A DNA stretch of 64,000 nucleotides from positions 62,386,001 through 62,450,000 of the forward strand of contig CM060989.1 of assembly GCA_030765065.1 (NCBI GenBank), in the 5' to 3' direction. This document shows, one piece after another, positions 1-64,000 of the stretch (the first letter of the stretch is position 1; each line of letters begins with the position of its first letter). The notes below the pieces were generated by a model. That model was not told where the DNA came from. It saw only the letters and a list, made by a program, of their open reading frames with translations, and made no database searches. A program made the translations under genes and the position numbers. The stretch comes from Deroplatys truncata. Taxonomy: Eukaryota; Arthropoda; Insecta; Mantodea; Mantidae.

Positions 1-221
1 TCCGTTACTGAAGGTTCGAATTCTTCAATACTTATTCTTAAGTCCAATCGGTTTACTTGCTTCTCGCGATTACACGGAAAGAGAATGTAGCTATTTTTGA
101 TAGGTTTAGTTGGATTAAATGTAGTAGATAGAAAAATAAGCTTTAGTAAGAATGGTTTGTAAACGCACTTAATAATGTAGAGGGTAGAGAAAGTCATGTG
201 AATGTATCACATCCGACTTTT
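1..221 (-). repeat. Family B (Helentron-like) 5' end fragment
   Basis: This is the left-truncated 5' portion of an older family B copy. It reads toward its 5' terminus at the right, where gagggtagagaaagtcatgtg and cacatccga correspond to the subterminal motif and start seen in other B copies (compare 4131-4345 and 7487-7566). The block agatagaaaaataagcttt is shared with those copies. The remainder lies outside the window. Confidence 0.7.
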
Positions 222-628
222 TACTTCAGGGTTTTTATACACATTATAATACACATTACAGATTTCTATAACAATGGCAGATGAATTCAGATTTGAAAAA
301 TTCAGTCAAATACGTGTTCGGGTATCTCGTCACGGTAGCACAGGTGTAGTGCAACTTCACGAAAAGACGAAGATTCGTGGATTTGTATTTCTCAAACCTG
401 AATAAACCGAAATAACAATTAACAGATACACTTTTTATTAAAATGTATAAAACTTAATTGCATAAGTTTATCAAAATATTTGTACAGTCTTAAATACCCT
501 ATATGACTCAAAGATATTAATTCGACTTAGGGAGTTAATGCAGGCTTTACAAAATACGAGGATTGTATGGAGTATTTTAACACGGATTAATACCATAATG
601 CTTTTTTAATTGGCACATATGAAAAAAT
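222..628. other. Unassigned spacer
   Basis: This is AT-rich sequence between a family B end and a family A start. I see no ORF with recognisable motifs, no tRNA-like boxes and no match to the other repeats of the window. Confidence 0.4.
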
Positions 629-1329
629 CTGATGTGTTACACTCACATAACTTTCTCTACTCTTGCACAAACATTTGCAGACTCTCTCTTATTGCTAATT
701 TTCTTGTAGATGTAAGGGGAATATATATTTACAAGGGCAAGGCTCTTATACAGTAGCCTTCAAGCACATACATATCTCTTAATAGCTGGTTGCTAGGTGC
801 AGCACCATTCCCTTTCCCACAGATTAATACTCTTTGCATATCCAAGACAAAAAAATGAACAAAGAATTCCCATTTGAGAAAATAAGCATTGAAAAATTTA
901 AGGGAATAACAAGCAATATCTCGAAAATGGTTCACTCAACAAAAAAAAATGTATATGACATAAATTGTGTATTTTAACGCGATCTACATTTTTTGTGTAG
1001 TAAAATTTTGCCTATCTCTTATGGTTTACCAGTTATGCAAAAGCCGTTCACAATGAAGAATACTTTTGGAGACATTCCCAGAAAATTCAAGATATACATT
1101 TCATTTGTCATGAAAATATCTTAAACATATGATTCTTTAATCAAAATCGTTAGAGCCAATTGAGAAAATTAAAATTTTTAAAAAATGTTCCTTGTAAAGG
1201 GTAATCTGGGGTGGGGGGATTTTGTTGAAAACTTCGTGTCGCATCTCTGGAAGATACTGAACCTAAATACCAAGTTTAGTGGTTATCCGACTATTCGTTT
1301 CTGAGCTATGCTGTTCACAGACGCGCGCG

Positions 1330-1388
<59 letters not shown>

Positions 1389-1523
1389 ACAGGTTTCTAA
1401 AAGTGCTTTTTTTGGATTCAGGGGGTCTCAAAACATATATTTCCGGTGAAATCTCGGTATCGAATTTTTTGGGTGGAATACAATACTTCCCCTACTTACT
1501 ATACGTAGTAGAGAAAGTAAAAA
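629..1523 (+). mobile_element. Family A Helentron-like element, complete
   Basis: The copy starts at TCTGATGTGTTAC after an A-run. It carries the 12-bp subterminal motif about 25 bases in, slightly mutated (aactttctctact), and ends with the 3' hairpin (ctacttactatacgtagtag) followed by agaaagtaaaaa. It belongs to a variant subfamily with a gcaccattccctttcccacag block, shared with the copies at 8592-8870 and 62728-63619. Its central microsatellite is greatly expanded. No coding capacity is present, which is typical of a non-autonomous element. The Helentron assignment rests on structure only. Confidence 0.85.
1321..1386. repeat. Compound microsatellite (CG)n(CA)n inside family A
   Basis: About nine CG units are followed by about 24 CA units, located exactly where other family A copies carry a short GT/CA tract. 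This makes it an expansion of the element's own seed repeat. Confidence 0.95.
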
Positions 1524-1548
1524 TAAATTAATAAATTAATTTAAAAAA

Positions 1549-2200
1549 TCTTATGTGTTATATTCACATGACTTATCTACCCTTCACGCTTATTGGTGGT
1601 TATATAAATTATTCTTACGAAAGCTTATTTTGGTATCTACTTCATTTTAATCGAGATAAACGTTTCAGGAAATAGTTGCATTATACATTTCATTATAGAT
1701 ACAAAGGGAATACAGGCAGCCAAATGTTTCAGAACTGGTCGCTATATCCTGGTCTTAAAATTCCATACGCTTTCTATGAAATCGCGAGAAGCAACTGAAA
1801 ATCGATAGGACTGATTAATGATAAGTATTGAACAATTCGAACCATTAATAACGGATATCTCGGAAATGGCTGATGCAAAAAAAAAAATTATTTGAAATAA
1901 ATTTGTGATTTATTTATTGTTTAGTACGTTTTCGCTATCGCTTATCGTCTACCAGTTATACAGGATTATATAAATTTCCTTCGGAATGAAGAGCATTTAA
2001 CAAGCTGTTCCCAGAAAATTCAAGATAAAGATTTTATTTGTAATGTAAATATCTTTAATATATGGCATTTTAATAAAAATACTTTTAAGCCACGTTTCAG
2101 AAAATAGAAAGGTTACAAAAATGTTTCATGGAAAGCGTAGTTTGGAATCGGGGGATTTCTTGAAAATTTTCATGTGGTATCTTTGGAAGGTGCTGAGCAC

Positions 2201-2242
<42 letters not shown>

Positions 2243-2260
2243 GCACACACTGCAATAGGT
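1549..2260 (+). mobile_element. Family B copy, 3'-truncated at a microsatellite
   Basis: It starts at TCTTATGTGTTATATTCACATG just downstream of a family A copy. It carries B-specific blocks: cttacgaaagcttatttt, the atcgcgagaagcaactgaaaatcgata block, and ggatatctcggaaatggctgatg. Homology ends in a (CT)n(CA)n tract at 2200-2250, and the expected conserved 3' block and hairpin are missing. Confidence 0.75.
2200..2250. repeat. (CT)n(CA)n microsatellite
   Basis: About 11 CT units run directly into about 10 CA units plus a short CA-rich tail. It lies at the position of the internal microsatellite of the family B copy. Confidence 0.95.
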
Positions 2261-3284
2261 AGCTACTATGTACATGGTGGAGAAACCAAAATCGACTTCC
2301 TACGAAGCTCACCTATCGTTTAAGTAACGAATAGTACTGGAAACAGTTGCCGCTGGAAATCTAAAGACCACACAAGAAACAATGTCATTCATTATGCATA
2401 GCTTGCTGAAGGAGGTAATGGCTATGTTGACCGCAAAATACCGTAAATATTCTGAATTTAGAATAACAAGGAGTTTTAAATTTTGTGTGCTTCTTTCACG
2501 AGTAATATACTATAAGTGAACAGCAAGTAAGTTTGTAAATGTAATGCGTTAAAGTTCTGTAAAATACATACTTTTCAACGCAAAAATATGCAACATTATG
2601 TTACAAAGTTACTCTGCTGCGGTGGACTTTTTTATTCCATTCCTTCAAAACTAAGTTTTTTGTTCTAAAAACAGGAATCGATAATTATTTATGCAACTGG
2701 TGGCATGTGAACATCATTACCGCTCCAATAAGTTTTGCAACAACGAAGCATAAGCCGAGTTCTGTAATTATATGAGCGCGGTTATTTTCCCACCCTACTA
2801 GTTGCATACAGTATTTTATCCACGACCATTACTTGTTTTATCTGCGTTCATGATACGATTATTGATTTATAAACAAGAACATAATCATTCAATAAACACC
2901 GAGAATTTCTGTTTAAATGTAAAGCAAAGCCTAGTTAATATTATTCTGTTGATCACAGTAAAGTGGGCCTAGAAACAAAAGAACTACGTAAGGATATTAA
3001 TGGAACGGAATAGATTAAATTCAATCAAGAAAACTCGGCTGAATCGTTCTGAATAATGAGTGAAGATCAGCTACTGAAGTAACTACTTTGACAGCTTTTA
3101 CATCGCTTTTGTTAAGTAAATAGAGGATAAAGTATGAAGTGGCGTATCAGGGCCATGTCAATTGCTAATGTGAAGTTAAGAGAGCAAGTAATATTGTGCT
3201 TGAGAAGGCTTTGCTTGCATATTTAGAGATTTTATATCACAATCTCACAAACATTATTTTATTGTAAGGAATATGTTCTAAACG
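2261..3284. other. Unassigned AT-rich region
   Basis: There is about 1 kb with no ORF showing recognisable protein motifs and no inverted-repeat termini. I recognise nothing here beyond ordinary non-coding sequence. Confidence 0.4.
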
Positions 3285-3285
3285 C

Positions 3286-3332
<47 letters not shown>
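3285..3332. repeat. (AAT)n microsatellite
   Basis: About 16 uninterrupted AAT units lie immediately before the 3' end of the following family A copy. Similar AAT/ATT tracts occur at 9605-9664 and 40857-40896. Confidence 0.95.
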
Positions 3333-3334
<2 letters not shown>

Positions 3335-3341
3335 GATTTTT

Positions 3342-3485
3342 TTACTTTCTATACTACGTATAGTAAGTAGGGGAAGTATTGTATTCCACCCAAAAATTCG
3401 ATGCCCAGATTTCACCGGAAATATATATTTTGAGACCCCCTGAATCCAAAAAAAGCATTTTTGGAAGCATGTCCGGCTGTGTGTT

Positions 3486-3523
<38 letters not shown>

Positions 3524-4127
3524 CAGCATAACTCAGAAACGAACAGTCAGATAAACACCAAAGTTGGTATTTAGGTTCAGTATCTTCCAGAGATGCGACA
3601 CGAAAGTTTGCAAGAAAATCCCCCACCCCAGATTACCCTTTACATGGAACATTTTTCGAAAATTTTAATTTTCTCAAAAATGGCTCTAATGGTTTTGATT
3701 AAAATATAACTGGTTTTGCATAACTGGTAAACCATAAGACATAGACAAAATTTTACTACACAAAAAATGTAGATCGCGTTAAAATACACAATTTGCGTCA
3801 TTACATTTTTTTTTTTGGGTGAACCATTTTCGAGATATTGCTTGTTATTCCCTTAGATTTTCCAATACTTAGACTTTTTCTCAAATTCGTTATTCATTTT
3901 TTTTGTCCTGGTAATGCAAAGAGAATGGAATACTCCACATAGCAACCAGCTCTTAAAATATTTAAGACTATAGCTTAAAGCCTAGCAATTCCCCTTGCAT
4001 CTACAAGAAAATAGCAATAAGATTAACATCTCAATATCTCGACTAACATGAAGCATATGCAGAATAAGCGTTTGTAAAAATAGTTTGTACAAGAGTAGAG
4101 AAAGTCATGTGAGTGTAACACATCAGA
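3342..4127 (-). mobile_element. Family A Helentron-like element, complete
   Basis: In minus orientation the 3' hairpin end lies at the left (ctatactacgtatagtaagtagg) and the 5' end (catgtgagtgtaacacatcaga) at the right. The internal GT microsatellite spans about 3480-3521. Its right end touches a family B fragment, so the copy probably landed in or next to that older element. Confidence 0.85.
3480..3521. repeat. (GT)n microsatellite inside family A
   Basis: A tract of about 20 GT units with two early interruptions follows the conserved catgtccg block of the element. Confidence 0.95.
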
Positions 4128-4130
4128 TAT

Positions 4131-4345
4131 TTTTAAAGTCCTGTAGATATCGATTGCATGGAAGCAGTATAGAATTTTATATCGTCCAGTTCTTAAACAT
4201 TTGACTATCGATGTTCGCTTTGTACCTATAAAGTTTATCTCAATTAAAATGATTAGATAGAAAAATAAGCTTTCGTAAGGATAGTTTATATACCCACTAA
4301 TTAAAGATAGAGGGTAGAGAGTTATATGTATGTAACGCAATAGAT
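4131..4345 (-). repeat. Family B 5' fragment
   Basis: B-specific blocks are visible: ttgcatggaagcagtatagaattt, the tcttaaacatttgactatcg block, and agatagaaaaataagctttcg. The end gagggtagagagttat corresponds to the subterminal motif. The 3' half is absent, either lost or removed by the adjacent family A insertion. Confidence 0.7.
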
Positions 4346-5180
4346 ATTGTTTCTGCTAAATAGACGTGGTTCTATTTGACTTCGTATATTTTCTTACCTG
4401 TGGTAAATGCTCTTCTTGTACAGGAAAGAAGTAGTTCTGTCAGAATTTTAAAAACTAAACCACTGAAGCACTTTGTCACTCAGATAATTTAGTTGTCGAC
4501 ATTACCACAATATAACTAATATGTTTACACACGTTGTTAAGGCCCGAAGTAATTTCACAGTGGAGGCCAACAAACCAAACAAAACACTACCACATACCGG
4601 TTAATCTAGCACCCGAACTAACTCTGAATGACTACAGACCACACTACCTCGACGTCTCGGCACAGGCTTCTCCGGGGGGTGGGGGGAAAGTCGAGAGGGG
4701 GCCATAGAGAATAAATAAAACCAGGGCTTCAAACACTCAAGCCAGAAAAATCCAACACTGGGGAAACGTGCGATGCTAGAAAGGTTTTTAAAAACCGAGA
4801 AATGTTTGTTATTTTAGCAGCATTTTCTTCGCTAATATTTTTAACTTTTTTTTTATCTGTCTGTTTAGTGGAAGTGGATTTCAGCTCCTCTAGCCCCTCC
4901 CCCAGCGTCTGTCCGCGCCGCCTCTCCATTATGTGTATGGTTTGTATTAAGTTAATTTGATGGCTCATATAGCGCACTCCTCTTCACGAATTTCACGGCA
5001 CATCCTTTGCTCGGCCAACACTTTTCTTAATCTAATGTTCCGACTGTCAACTTGGCTCAACCGGAACACAAATCCTGTCGCTTTGGAATCCACAACTGAT
5101 ACACCATCTGCTTATATGAACAAATGTCTCACGTTTAGCAGTTTAGAGTTTTCTGAGACATTAACGCTTTTGTTTTCTTT
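4346..5180. other. Unassigned region with a shared flank
   Basis: Bases 4352-4455 (taaatagacgtggttctatt, then tcttacctgtggtaaatg) resemble 7590-7690, which also follows a family B 5' end. The rest contains a G-rich stretch near 4674-4700 and no recognisable coding, RNA or repeat signal. Confidence 0.45.
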
Positions 5181-5906
5181 TTACTTTCTCTACTACGTAT
5201 AGTAAGTAGGGGAAGTATTGTATTCCACCCAAAAATTCGATACCGAGATTTCACCGGAAATATATGCTTTGAGGCCCCCTGAATCCAAAAACAAACCATT
5301 TTTGGAAACATGTCCGTGTGTGTGTGTGTGTGTGTGTGTCTGTGAACAGCATAACTCAGAAACGAACAGTCGGATAAACACCAAACTTGGTATTTAGCTT
5401 CAATATCTTCCAGAGATGCGACACGAAGGTTTTCAAGAAAATTCCCCCATCCCAGATTACCCTTTACATGGAACATTTTTCGAAAATTTTAATTTTCTCA
5501 ATAATGGCTCTAACGATTTTGATTAAAATATCATATCTTTAAGATATTTTTATGATAAATGAAATGTATATCTCGAATTTTCTGGGAATGTCTCCAAAAG
5601 TATTCTTCATTGTGAACGACTGTTGCATAACTGGTAAACCATAAGATATAGACAACATTTTACTACACAAAACATGTAGATCGCGTTAAAATACACAATT
5701 TATGTCATACATTTTTTTTTTGTTGAGTGACAACCAGCTCTTAAAATATTTGACTATCGCTTAAAACCTACCAATTCCCCTTGCATCTAGAAGAAAATTG
5801 GCAATAAGATTAACATCTCGATTAACATGAAGCATATGGAGAATAAGCGTTTGTAAAAATAGTTTGTACAAGAGTAGAGAAAGTCATGTGAGTGTAACAC
5901 ATCAGA
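5181..5906 (-). mobile_element. Family A Helentron-like element, internally shortened
   Basis: Both termini are present: ttactttctctactacgtat at the left and gtgtaacacatcaga at the right. The middle lacks roughly 100 bases between the ttgttgagtga and caaccagctctt blocks, explaining the shorter length. It contains a short GT tract near 5317-5340. Confidence 0.85.
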
Positions 5907-6195
5907 TTTTTAGAATAAGGTCCATCAGTTTGTATGTACCTTCAAAAGATGCGACATAAAGATTTTCAAAAAAATCCCCTAACCACAAATTTCCCTCTAA
6001 ATGGAGCATTTTTCGAAACGATTTTTATTAAAATGCCATATATTTAAGAGGTTTACAAGAGAAATAAAATTTACACCTTGAATTTTCTGGGAAAACGGAG
6101 CAATTTACGAGATATCCGTTGTTAATTGTTTGAATTTTCCAATACTTTGTCATTCATTTGAAATCTCCACAAAAACGGAGATTCATATTTTGACG

Positions 6196-6424
6196 CGTTT
6201 TTTAAGGTCCATTTATACCCCGCCTTTAACTGCGTTGGTCTTATCGGCGGCCTAAAGCAATGGTGTTAACTCGTATTCGTTGGGTTTTTACCATTAGATT
6301 CCACACACACATTCATACTTCTAGGCTTTGTGGAGGATAGGGATTATTCCCAAGCCGGGAATAGAACCCGTGACCCCTCACACAGTAGGCAGGTGCTCTA
6401 CCGAGTGAGCTACACAGCCAGCCT
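6196..6424 (-). mobile_element. tRNA-derived SINE (family 3)
   Basis: On the minus strand the head is tRNA-like. Box A is tgtagctcactcggtagagc, box B is gggttctattccc, and an anticodon-arm-like cctgcctactgtgtg lies between them. The body contains taggccgccgataagacc and ends inside the family B copy. A related head is at 19262-19345. Pol III box A/B organisation is standard for SINEs. An intact tRNA gene is unlikely because the 3' acceptor strand does not pair and sequence continues into a body. Confidence 0.75.
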
Positions 6425-6736
6425 TTGGGGCTTTTGAATAGCTCAGTGCCGTCTTCAGTTTCAACCATGAGACATGACATGGGCAAAAAGGAATAAAACG
6501 CCATCAACAAACGAAATGAATGTTCTGTACGAGGACCCAATCCCAATCCCTCGTATGAAATTCTCGCAATTGTATGGAAACAGTATGGAATTTTAAGGCC
6601 AGCTCATAGCATCCAGTTATTAAACATTTGACTGTCGCTGTTCCCTTTGTGTGTATAACGAAATATGTAATGTAGCTATTTCTGTAAAGACTTATCTCAA
6701 TTACAGTGAAAGAAATGGAAAATTAAGTGTTCGTAA

Positions 6737-7486
6737 ATAAATAAATAAATCGGTATCTTTATTGGTTTCAAATTATTGAAGTTATTACACAAGTATTTAG
6801 TGCATGGATCATTTACCGTACATGCATATTTAAGATACAAGGTATGGTGACAAAATAAACAACAGAAAAAGAAACCAAACAAAAAAGAACAAGAAAAAAT
6901 AAAATAGAGATAAATTACCTTTAAGCAACTGAACAAATTTGACATAGCTTCGCGCACTTTAGCCAAGAAATTGCCCATGTTATGCCGTTCCTCTGGTCAG
7001 CCAGTAGATCCCAACATGCCCATCTCTTTCTTAACGGACTTAAGAATTTTTCTTCGGGTTTAATTATTCGCCGGTTCTATCACTGAGCGCATTCCGCCAA
7101 AATATGTACCCAGTCCTCATCCAAATCAGAATGGGCAAATTCTCCTGCCAGAATCGTCAGTCATTTTCTGTGCCCGTCTAAACCATGCCATTCCTGATCT
7201 TTCCTTTCTTCCAAAGTTTAGTATATATGCCTCTTTACCCCAATTCAATTTTATTTCATTTGCTAGACTTAGAGAAGATTTAGTTTCACAATCCGATTCT
7301 ATTTCATGTTGGTTGATGTCTCTTAGTCTTCTTTTGACACCGTTCCATATGATTTTGTCATTTGTTTCAGCTCTTTGCCATACTGACCCCATTCCTATTC
7401 TCCTCAAATCCCTTTCCAAATCAGCTGCCCAAAACTTAGGAGACAGATTTTCTCGTTGGTATTTATAACACTTGGATCGTAGTAGC
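6737..7486 (-). mobile_element. Non-LTR retrotransposon 3' end with target duplication
   Basis: A 5'-truncated LINE lies on the minus strand. Its left end is a (ATTT)n-type 3' tail (taaataaataaataaat on the plus strand). The octamer gttcgtaa occurs at 6729-6736 and again at 7487-7494, flanking the insert as a target-site duplication. Joining the flanks restores the normal family B sequence there. The coding tail is described separately. The 3' UTR is about 250 bases. Confidence 0.8.
6960..7430 (-). pseudogene. LINE ORF2 C-terminal tail
   Basis: The frame opening near 7430 encodes a basic tail with ERDLRRIGMGSVWQRAE, a KKRLRDI-like segment, LNWGKEAYILNFGRKERSG and MAWFRRAQ, followed by a CPF...H...C region with DEDWVHILAECAQ. 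This is the pattern of the region downstream of reverse transcriptase in insect non-LTR elements, including the final Cys/His motif. Stop codons interrupt the Cys/His region, and the RT and endonuclease domains are missing through 5' truncation. The tail resembles that at 45185-46080 in style (GLAWFR/GMAWFR-type and CPxC motifs). The clade is not determined. Confidence 0.7.
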
Positions 7487-7566
7487 GTTCGTAAGAATAG
7501 TTTGAATGCCCATTAATAATAGATAGAGGGTAGAGAAAGTCATGAAAATGTAAGTCATCAGATTTT

Positions 7567-7718
7567 ACTCCCTTAATTTTGCATAGCTGCATAAATAGAC
7601 ATGGTTATATTTACTTTCGTATATATTCTTACCTGTGGTTAATGTTCTCTTGTAGACGAAAGAACAAGCTCTGTGAGACCTTTTCAATGTTTACTTTCTC
7701 AAAAATGCCTCTAAGTAT
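7567..7718. repeat. Flanking repeat shared with 4352-4455
   Basis: Bases 7590-7690 (taaatagacatggttatatt, ttcttacctgtggttaatg) are similar to the sequence that follows the family B end at 4345. This suggests either a longer ancient repeat or a duplicated insertion site. Confidence 0.5.
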
Positions 7719-8591
7719 TTTTAATTTCTCTACTACGTATAGTAAGTAGGGGAAGTATTGCATTCCACCCAAAAATTCGATACGGAGATTTCGCCGGAAA
7801 TACATGTTTTGAGACCTCCTGAATCCAAAAAAAGCATTTTTGGAAACATGTCCGTGTGTGTGTCTGTGTGTGTGTGTGTGTGTCTGTGTGTCTGTGTGTG
7901 TGTCTGTGAACAGCATAGCTCAAAAACTAACAGTCGGATAAACACCAAACTTGGTATTTACGTTCAGCATCTTCCAGAGATGCGACACGAAGATTTTCAA
8001 GAAAATACCCCCAACCCAGACTACCCTTACATGGAACATTTTTCGAAAATTTTAATTTTCTCAAAAATGGCTCTAACGATTTTGATGAAAATATCATATG
8101 TTTAAGATAATGTCATGAGAAATGAAATGTATATCTCGAAATTTCTGGGAATGTCTCCAAAAGTATTCTTCATTATGAACGACTTTTGCATAACTGATAA
8201 GAGATAGACAAAATTTTACTACACAAAAAATGTAGATCGCGTTAAAATACACAATTTATATCATATAGATTTTTTTTGTTGAGTGAACCGTTTTCGAGAT
8301 ATTGCTTGTTATTTCCTTAAATTTTCCAATACTTATACTTTTTGTCAAATTCGTTATTCATTTTTTTATGTCCTGGACATGCAAAGAGAATGGAATGCGC
8401 CGCATAGCAACCAGTGATAATATATTTGACTATCGCTTAAAAGCTACCATATTCCCCTTGCATCTACAAGAAAATTACAAATAAGATTGACATCTCGATA
8501 TCTCGATTAATATGAAGCATATGGAGAATAGGCGTTTGTAAAAATAGAGTGTACAAGAGTAGAGAAAGTCATGTGAGTGTAACACATCAGA
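7719..8591 (-). mobile_element. Family A Helentron-like element, complete
   Basis: The left end is tttctctactacgtatagtaag and the right end gtgagtgtaacacatcaga. The GT microsatellite at about 7853-7908 is interrupted by CT steps. It is very similar to the copy at 58516-59410, including the gcatagcaaccag and cttaaaagctaccatatt blocks, so these two are probably recent sisters. Confidence 0.87.
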
Positions 8592-8870
8592 TTTTTTTGT
8601 CTTGGATATGCAAAGAGTATTAATCTGTGGCAAAGGGAATGGTGCTGCACCTACCAACCAGCTATTAAAAGATATGTATGTGCTTAAAGGCTACTGTATT
8701 TCTATATTGCCCTTGTAAATATATATTCCCCTTACATCTACAAGAAACTTAGCAATAAGATAGAGTCTGCAAATGTTTATCTCGATTAACATGAAGCATA
8801 TGGAGAATAAGCGTTTGTAAAAATAGATTGTACAAGAGTAGAGAAAGTCATGTGAGTGTAACACATCAGA
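8592..8870 (-). repeat. Family A 5' half (variant subfamily)
   Basis: It begins in the tgtcttggatatgcaaagag block and runs to gtgtaacacatcaga. The ggtgctgcacctaccaacc block marks the same variant as 629-1523. It directly abuts the previous copy at a T-run, consistent with one copy having inserted into the other and the 3' half being lost. Confidence 0.75.
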
Positions 8871-9604
8871 TTTTTTATTAAAATAGATGTTTAAACCTAG
8901 CAACTACCAATCCTGAAAAAGACTAAATGCAGTGAAGGGTGGATGAAATGATTAATGGAACGAAGTGGAGGGACATAAAGTTCGGGGGATGAAAGGAACC
9001 ACCTGAAATGGGATATAACCCCCCCCCACACACACACATATTCAAATAGATATACAAATCAGTATTAAACAATAATTGCACATAATAATATAATTCACCA
9101 AGAAAGATGTTAGAAAATTTAAGAACCAAGAATTGTACAAAATCAGATTGTAACTTAGATAAGTAAGGGACGGGCGAGCTAGCTAATTCCAGGAAGAGCC
9201 CACCTTTCACCAGGCTAATGAGCAGGGAACTGTAAGCAATAAGGGTAAATAGAAAGAGACAGATATATTGAATCTTCTTCCGGACGCGTCACTGCGAAAT
9301 CTTTTGGAGCAGAATATTCTTATATATAATAAGGTAACGCGGTCTTGAGAACCAATTATCGTTACATTTTGAGGCGTGAAGGTGAGCGTCACTAGGCTTA
9401 GGTATAAAAAGGGGAAGAAAGCCCCAGATTTTCACTCTCATATAGAATCTCGTCGACACACAGTTACTCTCTGGACGACAAATGCACGTGTGTGCTTTGA
9501 GTGGGAAGGGTGTGCAGTTATATTAGGCTCCTAATTTACTAAATGGTGGGAATCGTTACAATGAGAAAAGCTAGCGACTGAAGCTGGTTATCGAGACCCA
9601 GGAG
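8871..9604. other. Unassigned region
   Basis: It contains a short C-run and CA tract near 9019-9038. No protein, RNA or repeat family is recognised. Confidence 0.4.
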
Positions 9605-9605
9605 A

Positions 9606-9664
<59 letters not shown>
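9605..9664. repeat. (AAT)n microsatellite
   Basis: About 20 uninterrupted AAT units, the longest trinucleotide tract of the window. Confidence 0.95.
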
Positions 9665-9665
<1 letters not shown>

Positions 9666-10720
9666 GGATCGAACATAGCGACGAAAATGTGCTGAATTCA
9701 TATTAGGAATGGGTTTTGTAGGAAAGACAGGAAAGCAAGTTTTGTTTCCTCGAAGCAGATGTATTTTACCTGCGATGGTCAACAACCTGCCTACCGGAAG
9801 TTTCGCCTTTGTATCTTGGCTCGGACAGGTCGTTTACAACGGTTTCAAAGCTTAGAAGGGTTAGGAAGTATATGTGCCTTATCTACGATCTAAGAGTATT
9901 CGTGGGAAGATTTTAAAACTCAAAATAAGCTGTAAGAAGCAGATGTGAAAGTTGTCAAGTGGGGGTAGCCAATAATAAAAATCATGAAACAAAATGATAG
10001 CCAATCAAAAGATCGCGTAGGCATCACATGATACGTTTGAACTTAAGACAGAACGAAACTTAAGAAAGGTGGGGGAAAATTCTAGGTTTAGCGAAAGGCG
10101 TGAAAGAGGAAATGAAACGCCCAGACTCATTCTGGTACAAACTTACCACGAGGACGGTCGACGAAACAAATTAGAAGAAAATAATCAGGAAATTTATAGT
10201 GTAAAAATGAAGTTATGAAATCTAGGCAATTCGAGGGCTAGTCGGAGAAACACATAAGTAGCGACTTCGAAAGTGATAAGAATATCAGTGGTTTCGACGA
10301 CGAAGGTGGCGGGTTGACCAGTTAGGAATCTTCGTAACCAAAATAAAGAAATAACTCAAACTTCGCCGGCAGTATTATTAATATCATCAAGGCAGTGTCA
10401 CCACCCCTGAAAACAAGAACCTCAGCTCTACCAAAAACAAATTCCAAATCCCTGCCATCCAACCAGCGAACCCGGGACTCTGAGTCCACTGAAGCAACTG
10501 CCAGGAACAACACAGATGTGTCAGAGGTCAGCGTCACGGCCCATAAGTATTTATTAGATAATAAACCACATTTTTAAGGGAAATGCAGTGTACTTTAATT
10601 TGCCTCACCTACAAAAACCCTGAGAGCCTTGAAATTAGTTAGCTAGGTAATGAATAGGAATGGAGAAAACAGCAGCCGAGAGCAGCAATAGCCGGAGATA
10701 AGGACACTGCAGCAGAGCGC
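9665..10720. other. Unassigned, low-repeat region
   Basis: About 1 kb does not match the other repeats here. Short open frames such as 10395-10577 show no recognisable motif, so I do not call a gene. This is one of the few candidate single-copy stretches. Confidence 0.4.
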
Positions 10721-10870
10721 ATCAACCAGAGGAACAACGTTTTCCCGCTACACACTCCAGCATTCGCCTAACGACCGGGAAAATCCCCGAAAAAACCATG
10801 ACTCTCCTGCCCCTCATTTCCTGTATCCATTTCATTTGCTTCAGAGTTGTAGGACCAGGCGACAGTGTTC
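10721..10870. repeat. SINE fragments
   Basis: The minus strand of 10755-10800 carries the SINE core (catggttttttcggggattt, then taggcgaatgctggag). Bases 10838-10860 (ttgcttcagagttgtagg) match the body of the SINE at 60640-61095 in plus orientation. The piece is a composite of at least two rearranged SINE parts. Confidence 0.5.
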
Positions 10871-10948
10871 GGGGGTTGCGGCTGAATCATGGCTATGCGT
10901 GGAAGTTTCTTCCTGACGTCATCCAGGGACCGCTCGGCTGGATAGCCG

Positions 10949-11229
10949 TCCTTCGCAGTGTAAAGGTACCATGCTAGCCTCTAGTTCCCGAGATCGCGGG
11001 GTCAACCCGGCGCAGGGCGATGGATTTTTTTTGGGCGTAAAAGTCCATAGCATATCTTCCTTCGGAAGGAAGTAAAGCCGTGTAGTTTTACGGTACTAAA
11101 AGAACCTCAAGCCTGATAAAGAGGCCTCTGAGCAAAATTACCAGGCTTTCACGCCCAAGATAGAATGTGAAGCCAAGGAGCACAACAGTTAAAGAGCGTC
11201 CATAAATAAAACGCAATTTAATGGGTATT
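10949..11229 (+). mobile_element. SINE family 5 copy
   Basis: It aligns over its length with the copies at 25912-26178 and 42021-43266. Shared landmarks are catgctagcctctag, the gagggcgatggattttt motif, a ccttcggaagga palindrome, aagcctgataaagaggcct, and the tail gttaaagagcgtccataaat. The tRNA-like box A/B head is degenerate (gtgtaaaggtaccatgc, ggggtcaacccgg). Confidence 0.8.
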
Positions 11230-11279
11230 TTTCGGTTGAATACCCGTCTCTGGATGCTCTCAGGCAGGCGCTCCTTCGG

Positions 11280-11560
11280 GAACACCCCGGAGGCTAGGGG
11301 TCCAATGAATAGGGCCTGGGTGGCTATAAAGAGTTCAATCTGGAAACATTAGGGACGCCTTCTGTGCTTGCGCCTGTCACCATCCGAATCTGGTTTCCCT
11401 TCAGGCACTCCCCTCATCCCTCCTTCCTCCGTCCCTCCCTCCCAGGGGCCACGATAGAATCACAAGGGGCCGAATGTCCTGTGCTTTGCCCCGTGTCGGA
11501 GGTCCCTCCGTTCCTCAGTACCTATACTTTCTTCCTAATTAAAATTGCAAATTTTGGATC
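11280..11560 (+). repeat. SINE family 1 body fragment
   Basis: The cggaggctaggggtcc, ctggaaacattagggac and tgcgcctgtcaccatccg blocks line up in order with the body of the minus-strand SINE at 60640-61095. Together with 10838-10900 it suggests the family 5 SINE inserted into an older family 1 copy. Confidence 0.55.
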
Positions 11561-11820
11561 CAGCTAAAATTTTAATCCGGAATTTTGGTTTGGAAGCAGT
11601 TACGTTAATCACAAGAATAGAGAAATGATCATACTAAGTTCCACGAAAGGTTAAGACTATTCCATGAATAATAATTTAACATTGTTTAAAATTATGATTA
11701 TTTTCTTACTAAATAAATGAACAGTCGAGTGTGTTACGGAATACTAACCAATGCTACCAACAGTAGGAAAGAATAAATAGTGAAACTCAAAATAGATAAG
11801 CTAAAATCAAAACAAAAAAA

Positions 11821-12662
11821 TCTGATGTGTTACACTCTCATGACTTCCTCTACTCTTGTACAAACTATTTTTACAAACGCTTCTTCTCCATCTACTTCAT
11901 GTTAATCGAGATAAACATTTGCAGAAACCATCTTGTTGCTAATTTCTTGTAGGTGCAAGGGGAATTGGTAGGCTTTAAGCGATAGCCAATCTTTTAAGAG
12001 CTGGTTGTTATGTGGATCATTTCATTTTCTTTGCATATCCAGAACATAAAAAAAACCGAATAACAAATTCACGTTTGAGAAAAACTATTGGAAAATTGAA
12101 AGAAATAACAAGGAATATCTCGGAAATGGTTCACTTGACAAAAAAAAATGTATATGACATAAATTGTGTGCTTTAACGAGATATACATTTTTTATGTACA
12201 CAATGGTTATCTTATCTCTTACGGTTTACTAGTTATGCAAAAGCCATTCACAATGAAGAGAACTTTTGGGGTCATTACCAGAAAATTCAATATATAAGTT
12301 CACTTGTAAAGAAAATATCTTAAACATATGACATTTAATCAAAATCGTTAGAGCCATTTTTCAGAAAATCAACATTTTCGAAACATTTTCCATGTAAAGG
12401 GTAATCTGGGGTCGGGGGATTTTCTTGAAAATCTTTGTGTCGCATCTTTGAAACATATTGAACCTAAATACCAAGTTTGGTATTTATCCGACATTTGTTT
12501 TTGAGTTATGCTGTTCATAGATACACACGCGGACCTTTTTCTAAAAAATGCTTTTTTGGATTCAGGGGGCCTCAAAACATGTATTTCTGCTGATATCTCG
12601 GTATCGAATTTTTGGGTGGAATGCAATACTTCCCCCACTTACTATACGTAGTACAGAAAGTA
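11821..12662 (+). mobile_element. Family A Helentron-like element, complete
   Basis: It starts tctgatgtgttacactctcatgac after an A-run and ends with a mutated hairpin cacttactatacgtagtacagaaag. The microsatellite is minimal (about three CA units), so this is an unexpanded copy. Confidence 0.85.
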
Positions 12663-12700
12663 AGTAAGGTAATTTATTTTATCCCTTCCAATTACAAATA

Positions 12701-12701
<1 letters not shown>

Positions 12702-12735
<34 letters not shown>
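12702..12735. repeat. (TA)n microsatellite
   Basis: About 17 TA units. They could be the simple-repeat tail of the possible LINE end to the right. Confidence 0.9.
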
Positions 12736-12737
<2 letters not shown>

Positions 12738-13785
12738 GTATAATCTGTACCCCCGAATTTGTTTAAAATTGGTAACATATACAATTAACATCCGTGTTGT
12801 TTGTGTATATGTACCTTACGTTTTATAAGTATGTTTGCCTCCAAGTCTAACTTGAATTAGATTTCCGTAAATTATCCACGTCGTCATTATCATTTTTTAA
12901 ATCCTTACTTTCTTTGATGATTTTTCTTCACCATTTCTGTCTAACTTTCCCTGCGTATTTACCTATTTGTTTGATAAACTACTTCCTTTGGTTCCCAAAA
13001 AGCTTTATATGCCACATCTCTACGTATAACTTTTCCCACTTTTTGTTCCATGTTTCCTCTCTCCAGATTAGTAGGGAAAGTAAAAATCAGACTTTTTTTT
13101 AATAGCATAATGTATTTGGAGATTTTCTTTTTTTTAATATACATTGATTAAAAACATAATTTTCAAAATGAAAGTTGCAATCTATGGAAATTAAACTAGA
13201 TGTTGAGGTAGTAGGATTTCGTAACTTATCCTTGCTCCCAATATTCGAGATGGATGCCGTAGGTTATTAATCACTGCATACTGATATCATTACGGCTTAT
13301 TAACAACCTGAGGTTTTATCCGATAAATGTCTTCCATGCAAAATATTATAAGGTAAACGATCCTGAATGGTCATATCCGAGGCATCGCTAAATGTTATTT
13401 ATTCGTCAAGATCAAATACACGGCGTATGAATGGAATAGTCTCCCACAAATATAAAAATATAAACCAATTGGCACTCTCAAGCCACGGCGCTGCAGCTCT
13501 AGAGAAATTGGATAAACAAATCTGGAACTGTCCATTTAAAAGCATTGCTGTCAAGCGTAAACAAATTTTGTTTAGCCTTCTCCGCTCTCACCAGTTTCTT
13601 TACTTTCTTATGGTTTTGGAACAAGAAGAACTATTGTTTTGTTCTGCAGTACTCTTTGAAGTCCGGACACAGAATTTCCTTTCAATGATTTCTAAAAGAA
13701 AGTGCAAAGTAATGCATTTCGAAATGAGAAAATGCTAAGCTACATGCAATGTACTACACTACTAAACTAGATGTAAAAGTATAGT
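12736..13785. other. Unassigned; possible LINE tail
   Basis: On the minus strand 12960-13070 is open and reads NLERGNMEQKVGK, then VIRRDVAYKAFWEPK, a basic stretch resembling LINE ORF2 C-termini, followed by an AT-rich stretch ending in (TA)n. This is only suggestive. A 123-codon plus-strand frame at 13367-13738 has no recognisable domain. Confidence 0.3.
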
Positions 13786-15337
13786 AAAAATCTAATGTGA
13801 CACACTCAAATGACTTTTATTACTTTCTCCACTACATATAGTAAGTAGGGAAAGTATTGTATTCCACCCAAAATTCGATACCAAGATTTCACCGGAAATA
13901 CATGTTTTGAGACCCCCTGAATAAATGAAAAGCAGTTTTGGAAACATGTCCGTGTGTGTCTTTTAACAGTATAACTCAGAAACGAACAGTCGGATAAACA
14001 CCAAACATGGTATTTAGGTTCAGTATCTTCCAGAGATGCAACACGAAGGTTTTCAAGAAAATCCCCCACCCCAGATTACCCTTTAGATGGAACATTTTTC
14101 GAAAATTTTAATTTTCTAGGAATGACTCTAACGATTTTGATTAAAATATCATATGTTTAAGATATTTTCATGACAAATGAAATGTATATCTTGAATTTTC
14201 TGGGAATGCCTGCAAAATATTCTTCATGGTGCATTTATTTGCATAACTGATAGACAAAATGTTACTACACAAAAAATGTAGATCGCGTTAAAACACACAA
14301 TTTATGTCTTATACATTTTTTTTTATTGAGTGAACCATTTTCGAGATATTGCTTGTTATTCCCTTAAATTTTCCAATACTTCAAATGCGAATTCGTTATT
14401 CATATTTTTTATGTCCTGGACATGCAAAGAGAATTGAATTCGCCACATAGCAACCAGCTCTTAAAAGATTTGACTATTGCTTAAATCCTACCATATTCCC
14501 CTTACACCTACAAGAAAATTAGCAATAAGATTAACATCTCGATTAACATGAAGCATATGGAGAATAAACGTTTGTAAAAATAGTTTGTATAAGAGTAGAG
14601 AAAGTCATGTGAATGTAACACATCAGATTCTTTTCTATCTACTACATTTCAATCCAAATAAATCTCTGCAGAAATATCTATATTACACATTTCGTTATAG
14701 ATGCAAAGGAAACAACGATAGTCAAATATTTTAAGGAACTGGACGCTATACGCTGGCCTTATAATTCCATACTGTTTCCATGCAATCGCGAGAAACAACT
14801 GAAAATTGACGAGACTTAAAAAGAGTAAGTAATGAACAATTCGAGACTTTAATAACGAATATCTCGTAAATGGCTTATGCCACAAAAAAAACTTGTTGGG
14901 AATAACTGTGTGTTTTAAAGGGATCTACAATTTTTGTGTAGTACATTTTCGTCTATCGCTTACGTTTACCAGTTATACAAGATTATACAAAATTCCTTCC
15001 AAATATAGAGCACTTCCTAGGATATTCCCAGAAAATTCAAGATATACACTTAATTTGTCATGTAAATACCTTTAATATATATCGTATTTTAATAAAAATC
15101 GTAAAAGCCAATTTTAGAAAATTAACATTTTCGAAAAATGTTACATACAAAGTGTAGTCTGGTGTGGGGAGGTTTTCTTCAAAATCTTCGTGTCGCATCT
15201 TTGGAAGTTACTGAACCTAAATACCAAATTTGGTATTTAAATTTTTTTTTATTCAGGGTCTCAATACATGCATTTCCGGTGAAATCCTTGAATCAATTTT
15301 TTGGGTGGAATGCAATACCTCCTGGTACAGAAAGTAA
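13786..15337 (+). mobile_element. Family B copy interrupted by family A
   Basis: The 5' end (tctaatgtgacacactcaaatg) is at 13786. The sequence resumes after the inserted family A copy at 14628 (tctatctactacatttcaatcc) and runs through ccatactgtttccatgcaatcg and the conserved gtgaaatccttgaatc block to a 3' end gtacagaaagtaaaaa. It is one of the most complete B copies and shows that B shares the family A terminus (agaaagtaaaaa). Confidence 0.75.
13819..14627 (-). mobile_element. Family A Helentron-like element inside family B
   Basis: The left end is tactttctccactacatatag and the right end gtgaatgtaacacatcaga. It abuts the B 5' end at that element's own actttt motif, so the junction looks like a subterminal motif joined to a subterminal motif. 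The GT tract is short (about 13948-13958). Confidence 0.85.
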
Positions 15338-15344
15338 AAACTAC

Positions 15345-15725
15345 CGAACAAGATAGTTCCGTGGTAGCGTTTGCGGCTCGCATTAAGGTCCTGGGTTCGA
15401 TTCCCGTCTACACTGGCTTTGGGTTTTTCGTGGTTTTCCCTGATCGGTATGCGAATACTGGTGGTCCTTTTCCTTCTCATGTTTCAGGAGCGCTTCTAGG
15501 TTTCATGGTGGGCTGCTTGGTCGACGGGTCGTTCATCGCCCGCCATAGGCAGATCCAGCATTGGAATGAATCTGCGAATCTGGAGCTGTTAGAGACTTTC
15601 GCGCGTCTCTGTGGCCTGTTTGTGGCTTCCTGCGTTTCCTTCACTTCGTCCCTTCCTCCTTGGGGTCGAGCCACAACAGAACTATGCAGGTCGCAGTTTG
15701 CAAGGGGTCCCTATCAGTTGTAGAA
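15345..15725 (+). mobile_element. tRNA-derived SINE (family 1)
   Basis: Box A is tagttccgtggtagcg and box B ggttcgattcccg, spaced as in a Pol III type 2 promoter. The core gggtttttcgtggttttccc follows. The body (tgcttggtcgacgggtcgttc, tctctgtggcctgt, catgcaggtcgcagt-like end) is shared with 25385-25880. It lies directly after the 3' end of a family B copy. Confidence 0.8.
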
Positions 15726-15734
15726 CCTATACCT

Positions 15735-16290
15735 ATAATAAGTAGAAAAAGTATTGAATTTTAACCAAAAACTTGATATGGAGAGTACATTGGAAATACA
15801 CCTTTGGAGGTATCCTGGGAAAAAACTATTTTTAGAAAAAACCTACCTGTGTCTCCGTGTGTCTGTATACAACTGAAAAGGCGGTTAGAAACCAAACCTG
15901 GTATTTAAGTTCTGTATGTACCAAGGATGCGATACGTGGATTTTCAAGAGAATCCGGCCACACTAATATAGCCTTGAAAATTTTATCGTTTTTTTTATAT
16001 TCTCAAAGTGGCTTTAATAGTTTTGGTTAAAATTTACATCTGTGTGAAAAAAATGTATATCTTAAATTTAATACGAGTAGCCCTGATGACCTCCTCATCT
16101 GTAAAACACACAACTAATTTCAAATAAATTTTCGTGGCATCACCCATTTCCGAGATGTCCGTTATTATTGGTTTGAATTTTTCAATAATATTGTTACTTT
16201 TTAAAGTGCTGTTACTGTTCAGTTGTTTCTCTTGAAGTCAGGAAAAGAGTAAGGAATTTCAAGGCCAGGATATAGCGACCCACTTTGGGT
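15735..16290 (-). repeat. Old family B copy, diverged
   Basis: The 3' block (ataataagtagaaaaagtattg), a degenerate GT tract (tgtgtctccgtgtgtctg) and gatttccgagatgtccg-type B blocks are recognisable, but divergence is high. The 5' end is missing. Confidence 0.6.
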
Positions 16291-16391
16291 ATCGGCTATC
16301 AATTCCGTTTCCTCTCTCTCTCTCCCCATTGTACGCATCCTACAAAAGCAATCTACATCCGATTTCTGATCGTCTGTAAGGGCGTTAATAG

Positions 16392-17200
16392 TGAAGAAGG
16401 TTATGTTGTATTATTATTTTGCCCCACGTTGGGCGCCAATTTGAAGAAGGTTATTTTGTTGTATTTATATTCTTTCAGAGACATGAATGTCTTATCAGGG
16501 AGTGGTGCGACTGAAGAATGTAGGCTTACACAGATTATAATTTTACTTCGCTTCTTTTATTAATGCTTGATACGATTAAATAACACTTCACTGATATAGA
16601 GAGCTGTGAGATTTTTTTTGATTAATTAATTGCACTTTTTAACACGTAAAACTCTTTTCGTCTCACACGAATACGTATTAAATTTCTCGAGGACCCATCT
16701 CGCGTTCGGTTAGGAACACTGTCTACAAGCAACGCGTCCAGTTATGAGCGCTGTCTACAAGCAACTGACTTCTGAATTTGTAAATTTTGCTCCATTTTGG
16801 TTTCTGATTGGCTATTCCTAGTCCAATAGAATACCTCCATTTAACTAAAGCTTTTCTGGTTGTTGATTGGCTATTTTATAAACTCTCACTAAAATTACAT
16901 TATTGCTTCCAAGAATCACAAGTAGCATTATTAAACTTTCAAATTCATTATTGCCTCAAGGTTACCTTATTGTTAGCAACGTTTAACCTATTATTCTCAC
17001 AGCTCCTACATTATTAAATTACGTAATACATTCACTTAACATTATTACACATGTATACAATAATATAACGTATATAATGACTGTAATATACACTTTCATA
17101 TATTGTTACATACACATATTGCTTTAAGGCGGGCTGTTATTGAATTTATATATTATATAATTAGACTGAAATCATTTAAGTGTTAAAAATACTGCTTCAA
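16392..17200 (-). mobile_element. Solo LTR (family L), 809 bp
   Basis: On the minus strand it starts TGAAGCAGTATTTTTAACAC and ends CCTTCTTCA, the canonical TG...CA. The flanks atag (left) and atgg (right) are a plausible degraded 4-bp target duplication. It contains CCAAT-like tccaatagaata, AATAAA-type signals and tgtaagcctacattcttc. A primer-binding-site-like GGCGCCCAACGTGGGGC lies near its 3' end, between two copies of aaccttcttca. No gag or pol is adjacent. Sisters are 22441-23436 and 42275-43230. Confidence 0.8.
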
Positions 17201-17599
17201 TGGGCGCGACTTAAGATATCCGCTGGCGCCTCCTTCACCCTTAGTGTGTTGAAGGAGTAAGGTGGCTGTAGCTTGCCTGTTTAAAACATGTAGATATCCA
17301 ATTTATACGAGAACCTGTAACTGATGTTTGAGGATTAAAATGCTAACATCTCGAGAACTCACTCATATTTCCAAACAGACATTTACTGCATACTGGTAAT
17401 TAACCTCGCGAAAGTTCCACAAAAATCGGTCGCCTTGCCTCATGTATGCCTATTCGTAATTTTCCAATGAGTTGACATAGGTATGCTTATTGGTGCGATA
17501 CACAGCACAAGGCGTGATAGCACCTACAAAGTGACACCAATATAATGAAGTCATCAAGTACTCTAGAAACGATAACAAATTTGGTTTGTACAGTGAAGC
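17201..17599. other. Unassigned spacer
   Basis: No motif or repeat is recognised between the solo LTR and a degraded Helentron-like fragment. Confidence 0.35.
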
Positions 17600-18015
17600 C
17601 GTGTTGATTTCCTCCTGTCGTTTCTGTACCTACAACGAAATGTATTATATAACTATTCCTGAAAACGTTTATCTCGATTAATATGAAGTAGGTAGAAAAG
17701 AAAGCATTCGTAATATAGTTTGTAGAGCTGTATAAGAATAAAAGATAATAAGTAGCCATACGGTACCAAGTGGTAAGTCACTATTCGTTTCTTTTGTTTC
17801 TTTCTTTTGTGGTCATGCAAGGAGTATGACTTTTCAAAGCCCGCTTTCTAAAAATCAGACTATCGCTTTTGTCTAAGGCATCTTTACAATACCTACAACA
17901 GAAATGTAAATGTGTAACGAAATTAATTAACAAGAACTAAATGAACAAGATTTTGTAAGAATAGTTTGTAGAAGCGTGAGTATAGACAGTCATGTGAATG
18001 CAAAACATCAGATTT
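17600..18015 (-). repeat. Diverged Helentron-like fragments (B/C type)
   Basis: There are two successive 5' portions. Bases 17620-17760 carry acctacaacgaaatgtatt and tatctcgattaatatgaagtagg. Bases 17790-18015 carry cctacaacagaaatgtaaatg and end gtcatgtgaatgcaaaacatcaga. The acctacaac block recurs at 47640-47680 and defines a third subfamily (C). Confidence 0.55.
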
Positions 18016-18039
18016 TTTTAAGTGGTAAGTCGCTACCCA

Positions 18040-18176
18040 GTTTTTTCTCTCTCTCTCTCGTCATAGAAGGAACGGATTTTTTAAGCCATCACATAGCAAC
18101 CAGCTTTTAAAATATTTGACCATTGTTTCAGCCTACTGTATTTTTCTAGTACATAGAATGAAATTAGTAATAAAAA
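18040..18176 (-). repeat. Family A-like fragment
   Basis: The acatagcaaccagctttt and aaaatatttgaccattg blocks match the middle of family A, but the 5' end is cut where the next plus-strand copy begins. Confidence 0.55.
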
Positions 18177-18867
18177 TCTGATGTGTTACACTCACATGAC
18201 TTTCTCTACCCTTGTACAAACTATTTTTACAAACGCTTATTCTCCATATGCTTCATGTTAATTGAAATATCGAGATGTCAACCTTATTGCTAATTTTCTT
18301 GTAGATGCAATGGGAATTGGTAGGCTTTAAGCGATAGTCAAATATTTTAAGAGCTGGTTGCTATGTGGCACATTCCATTCTCTTTGCATATCCAGGACAT
18401 AAAAAAAATGAATAACGAATTTGAGAAAAAGTATAAGTATCGGAAAATTTAAGGGAATAACAAGCAATATCTCGAAAATGGTTCACTCAACAAAAAAATG
18501 TGTATGACATAAATTGTGTATTTTAACGCGATCTACATTTTTTGTGGAGTAAAATTTTGTCCATCTCTTATGGTTTACCAGTTATGCTAAAGTCATTCAC
18601 AATGCAGAATACTTTTGCAGACATTCCCAGAAAATTCGAGATATACATTTCATTTGTCATGAAACTATGTTAAACATCTGATATTTTAATCAAAATCGTT
18701 ATAACCATGTTTGAGAAAATTAAAATTTTCGAAAAATTTGTTAGTGGATAACTCTTAGATCGAAATGTGGCGGATTTTCTTGAAAACCTTGGTGTCAAAT
18801 CTCTGGAAGATACTGAACCTAAATACCAAGTTTGGTGTTTATCCGACTGTTCGTTTCTGAGTTATGC
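18177..18867 (+). mobile_element. Family A Helentron-like element, 3'-truncated
   Basis: It starts tctgatgtgttacactcacatg and runs to gagttatgctgtt, the position just before the microsatellite, where a SINE begins. The microsatellite, conserved block and hairpin are absent beyond the SINE. Confidence 0.8.
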
Positions 18868-18868
18868 T

Positions 18869-19247
18869 GTTAGGCTTCTAGGTCTCATCCCTGTAACCAT
18901 ACCATCTTGCTTCGTCACGTGTCCGCAGAGACCCTAGCGCATAGCAACTGGATCTTCTACTTCGTGCTCTGCAGATGGCATTAGGGTGCCGTCCAGTCTA
19001 CCTGCTTTCATTGTCTTTGGATAGATGGCACAGCATTCGCCATTACCATCTATTTTTCATTTTTACTATTGTTTTGGAACTTTGGGTCGTGGTATTGAAT
19101 ATCCAATCCGGTATTTACCCTAATGGCTGAGGAAAACCACAAAAAAAGACTCAGTCAGATTGGTCGAACCACGGGATTTGAACACGGGCCTCCCAAATGC
19201 CGGTCACAGACGTAACCGCCTCAGCTATCCCGCTCGGTATATTAAGC
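18869..19247 (-). mobile_element. tRNA-derived SINE (family 2)
   Basis: On the minus strand box A is atagctgaggcggttacg and box B gtgttcaaatcccgtgg, a perfect GTTCRANNCC. The body has taccggattggatattcaat, aggtagactggacggcacc and a 3' end atgagacctagaagcct. It aligns end to end with the plus-strand copy at 41011-41410, which defines the family and its length of about 380-400 bp. Confidence 0.85.
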
Positions 19248-19261
19248 TTTTATAAGAATTT

Positions 19262-19345
19262 CGTGGTCCCGAGCTCAGTCAGTAGAGCGTTTGCCTGCTG
19301 TGTAAGGAGTCTCGGATTCGATTCCTGACTGGGATTGAAGGATTT
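19262..19345 (+). repeat. tRNA-like SINE head (family 3)
   Basis: It reads cgagctcagtcagtagagcg (box A) and ggattcgattcctgac (box B), matching the head of the SINE at 6196-6424 including the cctgctgtgtaaggag arm. Only the head remains, and the 3' side runs into a T-run and a family A end. A functional tRNA is unlikely because the acceptor arms do not pair. Confidence 0.65.
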
Positions 19346-19357
19346 TTTTTTTCACTT

Positions 19358-19516
19358 TCTCTACTACGCATAGTAAGCAGGGGAAGTATTGCATTCCACC
19401 CAAAAAATTATGTTCATATTTCATTGGAAATACGTTTTGAGGCCCCCTGGAACAAAAAAGAGGAGCTTTAGAAAATTGTTCTCGTGTGTGTATCTGTGAA
19501 CAGCATAACTCAAAAA
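19358..19516 (-). repeat. Family A 3' end fragment
   Basis: The hairpin end (cactttctctactacgcatag) and the conserved block up to gaacagcataactcaaaaa are present. The copy is broken there by the start of the next plus-strand family A element. Confidence 0.8.
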
Positions 19517-19517
19517 A

Positions 19518-20342
19518 TCTGATGTGTTACACTCACCTGACTTTCTCTACTCTTGTACAAACTATTTTTACAAACGCTTATTCTCCTTATGCTTCATGTT
19601 AATCGAGATGTTAATCTTATTGCTAATTTTCTTGTAGTTGCAAGGGGAATTGGTAGACTTTAAGCGATAGTCAAATATTTTAAGAGCTGGTTGCTATGTG
19701 GAGTATTCCATTCTCTTTGCATTACCAGGATAAGAAAAAAGAATAACGAGTTCCCATTTGAGAAAAAGTATAAGTATTGCAAAACTTAAGGGAATAACAA
19801 GCAATATCTCGAAAATGGTTCACTCAACAAAAAAATATATGACATAAATTGTGTATTTTAATGCGATCTACATTTTTGTGTAGTAAAATTTTGCCTATTT
19901 CCTATGGTTTACCAGTTATGCAAAAGTTGTTCACAATGAAGAATACTTTTGGAGACATTACCATAAAATTCGAGATATACATTTTGTTTGTCATGAAAGT
20001 ATCGTAAGTATATGATACTTTAATCAAAATCGTTAGAGCCACTTACATTTTCGAAAAAGTTCCATGTAAAGCGTAATCTGGGGAAGGGGGATTTTCTTAA
20101 AAACCTTCGTGTCGCATCTCTGGAAGATACTGAACCTAAATACCAAGTTTGGTGTTAATCCAACTGTTGGTTTCTGAGTTATGCTGTTCACAGACAGACA
20201 CACACACGGACATGTTTCCAAAAATACCTTTTTTGGATTCAGGGGGTCTCAAAACATGTATTTCCGGTGAAATCTCGGTATCGAATTTTTGGGTGGAATA
20301 CAACACTTCCCCTACTTACTATACGTAGTAGAGAAAGTAAAA
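19518..20342 (+). mobile_element. Family A Helentron-like element, complete
   Basis: It starts tctgatgtgttacactcacc and ends tactatacgtagtagagaaag. It has a short CA tract near 20198-20206. It begins inside the cataactcaaaaa segment of the opposite-strand fragment to the left, with no duplicated target visible. Confidence 0.87.
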
Positions 20343-20464
20343 ATGTTATCTCTAATACACACCATTTATTTCAAATAATCTTTTTCTGACATAAGGCATT
20401 TCTAAGATATCCGTTACTAATGCTTTGAATTGTTAAATATTTTGTCATTCTTTTAAAGTTCTGC

Positions 20465-20650
20465 CGAAAGCGAGGCCTTCTAATCCCAAGGTCGCGGGCT
20501 CAAACCCGGCCCAGACCGATAGTTTTTAAGTGTGCTTAAAACCGACAGCCCCATGTTAATAGATTTACTAGCATGTAAAAGAACTGTGGGACGAAATTCC
20601 AGCACACCGGCAGCGCAGATATGATTCTGACCATTAACAGCGTCAAATTA
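20465..20650 (+). mobile_element. 5'-truncated tRNA-derived SINE (family 6)
   Basis: Box B-like cgggctcaaacccggcc is followed by a body with gtgcttaaaaccgacagc, gatttactagcatgtaaaag and gaattccagcacaccggc-like blocks, ending gcgtcaaattaac. Box A is degenerate or missing. The surrounding sequence is family B on both sides. Confidence 0.65.
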
Positions 20651-20820
20651 ACAATATACAATTTTTTTCGACAGCGATTGTACCCAAAGAGGAAGCAAGC
20701 TCAATTATAACATTCAGTTCTTAAACATTTCACTATCACTATTCACTTGGCATTTATAATTAAATTCTAATGTAGTTATGTCTGCAAATGTTATCTCGAT
20801 TGAAATGAAACGAAAAAAAA

Positions 20821-21478
20821 TCTGATGTGTTGCACTCATATGACTTTCTCTACTCGTGTACAACCTATTTTTACAAACGCTTATTCTCCATATGCTTCAT
20901 GTTAATCGAGATGTTAATCTTATTACTAATTTTCTTGTAGATGCAAGGGGAATTGGTAGGCTTTAAGCGATAGTCAAATATTTTAAGAGCTGGTTGCTGT
21001 GTGGGGCATTCCATTCTCTTCGCATGTGCAGGATATAAAAAAAAATTACCATCTAAGAAAAAGTATAGAAAAATTCAAACAAATAACAAGGAATATCTCG
21101 GAAATGGTTCACTCCACAAAAAAAATGTGTATGACATAAATGGTGTGTTTTAATGAGATTTTTTGTGTAGTAAAACTTTTGTGTATCTCTTACAGTTTAC
21201 CAGTTATACGAAAGTCATTCTGAATGAAGGTAACTTTGGGGACATTCCCAGAAAATTCAAGATATACATTTCATTTTCCATGAAAATATCTTAAACATAC
21301 GATGCTTTAAACAAAATCGTTGGAGCTATTTTTGAGAAAATCAAAATTTTTAAAAAATGTTCCATAAAAAGCGTAGTCTGGTGTGGGAGGATTTACTTGA
21401 AAATTCTTGTGTCGCATTTTTAAAAGATACTGAAACTAAATACCAAGTTTGGTATATATCCTATTTTTTGAGTTATAG
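20821..21478 (+). mobile_element. Family A Helentron-like element, 3'-truncated
   Basis: It starts tctgatgtgttgcactcatatg and ends near tttttgagttatag, just before the microsatellite position. Family B sequence resumes after it, so the copy either inserted truncated or lost its 3' end. Confidence 0.8.
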
Positions 21479-21542
21479 TTTTTATACCCATTAATAAATA
21501 ATAGAGGATAGAGAATGTTATTTGCATGTAACAAATCCGGTT

Positions 21543-22085
21543 TTTATTGTTATAATGATCCTTGAAGAGCGGGGAAGACGGAGTTGAAACTTAAGTGGGA
21601 CAGAGCACGTACAAGATACGAAGCCGGGATTGACAGGTAAGATAGAAATATGTACGTACATGACCTCCGTCGACCGGCGGCATGGCGACCACAAAAGACG
21701 CGACCTCGTGCAAAGAACGCCGTTAAGTTGAAGCTGCAGTGTAGGTGTGTATTTGCGTACGGACGTAGCGTGGCATTTGGCAACCAGAAGCGGGAGCACA
21801 TCAAAGCCCGGCATTGTGAGAGCCTTATGTGTGTGTGGGTGGCAACACTGAGATGACAGACTGACGGACAGCTATTACACTGCGTTTATCGCAACACACT
21901 GCCCATGTTATGAATGAACCGCCGCCTCGTCTACCTTCCGGGAACCCTTCAGCCAGCTTCCTTACCCCCATCATAATCGTCTTCCTGTGATACATCCGTC
22001 ATTAATATAAAGAAACCTGCATCTGAAGCCAGGGACGTACGAAAAGAGTACCTTTGGGGTGCTGAAACAGGAAGTCAATCATGCC
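21543..22085. other. Unassigned, comparatively GC-rich region
   Basis: It has a higher GC content than its neighbours. Open frames exist on both strands (for example 21518-21814 minus) but none shows a recognisable motif. It may be single-copy sequence or an unknown repeat. Confidence 0.35.
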
Positions 22086-23932
22086 TCTATAATATGTACC
22101 CGCATGTCTTTCTCTACTCTTGTAAAACTATTTTTACAAACGCTTATTCTCCATCTACTTCATGTTAATCGAGATAAACATTCGCAGATCGTATTGTTAA
22201 TTTTCTTGTAGGAGCAGGGGGAATATGGTAGTATTTAAGCAATAGTCAAATCTTTTAAGAGCTGGTTGCTATGTGGAGCATTCCATTTTCTTTGCATGTC
22301 CAGGACATTAAAAAAAGTAACAAATTACTGTTTGAGAAGAGTATAAGTATTGGAAAACTCAAACAAATAACAAGGAATATCTCGGAATTGGTTCATTCGA
22401 CAATAAGATGTATATGACATAAATTCTGTGTTTTAATGAGTGAGAATAATTTTATTAGCTCCACGTATGGACGCCAATTTGAAATAGATATTTTTTTACG
22501 TTATTTGCACCACGCTTTGGGCGTTAATTTGAAGTAGGTTGTATTGAAGGAGTTGTATTATATTTCAACTTTTGGGGAGCCGAACACTTGAAGTAGTTGC
22601 AACCGCACTTATGGTAAACAGTTTCCGGTAGCCTTCGCCCCAAATGTACTTTCAGGTGGCCTTTGCCCCAAGTTTAAAAAATATTAACTTTGTAATTTGA
22701 CTGTTTCTTTAAATATTATATATTTATGTTTGCCTCGGCTGCGTCAGTATTATTGTTTTGAGACATGGATGTCTTGGCAGGGTTGTGGTGCGACAAGAAT
22801 GTAGGCTTACACAGATTATAATTTTACTTCACTCCTTTTATTAATGCTTGACACTATTATTTACACTTCACCGATAGAGGGAGAGCTGTGAGATGTTTTT
22901 ATTAAATACTTGCACTTTTTAACACGTAAAACTTATTTTTCGCCTCACACGAATACGTATTAAATCTCTTGAGGGCGCATCTTGCATCCGGTTACAAACA
23001 CTGTTTGCAAGCAACTTAACTCTAAATTTGTAAAATTTTCTCCTTTTCAGTTTCTGATTGGCTAATCCTACTCCAATAGAATACCTTCATTTAACTAAAC
23101 ATTTTTCTGGTTGTTGATTGGCTATTTTTATAAACTGTCACTAAAATTACATTATTGCTTCCAAGAATCACAAGTAGCATTGTTAAACCCTCAAACTCAT
23201 TATTGCCTCAAGGTTACCTCATTGTTAGCAACTTTTAACCTATTATTCTCACAGCTCCTACATTATTAAATTACGTAGTATATTCACATAATATTGTTAC
23301 ATGCATACAATAATATAAACGTTATATACATTTTACAAATTGTTATATACACGTATTGCTTTAAGGCGGGCTGTTATTGAACTTACATATTATATAATTT
23401 GACTGAAATCATTTAAGTGTTAAAAATACTGCCTCACGAGATCTACATTTTTTGTGCAAAAAAATGTTGTCTATCTCTTACGGTTTACCAGTTACGCAAA
23501 AGCCATTCAGAAAGAAGAGGACTTTCGTGGACATTTCCAGAAAATTCAAGATACACATTTTATTTGTCATGAAAAAGTCTTAAATACATGATATTTTAAT
23601 CAAAATCGTCAACTATTTTTGAGAAAATCAAAATTTTGGAAAACTTTTCCATGTAAAGTGTAGTCTGGGGTGGCGAGATTTACCTGAAAATCCTCCTGTC
23701 GCATTATTGAAACATACTAAACCTAAATAGCAAGTTTGGTATTTATTCTACTTTTCTTTTTGAGTTATTCTGTTCACAGACACACAAACACACACACGCG
23801 GACCATTTTCTATAAGTACATTTTTTGGATTTGGGGCCTCAAAACATGTATTTCTGGCGAAATTTCGGTATCGAATTTTAGATGGAATGCTATACTTCCC
23901 CTACTTACTATATGTAGTAGGGGAAGTTAAAA
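22086..23932 (+). mobile_element. Family A element split by a solo LTR
   Basis: The left part 22086-22440 begins near catgtctttctctactcttg and lacks the first bases of the terminus. The right part 23437-23932 resumes at gagatctacattttttgtgc and ends tactatatgtagtagggg. Removing the 996-bp LTR plus one duplicated tetranucleotide rejoins the normal family A sequence (gtgttttaa / cgagatctac). Confidence 0.85.
22441..23436 (-). mobile_element. Solo LTR (family L), 996 bp, inserted in family A
   Basis: On the minus strand it starts TGAGGCAGTATTTTTAACAC and ends TTATTCTCA. The flanking tetranucleotides are tgag (22437-22440) and cgag (23437-23440), a target duplication with one mismatch. Near its 3' end two PBS-like segments occur in tandem (aacgcccaaagcgtggtgc and ggcgtccatacgtggagc), each preceded by a tttcaaatt/cttcaaatt step. 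There is no internal coding region. Confidence 0.87.
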
Positions 23933-23936
23933 TAGA

Positions 23937-24770
23937 ACAAGTAGATACTAGGAACAATTATAACGTGTGAATGGACGATGCGATGGAGAAATATAAATAG
24001 GGTAAGAAAACCAAAGCATGGCGGCGCCGTGGCCTAGTAGTTAGACCGTTCGCCTCTCACCGAGGCGGCCCGGGTTCTATACCAGGGACCCGCATGTGGG
24101 ATTTGTGGTGGACAAAGCGGCGTCTGGGCGGGTTTTCTCCGGGTTCTCCGGTTTCCCCCGCCATTCATTCCACCAACTGCTCCATCATCGCCTTTTCTTT
24201 CATCTACCTCCTTCCTCCCATACCAGGCATCGGGCTGATCACCCATCCTGGATATTCTGTCTGATCCATGAGTGTCTGCTCCTCGATGGGCCTCTGACCC
24301 CAGGCACCCGCCTGTAAGTCCTGGGGGGTGTAAGTTCTACATACGAGGGCGTTAAACAGAGAAAGAAGAAGAAGAAAACCAAAGTAAATAAGTACAATTC
24401 AATCCAGTGAGATGAGGTATTTAAGAAAAGCGGCAAGGGTAAAGGGATAGGGTAAAGAATGGTAGGATTAGAGAGGCAGTAGGTCAAAGATCATTGGAGG
24501 AGATAATTGAACAAAGACAACTGAAGTGGTGGAGACATGTATTTTGAGGAGAGAAAAGTCAAACAAATACTAATAGTGAGAGCGCAAGGAGGGAGAGAGA
24601 AAGGAGGACCCCGGATAATGTGAAAAGACAGAATGGAAAATATTGGGAGACGACGGAATAAGATGGTTGGAAAAATAAGGAGAATGACGAGGGATAAGAA
24701 TGAATGGAGAAGATGGATTGACGAAGCCACCCCTATGCTATAAAGGCAGAAGGGATAAAGGAAGAAGAAG
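23937..24770 (+). pseudogene. LINE ORF2 C-terminal tail (RTE-like), split by a SINE
   Basis: The right part translates, with frameshifts, to EMRYLRKAARV, DRVKNGRIREAVGQR, SLEEIIEQRQLKWWRHV, GRERRRTP, ENIGRRRNKMVGKIRR and NEWRRWIDEA. This is the characteristic C-terminal region after the reverse transcriptase in RTE-type and related insect non-LTR elements. It ends in an A/G-rich tail (aaggaagaagaagaa). RT and endonuclease are missing. A SINE with a 12-bp target duplication sits inside it (24017-24372). Several frame changes show it is dead. Confidence 0.7.
24017..24372 (+). mobile_element. tRNA-derived SINE (family 4) with 12-bp target duplication
   Basis: Box A is ccgtggcctagtagttagac and box B cccgggttctatacc. 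The body is GC-rich, ends cgagggcgttaaacagagaa and has a tail of AAG units. The 12-mer agaaaaccaaag occurs at 24005-24016 and 24373-24384, an excellent LINE-mediated target-site duplication. The flanks are the LINE tail at 23937-24770. Confidence 0.9.
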
Positions 24771-24782
24771 AACTGGTAAGTT

Positions 24783-25345
24783 AAACGAAATGGTTGGCTC
24801 AGGCGGCGACCTTTGTGGTCCCGGATTCGATCCCAGTGACCACTCTGACACATGGGTTTTTCGGGTATTTTCGCTGATCGTCAGGTGAATGCTGGAGTAG
24901 TTTCCTTCAGGCCCGAATTTTGTTGTCCCTATATTTTCGTTCCATTCATCCTTCACGACGATAGGTCTGTTTCAGGGTTGAAAGAGTCGGCGATGGTGTT
25001 TCGGTGCGGCGTGGCAGGGAAAAAAGATGTGGAACTTTCTCCGTCCCTCGGCTTTGGGCTCGTTGCCGGGGTATACAGACCGCCCCTTCGAGTTGGGTGT
25101 TGGACCCTCTTTGTGGGGCGGGAGTCCCAGGTCTGCCTGTCGCACTGTCTTAATCTGAAAAATGTAGGGACTCTGTAATTGCTGTGTTGTCACTTCTCGT
25201 TACGGCCGTCCGGTGTCTCCTCTCACCTCCTCCTCCCTCTTGGGGTCTTGCGCTTATGGGGTATAGGTACAATATCTTCACTGAATCAGCGCCAAGTCCC
25301 CTCCGATAATCAGATAAACCCTAGTAGATGAATGAATGAAATAGA
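24783..25345 (+). mobile_element. tRNA-derived SINE (family 1, long variant)
   Basis: Box A is gttggctcaggcggcgacc and box B cggattcgatcccagtg, followed by the core catgggtttttcgggtattt and caggtgaatgctggagtag. The body is long (gggactctgtaattgctg, ataatcagataaaccctag) and ends in an ATGA/AATG-type simple tail (gatgaatgaatgaaat). Confidence 0.75.
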
Positions 25346-25384
25346 AATGATGCTCAAGTGGGCCCGGGATCCTTAAAATTTGGA

Positions 25385-25880
25385 GTTAGCTGACATTCGG
25401 CGAGACTAGGATTCGGAAGATCTCGGGTTTGATCCCCGTGGACCGTCCACTCTGATTTTGGGTTTTTCATGGTTTTCCCTGGTTGATAGGCAAATGCTGG
25501 GGTGCTTTATCATCCACTACGATTAACTTTCCAACACTTCTCTTTCATTCCGTTTCCTTTTCATCTTTAAGATGTGTTTCTAGGTTTCGTGGTATGTAGC
25601 AGTGCCGGACAGTTGGGGCGCGGATGCTTGGTCAAAGAAAAGAGTTCTCCCGTGGACAATAAAGAGCTGCTTGGTCGACGGATCGTTCATCGCCCTCTCT
25701 AGGGAGCTCCAGTGGGATAGGACTTTAAGCCTGGAGCCATTAAGGACTTCCGCTTGTCTCTGTGGCCTGTAGCCTCCTGTGGCTCCTTCACTTTAATCCT
25801 TCCTCCTGGAGGTAACCACAATAGATCTATGTAGGTCGCAGTGCTCGAGGTTCCCCCTTTTTTGTATGACCTATACCTGA
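25385..25880 (+). mobile_element. tRNA-derived SINE (family 1)
   Basis: Box B is cgggtttgatccccgtgg and the core is gggtttttcatggttttccc. The downstream body (tgcttggtcgacggatcgttc, tctctgtggcctgta, tatgtaggtcgcagtg) matches the SINE at 15345-15725. An extra internal segment (gtggtatgtagcagtgccgg) makes this copy longer. Confidence 0.78.
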
Positions 25881-25911
25881 CATTCGTCTTTTAAGGATAA
25901 GAGAAAACCCC

Positions 25912-26178
25912 GATGTAATCTTAACGGGCTAACTCGCACTAACCCAGATTCTCAAACCCGGCGGAGGGCGATGGATTTTTTACGGGCGTAAAAATCCTTC
26001 GAAAGGGAAGTAAAGCCGATGATCCCGTGTCGTAGATTTACGGCACATAAAACAACCTCAATCCTCATAAACAGGCCTCTGAGCAAAATTACTGGTCTTT
26101 CACGCCCAATATAGAGTGTGACCCTAAGGAGTGGTAGTTAAAGAGCGTCCAAAAATAAAATTCAATTTAATTTCTAAT
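25912..26178 (+). mobile_element. SINE family 5 copy
   Basis: It contains cggcggagggcgatggattt, the tcccgtgtcgtagatttacgg block, aaacaggcctctgagcaaaat and tttcacgcccaatatagag, ending tagttaaagagcgtcc and an A-rich tail. The box B-like gattctcaaacccgg is preserved. It preserves the segment gtagttaaag that was the LTR target in the 42-kb copy. Confidence 0.8.
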
Positions 26179-26400
26179 CGAGATACCAACTCGGGACTTC
26201 TTTAATATGAGGCAGACATAGTACCCCCACGCCACGGAGATGAGCAACAGGGTATATTGATTAAATAAAGGATTGATTAAATAAACCTTTTAAGTATTTG
26301 TAGGACCAAAAGACAAACAGGCGTACATAGACACCAAACTCCCCAGCCAGAACTCGTATCCAATGAGGTGCGTTAACCACTACACTAAGGGGAATCCTAG
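26179..26400 (-). repeat. Two degenerate tRNA-like heads
   Basis: On the minus strand, gattccccttagtgtagtgg at 26376-26396 and ccgtggcgtgggggtactat near 26220-26240 look like box A regions. They are followed by cgagttctggc and cccgagttggtatctcg, which look like box B. No SINE body is recognised. Both are probably SINE relics. Confidence 0.4.
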
Positions 26401-26596
26401 TTACTTCACTACAATTGCAGGTGGTGTTCTGTAACCATCTAGTGTCGACTACCTGTGACTAAACGTGTGCGGATAGTAAAATGAGCGGAGTGAGCAGTTT
26501 GATAAATGTTGCCAAAGAATACTTGGAGCAATAGTTTTCCAAAAGAACGGATTTAATTCCCCCCATTACATACAATTGTGTTAATGTATATAGTAT

Positions 26597-27427
26597 TTTT
26601 ATTACATTCTCTACCACATATAGTAAGTAGGGGAAGTATTGTATTCCACTCAAAAATTCGATACCGAGATTTCACCGGAAATATATGTTTTCAGACCTCC
26701 TAAATCCAAAAAAAGCATTTTTGGAAACATGTCCGTGTGTGTGTCTGTCTGTGTGTATGTCTATGAACAGCATAACTCAGAAACGAACAGTCGGATAAAC
26801 ACCAAAATTGGTATTTAGGTTCAGTATCTTCCGACACGAAAGTTTATAAGAAAATCCCCCACCCCAGATTGCCCTTTACATGGAACATTTTTCGAAACTT
26901 TTAATTTTCTCAAAAATGGCTTTAACGATTTTGATAAAAATATCATATGTTTAAGATATTTTCATGACAAATGAAATGTATATTTCGAATTTTCAGGGAA
27001 TTCTTCATTGTGAACGACGTTTGCATAACTGGTAAACCATAAGAGATAGACAAAGGTTTACTAAACAAAAAATGTAAATCGCGTTAAAATACGCAATTTA
27101 TGTCATATACATTTCTTTTGTTGAGTGAACCATTTTCGAGGTATTCCTTGTTATTCCCTAAAATTTTCCAATACTTACACCTTTTCTCAAATTCGTTATT
27201 TATGTTTTCTTTTTCCTGGTAATACAAAGAGAATGGAATGCGCCACGTACTAACCAGCTCTTAAAAGATTTGACTATCGCTTAAAACCTACCATATTCCC
27301 CTTGCACCTACAAGAAAATTAGCAGTAAGATTAACATCTCGATTAACATGAAGTATATGGAGAATAAGCAATTGTAAAAATAGTTTGTACAAGAGTAGAG
27401 AAATTCATGTGAGTGTAACACATCAGA
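26597..27427 (-). mobile_element. Family A Helentron-like element, complete
   Basis: The left end is ttacattctctaccacatatag and the right end gtgagtgtaacacatcaga. A GT tract at about 26733-26762 is interrupted. The two central deletions (cttccgacacgaaag and ttttcagggaattcttc) are private to this copy. Confidence 0.85.
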
Positions 27428-27457
27428 TTTTTCTGTATTATTTACATATTTGAAAAA

Positions 27458-28150
27458 TCTGATGGGTTATACTCACATGACTTTCTCTACACTTGTACAA
27501 ACTATTTTTGCAAACGCTTATTCTCCATCTACTTCATGTTAAGCGAGACAGGGAGAAGATAATCTTATTGCTAATTTTCTTGTAGATGCAAGGGAAATTG
27601 CTAGGCTTTAAGCGATAGTCAAATATTTTAAGAGGTGGTTGCTATATGGAGCATTCCATTATCTTTGTATGTCCAGGACATAAAAAAGCGAATAATAAAT
27701 TTCCATTTGAGAAAACGTATGTGTTGCAAAATTCAAACAAATAACAAGGAATACCTCGGAAATGGTTCACTCGACAAAAATTTCAAGATATACATTTTAT
27801 TTTTCATGAAAATATGTTAAATATATACTATTTTAATCAAAATCGTTAAAGCTATTTTTGAGAAAATCAAAATTTTCGAAAAATGTTCCATGTAAAAGGT
27901 AGTCTGTGGTGGTGGATATTCTTGAAAATGTTCGTGTCGCATCTTTGAAAGATACTGAACCTAAGTACCAACTTTGGTATTTATGCGACTTTTCGTTATG
28001 CTGTTCTCAGACACCCAGACCTTTTTAAAAAATCATTTTTTTTGCATTCAGGAGGCCTCAAAACATGTATTTCCGGTGAAATCTCGGTATCTAATTTTTG
28101 GGTGGAATGCAATACTTCCCCTACTTACTATACGTAGTAGAGATAGTAAG
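27458..28150 (+). mobile_element. Family A Helentron-like element, shortened
   Basis: It starts tctgatgggttatactcacatg and ends tactatacgtagtagagatag. It lacks about 100 bases (from gttcactcgacaaaaa directly to tttcaagatatacat) and has almost no microsatellite (cacccagacc). Confidence 0.83.
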
Positions 28151-28471
28151 AAGCACATAAAGAATTTCAATTTATGAAAGTGAAAAAATGTTACTGAAAT
28201 ATTTTTGTGACGTAAATGTGTCACTTCATTGTTTGTGCATCTTGTTCCCTATAAATGTATTTATTTGTTTTCAAGCAGTCAAAAACCTGCCTCCTAAAAT
28301 AATTGAATTAAACTCTTTAAATAACAGAACTATGAAACGAACGCAGGGATCTTCGTTGCTTTTCTTCTAGCAACATAATCTTGTCATGATTGCATTTGTT
28401 TATATTGCTCAGATTTCGGTGTTAAGGGACACCGGCAGTGAGTTTTTAGGTGAAAATGAGAAAATGTACGA
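28151..28471. other. Unassigned spacer
   Basis: About 320 bases lie between two family A copies of opposite orientation. Nothing recognisable is seen. Confidence 0.35.
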
Positions 28472-29279
28472 TTTTTACTTTCTCGACTACGTATAGTAAG
28501 TAGGGGAAGTATTGTATTCCACCCAAAAATTCGATACCGAGATTTCGCCGGAAATACATGTTTTGAGACCCCAAAAAAGCATTTTTGGAAACATGTCCGT
28601 GTGTGTGTCTGTCTGTGAACAGTCGGATAAACACCAAACTTGGTATTTAGGTTCAGTATCTTCCAAGGATGCGACACGAAAGTTTTCAAGAAAATCCCCC
28701 ATTAACCCTTTACATGGAACATTTTTCGAAAATTTTAATTGTCTCAAAAATGTCTTTAGCGTTTATGATTAAAATATCAAATGTTTAACATATTTTCATG
28801 ACAAATGAAATGTATATCTCGAATTTTCTGGGAATGTCTCCAAAACTTCATTGTGAACGACTTTTGCATAACTAGTAAACCATAAGAGATAGACAAACTT
28901 TTACTGCGCAAAAACTGTAGATCGCGTTGAAATAAACAATTTATGTCATATGCATTTTTTTGTTGAGTGAACCATTTTCGAGATATTGCTTGTTTTTCCC
29001 TTAAATTTTCCAATACTTACACTTTTTCTCAAATGGGAATTCGTTATTCATTTTTCTGTCCTGGGAATGCAAAGAGAATGGAATACTCCACATAGCAACC
29101 AGTTCTTAAAATATTTGACTATCGCTTAAAGCCTACCAATTCCCCTTGCATCTACAAGAAAATTAGCAATAAGATTAACATCTCGATATCTCGATTAACA
29201 TGAAGCATATGGAGAATAAACGTTTGTAAATATAATGTGTACAAGAGTAGAGAAAGTCATATGAGTGTAACACATCAGA
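28472..29279 (-). mobile_element. Family A Helentron-like element, complete
   Basis: The left end is tttttactttctcgactacg and the right end atgagtgtaacacatcaga. Small deletions remove cctgaatcc and the agcataactcagaaacga segment next to the GT tract (about 28601-28618). Confidence 0.86.
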
Positions 29280-29962
29280 TTTTTTAATTATTTTATATAC
29301 TCTATAGTCACCTGTGGCTCATTTTGGGTAAACATTTTTCACGATCTACATGATTATATCACCCGTGCGCTCCCTTTTAACCCCACTGGACACTTTCTGT
29401 ACGTGTTTGTTCTCAGATTTGCAGCCTTGAGCACGAAATTTATTCCTTACATTTCAATTTTACTCTGATTTATATGCAAATTTGTGTATACCGCGTGAGT
29501 CTTCTCATCCTGTGGATTGGTAACTAGGCAAACGCTACATTTTATAGATGATGCTGACACCGCATCCACCAGCCCGCTAATTAGGGCTACGGTTGCGCTC
29601 GTTGTTAATGTGCTCTGGTAGCGCAAGGTCCGGCGTTCAAGTCACACCTGCAAATAAATTAGCTTTTTCATTTATTTCTTGCATTTATTTTCAGTGTACT
29701 AAAGTATCAGCAAATGTTATTGTCACACTTATCTGACAAATTTGATTGCGCAAGACACTTTTAGAAAATTTGAATTTTTTTTTCTCTTGCTATTGATATT
29801 TAATTATATTTCTGTGAAACTATTTGAGCTACAGCTGTGAGTTTTTGCAGTCATTTTTATTTACTTTTATTAAGCGAACAACGTTCAAGTAAATAACTTT
29901 CAAATTAAAAAGGATAAAATTCAGTCCCAGTGTCCCATAAGCTCCATTAGCATGTTCTCTAA
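29280..29962. other. Unassigned spacer with a weak tRNA-like segment
   Basis: Bases 29612-29645 (gctctggtagcgcaaggtcc, ggcgttcaagtc) weakly resemble box A and box B. The rest shows no recognisable feature. Confidence 0.3.
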
Positions 29963-30740
29963 GGACTGGTTTCACCAATCGATGTTAAAGATGCTCTAAC
30001 ATGTTGTTTGTTAACACGGTGTTCAAGGTTTAACATAAGGTTAAAGCTTTTGCGTTTCATCAAGCTTTTACAGTAAATTGTTAGCTAACATATTGTTGAC
30101 GTCAAAAACAACTGCGAACGCTAGCTTTCGAGAAGGCGGTGGCCGAACTACACAGCTTCTGAACGTGCTCCGATGCACTTTTGTCTACGTTTCGCTGCGC
30201 TCTCTGTGCCAGTAGCCGGCAATTGCCATGTGATGTTCCCAATTGTTTGAGGTTAGAGTCGTGATGTCACTGAAATAAATGTTTCACCGTTTGAAACGGG
30301 TTAATTAACATATGGTTAATAAGTATTGACGTGTTATCAACTGCGAAAAATTTGACGGTGTTGAAAAAGAGGTATGCTTCTGTTGGTAGTATTCTAACCT
30401 CTCGTATTATCCCATAGAACCATGTTCATGGCCCCTTGAACAGCCTGTATCGCATTAAAAATTCCTCATTTTTCAGGGTTTCAAATTTATCATGACGTAC
30501 GACTACTCTTCTATTAGGAATTATCTTAAAAAATGTCAATTGTTGCAAACTAGCATCAACAGCTTGATTTTCGGCAGCCATTTTCCAACTTCTAACATTT
30601 TTAAACGCCTTAACACAGGGTTATGTTAACTTAACGCCGACTTTAACACATTGTTTGATAAAACAATATTTTTGTTAACTTAAGTGTTAAATTAGTTTAA
30701 CATTGTGTTAAAATTTAGCATCTGTTAGTGAAACTGGCCC
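29963..30740. mobile_element. Non-autonomous DNA transposon, TTAA-type, copy 1
   Basis: The terminal inverted repeats are ggactggtttcaccaatcga at the left and, on the opposite strand, gggccagtttcactaaca at the right, followed inward by many gttaac/tttaaca words. The flanks ctaa and tagc are decayed versions of the TTAA that flanks copy 2. The interior (ggtggccgaactacacagct) matches copy 2 in the same orientation. No transposase is encoded. A piggyBac-like origin is inferred from the TTAA target only. Confidence 0.75.
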
Positions 30741-30795
30741 TAGCAGTTCTCCTCCTCCGGTAGAAATGACGTATTAGGAAATCTTATGCGTTTAA

Positions 30796-31920
30796 GGGCC
30801 GGTTTCACCAACCGATGCTAAAAATACTCTTACATCTTGTTTGTTAACAAGGTGTTCAAAGTTTAACATAAGGTTAAAACTTTTGCGTTTCATCAAGCTT
30901 TTACAGCAAATTGTTAGCTAACATTTTTTGAACGTCAAAGACAACTGCGAACGCTAGCTTTCGAGAAGGCGGTGGCCGAACTATACTGCTTCTGAACGTA
31001 CTCCGATGCACTTTTGTGTACGTATTCCCGCGCTCTCTCTGTCAGTAGCCGAGAACTATTTACATTCATGGCAATGGCCATGTGATGTTCACGATGGCTT
31101 GAGGTTAGAATCACGATATCAAATAAATGTTTCGCCGTTTGAAACGCGTTAGTTTACATATGGTTAAGTATAAACGTATTATCTAGCGCGAAAAGGGATA
31201 AAATTGAGCCTGTGATAAAATTCACGAGTAATTTAATTGGAATGAACGCGTTTCTCTTAAGGCCAATAAGCAACTACGGCAATTTTATGCTAACATAACG
31301 TGCAGCATCAGAAACGTCAGGTGCGAAGAGCGTTTAAGGCGGTTTAAAACCGGTGGTGGACACTGCATTAAAACTAAAGTGGACGAAAATGTGTTATCGT
31401 GATTAATCAAGCAGACTCGAAAAAAAACTGTTTGTTTCTTGAAGCAATTGCTTTGGATAAACCCACAAACGGTAGCTTTGGAAATACAAACAAATCACAA
31501 CTAAATGAAAAATGTTTAATAACATAAAATCTAAGTTCCTAATTAACACTCAGCATAGGAGAAAGAGGCATACAAAACCTCTCGTATTTCCCATAAGACC
31601 ATGCTCATGACCCCTTGGACAGTCTAGATTGCTTTAAAAATTCCTCCTTTTGCAGGGTTTCAAATTCATTATGACATACTACTCTTCTTTTAAATGCCAA
31701 TTGTAGCAAACTCGCAACAACTTGGTTTGCGGCAGCCATTTTCCAACTTCTAACATTTGTTAAACGCTTTAACACAGGGGTACGGGGATGTTAACTTAAC
31801 ACCGACTTTAACACATTGTTAAAGTTAACATTATTTGATGAAACAGAATTTGTGTTAACTTCAGCGTTAAATCAGTTTAACGTTGTGTTAAAATTTAGCA
31901 TCTTTTGGTGAAACCGGCCC
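30796..31920. mobile_element. Non-autonomous DNA transposon, TTAA-type, copy 2
   Basis: The perfect terminal repeat gggccggtttcacca is found at both ends (inverted), directly flanked by TTAA at 30792-30795 and 31921-31924. Subterminal zones are rich in ttaac/gttaa words, plausible transposase-binding repeats. It is about 350 bp longer than copy 1, with an extra interior segment (about 31180-31555). There is no long ORF. The TTAA duplication is characteristic of piggyBac-superfamily insertion, so mobilisation by a piggyBac-like transposase is inferred. Confidence 0.85.
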
Positions 31921-31924
31921 TTAA

Positions 31925-33229
31925 GATTTCATGTTGCACATAATGCAAATGTTATCTTGTTTTTTTAAAAAGAAAAATATTTCAGCAATTTGCAAATACT
32001 ACCTCATATTGTTACATGCTGGTTAGAGACCTAAAAGTTCACATGAAAAATTAAATTAATTTTTAGTACCCAACACGTACATTGAAGGGACGTGTATTCA
32101 ATTGGCTGCGGAGGACCGAAACGAGGTGTGGAGCTTAAGTGGAAGGCATGGGTTTTTTCAAAATCCATAACACAAACCTACTTACATATTCCTAGATTTA
32201 TTTCCCAACCATTTGGGTTTCCTAAGTTATTAAATATGAAAAGTGAGGGGAGATGTCCACCGATCCAAAGGCCGGCTTGCACGCGCGATCCGCTTCCCTC
32301 AAAATTCTCAGCGAGACAAACACTATATTTCCACCACTCGTGGTTGGCAAAATCTGCCAGCCAGGAGGGACGTCATCCCAGTCAACATCAAAGTGAACAA
32401 CAATATGCCTGACAATGAAACCCTCAAATTATTAATACGCCACATATTAGCTTGTTTTACAAGTATACTTTATAGATATATTTTAACTTTATCTTCATAT
32501 TTGATTTCCAAATGCGATATTTCCAAATCATATGTGCCACTGAGTCAGTATTGAAACTTCTCAACAATGATGGTGGCTCACGCGCAACCCAATAAATAGG
32601 TCGTCACATCGTGAATCCCCATGTTTCTCTTATGATATGAATGTGACTATTAAGGAACTCTCAGAACTGAGAGTGCTGATTATACTATAATATTAAATTT
32701 AGTTTAAACTTTATAATTTGGAATCTCTCTAGATTTATATAAATGTAACTAGTAATTTACCAAAGGAAAGGAGTACAAAATATTCAACCGTTGACAGTTT
32801 TAGAAATTCAATTTCGAAAATATTCCTGCAGATTCGCAATCGTTCTCCAGCTGAAACTTTAGAGCATTAAATTCAGTGGTGTGATTCTTGTATATGGTGA
32901 AGGACTTGTTTTTGTGTAATCATGCTAAAAGTAAAAGTGAGGAACAAAGCTAGATTACATGGATGTATCCTAGATCTTCAATATTAAAGATACATTTTGA
33001 TGAACTAAATAATTCATATGGTTTCCACAATACATTTATTCACGGACAGATGAAATTGTCTTTTATGTCAATAGCGTCGATAACCTTTTTATGTCAATAT
33101 AATGTACTAATACACAGAGACCCAATGAACTATGAACCGGCTGCGCGGTGTTTTTCCGGTTCGCGATGGCGGCGTGCGTTGCCGTCTCTAGCTATCATAG
33201 AGTGGCGCTGATATACCAATAAAAGTTCC
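31925..33229. other. Unassigned region
   Basis: A 106-codon frame at 32092-32412 has no recognisable motif or supporting context. The stretch 33133-33215 is GC-rich (gccggctgcgcgg-like). No repeat family match was noticed. Confidence 0.35.
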
Positions 33230-33873
33230 TTAACTGGGCTTAAAGACTCTACTTACTAACGTTATGAAAGCTGGTGCTGAAACGCCATCATCGTTATCCA
33301 TACATTTTTGGCACCTCTTTAAGAAAATATCCGTCACTCGCCGTAGTTCATGTTGCTAAGTGCTGGCAATTTCCTGGTGGATATTTTGTTTTAATTCTTC
33401 CAGGGTATGTGTGTTTGTCTTCTATACTTTATGTTTTAATTTACTCCAGAGATGAAAGTTGTAGGGCGTTCGATCGGGAGGCCGAGGGTGCCACAAATTT
33501 CTGCTAATAATTCTGTCCTCCTCAAATAAACGTTCAATAATTTTTCTCATCGAAATATTGGCTGTATGGGCTGGGGCAGAGTCTTGATGAAAAAATTCAA
33601 AGGCACAGTCCTATCTGTAAATTCTATAAATAACGGCGGCAAAATTGTATTCTCGTATGTGGGAGCGTCAACTGTATGCTGTAAAAAATGGAGCTTATAA
33701 TTCTTTCTCTGCTCATGACGCACCATAAATGAACAACATTAGGCTTGTCAGAGCTTCAGTAGCGATTATTTTGTATACACAGATATCCTTGAACTAGACC
33801 TCGTTCGAGAAAAATATTAATTATGGGTCTAGTTCGCCATTGTATACACTATTGAGACTACAATCTCAAAATA

Positions 33874-34754
33874 CGAGGGCTGATGAACAAAGACTGAGAC
33901 TCATTTTTTCCTGTAGCTTCCGTGATAGTTTCGTATCTGTAACATAAATATTTGAAAAGAGCGGGTTTTTATGTATAATGTTGGTAGGCGGCAGCACTCT
34001 CGTATTTTTAGGTTGGTAGTAATGCTCTATTTTGTAGACCCTACGTGCATTTCGCATACCGGACAATGGAGGTGATGCATTTTTAAATCGATTATCACCG
34101 GTGATGAGTCATGGCTGCATCATTATGATCCTGAAGGAAAACAAGCCAGCACAGTGTGGAAATCGCCAGGTTCTCCAACACCAAAAAAGGCAAAAGTTGT
34201 TCCATCTGCAGGGAAAGTGATGGTGATCACATTTTTTGACTGTAATGGAATGATTTACCAGCATGCAGTTCCCCCTCACACCACTGTTACAGCAGCATAC
34301 TACACGTCAGTATTGGCTACACTGAGGAAGCACATTGCAAAGAAACGACCAGAGCTTTCTCGGACTGGGTGGCAACTTCTTCATGACAATGCACGGCCTC
34401 ACGTCGCAAATCAAGTCATGCAGTTTCTGGCTCGATTCAACATTACCTGTGTACCACATCCACCTTATAACCCCGATCTTGTACCCTGAGACTTTTTTTT
34501 ATTCCCATCACTAAAGGCAAAGCTTAGAGGTATTCGATTTGAGAACTCTGAAGCAGTGCTCAAGAAAAGTGAGGCGATTCTCAAGGACCTGACAAAGAAT
34601 GGTCTGCAGCACGTGTTCAAGGACTGGCAGAGACACTATAAAAAGTGCATTGAAGTAGGAGGGGACTACTTTGAAAAAGATCATGTAAACATTGAATTGG
34701 AGTAATAAACATCTGTGAAAAAAATCAGTCTCAGTCTTTGTTGATCAGCCCTCG
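33874..34754 (+). mobile_element. Internally deleted mariner element, 881 bp
   Basis: Inverted termini cgagggctgatgaacaaaga (left) and its complement ttgttgatcagccctcg (right) are flanked by TA at 33872-33873 and 34755-34756. The subterminal sequence agactgagactcatttttt also pairs. Full mariners are about 1.3 kb. The shortfall lies between the left end and the first catalytic motif. Confidence 0.9.
34091..34705 (+). pseudogene. Mariner transposase catalytic domain (DD34D)
   Basis: The frame reads TGDESWLHHYDPEGKQ with the first catalytic Asp at about 34103, STVWKSPGSPTPKKAKVVPS, LLHDNARPHVANQVMQFLAR with the second Asp, then HPPYNPDLVP, stop, DFFLFPSLKAKLRG with the third Asp, and a C-terminus ending YFEKDHVNIELE. 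Exactly 34 codons separate Asp 2 and Asp 3 if the stop is counted, the mariner DD34D signature. The one stop (TGA at the usual Ser of PSDFFLFP) lies directly before Asp 3. The N-terminal DNA-binding domain is deleted. The catalytic half is otherwise open, so the insertion is relatively recent. Confidence 0.88.
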
Positions 34755-35130
34755 TATGCGCCTACCTACAGGATCACATGGTTGAAGAACATGTGCTACA
34801 GTTATTTTATATGGCTTTGACATCAACAATTTAGTAGCTATACGAAATGCCTGCCAGTTGCGAAAGACGCCTAAGCGATTTTTGGGGGAAAGTCTCCAAA
34901 TGATGTCGTCTAGTGTTTCTTCGTAAGAACTGTAGCGGGAATAAACATGGGTTTAGATCGTTTGGCTTGGTATCGGGTTTCCGATTCGGAAAGGATTTGC
35001 TTTGCCGGCTGCTCAGGTAGATGATTAATGCTTTGTTATGAGGTCTTCTCTCAGGGAGTGTGGATAGGAGGTTAATGACTCGCTTTTCTCCTTCACTTGC
35101 CCGTTTATTGTGATGATCCACACTGCGTTT

Positions 35131-37289
35131 CTCTTATCGAATCCCTGTCACACAAGACTTGATCCCGCCTATCATTCCTAGCTTTCATTTACGTGTTTCC
35201 CCCTTTCTATTTCCCCTCTTACGACGAAAAGTATAAAGTTATTATTTTTGTCACCCTGAATTTATCCATTTCTACACGCCTTTCCGCACACTAGCCTGAC
35301 ACTAACTTACACATATATTCTGCCTCATGATCGACATGAAGTTTGATCCACTGTTCGACACGAAGTGATCCATGTTACCCCCGTCTCAAACTCCTCTGCC
35401 TAACAGATAATTTTTCTAGCTTCCGCCTATTTTCTAGTTTCATTCCTCCTTTTTACTATTCACGTGACTTTTCTAAGTTCTTGTTGGTCACTTTTCTAAG
35501 TTTTACGCCGCTTCCCATTGGTTTGCTAAATTTTAAAGTTGACCTTCACCACATCTAACATTTGACGCAGTAATTTGTATCACAAAAATGAAAATGTCAG
35601 AGTGATTGTAGTGTGAATATGCATTGTTGTGTGACATTGATTTGAGATGTTTGTTGATTGTAAGCATTGTCGAGAAGTGGGTTTATACGGCCTTACTGAA
35701 ACTGACAATAATAGCGTGCAATAATGTAGAGAGGGGGTGAGCAGTTTATCATTATTAGAGACGAGCAAATGACGTCAGATTGGCGCGTTTTTTTTTAGAA
35801 TTTGCTGGAACATTTTTCCCCATAGCATATGTTTTTGTAATTTTCATTGGATATAAATATACACGCTAATGCTGGCGCGTTTTATTAACCAATAGCAGCT
35901 CTGTTATAATCTTTAGGCATATTGGGGCGAGGAATTATAAATTCAGTGTCAGGGTCAAGTTTCATGTAGTTCAACGGGGGCATTCATGGAGTATGTATCG
36001 CACGAAGTTCCTCAAGGTTACGCGTAGCAAATTTGTGAAAAATCTCTCGTGTCGTAAAGTTAATTACACAAAAAGTTGAAGTACGCGAATTAATAATGTG
36101 CAGTAAATAAGTTATTACAATAGTTTCAGTTTGGCGAGCGTCAAGATTAATAGGTGAAAGTGAATAATGTGTTACGACAATAAAAGTGTAAAACAAATTC
36201 TTTCATCAGTGTTATCTTTGGATAAAAACTCCTTTCCGTTTACACACCTGTAAAAGATAAGTTCTTGACCGAGAAATCATAGCTAGCCGGAGGACAGTGA
36301 ACCCAAAATTAAATACAATAACAGGCGTCCAGTAAAAGATAACACGAAGTGACCGCGATAAATTGTCTTTTATACTTGCGGCAGATAAAAATGAAACATC
36401 TTCCAACTACCAACAAATACCCCTACATATTATCGTCTTACTTACGCCTGATTTCCTTTTCTGTGCGGATGACTGCATCTGACTTCCCGTCTGTTGTATT
36501 CGTTTCCTGTGGGGTTCACAAATTCTATGTAGCTTAAGTACTCGCTAATGTCTTCGCCTGTTTGCTCGTGAAACATTTCCCATTTTTAAAGTTTTCCCTA
36601 GTCTCTCTTTGCTCTGAAATACGCGGTTTCACACATTTTATTTTTATATGTTTTATTTTATTTTATTTAAGTTCATTTTATTTATTAGTGTCTGTTCTTT
36701 ACTTAATTTCCATCGTTATGATTTTATTCCCCCCTTTCCTAATCCTTCATATTATCTTTATTCTTCTTCTTATTATTCCTTTCATTATTATTACTCTTCG
36801 GGCAGATCTTATTGCTTCATAACCCTACGCTGTTTGTTAGGCTTCTTAGCCTGAACACTACTATGACCTGAAATTTACAGGCATCCGTTTGAGATGTCAG
36901 AAATGTAAAACGTTATATATAAGAGGTTAATGCACACATCTCTGAGACGTTTGCTGCAATATAAGCGGAAAGGTAGTTAACAATGAGTGATGTTTCAGAA
37001 TTCATCCGCGTGGCATGGCAGCACTATCGTGCATAGAAGACAAAATGGTGGTACTGCCACAACAGCGTGGTCAGTGTGTCGTATGGTTTGCGTAATGTGC
37101 CATATGAGACGTATGAGTTATCAGTTCTCCAAATAATGCAATTATGCTTGTTGTTTCGGCCACTCACATGAAATGTTCAGCAGAATTGTATGAAATGCTT
37201 TGATGCAGCATAATTACGAAGATCGTCTCAAGTTTGCTATGTGTGAGAGGCAGGAAGCGGACGATTAGGGGTTAAATCGATGGATGTTC
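35131..37289. other. Unassigned region with a promoter- or LTR-like stretch
   Basis: Bases 35880-36350 carry ttaaccaatagcag (CCAAT), aattataaattcagtg (TATA-like plus initiator-like TCAGT), a later caataaaag (poly(A)-signal-like) and acaggcgtccag. This order would suit an LTR, but no paired LTR, TG...CA ends or target duplication could be found. Bases 36640-36800 are T-rich low-complexity sequence. Confidence 0.3.
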
Positions 37290-38817
37290 ATGGACAAAGA
37301 TACAAAGAGAACAGCGATAGTCAAATGTTTCAGAACTGAGCGCTATATGCTGGAGTTAAAATTCTATACTGTTTCCATGCAATCGCGAGAGACAGTTTAA
37401 AATCGACAGGACTTTGAAAGAATGCCTAAGTATTGAACAAATACGAACTATTAATAACGAATATCTCCGAAATGGCTGATGCCACAAAAAAATTCTGATG
37501 TGTTAAACTCACATGACTTTCTCTACTCTCGTACAAACTATTTTTACAAACGCTTATTCTCCATATGCTTCATGTTAACCGAGATGTCAATCTTATTGCT
37601 AACTTTCTTGTAGATGCAAGGGGAATTGGTAGGCTTTAAGCGATAGTCAAATATTTTAAGAGCTGGTTGCTATGTGGAGTATTCCATTCTCGTTGTATGT
37701 CCAGGACAAAAAAAATGAATAACAAATTTGAGAAAAAGTATAAGTATTGGAAAATTTAATGGAATAACAAGCAATATCTCGAAAATGGTTCACTCAACAA
37801 AAACAATATATATGACATAAATTGTGTATTTTAACGCGATCTGCATTTTGTGTGTAGTAAAATTTAGTCTATCTCTTATGGTTTACCAGTTAGACAAAGG
37901 TCGTTCACAATGAAGAATACTTTTGGAGACATTCCCAGAAAATTCGAGATATACATTTCATTTGGCATGAAAATGCCTTAAACATATGATATTTTAATCA
38001 AAATCGTTAGAGCCACTTTTGAGAAAATTAAAATTTTCGAAAGATGTTCTATGTAAAAGGTAATATGGGGTGGGGGGATTTTCTTGAAAACCTTTGTGTC
38101 GCATCTCTGGAAGATACTGAACCTAAATACCAAGTTTGGTGTTTATCCGACTGCTCGTTTCTGAGTTATGCTGTTCACAGACACACGGACATGTTTCCCA
38201 AAATGCTTTGTTTTTGGATTCAGAGGGTCTCAAAACATGTATTTCCGGTGAAATCTCGGTATCGAACTTTTGGGTGGAATACAATACTTCCCCTACTTAC
38301 TATACGTAGTAGAGAAAGTAAAAATTTATTGGAAATGAATTGTGTGTTTTAAACAGCTTCACATCTTTGTGCAGTACGTTTTCGTCTATTGCTTAACGTT
38401 TACCAGTTATACAAGATTACATAAAAATTGCTTTCGAATTAAGCCATTCCCAGAAAATTCAATATATGCATTTTATTTGTCATGCAAATATCTTTAACGT
38501 GTGATATTTTATTCAAACATTTTCGAAAAATATACCTTGTAAAGGGTAGTTTGAGTGGGGGATTTTCTTGAAAATATTCTGTGTCGCATCGTTAGAAGGT
38601 ATTGAACTTAAATACCAAGTTTGGTATTTATCCAATATTTCGTTTTTGAGTTATACTGTTCACAGATACACACACCTACATTTTTCTAAAAATGTTTTAT
38701 TAAAGAGCGCCTCAAAACACGTGTTTCCGGTGAAATCTGGTATCGAATTTTTGGGTGGAGTGCAATACCTCTACCTTTTAGGTACGTGGAAGAGAAAGCA
38801 AAAACACCTGGCTTGTG
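37290..38817 (+). mobile_element. Family B copy interrupted by family A
   Basis: The left piece 37290-37493 has gatacaaagagaacagcgat, ctgtttccatgcaatcgcg and atctccgaaatggctgatg. The right piece 38325-38817 has ttattggaaatgaattgtg, the tggtatcgaatttttgggtgg block and a 3' end acgtggaagagaaagcaaaaa. The 5' end is missing. The junction with the inserted family A copy shows no duplication. Confidence 0.75.
37494..38324 (+). mobile_element. Family A Helentron-like element inside family B
   Basis: It starts tctgatgtgttaaactcacatg and ends ctatacgtagtagagaaag plus an A-run. The microsatellite is nearly absent (cagacacacggac), giving a length close to the unexpanded consensus. Confidence 0.9.
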
Positions 38818-39233
38818 TAAGGCTAAGGTGAGTGAACATGGCACGTCCTGTATCATCACGACGCTGTGGGAGGTGCCATAGAAGAACAGAAGACCTTTTA
38901 TTCTCCTCCCATTTGGCTGAGAGGTGATAATTGGAGGGTTGTAACTACCTCGCCCATTTTCATTGCCCGTTCCCAGATTAATTAATTGGTCCTGCCATCC
39001 ATGTGTATGTATTTCTGGCCAGACGCTGCTTCAATTAGATTCTATTTTATTCCTCATGACAGTGACAACCGACACGAATTCCTGGAAAATGTGTTGTTGA
39101 TGAAGACGACACAAATTCGTCGACAGCAGTTAAAATTAGTCAAATATCCAGACTTGATCAGTCTCCATTCCAAGCATTCTCTCACCTGAACTTCATGCAG
39201 TATCTACAATCAGTACTTATAAGCAAACCGAGC
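38818..39233. other. Unassigned spacer
   Basis: Nothing recognisable is seen between the family B 3' end and the mariner at 39236. Confidence 0.35.
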
Positions 39234-39235
39234 TA

Positions 39236-40491
39236 CGAGGGCTGTCCCAGAAGTACCCGACCTGACAAAGAAAAAACAAAACATTTGGGAAAAAACATCT
39301 TTATTTCTCTACATAGCATCCTTTCAGCTCGATAAACTTTTCCCAGCGATGTTCAATAGCTTCAATACCCTGTTTATAGTGAGAAGCGTCGATTTCTGTA
39401 AAATAGCCACCAACTGCAGACTCCACCTCCTCATCGTTGACTAGCCATTTCTTCAACTTTGGAAACAGAAAATAATCAGAGGGGGCTAAGTCTGGCGAAC
39501 AGGGTGCATGAGAAAGCAATTCGAACTTTAACTCATTGATTTTGGCCATGGCGATAATGGATGTGTGAACTGATGCATTGTCTTGATGAAACAGAACTTT
39601 CTTTTTCGCTAAATGTGGCCGGGTTTGCTGATTTCATCATTCAAATGCTGCAATAAGTTTGCATAATACTCGCCATTGATTGCTTTCCCTTTTTTAATCA
39701 ATGAAAATTATTCCACGCGCATCCCAAAAAACTGACGCCATGACCTTGCCTGCAGATGGAACTGTCTTCGCCTTCTTTGGAGCCGATTCTCCCCTTTCAA
39801 CCCGCTATTTTGATTGTTCCTTCGTGATGGACCCATGTTTCATCCATGGTTATGAATTGACGCAAAACCTCGGCTTTATTGCAACGAAACATCGCTAAAC
39901 ACTCGACTGAAACATCCTCACGACGCTGCTTTTGTTCCATTGTGAGTAAACGCAGCACCCATCTTGCGCACAGCTTTCTCATGTCTAAACCTTTAGTTAG
40001 TGTGCGATGTACAGCACTTTTTGAAATGCCTACGATGTCTGCTAGCTCGCGCGCTTTCAGTTGACGGCCATCCAATACCATTTTGTGGATTTTCTTCACA
40101 ATTTCTGGCGTGGTCTCCTCATTTAGTCGACCACTGCGATGTTCGTCTTGGCAGCTCGTACGGCCTCGCTTAAACTCTGCTACCCAATATTTTACTGTTG
40201 TAAATGAAAGAGCACACTTCCGTAGAGTAGAATCTAGCTCAGCTTTAATACTAGTTGGACTAAGACCTTTCAAATGAAAGTTCTGTATCACAACGATGCC
40301 CGGTTTTATCCATGTTTACAAATTCGTTGAGAGAGTTCACTATTAATGACTGCCAAACAATTACTAAACTACGTAGCATCGTCAAACTTCAAACTTAAGC
40401 TTTATAAGTGTGGTACTTTCTACCATGTCATTTCTTTTAAACAACAACCGCGATATATACATCAGGTTGGGTACTTCTGGAACTGTCCTCG
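39236..40491 (-). mobile_element. Mariner element (family M1), 1256 bp
   Basis: Termini cgagggctgtcccagaagta (left) and, inverted, cgaggacagttccagaagta (right) are flanked by TA at 39234-39235 and 40492-40493. The length is normal for a complete mariner. The same termini, more decayed, bound the plus-strand copy at 49985-51183. Confidence 0.93.
39298..40313 (-). pseudogene. Mariner transposase, frameshifted (DD34D)
   Basis: From an ATG at 40313 (MDKTGHR) a frameshift follows almost at once. The next frame (40291 to 39797) holds the paired helix-turn-helix: FHLKGLSPTSIKAELDS, TVKYWVAEFKRGRTSCQDE, LADIVGISKSAVHRTL, the linker RWVLRLLTMEQKQRR, and the first catalytic motif ITMDETWVHH. After further frame changes come KKKVLFHQDNASVH (Asp 2) and HAPCSPDLAPSDYFLFP (Asp 3), with the C-terminus IEHRWEKFIELKGCYVEK. 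The length (about 338 codons) equals a full mariner transposase, but at least two frameshifts make it inactive as read. Confidence 0.9.
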
Positions 40492-40493
40492 TA

Positions 40494-40852
40494 TATCCGT
40501 TGTAGAGCCGTCCATCGAATGAGTTTTGGTCACTGATTTGTACCATTCATGCCTTCGAACACAAATGAGTTCGGTTACACTGGAGTTCGAGCGATGTCCC
40601 GCTCTCAGTTCTTTCCGTTTGATATACCCAGTGCCGCATATTTTTTGAGGTCGCAATATTTACAGTATATTCTATATGCAACTTATTTTTGCTAACATTC
40701 ACGAATTTGGGTATTGTGATAGGTATTATACGCGTAATACAATCACGACAAACTGCGAAAGGGATTGCTAAAAGCGAAAAATTAACTCAGCCGTAAATTA
40801 TGAATGTGTCGTTTTATTGCAAATTTTACAGTTCTAACGTTTTTCCTTTAGC

Positions 40853-40899
<47 letters not shown>

Positions 40900-41010
40900 T
40901 TTTAAACTAGTTTGATTTGTTTGACATTAATTACCCTGGATTTACTACGCTTTGCTCAATACATATTTATTTCGTATGATATACCTGCAATGTATAATTT
41001 AACTTAAGTG
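40494..41010. other. Unassigned spacer
   Basis: It contains only the ATT microsatellite listed separately and no recognisable gene or repeat. Confidence 0.35.
40857..40896. repeat. (ATT)n microsatellite
   Basis: About 13 ATT units without interruption. Confidence 0.95.
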
Positions 41011-41410
41011 TAACCGCTCGAAATGGCTCAGGCGGTAACGTCTGTGACGCGCATTCGCAAGGTCCCGTGTTCAAATCCCGTGAGCCGATCAAATCTATTT
41101 TTTTTCTTTCTTTTTTTTCCGATTGCGCTCAGTTGCCAAGGTAAATATCGGATTGGATATTTAATACCAAGACCCAAAGTTCCCCTTAATTCTAACACAC
41201 TAGTAAAATTAAAATAGATGGCAATGCTCTGTCACTTATATACAGATAATGAAATCAGGTAGACTGGACGGCACCCTGCCTGGCACGCGTAGAAACAGAG
41301 ATACAGTACCTGCCACTTAGGTTCGACAAGGTTCACAGATACCTGTCATCTGCCCGTCATGGATAGGAAGCAAGATGGTATGGTACAGGGATGAGACCTA
41401 GAAGGATAAC
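41011..41410 (+). mobile_element. tRNA-derived SINE (family 2)
   Basis: Box A is aatggctcaggcggtaacg and box B gtgttcaaatcccgtgagc. A T-rich linker follows, then tatcggattggatatttaat, aggtagactggacggcacc, gaagcaagatggtatggt and atgagacctagaagg. It matches the minus-strand copy at 18869-19247 along its whole length. Confidence 0.87.
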
Positions 41411-42020
41411 TCTCCGCCACACACCGAGGCAGTACGTGGTGATATCGTGTGGTAAAATAAATAAAACAGAACTAAAATGTCACAACTGACCTATTACTTG
41501 TGTTCAATTGTTTCTTTATGGAGTATTGCGCATGTTTCCAATATTTCTTTTCAGCATTCCAAGGTGCGGATCTGTTAAAATTAAGTTATACCTTGAAAAA
41601 ATTGTTCACTGTCTGTATTAGACACTGGCTATAACACAAATATTATTTTTTCCACAATTAATTTTATTTATAAAACGGAAAATATAATTCACTCCACAAA
41701 TGAATGTAAAATACTTCATAAATCTAATTATATTGTTTTGGTACAACATACATAAAAAATCAGATGTGTTGCACTCGCATAACTTTCTCTACTCTTGTAC
41801 AAACTATTTTTACAGAAACTTATTTTCCATCTACTTCATGTTAATAGAGAAAAACATTTGCAGTAACTTTAAGGGCTTTAAGTGATAGTCAGATATTTTA
41901 TGAGCTGGTGGATATGTAGCGCATTCCATTCTCTTTGCATGCCCAGGACATAAAAAAAACGGATAACGAATTCTCATTTGAGAAAAATGATAAGTATTGG
42001 AAAATTCAAACAAATAATGA

Positions 42021-43266
42021 GTCGTCCTCCGTGGTGTAGTGGTTACCTTGCTAGCCTCTAGCCTCCCGAGTTCAAAATCGGCGGAGGGTGATGGATTTTT
42101 TCGGGCGTAAAAATTCCTGGCATGACTTCCTTCGGAAGGAATGTAAAGTCGGTGGTCCCGTGTCGTAGATTTACGGCACGTAAAAGAACCTCAAGCCTGA
42201 TAAAGAGGCCTCTGAGCAAAATTACCAGTCTTTCACGCCCAATATAGAATAGGACAATAAGGACCACAGTAGTTTGAGGCAGTACTTTTAACACTTATAT
42301 GATTTCAGGCTAATTATATAATATAAAATATAATAACAGCTCGCCTTAAAGCAATATGTGTATATTATAATATATAAAGTGTATGTAACAGTCATCGTAT
42401 TATGTTTATATTATTATGTACATGTTTAATAATGTTATGTGAATGTATTAAGTAATTTAATAATGTAGAAGCTGTGAGAATAGAGGCCGAAAGTTGCTAA
42501 CAACGAGGTAACAATAAGGTAACCTTGCGGCAATAATGAATTGGAAAGTTTAATAATGCTACTAGTAATTCTTGGAGGAACAATAATGTAATTTTAAAAA
42601 CCGTTTATAAATAGCCAATCAACAACTAGAAAAGCTTTAAGTTAAATAAAAGTATTCTATTGGAGTAGGATTAACCAATAAGAAACTTAAATAGAGCAAA
42701 TTGTACAAATTCAGGCACCAGTCGCTAGAAGGCAACGTAGCTTAGCAGTTCGTTTGCTCGGTACGTATTCAGTGTGAGACATATGAAGTTCATTACGGCG
42801 AGAATATCATAAAGTTTACGTGTTAAAAAGTGTAAGAAATTAATAAATAATCTCAGTTTCTATATCAGTGAAGTGTTATTTAATCGTGTGAAGAATTAAT
42901 AAAAGGAGTGAAGTAAAAATTATAATTTGTGTAAGCCTACATTCTTTAGCCGCATCACCCCCTGTTAAGAGATACATGTTTCTACAAATTAATACTGACA
43001 CAGCCGAGGCAAACATAAATATATATATAATATTTAAAGAAACATAAGAATACAAAGTTGATTCCTAAACGTTGGGGTGAAGGTCACCGGAAAATTTGTA
43101 TCGTACGTGGGGTGAACACTCCAAGAAAGTATCCAAGTTTTCGGCTCCCCCAACAGTCAAACTACAATACAACAATACAACCTACTCCAAATTGGCTTTC
43201 CAACAGTGAGGCATTCAACCTACTTCTTCAAGTTAAAGAGCGTCCATAAATAAAACTCAATTTAAT
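42021..43266 (+). mobile_element. SINE family 5 copy split by a solo LTR
   Basis: The head has the best-kept Pol III boxes of its family: box A tggtgtagtggttacc and box B ccgagttcaaaatcgg. The body runs to gaccacagtagtt (42274), and the tail aaagagcgtccataaataaa follows at 43235-43266. Joining across the LTR restores the order seen at 11190-11229 and 26135-26178. Confidence 0.88.
42275..43230 (+). mobile_element. Solo LTR (family L), 956 bp, with AGTT target duplication
   Basis: It starts TGAGGCAGTACTTTTAACAC and ends CCTACTTCTTCA. AGTT is present at 42271-42274 and 43231-43234. It includes ccaatcaacaactag and ttggagtaggattaacc (CCAAT-like inverted sites), the taataaaaggagtgaag signal region, and near the 3' end a decayed PBS-like ttggctttccaacagtgaggc-type segment placed between ctactccaa and ctacttcttca. 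No coding sequence is attached. Confidence 0.92.
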
Positions 43267-43628
43267 TTTAAATAACAAGGAATATCTCACTCCACAAGAA
43301 AAAATGTATGTAACATAAATTGTGTGTTTTAGCGAGGTTTATATTTTTTGTGTAGAAACATTTTGTTTAACTTACGGTTTACAGTTACGCAAAAGCCGCT
43401 CAGATGGGAGTAGACTTTTGGGGACATTCCCAGAACATTCAAGATATACATTTTATTTGTCATAAAAAATCTTAAATATTTGATACTTTAATCAAAATCG
43501 ATAGAGCCATTTTTGATAAAATTAAAATTTTCGAAGAATATTCCGTGTAAAGGGTAACCTGGTGTGGGGGATTTTCTTGAAAACCTTCGTGGCGCATCTC
43601 TGGAAAATACTAAACCTAAATATCAAGG

Positions 43629-44384
43629 TTTAGTAAGTAGGGAAAGTATTGTATTCCACCCAAGGATTCGATACCGAGATTTCACCGGAAATACATGTTT
43701 TGAGACCCCCTGAATCCAAAAAAAAGCATTTTTGGAAACACGTCCGTGTTTGTGTCTGTCTGTCTGTGAACAGCATAACTCAGAACCGAACAGTCGGATA
43801 AACACCAAACTTGGTATTTAGGTTCAGTATCCTCCAGAGGTGCGACACGAAGGTTTTCAAAAAAATCCCCCATCCCAGATTACCCTTTACATGTAACATT
43901 TTTCGAAAATTTTAATTTTCTCAAAAATGGCTCCTAGGATTTTGATGAAAATATATGTTTAAGATATTTTCATGACAAATGAAATGTATATCTCGAATTT
44001 TCTGGGAATGTCTCCAAAAGTATTCTTCATTGTGAACGACTTTTGCATAACTGGTAAACTATAAGAGATAGACAAACGTTTACTACACAAAAGATGTAGA
44101 TCACGTTAAAATACACAATTTATGTCATATACATTTTTATTGCTTTTTCTCAAATGGGAATTCGTTATTCATTTTTTGTCCTGGTAATGCAAAAAGAATG
44201 GAATACTCCACATAGCAACCAGCTCTTAAAATATTTGACTATCGCCTAAAGCCTACCGATTTCCCTTGCATCTACAAGAAAATTAGTAACAAGATTAACA
44301 TCTCGATATCTCGATTAACAAAGGAGCATATGGAGAATAAGCGTTTGTAAAAATAGATTTACAAGAGTAGAGAAAGTCATCAGA
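43629..44384 (-). mobile_element. Family A Helentron-like element, hairpin end truncated
   Basis: It begins at tagtaagtagggaaagtattg, lacking the terminal ctttctctactacgta half of the hairpin, and ends agaaagtcatcagaa with the ctgatg start joined directly to the subterminal motif (about 15 bases lost). The GT tract is short (43745-43770). Confidence 0.8.
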
Positions 44385-45184
44385 ATTTTTTTACAAAAGC
44401 TTCACTTTAGATTTTTACTTTCTCTACAACGTATACAGGTATGTATAAAAAGTGGTCCATAATGGAATGCAGCTGATTATGTTGTTAATGGAAAATGTAG
44501 TCGCGCCCATGGCAACGTGAACTGCTGTTATTAACTACCAGATTAGCAGGATACTTTCACTCTCCCAAAATGTGGCCGAAGTGCCGAAGAGTAACATTAC
44601 ACGCTACATGTTCTCACTGAGGGAGTACCGTTATGGCAGTACTTCTTGAATTTAAGTGCAAAAATTAATTATAATATGTGGGTTGCAACTTTAACACTGG
44701 CAATACTGGTGTGGAAGCTAAACGAGAAACAAGTAATTATTCTCACGTTCACCACATGCATTTGCCTATGTGTTACCCACCACCCAATAAATGGACTCTG
44801 TCTTTAAACTCAAAGTACATGCGTTGTGTGGAGTAGAAGATACATCTACAAGGTGTCCATAAAGTTTGGAATTATAGGACATAATACACATACATTTGTA
44901 TGTGTATTTATTGTGCTAAGAGATTTGCAATTTGATTGTGTACTGAAATTTGGCCCTTGTCACTCGTTCTGTAGACAATCACCACAGTTTATCTACATTT
45001 TACAATTTCCTGTCAATAAATTATCTTGCTCCAGTTTTTCATGTCCCATTTCCACTTGTTTATCACTTGTCACTTTTTAATTACTTTACCATTAAATATT
45101 CACCACAGTTTCCCAATCAAAATTTCATTGAATTAATGATTTCTCACTACCTCTATCCATCGTCTAGTTTGTAAGATACACTAC
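44385..45184. other. Mostly unassigned; isolated family A 3' end and a weak shared segment
   Basis: Bases 44413-44440 (tttttactttctctacaacg) are a detached family A terminus. Bases 44537-44590 (ccagattagcaggatacttt, cccaaaatgtggccga) resemble 57976-58018 (gaattggcaggttactttat, caaaatatggccga), suggesting both belong to the non-coding part of related DNA transposons. Nothing else is recognised. Confidence 0.4.
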
Positions 45185-46080
45185 CTCTTACTTTTCTTTA
45201 TCCACTGTCCAAAGCTCCTAGCGTCTTTGCACATCATTTCGATTATAACTGTATTTCTATCCCCCTTCAACCACTTTTTTTTAATAAATTCTTTTCTTCA
45301 ATTTTCTGTTCCTTGGCACTTAAATACTATGTTTTCAATGTCTTCATTACCACCACATATCGGACATTGGTTCTGAGGAATACCCTTTTAGCCTCCATGC
45401 AATAGATTCTCTCTCTTCTTTATTTACTCTATCTATATGTTTATCCCTACCCCATGTATTTTCATTGGCATATAACAAACTAATAGGCTCTTTTCGGCAA
45501 TCTCACTAAACGTGTTTTGTATTTCCATATCTTCCAGTCTTTTTCTTGCCTTTTTCCAAAAGTTATCCACATTATTCTCTCTCCTTCTCCACATGTCTCC
45601 TAACCCATTTTTCTCCAAAAGTTCCGTAAATTACTTTCCTATCCTCTATCTATTCCCCATATTTCTATACCATACATTATTTTTGCCTCCACAACCATCT
45701 CATAAACTTTCTCCAGCCATGTTACGTTTATATTAGGTACTCTATATTTGAGGCTTCTAATTGCTGCCATCGCCCCTTTACCCTTTGCCAACGCAAACTT
45801 CTTTTGTTTATCCCATTTATTACCTCCATCTATTTTTACTCCTAAATAAATACAGTCACGCACCACCCTGTAATCTTTATTCTCTCCGTTTCACTTCTCA
45901 TATTTGCTTAATTTTCTCCCCTTTTTGAATACCACAATCTGTGTCTTCTCTTGGTTCACTTTTAAACTCCATTCCTTACAGTATCCTCAATTGCTTGTAA
46001 TGATTGTTTTAAACTACTTACTGTAATAGATCTTGCCATTAGATCACCTGCAAAAAGAAGTCCTGGAATTATATATTCAC
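45185..46080 (-). pseudogene. Non-LTR retrotransposon RT C-terminus and tail
   Basis: Starting near 46080 the minus strand encodes IPGLLFAGDLMARS, the catalytic block C region in which the usual ADD reads AGD, then EWSLKVNQEKTQIVVFKKG, YLGVKIDGGNKWDKQKKF, AMAAIRSLKYRVPNINVTW and LEKVYEMVVEAKIMYGIEIWG, all standard end-of-RT blocks of insect LINEs. Further downstream are WRRRENNVDNFWKKARKRLED and a Cys/His motif CPICGGNEDIENIVFKC. Several frameshifts and stops occur and the 5' two thirds are missing. The clade is not assigned. Confidence 0.82.
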
Positions 46081-46082
46081 TA

Positions 46083-46560
46083 TAAATAATGTGCTCTACA
46101 TTTCTGCCACCATTTTAAACACACTTCTTCATACGTTTCGCACAATTTGTTTGAATTGTCCTCAACATACATGGGTTAAGAACAGCACATGCAGCAATAA
46201 TTCTTTGGCGGAGATATTCCACATCCCAAATTTTTCTTCAGACACCTCAGCTTTCACAATCCCCCAAATGGCAAAATTCTTAGGTTCATGTCTGCTGAGC
46301 TTGGTGCCCATTCCACAGGGCCCCTTCTCCCATTCCAGTGTCGGGAAACATTCATCAAGCCAGTGCAAAACGAAACCTGTATAATGAGATGGGGGGCCCA
46401 TCTCGCACAAACCGCTCTGGATAGCCGATAACATAAAGCTCTGATACCAATTTATCGCCAAATATCCTGAGATAATTTTCTCCAGTGACTTTTGATTCAA
46501 AGAAGAATAGACCAACAATCTCAGTGCCCCATAAACCACACCATACCATCACTTTTGGAG
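46083..46560 (-). pseudogene. DDE transposase relic (Tc1/mariner superfamily)
   Basis: The minus strand from 46560 reads MVWCGLWGTEIVGLFFFESK, VTGENYLRI, then after a frame change RDGPP.HYTG, LHWLDECFPTLEW and GRRGPVEWAPSSADMN. The last stretch is the usual RRGPIEWPPRSPDLT region with the third Asp zone altered. A final LRTIQTNCAKRMKKCVKNGG-like C-terminus follows. This corresponds to the second half of a transposase; the first Asp region is absent. The adjacent LINE tail on the same strand is a separate event. Confidence 0.72.
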
Positions 46561-46595
46561 AGCCTTATTATTTACTGTCGATGTACCGGTATAAA

Positions 46596-46684
46596 AAAAT
46601 TAAATTGAATTTTATTTATGGACGCTCTTTAACTGTTGTGGTGCTTAGCATCCCATTCTATATTGGGCGTGAAAGATCGGTAAT
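46596..46684 (-). repeat. SINE family 5, 3' fragment
   Basis: The minus strand shows ctttcacgcccaatatagaa and gttaaagagcgtccataaat, the last 90 bases of the family, with the head missing. Confidence 0.75.
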
Positions 46685-46686
46685 CA

Positions 46687-47770
46687 TCAGATTTTTTTTA
46701 TTAAAATACCATATGCTGAAGATATTTGTATGGCAAATCAAACGTATATCTTGAATTTTTTGGAAGCACTCTTCATTCTGAATGCTTTAGTATAATTGGT
46801 GAACTGTAAGGGATAGACAGTCAATGTAGATCCGTTAAAGCACACAAGTTATGTGCAATAACATGTTTTGTGGCGTTAACTATTTCCGAGATATTCCTTA
46901 TTATTCGTTTGAATTTTCAAACACGTATACTGTTTACTTTGTCTACCACGTACCTAGTAAGTAGAGGAAGTATTGCACTCCACTCAAAAATTCGATAACG
47001 AAATTTCCCCGGAATTAAAGTTTTGAAATCCCTTGAATCCAAGAAAAGCATTTTTAGAAAATGGTCGGCATGTGTGCGCGTATTTATGAACAGCATAACT
47101 CAAAAACGAAAGTTCGATTCAATGCCAAACTTGGTATTTAAGTTCAAAATCTTCCAAGAATGTGACAAGAGATTTTCAAAAAACTCCCCATGCTCCAATT
47201 CACCCTTATGGATGGAAAAAGTTTATTTACTCAAAAATGGCATATGTTTAACATATTTGTAGACAAATCAAATGTATATCTTGAATGAAGTCGTCATCAT
47301 TCTGAATGCTTTGGTGTAATTGGTAGACTATAAGAGATAGACAAAGTCTTACTAAACAAAACACTGTAGATCTCGTTAAAGCACACAGTTTATGTGAAAT
47401 AACATTTTTGTGGCATAGACCATTTCCGAGATATTGCTCGTTCTTTGTTTGAATTTTCAAACAATTATACTTTCTTAACCATGTACCTAGTAGGGGAAGT
47501 ATTTGCATTCCATTCAGAAATTCGAGTCCGACATTTCATCGGAAGTAAATGTTTTCAGGTCCTCTGAGTCCAAGAAAAGCATTTTTAGAAAAAGGTCAGC
47601 GCGTGTGTCTGTGAAAATCGTAAATCAAAATCGGATAAATTCCTAACATAAATACCTACAACAAATGTGTAATTAATGTTAATCTCGATTAACAAGAATC
47701 AGGTAGAAGAATAAACTTACGCAACAATAATTTGTAGAAGAGAGAGCAGAGAAAGTCGTTACAACACTTT
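46687..47770 (-). repeat. Chain of diverged Helentron-like copies (B and C types)
   Basis: Three pieces follow each other. Bases 46687-46930 are a B middle region. Bases 46933-47472 are a copy with 3' end tttactttgtctaccacgta and body through ccgagatattgctcg. Bases 47473-47767 are another copy beginning ccatgtacctagtaggggaag and ending agcagagaaagtcg. The acctagtaagtag hairpin variant separates these from family A. Confidence 0.65.
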
Positions 47771-47784
47771 CTCTACTCTCTATC

Positions 47785-48393
47785 ATTACTTTCTCTACTA
47801 CGTATAGTAAGTAGGGTAAGTATTGTATTCCACCCAAAAATTCGATACCGAGTTTTCACCGGAAATATATGTTTTGAGACCCCCTGAATCCAAAAAAAGG
47901 CATTTTTGGAAACATGTCCGTGTGTGTGTCTGTGAACAGCATAACTCAGAAACGAACAGTCGGATAAACACCAAACTTGGTATTTAGGTTCAGTATCCTT
48001 CAGAGATGCGAAAAGAAGGTTTTCAAGAAAATCCCCCACCCCAGATTACCCTTTACATGGAACATTTTTCGAAAATTTTAATTTTCTCAAAACTGGCTAT
48101 AACGATTTTAATTAAAGTCTCATATGTTTAAGATATTTTTAGGACAAATGAAATTTATATCTTGAATTTTCTGGGAATGTCTCCAAAAGTATTCTTCATT
48201 GTGAACGACTTTTGCATAACTGGTAAACCATAAGAGATAGAAAAAGTTTCCAACACAAAAAATGTAGATCGCGTTAAAATACACAATTTATGTCATATAC
48301 ATTTTTTTTGTACAGTGAACCGTTTTCGAGATGTTACTTGTTATTCCCTAAAATTTTCCCATACTTATACTTTTTCTTAAATTCGTTATTCAT
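47785..48393 (-). mobile_element. Family A Helentron-like element, 5'-truncated
   Basis: The left end is attactttctctactacgtat. Sequence is normal to ttcgttattcattttt, where another family A copy begins. The expected 5' third never reappears. Confidence 0.83.
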
Positions 48394-49197
48394 TTTTACT
48401 TTCTATACTACGTATATTACGTAGGGGAAGTATTGTATTCCACCCAAAAATTCGATACCGAGATTTCACCGGAAATATAAGTTTTGAGACCCCCTGAATC
48501 CAAAAAAGATATTTGGAAACATGTCCGTGTATGTGTCTTTGAACAGCATAACTCAGAAACGAACAGTCGGATAAACACCAAACTTGGTATTTAGGTGCAG
48601 TATCTTCCAGAGATGCGACACGAAGGTTTTCAAGAAAATCAAAACTTTAATTTTCTCAAAAATGGCTCTAACGATTTTGATTAAAATATCATATGTTTAA
48701 GATATTTCTATCACAAATGAAATGTATATCTCGAATTTTCTGGGAATGTCACCAAAAGTATTCTTCACTGTGAGTGACGTTTGCATAACTGGTAAACCAT
48801 AAGAGATAGACAAAATTTTACTACACAAAAAATTTAGATCGCGTTAAAATCCACACTTTTTGTCATATACGTTTTTTTTTGGGTGAACCATTTTTGAGAT
48901 ATTGCTTGTTATTCCCTTAAATTTTCCAATACTTATACTTTTCCTCAAATGGGAATTCGTTATTCATTTTTTTTATGTCCTGGACATGCAAAAGAATGGA
49001 ATATTGCACATAGCAACCGCCTCTTAAAAGATTTGACTATCGCTTAAAGGCTACCAATTCCCCATACACCTACAAGAAAATTAGCAATAAGATTAACATC
49101 TCGATATCTCGATTAACATGAGGCATATGGAGAATAAGCGTTTGTAAAAATAGTTTGTAGAAGAGTAGAGAAAGTCATGTGAGTGTAACACATCAGA
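48394..49197 (-). mobile_element. Family A Helentron-like element, complete
   Basis: The left end is actttctatactacgtatat and the right end gtgagtgtaacacatcaga. It sits in the T-run of the preceding copy in the same orientation. A deletion joins caagaaaatc to aaaactttaattttc, dropping the cccccaccccag block. Confidence 0.86.
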
Positions 49198-49199
49198 AT

Positions 49200-49920
49200 T
49201 TTTTAAATGTGTTAAAAAACTATTCTTACTAAAGCTTATCTGTCTGTCTGCTTCATTTTAACCGAGATAAACCTTTGAAGAAATAGCTGCATTACACATT
49301 TCGTTATATATACAAATCGAACAGCGAAAGTCAAATGTTTTCCATGCTGTTCCCATGACATCGCGAGGAACAACCGAATGTCGACAGGACTTTAAAAGAT
49401 TGACAAAGAATTTAAGAACCCAAACCAATAATAATGGATATCTCGGAAAAAGCTGATACCACAAAATAGTTACCTATTTGAAATAAATTGTGTGTCTTAA
49501 ATAGATGTATATTTTTGTGTAGTGCGTTTTCGTCTATCGCTTAACGTTTACTAGTTATACAAGTTTCTACAAAATTCCTTCCGAATGAAGAGGACTTCAT
49601 AGGCTATTCCCAGAAAATTCAAGATATACATGTAAATATATTTAATATATGGTATTTTAATCAAAGTCGTTAAAGGCTTTGTAGAAAATCAAAGACGTCG
49701 GAAAATGTTCCATTTAAAGGGCAGTTGCGGTAGGGATATTTTCTTGAAAATCTACCTGTCACATCTTTGGGAGATGTTGAAATTTAATACCAAATTTTGC
49801 ATTTATCCGAATGTTCGTTTTTGCCTCAACTTCTCAGACGCATGGAGCTTTATTTATACTTTTTTTTAATTAAGGGATCTCAAAATACGTATTTCCGGTG
49901 AAATCTCGGTATCGAATTCT
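49200..49920 (+). repeat. Family B copy, both ends eroded
   Basis: It begins in ttcttactaaagcttatctg, continues through tgcattacacatttcgttat and ggatatctcggaaaaagctg, and ends in the conserved tttccggtgaaatctcggtatcg block without the hairpin. Confidence 0.7.
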
Positions 49921-49984
49921 TCTAACGAATATGTACTTTGGTATATACTTTCTCATATGAATGTCGCAATTAGCTATTACTGTA

Positions 49985-51183
49985 CGATGGCAGCCCCAGA
50001 AGTACCCGACCTGACGTATAGATAGCGATTGTTGTTTCAAACAAATAACTTTGGTAGAAAGTACCAACCTTATAAGCGTAAGTTTGAAGTTTGACGATGC
50101 TACGTTGTTTAATAATTGTTTGCCAGCCATTAATAGTGAACACTCTCAGCGAATTTGTAAACATGGATAAAACTGGCCATCGTTATGTGATACAATACTT
50201 TCATTTATTGTACTAATATTAAAGCTGAGCTAGATTCTACTCTGGGGGAGTCTGCTCCTTCGTTTACAACAGTAAAATATTGGGTGGCAGAGTTTAAGCG
50301 AGGCCGTACGAGCTGCCAAGACGAACATAGCAGTGGTCGACCAATGAGGTGACCATGCCAGAAATTGTGAAAAAAATCCACAAAATGGTATTGGATTACC
50401 GTCGACTGAAATTGCGGGAGCTACCAGACATCGTAGGCATTTCTAAAAGTGCTTTACATTGCATGCAAACTGAAAATTTGGACATGAGAAAGCTGTTCAA
50501 TGTTTTGCTGCAGTAAAGCAGAGTTTTTGCGTCGATTCATAACTATGGATGAAACATGGGTCCATCACTTCACACCTGAGACGAAGGAGCATTCAAACAG
50601 TGGATAGAAAGGGGAGAATCAGCTCCAAAGAAGGCAAAGACAGTTCCATCTGCAGGCAAGGTCATGGCGTCAGTTTTTTGGGATGCGCGTGGGATAATTT
50701 TCATTGATTATCTTCAAAAAGGAAAAGCAACCAATGGCGAGTATTATGCAAACTTTTTGCAGCGTTTGAATGATGAAATAAAGCAAAAACGGCAGCATTT
50801 AGCGAAAAAGAAAGTTTTGTTTCATCAAGACAATGCACCAGTTCCCAAATCCATTATCGCCATGGCCAAAATCAATGAGTTTAAGGTCGAATTGCTTCCT
50901 CATGCACCCTATTCGCCAGACTTAGCCCCCTCTGATTATTTTCTGTTTCCAGAGTTGAAGAAATGGCTTGGTGGTAAAAGATTTGCCAACAATGAAGAGG
51001 TGGAGTTTGCAGTTGATGGCTATTTTGCAGAACTCGACGGTTCTCACTATAAACAGGGTATCGAAGCTATTGAACATCGCTGGAAAAAGTTTACCGAGCT
51101 GAAAGGAGACTATGTAGAGAAATAAAGATGTTTTTTCCCAGAATGTGTTTTCTTTGTTAAGTCGGATACTTCTGGGACAGCTT
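49985..51183 (+). mobile_element. Mariner element (family M1), decayed
   Basis: The left end cgatggcagccccagaagta follows TA at 49983-49984. The right end, inverted, reads agctgtcccagaagtatccg and then loses the last bases. It is the same family as 39236-40491, on the opposite strand. Confidence 0.85.
50163..51125 (+). pseudogene. Mariner transposase, broken N-terminus and open catalytic C-half
   Basis: The ATG at 50163 begins MDKTGHRYVIQ, and an in-frame stop follows within about 20 codons. The helix-turn-helix region is present but frameshifted (TVKYWVAEFKRGRTSCQD). The first catalytic motif is ITMDETWVHH. From 50664 the frame stays open for 153 codons: SVFWDARGIIFIDYLQKG, HQDNAPVPKSIIAMAK (Asp 2), LLPHAPYSPDLAPSDYF (Asp 3, DD34D spacing) and IEHRWKKFTELKGDYVEK. 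The usual AHxS after QDNAP reads VPKS, so the motif is slightly altered. Confidence 0.9.
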
Positions 51184-51949
51184 TAACATTCTCTATAAAT
51201 TGTGATGTTCATGTTGATAACCAGCAGCGCCAACATCTGATAGAAACGAAGCAGATGCCTCATTTCTGTGAGACAATATCATCATACAATGGACTCATAC
51301 GCAAATAATTTTGAGATTCCTTCGGAGGGCCATTGCTCAGATTGGCGATTAGAGCACTTCAGCACGTCGTTTTCTGACAAACTTCGAACCGTCTGGATGC
51401 AGTTATGTTACCAGATTATATAAATAAATGTCAGTGTCGGAATCTAGTTGCCATGTCGGCCGCTAGCCAGCGCTAGCTCCGCCTCGGCTCGTCTAACCAC
51501 ACAGCGTGACGGAGCGACCCTATAAATTAAATGCAATGGGCCGCGCAAGCGAAGACGTTTGGTTTTCCTTGCTGCCAGCGTCGGCATTATGCATCACGTC
51601 GTCATGTCACCCAAGTAAATCATTGTACAAGACTTCTCAACCTGTCTGCCAGGAATACAAGTTAATATAGCTCTTCCGGCGTGAGTTATTGGTTTTTTAC
51701 TGTATATCGGTAAAAAAAAATTCCGCATTACACTGCACATAAGTAATTAAGCTTGGCAATAGAGTGATGAAATGTATGTTTTGAACCTATTAACTCATGA
51801 GAGAGGAATTTCCTGTCATGCCCACGTTTGCAACTATAAAAGGCAAGAATTTACGTTGGATTCGCCACTTGCTATGCCTTAGTGAACACATTTTGGTTAG
51901 AAACCAGCCTAATATCATGTATATGTGTCTCATGCACGAGTATCGTGTA
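51184..51949. other. Unassigned; GC-rich, promoter- or LTR-like stretch
   Basis: Bases 51437-51690 are GC-rich (tcggccgctagccagcgcta), with gaccctataaattaaatg (TATA-like) and cccaagtaaatcattgtac downstream. The order fits a solo LTR, but I could not find matching ends or a target duplication. Confidence 0.3.
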
Positions 51950-52035
51950 CAGTAGTGGAAATTAGTATAAAGGCATAGATATATGTAGTAAAATGAACAT
52001 ATTCTGTTGGAATATTATTTCATACAGTATATCTA

Positions 52036-53834
52036 CAGGATAAATCACCTAAAACTTGCACCGCAAATATTTCGGAAATGGAAAGTACTATTGATGTTCA
52101 GTTTTCACAGCATTGATTGATAGTCAGGGGCTCGTACATTTAGCCTATAAACAGATTTTAATAATACTGATAAAGTTTTTTTTGAGCAAACATACAGTTT
52201 TTAAATGGAACAATCCCTAGTTATATCAACAGAATAAAGGTACGGTAAATTAGAATGTCAATGGTCTTTGTTGCAGGATTCTAGCGCAAGTGGTTTACGA
52301 GAAATCGTATTTTGAAAAGTTTCCACCCCGACAATTGTTTGTCCCATTCAACATGCTTAGTTGCTAGATACAATGTTGCTATGTTTGTTTGTATTGTGTT
52401 TTCTGTTCATTGATTGCATTGCGACTTTTTGGTCAGTTAGTTTGTGACAGTTTAAGCAGTAAATCGTGAGTGGAAGATGGGGTTTACTAATGCAGAAAAA
52501 GCCGACATGCTCATGAAGAGTGTAGGAAGAACGGTGTATGCGAAAAAGCATTCCAATAGACGTCAAACATCTCGGCAATTATTTATCAACCTCTTCAACC
52601 AATTACGTGAAAGTGGTACTGTAACACCTAGAAAACATAACAGAAACAAACAAGTGACTGCAGAAGCGGCAGAAAGTAATGCAGTAGATCCGCAATTAGT
52701 TCCCGCACAATCGCACTTGGAAGTGGCATAAGTCAGGCAAGTGTACTGCGCATTCTCCATCGACATAGGTTCCATCCCTATCACATCTCTCTCCATCAAG
52801 AGCTGCATGGAAACGATTTTGAGAATCGTGTTAACTTTTGTACATGGGCATTAAGACATTTTACTCCAGATTCATCATGTATCTTGTTTAGAGATGAGGC
52901 AACATTTACTAATCATGGCCAGGTAAACCGCAGAAACATGCACTATTGGTCTGTTGACAATCTCCGTTAGCTTCGTCAGATGGAACGTCAGCGTCCATGG
53001 AGTTTAAACGTGTGGTGTGAGATAGTGAACCATCAGCTCATAGGACCTTGTTCATAGAAGAAACAGTGAACTCGCACAAGTATCGCAGCCTCCTGACAGA
53101 CCATCTGCCACAGATGCTAGAAGACGTTCCTTTGCAGACTAGGAGGCTCCTGTGGTACCAACATGATGGCTATCCAGCCCATAGTGCACGAAGTACTACA
53201 GCTTGTCTTATCGAATTTTTCCAAATCGTAGGATTGGACGAAGAGGGCCTGTACCTTGCTCGGCCCATTCACCGGATCTGACCCCTTTAGACCTTTTTCT
53301 GTAGAGAAGGCTGAAAGACGCTGTCTGCAAGGATGTACCAACTACACTAGACGATATGAAACGACGTATTACTGCTGCCTGCTCTGAAATTTTCGCTGAA
53401 ATGCTAGAACGCGTGCAGCAGTTTTTCTATAGCAGACTGGAAGCGTGTATTGAAGCTGCCGGTGGTCATTTTGAACACAACCTTTGAAGGCTATGTTCTC
53501 TTTACTTGTAAGAATCCACAGAAGTATTGTAATTCCGTTTTGTTTTTCTTAAGTTTGCGTTTTGTTTCAAAATAAGATTTCTCGTAAACCACTTGCAACA
53601 AACACCACTGACATTCTGATTTACCCTACTTTATTCTGTTGATGTAACAAGGCATTGTTCCATTTAAAAAATTGTATGTTTGCTAAAATATACACTTTCT
53701 CAGTATTATTAAAATCTGTTTATAGGCTAAATATACGAGCCCCTGACTACCAATCAATGCTGTGAAAACTGCACATCAATAGCACTTGCCATTTCCGAAA
53801 TATTTGCTGTGCAAGTTTTAGGTGATTTACCCTG
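52036..53834 (+). mobile_element. DNA transposon with about 290-bp inverted repeats, 1799 bp
   Basis: The left end caggataaatcacctaaaac and the right end's complement cagggtaaatcacctaaaac start long inverted repeats. These extend for about 290 bp (52036-52320 against 53560-53834) and include ttcacagcattgattg, gtcaggggctcgta and gtggtttacgagaaatc. TA flanks both sides (52034-52035 and 53835-53836). The arms flank a transposase relic. The whole unit interrupts the Tc3-like element near its left end. Confidence 0.9.
52477..53487 (+). pseudogene. DDE transposase (Tc1/mariner superfamily), nearly full length
   Basis: The ATG at 52477 starts MGFTNAEKADMLMKSVG, with the helix-turn-helix-like NRRQTSRQLFINLFNQLRES. 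After a frameshift near 52730 come ISQASVLRILHRHRFHPYH, LRHFTPDSSCILFRDEATF (first Asp), NRRNMHYWSVDNLR, RPWSLNVWCEIVNHQLIGP, WYQHDGYPAHSARST (second Asp), GRRGPVPCSAHSPDLTPLDLFL (third Asp) and the C-terminus CIEAAGGHFEHNL ending at 53487. The total of about 336 codons is normal for the group. At least two frameshifts and stops inside it, one in the usual Trp codon after PLDLFL, show it is inactive as read. Confidence 0.85.
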
Positions 53835-54019
53835 TATAATAGTATGAGATTCAGTACACTGACAATTGCACTCAAATGGTATCTCAGTTGATGTCAGCAG
53901 TACAGTAAGACAAGGAATCAACGATTCACGTGGTAGGGGGTGGAAATCTGTATAAAGGCAGTACCTCTACTGCAGTCAGTAAACAGACACTGCTTGACGT
54001 GTATTGCATGAATCATTAC

Positions 54020-55075
54020 TGTGACAGTGCCAGGTGGGAAATGCTTATCATGTGATAAAAAAGGAAAACTCAGTGTGTACAAGAAAATGGAACTGTTTAG
54101 TCAACCGATGCCAAGAAGTTGAACCTATTTAGTTCAATGATTGATAGTTTTGTTACATTGGATGCACAATGGAAAGAACATAAGCTATGTATAAAGTAGA
54201 AAAGTATCTGAGGTATCTAAACAGTTACTTATGAACAAACCAAGGATCCAAAATTGTTAATTCTTCCCAACCTGTTGCTGATTTACAATTGCCAGATGTG
54301 TAAGACAAAGTTTGTCAAATGAGAAAGATCTTCAATTCAAGAAACAACTGCATAATCCAGCTCTAACACTCACTCATAAGAAGGCTTGATTGGATTTTAC
54401 GAAAAAGTATGTCATAGACTTCAGAATGGGAGAAAATGATCTGCAGTGATGAGAAGAATTATAATTTATATGGCCCTAATAATTTCAATATTATCAGCAT
54501 GATCTTAGAACAGAGCTGCCAATAAGAATCAGGAGAAATTTGGTGGCAGAGGTGTTATGATTGGGACTACTCCTGCGCTAAGAGTAAATCATGCATTACT
54601 TGGCTGAACACCAGAATGAACTAACATGTACTCTAAGATACTAAAGACAGAATTGATTCAAATGTATCATGACCAAGGGGAAGAAAGTCTAAATTTCAAC
54701 AAGTTAATGCATCTGTGCATTCTTCTGTTACAGCCAAAATGCGGTTTGAACAAACAGATATGTATTGCTTTGGCCAGATGTAGCCCAGTTTTGAATCCCT
54801 CAGAATACCATTGGTGAATACTAGCAAGGCATTTTTTCGCAATGGAAGTCAACTTTAGAGCATATCTGAGCTGAAAAGAGCAATACCAAAAGAGTGGGCT
54901 AAAATTTCAATGCAAGAAATAAAAAAACCCACCAAAAAAGGCCTAAGATACTTCTTAATGTATATAAGAATAAAGGTGGTTCGACAGAGTACTAACAATG
55001 CAATAACCAGTAGAACAGAGGGTGCCATGATAACATTTCCATCCAAGAAATGCAAATGTCTTATTTTGTTACTCG
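54020..55075 (+). pseudogene. Tc3-like transposase relic
   Basis: In shifting frames the strand reads PGGKCLSCDKKGKLSVYKKM (start of the DNA-binding domain), ALTLTHKKA, RLDFTKKYVIDF-like, WEKMICSDEKNYNLYGPN (first Asp in SDEK, with the GPDGW-type block following), a degenerate central part with INASVHSS, CSPVLNPSEYHW (the SPDLNPIENxW region containing the third acidic residue) and ELKRAIPKEWAKISMQE. The order matches Tc3-type transposases. Many stops make it a dead relic. Confidence 0.75.
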
Positions 55076-55254
55076 TTTTATGATAGAAACTAATTCTGTC
55101 ATGTCTTTTATACTGCTCACATCTAATACTTTCATAATAAATTAGATATATGGCTAAGAAATTGTCTACTACCTTTCAGTAGGAAACGCGATGCCTTTGT
55201 ACTGATTTCCACTACTGTAATACCTTTAAACAGTGCTTTTCCTTCACACTGTGG

Positions 55255-55555
55255 CCACCGTACGACGACTCACGCACCGGCTATCGCAGCTCGGACTCCT
55301 GCCGAAACAGTTATAATATCCCCACATAGGTCTCATGTTCTCATATTCACAGTTACAATGATAATAAGGAGATGCCTTCATCATAAGATGCTGGAAGTGC
55401 TGTCCTACTCTATCCACAATTACATACAGTTAAATGAGGGAATCGTGAAGGCCATAATGCTTTACTAATCATCCTACCTTCAAGCATTTCCTGAATTAAA
55501 TTTAATGACTGCGCTGTAGCAAAGTCGTGTTGGAAAAATACAGACTGACTGCTGT
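55255..55555 (-). pseudogene. DDE transposase fragment
   Basis: From 55550 the minus strand reads SVFFQHDFATAQSLNLIQEM, LEGRMISKALWPSRFPHLTV and CNCG. This is the second catalytic motif (QHD in place of QQD) and the approach to the third motif (usually WPxRSPDLTxCDF). The third Asp is lost. It lies just outside the right terminus of the Tc3-like element, so it belongs to a different, older insertion. Confidence 0.65.
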
Positions 55556-56345
55556 GGTGTGGACTGTGATGTGTCTATGGCTGTGTGTTGTGTCTACAGG
55601 AGGTAAGCTCAGACGATGTTTTACTCCGCCGGGCAGAGAAGGCACCACCTGCTCGCACCGAGAGCTTCCTCAAATGAGGTGCCTCAAAGTAATCGAGCTG
55701 GATACGTCACCCCCGTACGATAGACTGGAAGTGGCCTGCTATGGCGGTTCTGAAGCATGGTGATGGGTAAACCTACCGAGCTCGAACACCGCCCGCGATC
55801 GTCAAGTCGCCGAAGCGAGGTCCCTACGGAAGGTTTTTGGAATCGGGAGATGATTAGTCCAGGTAGGAATTGATTAATAAGTAGACTGTATTCCATGTCA
55901 ATAACCCGCTACGGTAGTTGGTAGCAGTTACCGTACGGTAGTGCGGGTCAGTTCTGACTGCCCACTCGCTTTTTTTCTTTCTTTTCTTTTCGAGTGGAGG
56001 AGAAAATGATTTAATCACTGACCTCAGCCCCGATGGGAGTCGGGACTGAGAAAGTGGAACTCACAATAGTCGGCATACCCATTAAAACCTCCTGCACCGG
56101 ATGGAAGAAGGAAAAAGAAAAAGTGGAATAAGGTGGCTTTTTACGGTCCCGCATAGCACCCGCGTTAGTACGTGAAGGCTGTTGGCTGCCGCCCTATGGG
56201 CGGGAGCGGGTAAAGGTAGTTACTATGTTGCAGCCATGGAACCTGACTGCTACACTAGTGGGAATGGCGAGGGTTTGGAAGAAAATGGGCGTTTAGGAAT
56301 GAGGATGATACTGATGATCTGCTGATGTTGCTGGTTAAACTCCTT
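55556..56345. other. GC-rich region downstream of the gag-like ORF, unassigned
   Basis: Its GC content matches the gag-like ORF on its right rather than the rest of the window, so it is probably part of the same retroelement (between ORF1 and a lost ORF2, or 3' UTR). I see no endonuclease or reverse transcriptase motif in any frame. A pyrimidine-rich tract lies at 55970-55992. Confidence 0.45.
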
Positions 56346-57350
56346 TCATTGCTGCAAGAAGTTCGCGACTCTCTCCGGGTTACTCTTCAGTCTGGGACCA
56401 AGAGATGAGACCCGGATGGCTTCGGTGATGGCTGTGAGTCTGGATGAACTGCTGTCGAACTGCCCAGCCAGGAAAACCTGTTGAGCAGCTGATGTGGTTT
56501 GAAGATCCCTGATGAGTTCCTCCAGGGCTGACAGCTTCGTCGTCATGTTCAGGAACTCTGCGTGGAGATCCTGAACGGCGTCACGTAGGCCCTGGACTTC
56601 CTCGATGATCGGCGCTGGTGATGGTGTCGGTGGCTGTGGAGCCGTCACTGGTTGCGGCGAAGGTGCTGGTGGCTTCAGCGGTGCCTTCCTGCGAGGATGC
56701 AGGGGGCAGAGCGCTTGACCGGTGAAATGCGTTGACCCTCCACAAGTCGCACAGTAGCGGCGTCGACGGCGCAGGTCGTGCTGGGTACACGAAGAGGTGG
56801 TGCAGGCGGAACCACAATAGTGGAACCTAGGTTGTGCTGTGCATGTCGACTCCTCGTGCCCGTAAGCACAGCAGCGCCTGCAGGGTGTCTGGCGTTCTAA
56901 TCGGCTAACCGCGATTCGTAAGCACCGCCCTAACAAGGGCAGACCCGTCCTCAAGGCAGCTTCATAGTCGCCAGGGTCTGCGTACTCGATCCTGACGAGC
57001 GACGTGGGTCCCTGTGCTCCGAAGATCCGAGTGGCCTTCAAGGCTGAAGGCCACTGCTGGTGAGCTGACGAGGAACCTGACTCTACCTGACAGCGCTCTA
57101 CCTCCCATGAGGCACAGGTTGGGAAGCTCCCAGGATCGGCGGTGTGGAACCCAGTGATGTTGGCGGCGGCTACAGCGGCAGTCGCGGCGAGGCTGCGCTG
57201 GATGGCGGCTGCGGTCGGGGCATAGGTTGTCCCGGGCTGCGGCGAGTGCCGGAGGAGAAGAAGAGGGTCCGGCCTTCGCAGGCTCGGCGACTCTACGTTG
57301 CTTCTTCTTCGTGGCACCCTCTGGTTTATTGAGCTTGAACTACTTAACCC
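56346..57350 (-). pseudogene. Gag-like ORF1 of a non-LTR retrotransposon, without ATG
   Basis: An uninterrupted frame follows a stop at 57351-57353 and ends at 56346. Its first GTG is at 57317 (323 codons) and there is no ATG until very late, so the N-terminus is missing or translation would need a non-AUG start. The N-terminal third is Ala/Pro/Arg-rich. A middle region, TSLVRIEYADPGDYEAALRT, resembles the RNA-binding part of ORF1 proteins, and RIAVSRLERQTP leads into three Cys/His knuckles: CRRCCAYGHEESTC, HYCGSACTTSSC and YCATCGGSTHFTGQALC. A Pro-rich linker and a helical C-terminus (VQDLHAEFLNMTTKLSALEE) follow. The length and knuckle order fit gag-like ORF1 of jockey/R1-like elements. No ORF2 follows. 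Confidence 0.75.
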
Positions 57351-57544
57351 TTAGCGCTGTTGTACCTTACCTAACCGCTACTTACATTGTGTGCAGTTTG
57401 CTTATATTCTAGCGCCTTTGTGGTGTGTGTCAAAAAGTTATATACTATATACAATCTGTAGTGAACTTAGTTGTTTTGTGGCGGGTTGTCGTTACATCGA
57501 CATTTAAGGTTGGTTAGCCGTTTAAAAAGTGGCGAGAATAAGTT

Positions 57545-57900
57545 ATTTCTGTATCTCTCTCCATTTATTATTTGTTAAAAACATACAGGTCCTATTATTC
57601 TGTATGTATTTACTGCACACGCATATTCGTATTATGCAGGGGAATCTCGTGTATAAAATCGGGGTTCTCTGTACTCCAATGTATGTTATTTTGTGACGAA
57701 ACATAGTCGTAGAAATGGAAACATGCTTCGCCACAGAACAATATTAATTATTACTCTATCATCTCGCAAAACCCAGTTACAGAAATTTCGGTGGACGTCA
57801 CGCGAGCTGCCGTACAGTGACCACAGTGTGAGGGAAAATACTGTATGCAAGAAGGTGTATACTGACATGCCCAAAATATGGCCTCTAATGGAACGCAGGC
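57545..57900 (-). pseudogene. DDE transposase fragment
   Basis: The minus strand reads SSRDVHRNFCNWVLRDDRVI, INIVLW, then in a broken frame the YVTK..HTLEYREPRFYTRD region and CAVNTYRIIGPVCFLTNN. The order fits the segment around the first catalytic Asp and the VWCAVSxxRIIGPxFF block of insect transposases. The Asp itself is not readable, because the sequence after IVLW is rearranged. Confidence 0.55.
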
Positions 57901-58192
57901 TTTTATATTGGTACTGACATATCTAACCCCACCACCTGCCAGCGTGACCACTTTGAGTATGCTACTAGCCTCTGAATTGGCAGGTTACTTTATCTCCCTC
58001 AAAATATGGCCGATGCTAGTTGTCGATGTTCTGAATAATGGAGTACGTTTAAGACAATGCTTCATAAAGTCTTGATGCAAAATAAAATATAATATAAGCG
58101 TAGGAATAATGTAGCTAATGAAAGCTCTCATATAATTTCATAGCTGCCCATGCAAATTATTCTTCACCCCTAACTCTAGAAGGCCGAGTTAA

Positions 58193-59851
58193 GGCTGGTT
58201 CACAACCACCCGGTAACGGTAACCAGAACGGAAACGAGAACGGGAAGCAATCAATTTTGATTCACAACAGCCCGGTAACGAGAACGGGAATGCATATCGA
58301 TCACAAAGTGAAAGTCAATTTTGCGCATTGGGATTTCATTTGTTTTTAACTGACCAATGATATTTTTTCACCTACTTCCAAATTAGCCAAGCCAACGTCA
58401 AAATTCGATAGAGTAAACATTATCTAAATGCATATTCATTACATTTCCGATCCCTCTACTTATGCCAAACTTTCATTGCTTTATTTAATGGCATACATCA
58501 AAATTGTTTATTGTTCTTTTTACTTTCTCTACTACGTATAGTAAGTAGGGGAAGTATTGCATTCCACCCAAAAATTCGATACCGAGATTTCACCGGAAAT
58601 ACATGTTTTGAGACCTCCTGAATCCAAAAAAAGCATTTTTGGAAACATGTCCGTGTGTGTGTCTGTGTGTGTGTGTCTGTGTGTGTGTGTGTGTCTGTGT
58701 GTGTGTCTGTGTGTCTGTGAACAGCATAACTCAAAAACGAACAGTCGGATAAGCACCAAACTTGGTATTTACGTTCAGTATCTTCCAGAGATGCGACACG
58801 AAGGTTTTCAAGAAAATCCTTCCACCCCAGACTACCCTTTACATGGAACATTTTTCGAAACTTTTAATTTTCTCAAAAATGGCTCTAACGATTTTGATGA
58901 AAATACCATATGTTTAAGATAATATCATGAGAAATGAAATGTATATCTCGAATTTTCTGGGAATGTCTCCAAAAGTATTCTTCATTCTGAACGACTTTTG
59001 CGTAACTGGTAAACCTTAAGAGATAGACAAAATTTTACTACACAAAAAATGTAGATCGCGTTAAAATACACAACTTATGTCATATACATTTCTTTTGTTG
59101 AGTGAACCGTTTTCGAGATATTGCTTGTTATTTCCTTAAATTTTCCAATACTTATACTTTTTCTCAAATTCGTTATTCATTTTTTTATGTCCTGGACATG
59201 CAAAGAGAATGGAATGCGCCGCATAGCAACCAGCGTTAAAATATTTGACCATCGCTTAAAAGCTACCATATTCCCCTTGCATCTACAAGAAAATTACCAA
59301 TAAGGTTGACATCTCGATATCTCGATTAACATGAAGCATATGGAAAATAGGCGTTTGTAAAAATAGATTGTACAAGAGTAGAGAAAGTCATGTGAGTGTA
59401 ACACATCAGATTTTTTCATTTCCACCGGTTTTAACTGTTCTTTGTAGCTTTTGCCATTGTGTTTTTAGGTAATAGCCAGTTTTGAGTTGCATATAAACAA
59501 ACTACAAATGATTCTTTCACCAAAGGAATCAACGTTGATTAGATTTGCTGGTTTCGGGATGAGGTTAGGAAGCACATTTATTACTAATTCCTTAAAGTTT
59601 CATGTCACCAGCTTGCGACTATGGAGAGCACCAGTGGCTGTTTCATGTCACGCCCGCTTGGAATAACCTATAGAGTGAAGAGTTTAATATGCACAATAGG
59701 GATCTAATATACCGTGCCCGGGAACGAGAACGGGAAAGTTAAAAGTTGGGCAACTCTTCTTTCCCGTTCCCGGGGCCCGGGAAGCTTCCCATCGGTTGTG
59801 AACTTTCTTGTTCTTGTTCTGGTTACCGTTCTCCTTGGTTGTGAACCAGCC
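58193..59851. mobile_element. MITE-like element interrupted by family A
   Basis: The terminal inverted repeat ggctggttcacaacca lies at 58193, with its inverse tggttgtgaaccagcc ending at 59851. Subterminal zones carry repeated agaacgggaa/cccgttcc words on both sides. Flanks are ttaa (left) and ttta (right). Excluding the family A insert it is about 760 bp with no coding capacity. The superfamily is unknown. Confidence 0.75.
58516..59410 (-). mobile_element. Family A Helentron-like element, complete
   Basis: The left end is tttttactttctctactacg and the right end gtgagtgtaacacatcaga. It carries an expanded GT tract with CT interruptions (about 58653-58720). It is a close sister of 7719-8591, including the shared gcatagcaaccag variant. 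Confidence 0.9.
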
Positions 59852-60064
59852 TTTATGCTGTGTTGGTTTAGCTTTTCTTTGAACACCAATCGTATTGATA
59901 CTCTTTTATAGCGGCGGTATCAGGTGCATTTCACATCAATAATAATATCGATCATTGGTTCGTTTTTCTGTCCCTAAATTATTTTAAGACCAGTCGCATA
60001 AAAAAATGATACCGGCTGGGCGGAGTCAAAGGTTGGTTAGCTAAACGTGAAAACTTGTTATTAT

Positions 60065-60475
60065 TATTATTCCTTCATACACTACACACTTCTGTCTGTA
60101 GCAATCCACATATCTTGTTCGTGCTACGTTTTATTTGGTCTTCCAGTATTTCGTTTCCCTATTGGTTTATGGTTTTTGATATGGGATAGTAGTCTCTCTG
60201 TATTTATTCTTTGAAGATGACTTATCCACTTAGTTTTGTATTGTTGAATTTTTTTCTTTGAGATTGTATAATTAATTCATTTCCTATGTTTTCATTTCTT
60301 TTATAATCTGTTCTATTATATCCTGCCACTGCTCTTAAAAACTTCATTTCATTTACTTCCGAATATTCTTTTGTTTTTCTCCGTCATAATTCCCGATTCA
60401 CTCCCATAGTTATTTTGGCACTGATATCATTTTATAAAATTTTAATATTGCATCCTTTTATGGTGCCATTAAAAA
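60065..60475 (-). pseudogene. RTE-like LINE ORF2 C-terminus
   Basis: The minus strand encodes ITMGVNRELWRRKTKEYSEV, NEMKFLRAVAGYNRTDYKRN, ENIGNELIIQSQRKKFNNTK, then, after frame changes, GNEILEDQIKRS. The block MKFLRAVAGYNRTD is highly typical of RTE-type and related endonuclease-reverse transcriptase C-termini. The 3' end is an AAT-rich tail (ggaataataataataac). Confidence 0.72.
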
Positions 60476-60639
60476 AATTAAAGACTTCTATTTGTTTTAA
60501 TAAGATCAGATTATTTTTATGATAAAACTTACGAAGAGAAATACACTATTGCAATCTATGCGAATGGACCGTTTTTATGCTAGTTATAAAGAATATCCAA
60601 GAGATACATCTATCTGATCTCTTACGCAAGGAACATTAT

Positions 60640-61095
60640 TATACCCTTATCAGAGAACCATACTGTCAAACCCCTAGGTTGAAGTTTCAGCCAGAGGCTC
60701 GGGGTTTGTATTTGTACAAGAAAATATTCCACCCTATGTAAAAGGTGAAGATGCATATTATGGAACAGGCCCCCGAAATAGGGACATAACCCGAGGAAAG
60801 GATGAGGGGAGACCCGAAGGGCGACCAAATCCGGATGATGACGGGCGCAAGAAGACGGAGTTCCTAACTTTTCCAGATAGTACGCTCCGACAGCGCCCGG
60901 CCCACCCACGATCCCCTAACCTCCGGCGGTTCAGAGTCCTACAACCCTGAAGCAGATGTTAATGAAGGAGATGATGGGTATAGCAGAGAGGAATTTGCCT
61001 GCCGACCCGGTGAAACCACAAAAAACCCATGGACTGTTGTCGGGGATCGAACCGGACAAATTCGCTCCGTTCCAACGTATGTAATTATATTACTG
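60640..61095 (-). mobile_element. tRNA-derived SINE (family 1 variant)
   Basis: On the minus strand box B is tccggttcgatccccgac, followed by the core catgggttttttgtggttt and ggcaggcaaattcc. The body contains ttcagggttgtaggactc, ccgccggaggttaggg and ttgcgcccgtcatcatccg. The same body order is present at 10838-11560. Box A is degenerate. Confidence 0.72.
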
Positions 61096-61364
61096 TTCTT
61101 TTTTAAACTCTCCATCCTCATTATTTATGATTATTTGTACAAAATAGTCCTAAAAGTGGCAAGCGGGGGAGTGCCTCATAGCAAGAGAGGTCAGGACCCT
61201 ACATCATTTCTTTATTAAATCATCTTCTCTCTCCACTGGACTTAAGTCTTTGAAACCATCCAACACCTCCTGCTCGCCTTGAGTGTGACTTAACTCGAAC
61301 TCCTAACGAACTGTTATCCTTAACAACTCAGTCTTAAAACTATCAATCCAGGAGGCTTATTGCA

Positions 61365-61868
61365 CTATCTGATTTATGTTAATCCAACTAAACATTTACA
61401 GAAATGGTTTTGTTACTCACTTTCTTGTAGATACAAGGGCTTAGAGAAATAAAGTGATAGTCAAGTTTTTAAGAACGGGTCACTATGGGATGGATTTGAA
61501 GTTCCGTTCTCTTTGCATGACCACGAGAAAAACACATAATGAATAGTCACCAGTTCAGAAAAGTATGGCGTATCAATTCAAACCAATAATAAAGAATATC
61601 TCGGAAATGATTAATGCCTCACAAATTATAAACTGTGTTTTAACGAGATCATTTTTCCTAAGTTTCTGTCACTTACGGTTTACAAGTTATACAAAGTTTA
61701 TTCACAGGCTATTGCAGAAAATTAAAGAAATGTATTTTATTTGTCATGCAAATATCCTAAGTATACGGTATTTTAATCAAAATCATTAGAGCCATTAGAA
61801 AAACATTTTTTCCATATAAAGGGTAGTCTTCGCACCCTTGGAAACCTCTGAATTTAATTTCATAAGAA
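61365..61868 (+). repeat. Diverged Helentron-like copy (A/B intermediate)
   Basis: It includes tatctgatttatgttaatcc, gtcaagtttttaagaacggg, aagaatatctcggaaatgat and tttgtcatgcaaatatcc. It stops at ggtagtcttcgcacccttgg, just before a LINE tail begins. Confidence 0.6.
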
Positions 61869-61892
61869 GAGCTTACACTGTTAAATTATTTT

Positions 61893-62565
61893 CTTAGATA
61901 GCCAGGCTGCAGTTAAGGCTATAACTAGTCATAAGGTAACGCCAGGACTGGTTTTAAAACTGCTAAACATGCTCACAAGCTTGGCAGAACAGAATGAAGT
62001 TAAACTCATCTGGGTGCCGGGTCATAGTGGCATAGAGGAAAAAGAAAAAGCTGATGATCTTGCAAGACAAGGAGCACCTTTACAATTTATTGGGCCGAAG
62101 CCTGCTCTAGAAACATCTCGATGTTTAGTAAGAGAGGCTATTAAGAACTGGTCCAAAGTAGAACATCATAAAACCTGACTTAAAACTCCAGGAAACAAAC
62201 ACGGTAAACTATTTATTAGAAAACCATGTAAGAAAAGAGCTACTTAAATGTAGCAGACTTCAGCTGAGAACAATTATTGCATTTCTCACAGGACATGCTC
62301 CTTTGAAAAAGCATCTTAAGACGATGGGAGTGTTTCAGGGTAACTTAGATTGCAGATTGTGCAAGTAAGAACCTGAAACAGCCCAGCACATTACGTGAGG
62401 CCTTGGCTAACAGGAGGTATATTGCTCAATGTTTTTAGAACCAGAAGAATTTGAAACTAAATCTTTTACGAGACTGCATTCCTTGGTAAAGAGTGCAGGT
62501 GTCGTGAAATGGTTTTAAAACAATACAGGGAGTACAATAAAGCCAAGGCTGAAATGAGTCCGGAG
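61893..62565 (+). pseudogene. RNase H domain and C-terminus of a non-LTR retrotransposon
   Basis: The frame reads FLDSQAAVKAI (catalytic D..SQAA block), then LTSLAEQNEVKLIWVPGHSG and IEEKEKADDLARQGA, containing the H..G and N/K-ADxLAR blocks of LINE-encoded RNase H. In the next frames are FIGPKPALETSRC, AIKNWSKVEHHKT and ending KKHLKTMGVFQGNLDCRLC, EPETAQHI and FTRLHSLVKSAG, which is the typical C-terminus of jockey-like insect ORF2. The usual ENEKADELAR reads KEKADDLAR. Stops after 62178 and a 5' truncation show it is dead. Confidence 0.85.
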
Positions 62566-62649
62566 AAATGATGGAAATCTGTATTGGGCAAGACAAATGA
62601 ATACCAGATTTTCGGTTTTTAATTATGCTTTTCATAGGCAGGCATATAT

Positions 62650-62727
62650 GAAATTGTTCTAAATTTTTAGGGGTGGAGAATTCAGGGAGTCTCAAAACAT
62701 GTATTTGTGGTGAAATATCGATATTAA
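62650..62727 (+). repeat. Family A/B 3' block fragment
   Basis: The segment attcagggagtctcaaaaca to gtggtgaaatatcgatatt is the conserved block upstream of the hairpin. The hairpin is missing, replaced by the opposite-strand copy that begins here. Confidence 0.65.
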
Positions 62728-63619
62728 TTACTTTCTCTACTACGTATAGTAAGTAGAGGAAGTATTGTATTCCACCCAAAAATTCGATACCGAGATTTAA
62801 CCGGAAATACGTGTTTTGAGACCCCCTGAATCCAAAAAAAGCAGTTTTGGAAACATGTCCATGTGTGTGTCTGTCTGTGAACAGCATAACTCAGAAACGA
62901 ACAGTCGGATAAACACCAAACTTGGTATTTAGGTTCAGTATCTTCCAGAGATGCGACACGAAGGTTTTCAAGAAAATCCCCCCACCCCAGATTACCCTTT
63001 ACATAGAACATTTTTCGAAAATTTTAATTTTCTCAAAAATGGCTTTAACGATTTTGATTAAAATATCGTATGTTTAAGATATTTTCATGACAAATAAAAT
63101 GTATATCTTGAATTTTCTGGGAATGTCTCCAAAAGTATTCTTCATTGTGAACGACTTTTGCATAACTGGTAAACCATAAGAGATAGACACCATTTTACTA
63201 CACAAAAAATGTAGATCGCGTTAAAATACATAATTTATGTCATATACATTTTTGTTGTTGAGTGAACCATTTTCGAGATATTACTTGTTTTTCCCTTAAA
63301 CTTTTCAATACTTATTTTCTCAAATGGGAATTCGTTATTCATTTTTTGTCTTGGATATGCAAAGAGTATTAATCTGTGGGAAAGGGAATGGTGCTGCACC
63401 TAGCAACCAGCTATTAAAAGATATATATGTGCTTAAAGGCTACTGTATTTTCAAATTGCCATTGTAAATATATATTCCCCTTACATCTACAAGAAAATTA
63501 GCAATAAGATAGAGTCTGCAAATGTTTATCTCGATTAACATGAAGTAGATGGAGAATGAGAGTTTGTATAAATAGTTTGTACAAGAGTAGAGAAAGTCAT
63601 GTGCGTGTAACACATCAGA
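62728..63619 (-). mobile_element. Family A Helentron-like element, complete (variant)
   Basis: The left end is attactttctctactacgtat and the right end gtgcgtgtaacacatcaga. It carries the ggaatggtgctgcacctagc variant block also seen at 629-1523 and 8592-8870. The GT tract is short (62861-62880). Confidence 0.88.
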
Positions 63620-64000
63620 TTTTTAGAGTAAGTTTTTGTCTACTGTTAGTTTACAAGTTATACAAAGTTCATTCTGTCATTAAAAATCTGTCATGTTTGC
63701 AATAAAGTGCTAAAAACAGGCGCTGATATACATACTTAACGAAACGGGATTGAAATTCGGTGGCATGACTACCCCATCCCCAGTTTTAGAAATTTTGGAA
63801 AGGTTATGTAGCGTATGACAGTATGGAAGAATAGGAATTTTCAATAATGAAAGAGTTATCATAATCGGTTAGTGGTTTTTGAGATTACTCCCCCCTCCCC
63901 CATATACACACAAATATCTCTCTTTGTTATAGTACTTAATTCTTTTCTTCTTCTCCCTCTTCTTCTTACCTTCCATACTGTATTTGATAGAAAAATTAGG
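63620..64000. other. Mostly unassigned; short family B-like piece
   Basis: Bases 63627-63690 (gtttttgtctactgttagtt, gttatacaaagttcattctg) resemble the middle of family B. The rest contains a C-rich run and pyrimidine-rich stretches near 63890-63975 and no recognisable gene. Confidence 0.4.

Follow-up and report, generated by a model that had tools for sequence, protein, structure and literature searches.

Several described groups of rolling-circle elements combine short end motifs with T-rich insertion. In the parts of one account drawn on here (PMC4067079), the DINE-1/INE-1 and HINE families and their Helentron partners carry subTIRs, an inverted repeat with one arm in the 5' subTIR, a 3' palindrome and a microsatellite, and they insert at T-rich targets with a variable number of terminal Ts and no other change to the target. 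The same account describes them as deletion derivatives of a Rep/helicase/endonuclease element whose Rep motif contains an S, and gives S versus L at this position as diagnostic of the Helentron versus the canonical type. Cg_HINE of the Pacific oyster, in the excerpted description (PMC7492417), has a left 11- to 12-bp subTIR, a complementary inverted repeat, a microsatellite, and a right subTIR with a palindrome, and uses TT targets without target duplication. For the Helitron2-type FoHeli elements of Fusarium, the sections at hand (PMC5148889) report self-insertion as well as elements in which several 5' ends share a single 3' end, with the proposal that use starts from the outer 5' end and stops at the first 3' end. 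Helentrons with VTD deubiquitinase domains, reported also from insects in the portion cited (PMC9741609), are rolling-circle elements with a Herpes_teg_N-like domain and a C-terminal AP endonuclease. The mantis family described below resembles each of these in the features just listed.

The window, by which we mean the whole 64,000-nucleotide stretch analysed, is rich in copies of this family. There are 23 occurrences of TCTGATGTGTTAC (up to two mismatches) where 1.83 would be expected, and none of 100 shuffles reaches that count. For ACTTTCTCTACT (up to one mismatch) the count is 46, with 0.39 expected. An abundant two-ended family had been proposed from the letters of the window (the sequence-only reading), and it is real: there are 22 ends of the TCTGATG type and 17 of the opposite type (up to five mismatches allowed), which include 14 distinct copies with both ends (Table 1). 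That reading also named the inverse motif AGTAGAGAAAGT, a hairpin and a GT/CA tract, all of which were found, and the span it gave was correct to one base, the first copy beginning at 628 and the last finishing at 63619. The 12-mer is indeed subterminal at one end, at a distance of 22 bases in the 22 TCTGATG-type ends rather than about 25. The window contains no tRNA and nothing that reaches the gathering threshold of an Rfam family; remains of a mariner-type transposase are present in it.

Table 1. Family copies and additional units in the window; strand is given 5' to 3' as in the coding partner.
Feature	Position	Strand	Match to consensus	Remark
HINE copy, both ends	628..1518	-	93.5%	
HINE copy, both ends	3344..4127	+	95.9%	
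HINE copy, both ends	5183..5906	+	96.9%	
HINE copy, both ends	7723..8591	+	95.2%	
Additional 3' end (at 8870)	8592..8870	+		3' part of another copy, adjoins 7723-8591
HINE copy, both ends	11821..12661	-	88.4%	
HINE copy, both ends	13822..14627	+	94.8%	
HINE copy, both ends	19518..20338	-	95.2%	
HINE copy, both ends	26604..27427	+	94.0%	
HINE copy, both ends	27458..28147	-	89.0%	
HINE copy, both ends	28477..29279	+	95.7%	empty site examined
HINE copy, both ends	37494..38319	-	96.2%	inside older related element
Additional 5' unit	47788..48397	+		own 5' end at 47788, directly precedes 48398-49197
HINE copy, both ends	48398..49197	+	95.0%	
HINE copy, both ends	58522..59410	+	96.0%	served as search query
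HINE copy, both ends	62730..63619	+	94.1%	

Comparison with the coding partner reverses the polarity first assigned to the family, as the TCTGATG end that had been read as 5' corresponds to the Helentron 3' end. Oriented in this way, a copy consists of the 5' subTIR ACTTTCTCTACT with the complementary inverted repeat AGTAGGGGAAGT nearby, the GT microsatellite, the 3' subTIR AGTAGAGAAAGT 22 nt from the 3' end, and a small stem (ATGTG/CACAT) 4 nt from the 3' end, which is the arrangement by which HINEs are recognized. A hairpin exists, as claimed, but the main one is the pair formed by the 5' subTIR and its inverted repeat rather than a 3' hairpin; the first 40 nt fold with 14 pairs at -4.9 kcal/mol, and both predicted stems are weak (-4.9 and -2.3 kcal/mol, computed without a shuffle control). 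The 3' subTIR lies closer to the end than the 38 to 60 bp described for mite HINEs in the relevant part of PMC4067079, and the consensus lacks the satellite-like central repeats described for Cg_HINE in the passages used from PMC7492417.

Longer elements with both family ends, about 9.7 kb in the simplest copy, are present in the same genome. A Rep/helicase element sharing the ends of the family, which the sequence-only reading had suggested looking for, was thereby found: both ends are present in 12 of 12 copies checked (3 + 9), all picked for long frames rather than at random. By contrast, a partner with the same ends was not achieved for Cg_HINE, as far as the cited part of that report goes (PMC7492417). 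The domains of the partner are a tegument-like DUB (Herpes_teg_N, E = 1.1e-8), DUF6570 (6.1e-16), a Helentron-type HUH Rep (Helitron_like_N, 9.5e-28), a PIF1 helicase (1.8e-29) and an AP endonuclease, with the Rep and helicase in a single protein, as in Helentrons. In the endonuclease region a second profile (PF03372, E = 0.0013) falls below its own cut-off, and PDB sequence searches with this region gave only matches of E = 0.13 or worse. The Rep motif VEFQMRGSPHEH, with the Helentron-type S between G and P, was read in all ten of the loci L029-L038; the partner thus departs from the canonical Helitron (Helitron1), which has a GLPH-type motif and no endonuclease. Relative to the DINE-1/INE-1/HINE systems as described in the part of PMC4067079 used here, the partner differs in its tegument-like DUB domain, in its own sequence and in that no RPA reading frame was seen among its frames of at least 120 aa. 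VTD activity was measured on zebrafish domains, according to the portion cited of PMC9741609, whereas the DUB domain here is predicted from sequence. Positions 1-699 of the HINE consensus match the first 714-767 bp of three partner copies at 86.1-91.5%, and for the last 33 bp of the consensus the match to the partner end is 93.9%; about 100 bp (712-807) have no counterpart in those three copies.

Taken together, the family is almost certainly a HINE, that is, a non-coding family derived by internal deletion from an endonuclease-encoding Helentron of the same genome; the class had been named correctly beforehand, and anatomy, T-rich target and coding partner all support it. The coding elements with the same ends probably move it. 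Judging from the family to which it belongs, the partner Rep would nick at the 5' end, the helicase would unwind the strand, the 3' end would stop the process, and the product would be joined into a T-run. Re-insertion into one of the family's own T-runs gives rise to nested copies and to composites in which the outer 5' end works together with the first 3' end.

The nature of the insertion site bears on whether a DDE transposase might instead move the family as a MITE-like or other element that makes a short T-rich target duplication, such as T5. Genome-wide, the 5' end follows exactly five Ts in 100,260 exact matches, the numbers for four and six Ts being 7,069 and 23,479, ATTTTT is repeated on both sides of 2 of the 14 window copies, and the mariner-type remains would fit as well. 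However, while at least TT adjoins the 5' side of every one of the 14 copies, 5 of them have only TT there, with five-base flanks that differ between the two sides. The inverted repeats, moreover, are asymmetric, terminal at one end and 22 nt inside at the other, whereas those of a MITE or other TIR element are terminal at both, and it is a Rep, a helicase and an endonuclease that elements with both ends encode. We regard a DDE-moved element as exceedingly improbable. Neither outcome named beforehand as refuting the class (consistent target-site duplications, or an autonomous partner with a DDE transposase or a LINE reverse transcriptase) was encountered at the empty sites examined or among the long-frame elements checked, which are of the Rep/helicase type. 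The T-rich target claimed at the outset thus stands, and 10 aligned paralogous empty sites gained only Ts (about 4-7), as expected for HINE insertion; of the claim that there is no target duplication, what holds is that a consistent non-T duplication is absent, and given the two copies flanked by ATTTTT, a duplication of Ts only or of ATTTTT may still occur. It is also very improbable that the partner is a Helitron2-type element without a working endonuclease, moved by the same mechanism and not a Helentron in the strict sense. The C-terminal endonuclease match is barely above the Pfam cut-off (Exo_endo_phos_2, PF14529, E = 2.4e-6, 27.8 versus 27.4 bits), and a stop precedes the end of the domain in one of three copies read. 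Against this, the reading frame of the L040 copy runs through the whole domain and contains GDFN and SDHKPI stretches, and the Rep motif has the Helentron-type S. In the sections of PMC5148889 used here, the fungal FoHeli elements are without an endonuclease, which sets them apart from the mantis partner.

The HINE family also inserts into itself. Genome-wide, 8,118 left and 12,732 right nesting junctions were counted at one internal T-run, against 47,691 intact sites, the junction counts including copies of copies; in the window, the additional 5' unit meets the following copy at this site (CATTTTT followed directly by ACTTTC). Tandem 5' units and tandem 3' units both occur, and together with a 3.4-kb tandem array on scaffold C1 that carries a family copy, and with the copies of copies among the junctions, they could point to tandem duplication in place or replication slippage rather than self-insertion and movement of composites. 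We consider this unlikely, as the breaks share one T-run and leave both halves of the outer copy in place, one locus (L085) has three 5' ends followed by three 3' ends, and the flanks differ among seven composites whose segments between the two 5' ends are 97.7-99.8% identical, apart from two pairs located within family copies. A reading of the tandem ends as replication products was rejected in favour of self-insertion because both halves of the outer copy flank the inner element. One form of the partner, a composite bearing two 5' ends but a single 3' end, appears to have transposed time and again, in the manner proposed for the Fusarium elements. The duplicated 5' pieces, at one T-run, measure 626-662 bp, against typically less than 200 bp in FoHeli (in the part of PMC5148889 cited). 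Whether self-targeting drives the success of the family is more doubtful; we suggest only tentatively that the internal T-run is a preferred landing site, that repeated nesting produces autonomous composites with a pair of 5' ends and a single 3' end, and that one composite lineage has become a main mobile coding form in this genome.

Exact family ends number 146,448 (3') and 116,408 (5') in the 4.29-Gb genome, where both end patterns read backwards gave no match. No new class of element is involved, the HINE/Helentron kind being already known, and self-nesting at one internal T-run is the less ordinary part of this family. An extremely abundant HINE family is here linked to a coding element that probably moves it, and the family's nesting, countable in thousands, is a natural source of evidence on end choice in rolling-circle elements (the first 3' end being paired with the outer 5' end) and on the accumulation of one family within itself in a giant genome. 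In viral_contigs, the 34-nt end pattern had no match and six peptide patterns found no relatives. The start of scaffold C1, checked for telomere repeats, begins with Ns and showed no TTAGG run. A phage search matched 415 records; in the five listed, the matching part is 20% of the query and lies around the helicase. Elements of the GLPH type do occur elsewhere in the mantis genome (L009 and six more); GLPHAH was read in all seven loci with a readable motif among the 20 loci L009-L028.

Searching the Deroplatys truncata genome with the Helitron_like_N profile returned at least 152 matches (a lower bound, as 150 of 291 candidates were scored), at least 18 of which, by our own count among the matches listed, lie in open frames of 2,108 to 2,543 aa. 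Both ends of the HINE family were found in all 12 long-frame copies checked (three fetched with flanks and nine more, all from these 18), which supplies the Rep/helicase partner that the sequence-only reading had proposed to look for. In the first three copies, the coding strand runs from a T-run through ACTTTCTCTACTACGTATAGTAAGTAG, the frame, a variant of the 3' subterminal inverted repeat (subTIR) and GTAACACATCAGA to a second T-run; the only one of them in which each end occurs once spans about 9.7 kb (3683-13377 of the joined loci L044+L041).

The protein translated from one partner copy (P0001, 2,182 aa) matched Herpes_teg_N (E 1.1e-8), DUF6570 (6.1e-16), Helitron_like_N (9.5e-28) and PIF1 (1.8e-29). 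The endonuclease of this copy is cut short by a stop; the L040 copy is open through there, and its C-terminal part matched Exo_endo_phos_2 (E 2.4e-6; 27.8 bits, cut-off 27.4). Register-shifted matches and a repeated charged peptide mark a 63-bp tandem repeat inside the partner frame. The Rep motif reads VEFQMRGSPHEH in 10 of 10 loci (L029-L038), and section 7 of PMC4067079 separates Helentrons from Helitrons by an S/L difference in this motif; the second Helentron signature of that section (F/Y, w/l/y/k, R) fits the partner in part only (YQR). Tegument-like DUB domains in Helentrons have been described before, in a passage of PMC9741609. The same genome holds the canonical-type Helitron motif GLPHAH, mostly in broken frames: the motif was readable in seven of 20 loci (L009-L028), and was GLPHAH in all seven (L009, L012, L015, L016, L017, L019 and L024).

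The partner's coding strand reverses the polarity first assigned: provided that the genes here have the plus orientation usual in Helentrons, to which the relevant passage of PMC4067079 names one exception, the end first called 5' is the 3' one. The subTIR positions and the side of the Ts and microsatellite agree with the revised orientation. In the window, positions 62386001-62450000 of contig C15, repetition proved real both for the 3'-type end (TCTGATGTGTTAC, 23 matches against 1.83 expected) and for the 12-mer subTIR motif (ACTTTCTCTACT, 46 against 0.39); the 12-mer does lie inside the end, at 22 ends, but 22 nt from it rather than the roughly 25 reported. The hairpin was recovered as a weak predicted fold of the first 40 nt (14 pairs, -4.9 kcal/mol) joining the subTIR to AGTAGGGGAAGT, and the internal GT/CA tract as a GT microsatellite next after it. 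A five-pair stem, ATGTG/CACAT, is weakly predicted 4 nt from the 3' end (-2.3 kcal/mol). These substructures are those listed for HINEs in the relevant sections of PMC7492417 and PMC4067079, save that the latter gives 38-60 bp for the 3' subTIR distance in mites.

End pairing in the window gave 15 pairs; two of these have a 3' end in common, leaving 14 distinct copies for analysis. Their majority consensus is 840 bp, to which single copies are 88.4-96.9% identical (K2P 0.032-0.127). Consensus matches (E 1e-4 or better, older relatives counted in) account for 31.6% of the window; with only pieces of at least 80% identity the figure is 24.9%. The 3' ends at 216, 7562, 18012 and 21540 are diverged, with extra bases after the 12-mer, and look like an older related subfamily; the copies ending at 27427 and 27458 converge, with 30 bp between their 3' ends. 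Against all three partner copies, consensus 1-699 aligned with their first 714-767 bp at 86.1-91.5% identity, and the last 33 bp of the consensus with their last 33 bp at 93.9%; about 100 bp (712-807) found no match in their inner part. These matches to the partner's first and last segments indicate, at the level of sequence, that the HINE is the partner's ends without the coding middle.

As previously noted, Ts abut the 5' side of every window copy (at least two in 14 of 14; five in eight, two in five, seven in one). Ten of the 14 carry five to seven Ts on the 3' side, where the others read TATTTTT, TTCTTTT and, twice, ATTTTTT. Genome-wide, the Ts ahead of the 5' end number exactly five in 100,260 exact matches, with 7,069 for four and 23,479 for six. 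A search with the joined flanks of copy 28477-29279 (best 40 of 1,036 candidates scored) returned the copy's two own halves and 38 junction-spanning matches (71-81% identity). Of ten aligned empty sites, nine have 4, 4, 5, 5, 5, 6, 6, 6 and 7 Ts and the tenth has lost the run, against 5 + 6 at the filled site, hence a gain of four to seven Ts; outside bases were not doubled, upholding for this copy the claim of no target duplication as far as non-T bases go. Copy 37494-38319, inside an older relative, gave the same picture within longer T-runs. At a self-site internal to the element, intact sites and right parts are mostly T7-T8 among the matches listed, and left parts mostly T5 (about 85 among the 100 listed), a gain of about five; at L071/L072, the consensus T7 became 6 + 6.

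A T5 target duplication may have occurred where the host T-run is long, and two of the 14 window copies do repeat ATTTTT on both sides. What fits best is that the host Ts stay whole on the 3' side and that two or five Ts belong to the element; a passage of PMC4067079 puts element-borne Ts at a variable 2-5. Nicking, unwinding and joining would proceed as inferred from the family.

HINE parts, broken near consensus 614-619 at an internal T-run, form the outer ends in two of the three partner loci fetched first (L039/L042 and L043/L040). Six loci were read (L081-L086), showing among them three 5' ends and then three 3' ends (L085), a head-to-tail junction (L081) and two 5' ends with one 3' end (L086). 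At the T-run near 614-619, exact genome-wide matches numbered 8,118 for the left junction, 12,732 for the right and 47,691 for the intact site, and at a second T-run of the element 809 for the left junction, numbers only roughly comparable because the patterns are unequal in length; backward-read junction controls gave 0 matches. Copied junctions also inflate the counts, so the tenfold gap between the T-runs does not have to reflect a target preference.

Six of nine further partner loci, and L043/L040, have an additional 5' end 626-662 bp upstream of the one that adjoins the frame; L069/L070, counted apart, also has two 5' ends. Within the 701 bp fetched, five of the six have one 3' end, and L065, nested in a HINE, has two. 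The segment between the 5' ends is 97.7-99.8% identical across seven copies, and forced alignments of the outer flanks gave 44-61%, the exceptions being two pairs flanked by family sequence (97.5% and 84.8%). The pattern is most simply read as a nested composite having moved as a unit, bounded by its outer 5' end and its one 3' end, a route proposed for Fusarium elements in a passage of PMC5148889.

Across the genome (4.29 Gb, 818 contigs), we counted 146,448 exact 3'-end matches (73,588 + 72,860) and 116,408 of the exact 38-nt 5' end (58,185 + 58,223); both patterns read backward gave 0. With 11 exact 3' ends against a genome mean of 2.2 per 64 kb, and four exact 5' ends against 1.7, the window shows a two- to five-fold enrichment, so that its 31.6% coverage does not transfer to the genome; dividing by five extrapolates to a guess of about 6%. 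On contig C1, a tandem array at about 19-124 kb (L001-L008, L062; period near 3,409 bp) has one HINE copy per unit read, about 91.6-91.7% identical to the consensus, with 27 exact 3' ends between 20,511 and 119,394 among the matches listed. High Helitron content is published for large grasshopper genomes (PMC7486953, PMC7754599); neither text uses the words Helentron or DINE. A literature search by general words, without the species name, showed no description, among the papers listed, of this HINE family, which may already be named in Repbase or Dfam. Other elements in the window are listed in the table.

Other elements in the window
Feature	Position	Strand	Observation
Mariner-type transposase remains	50580-51125	+	Transposase_1 PF01359, E 1.3e-23
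Mariner-type transposase remains	39797-40315	-	HTH model only, below its cut-off
Stretch of about 1 kb	45000-46100		Strong asymmetry between the strands, the GC skew reaching -0.65; minus strand reads, by eye, like a decayed reverse transcriptase
334-aa open frame	56346-57350	-	Resembles a retroelement gag, with CCHC-like stretches; no Pfam hit at E 0.001
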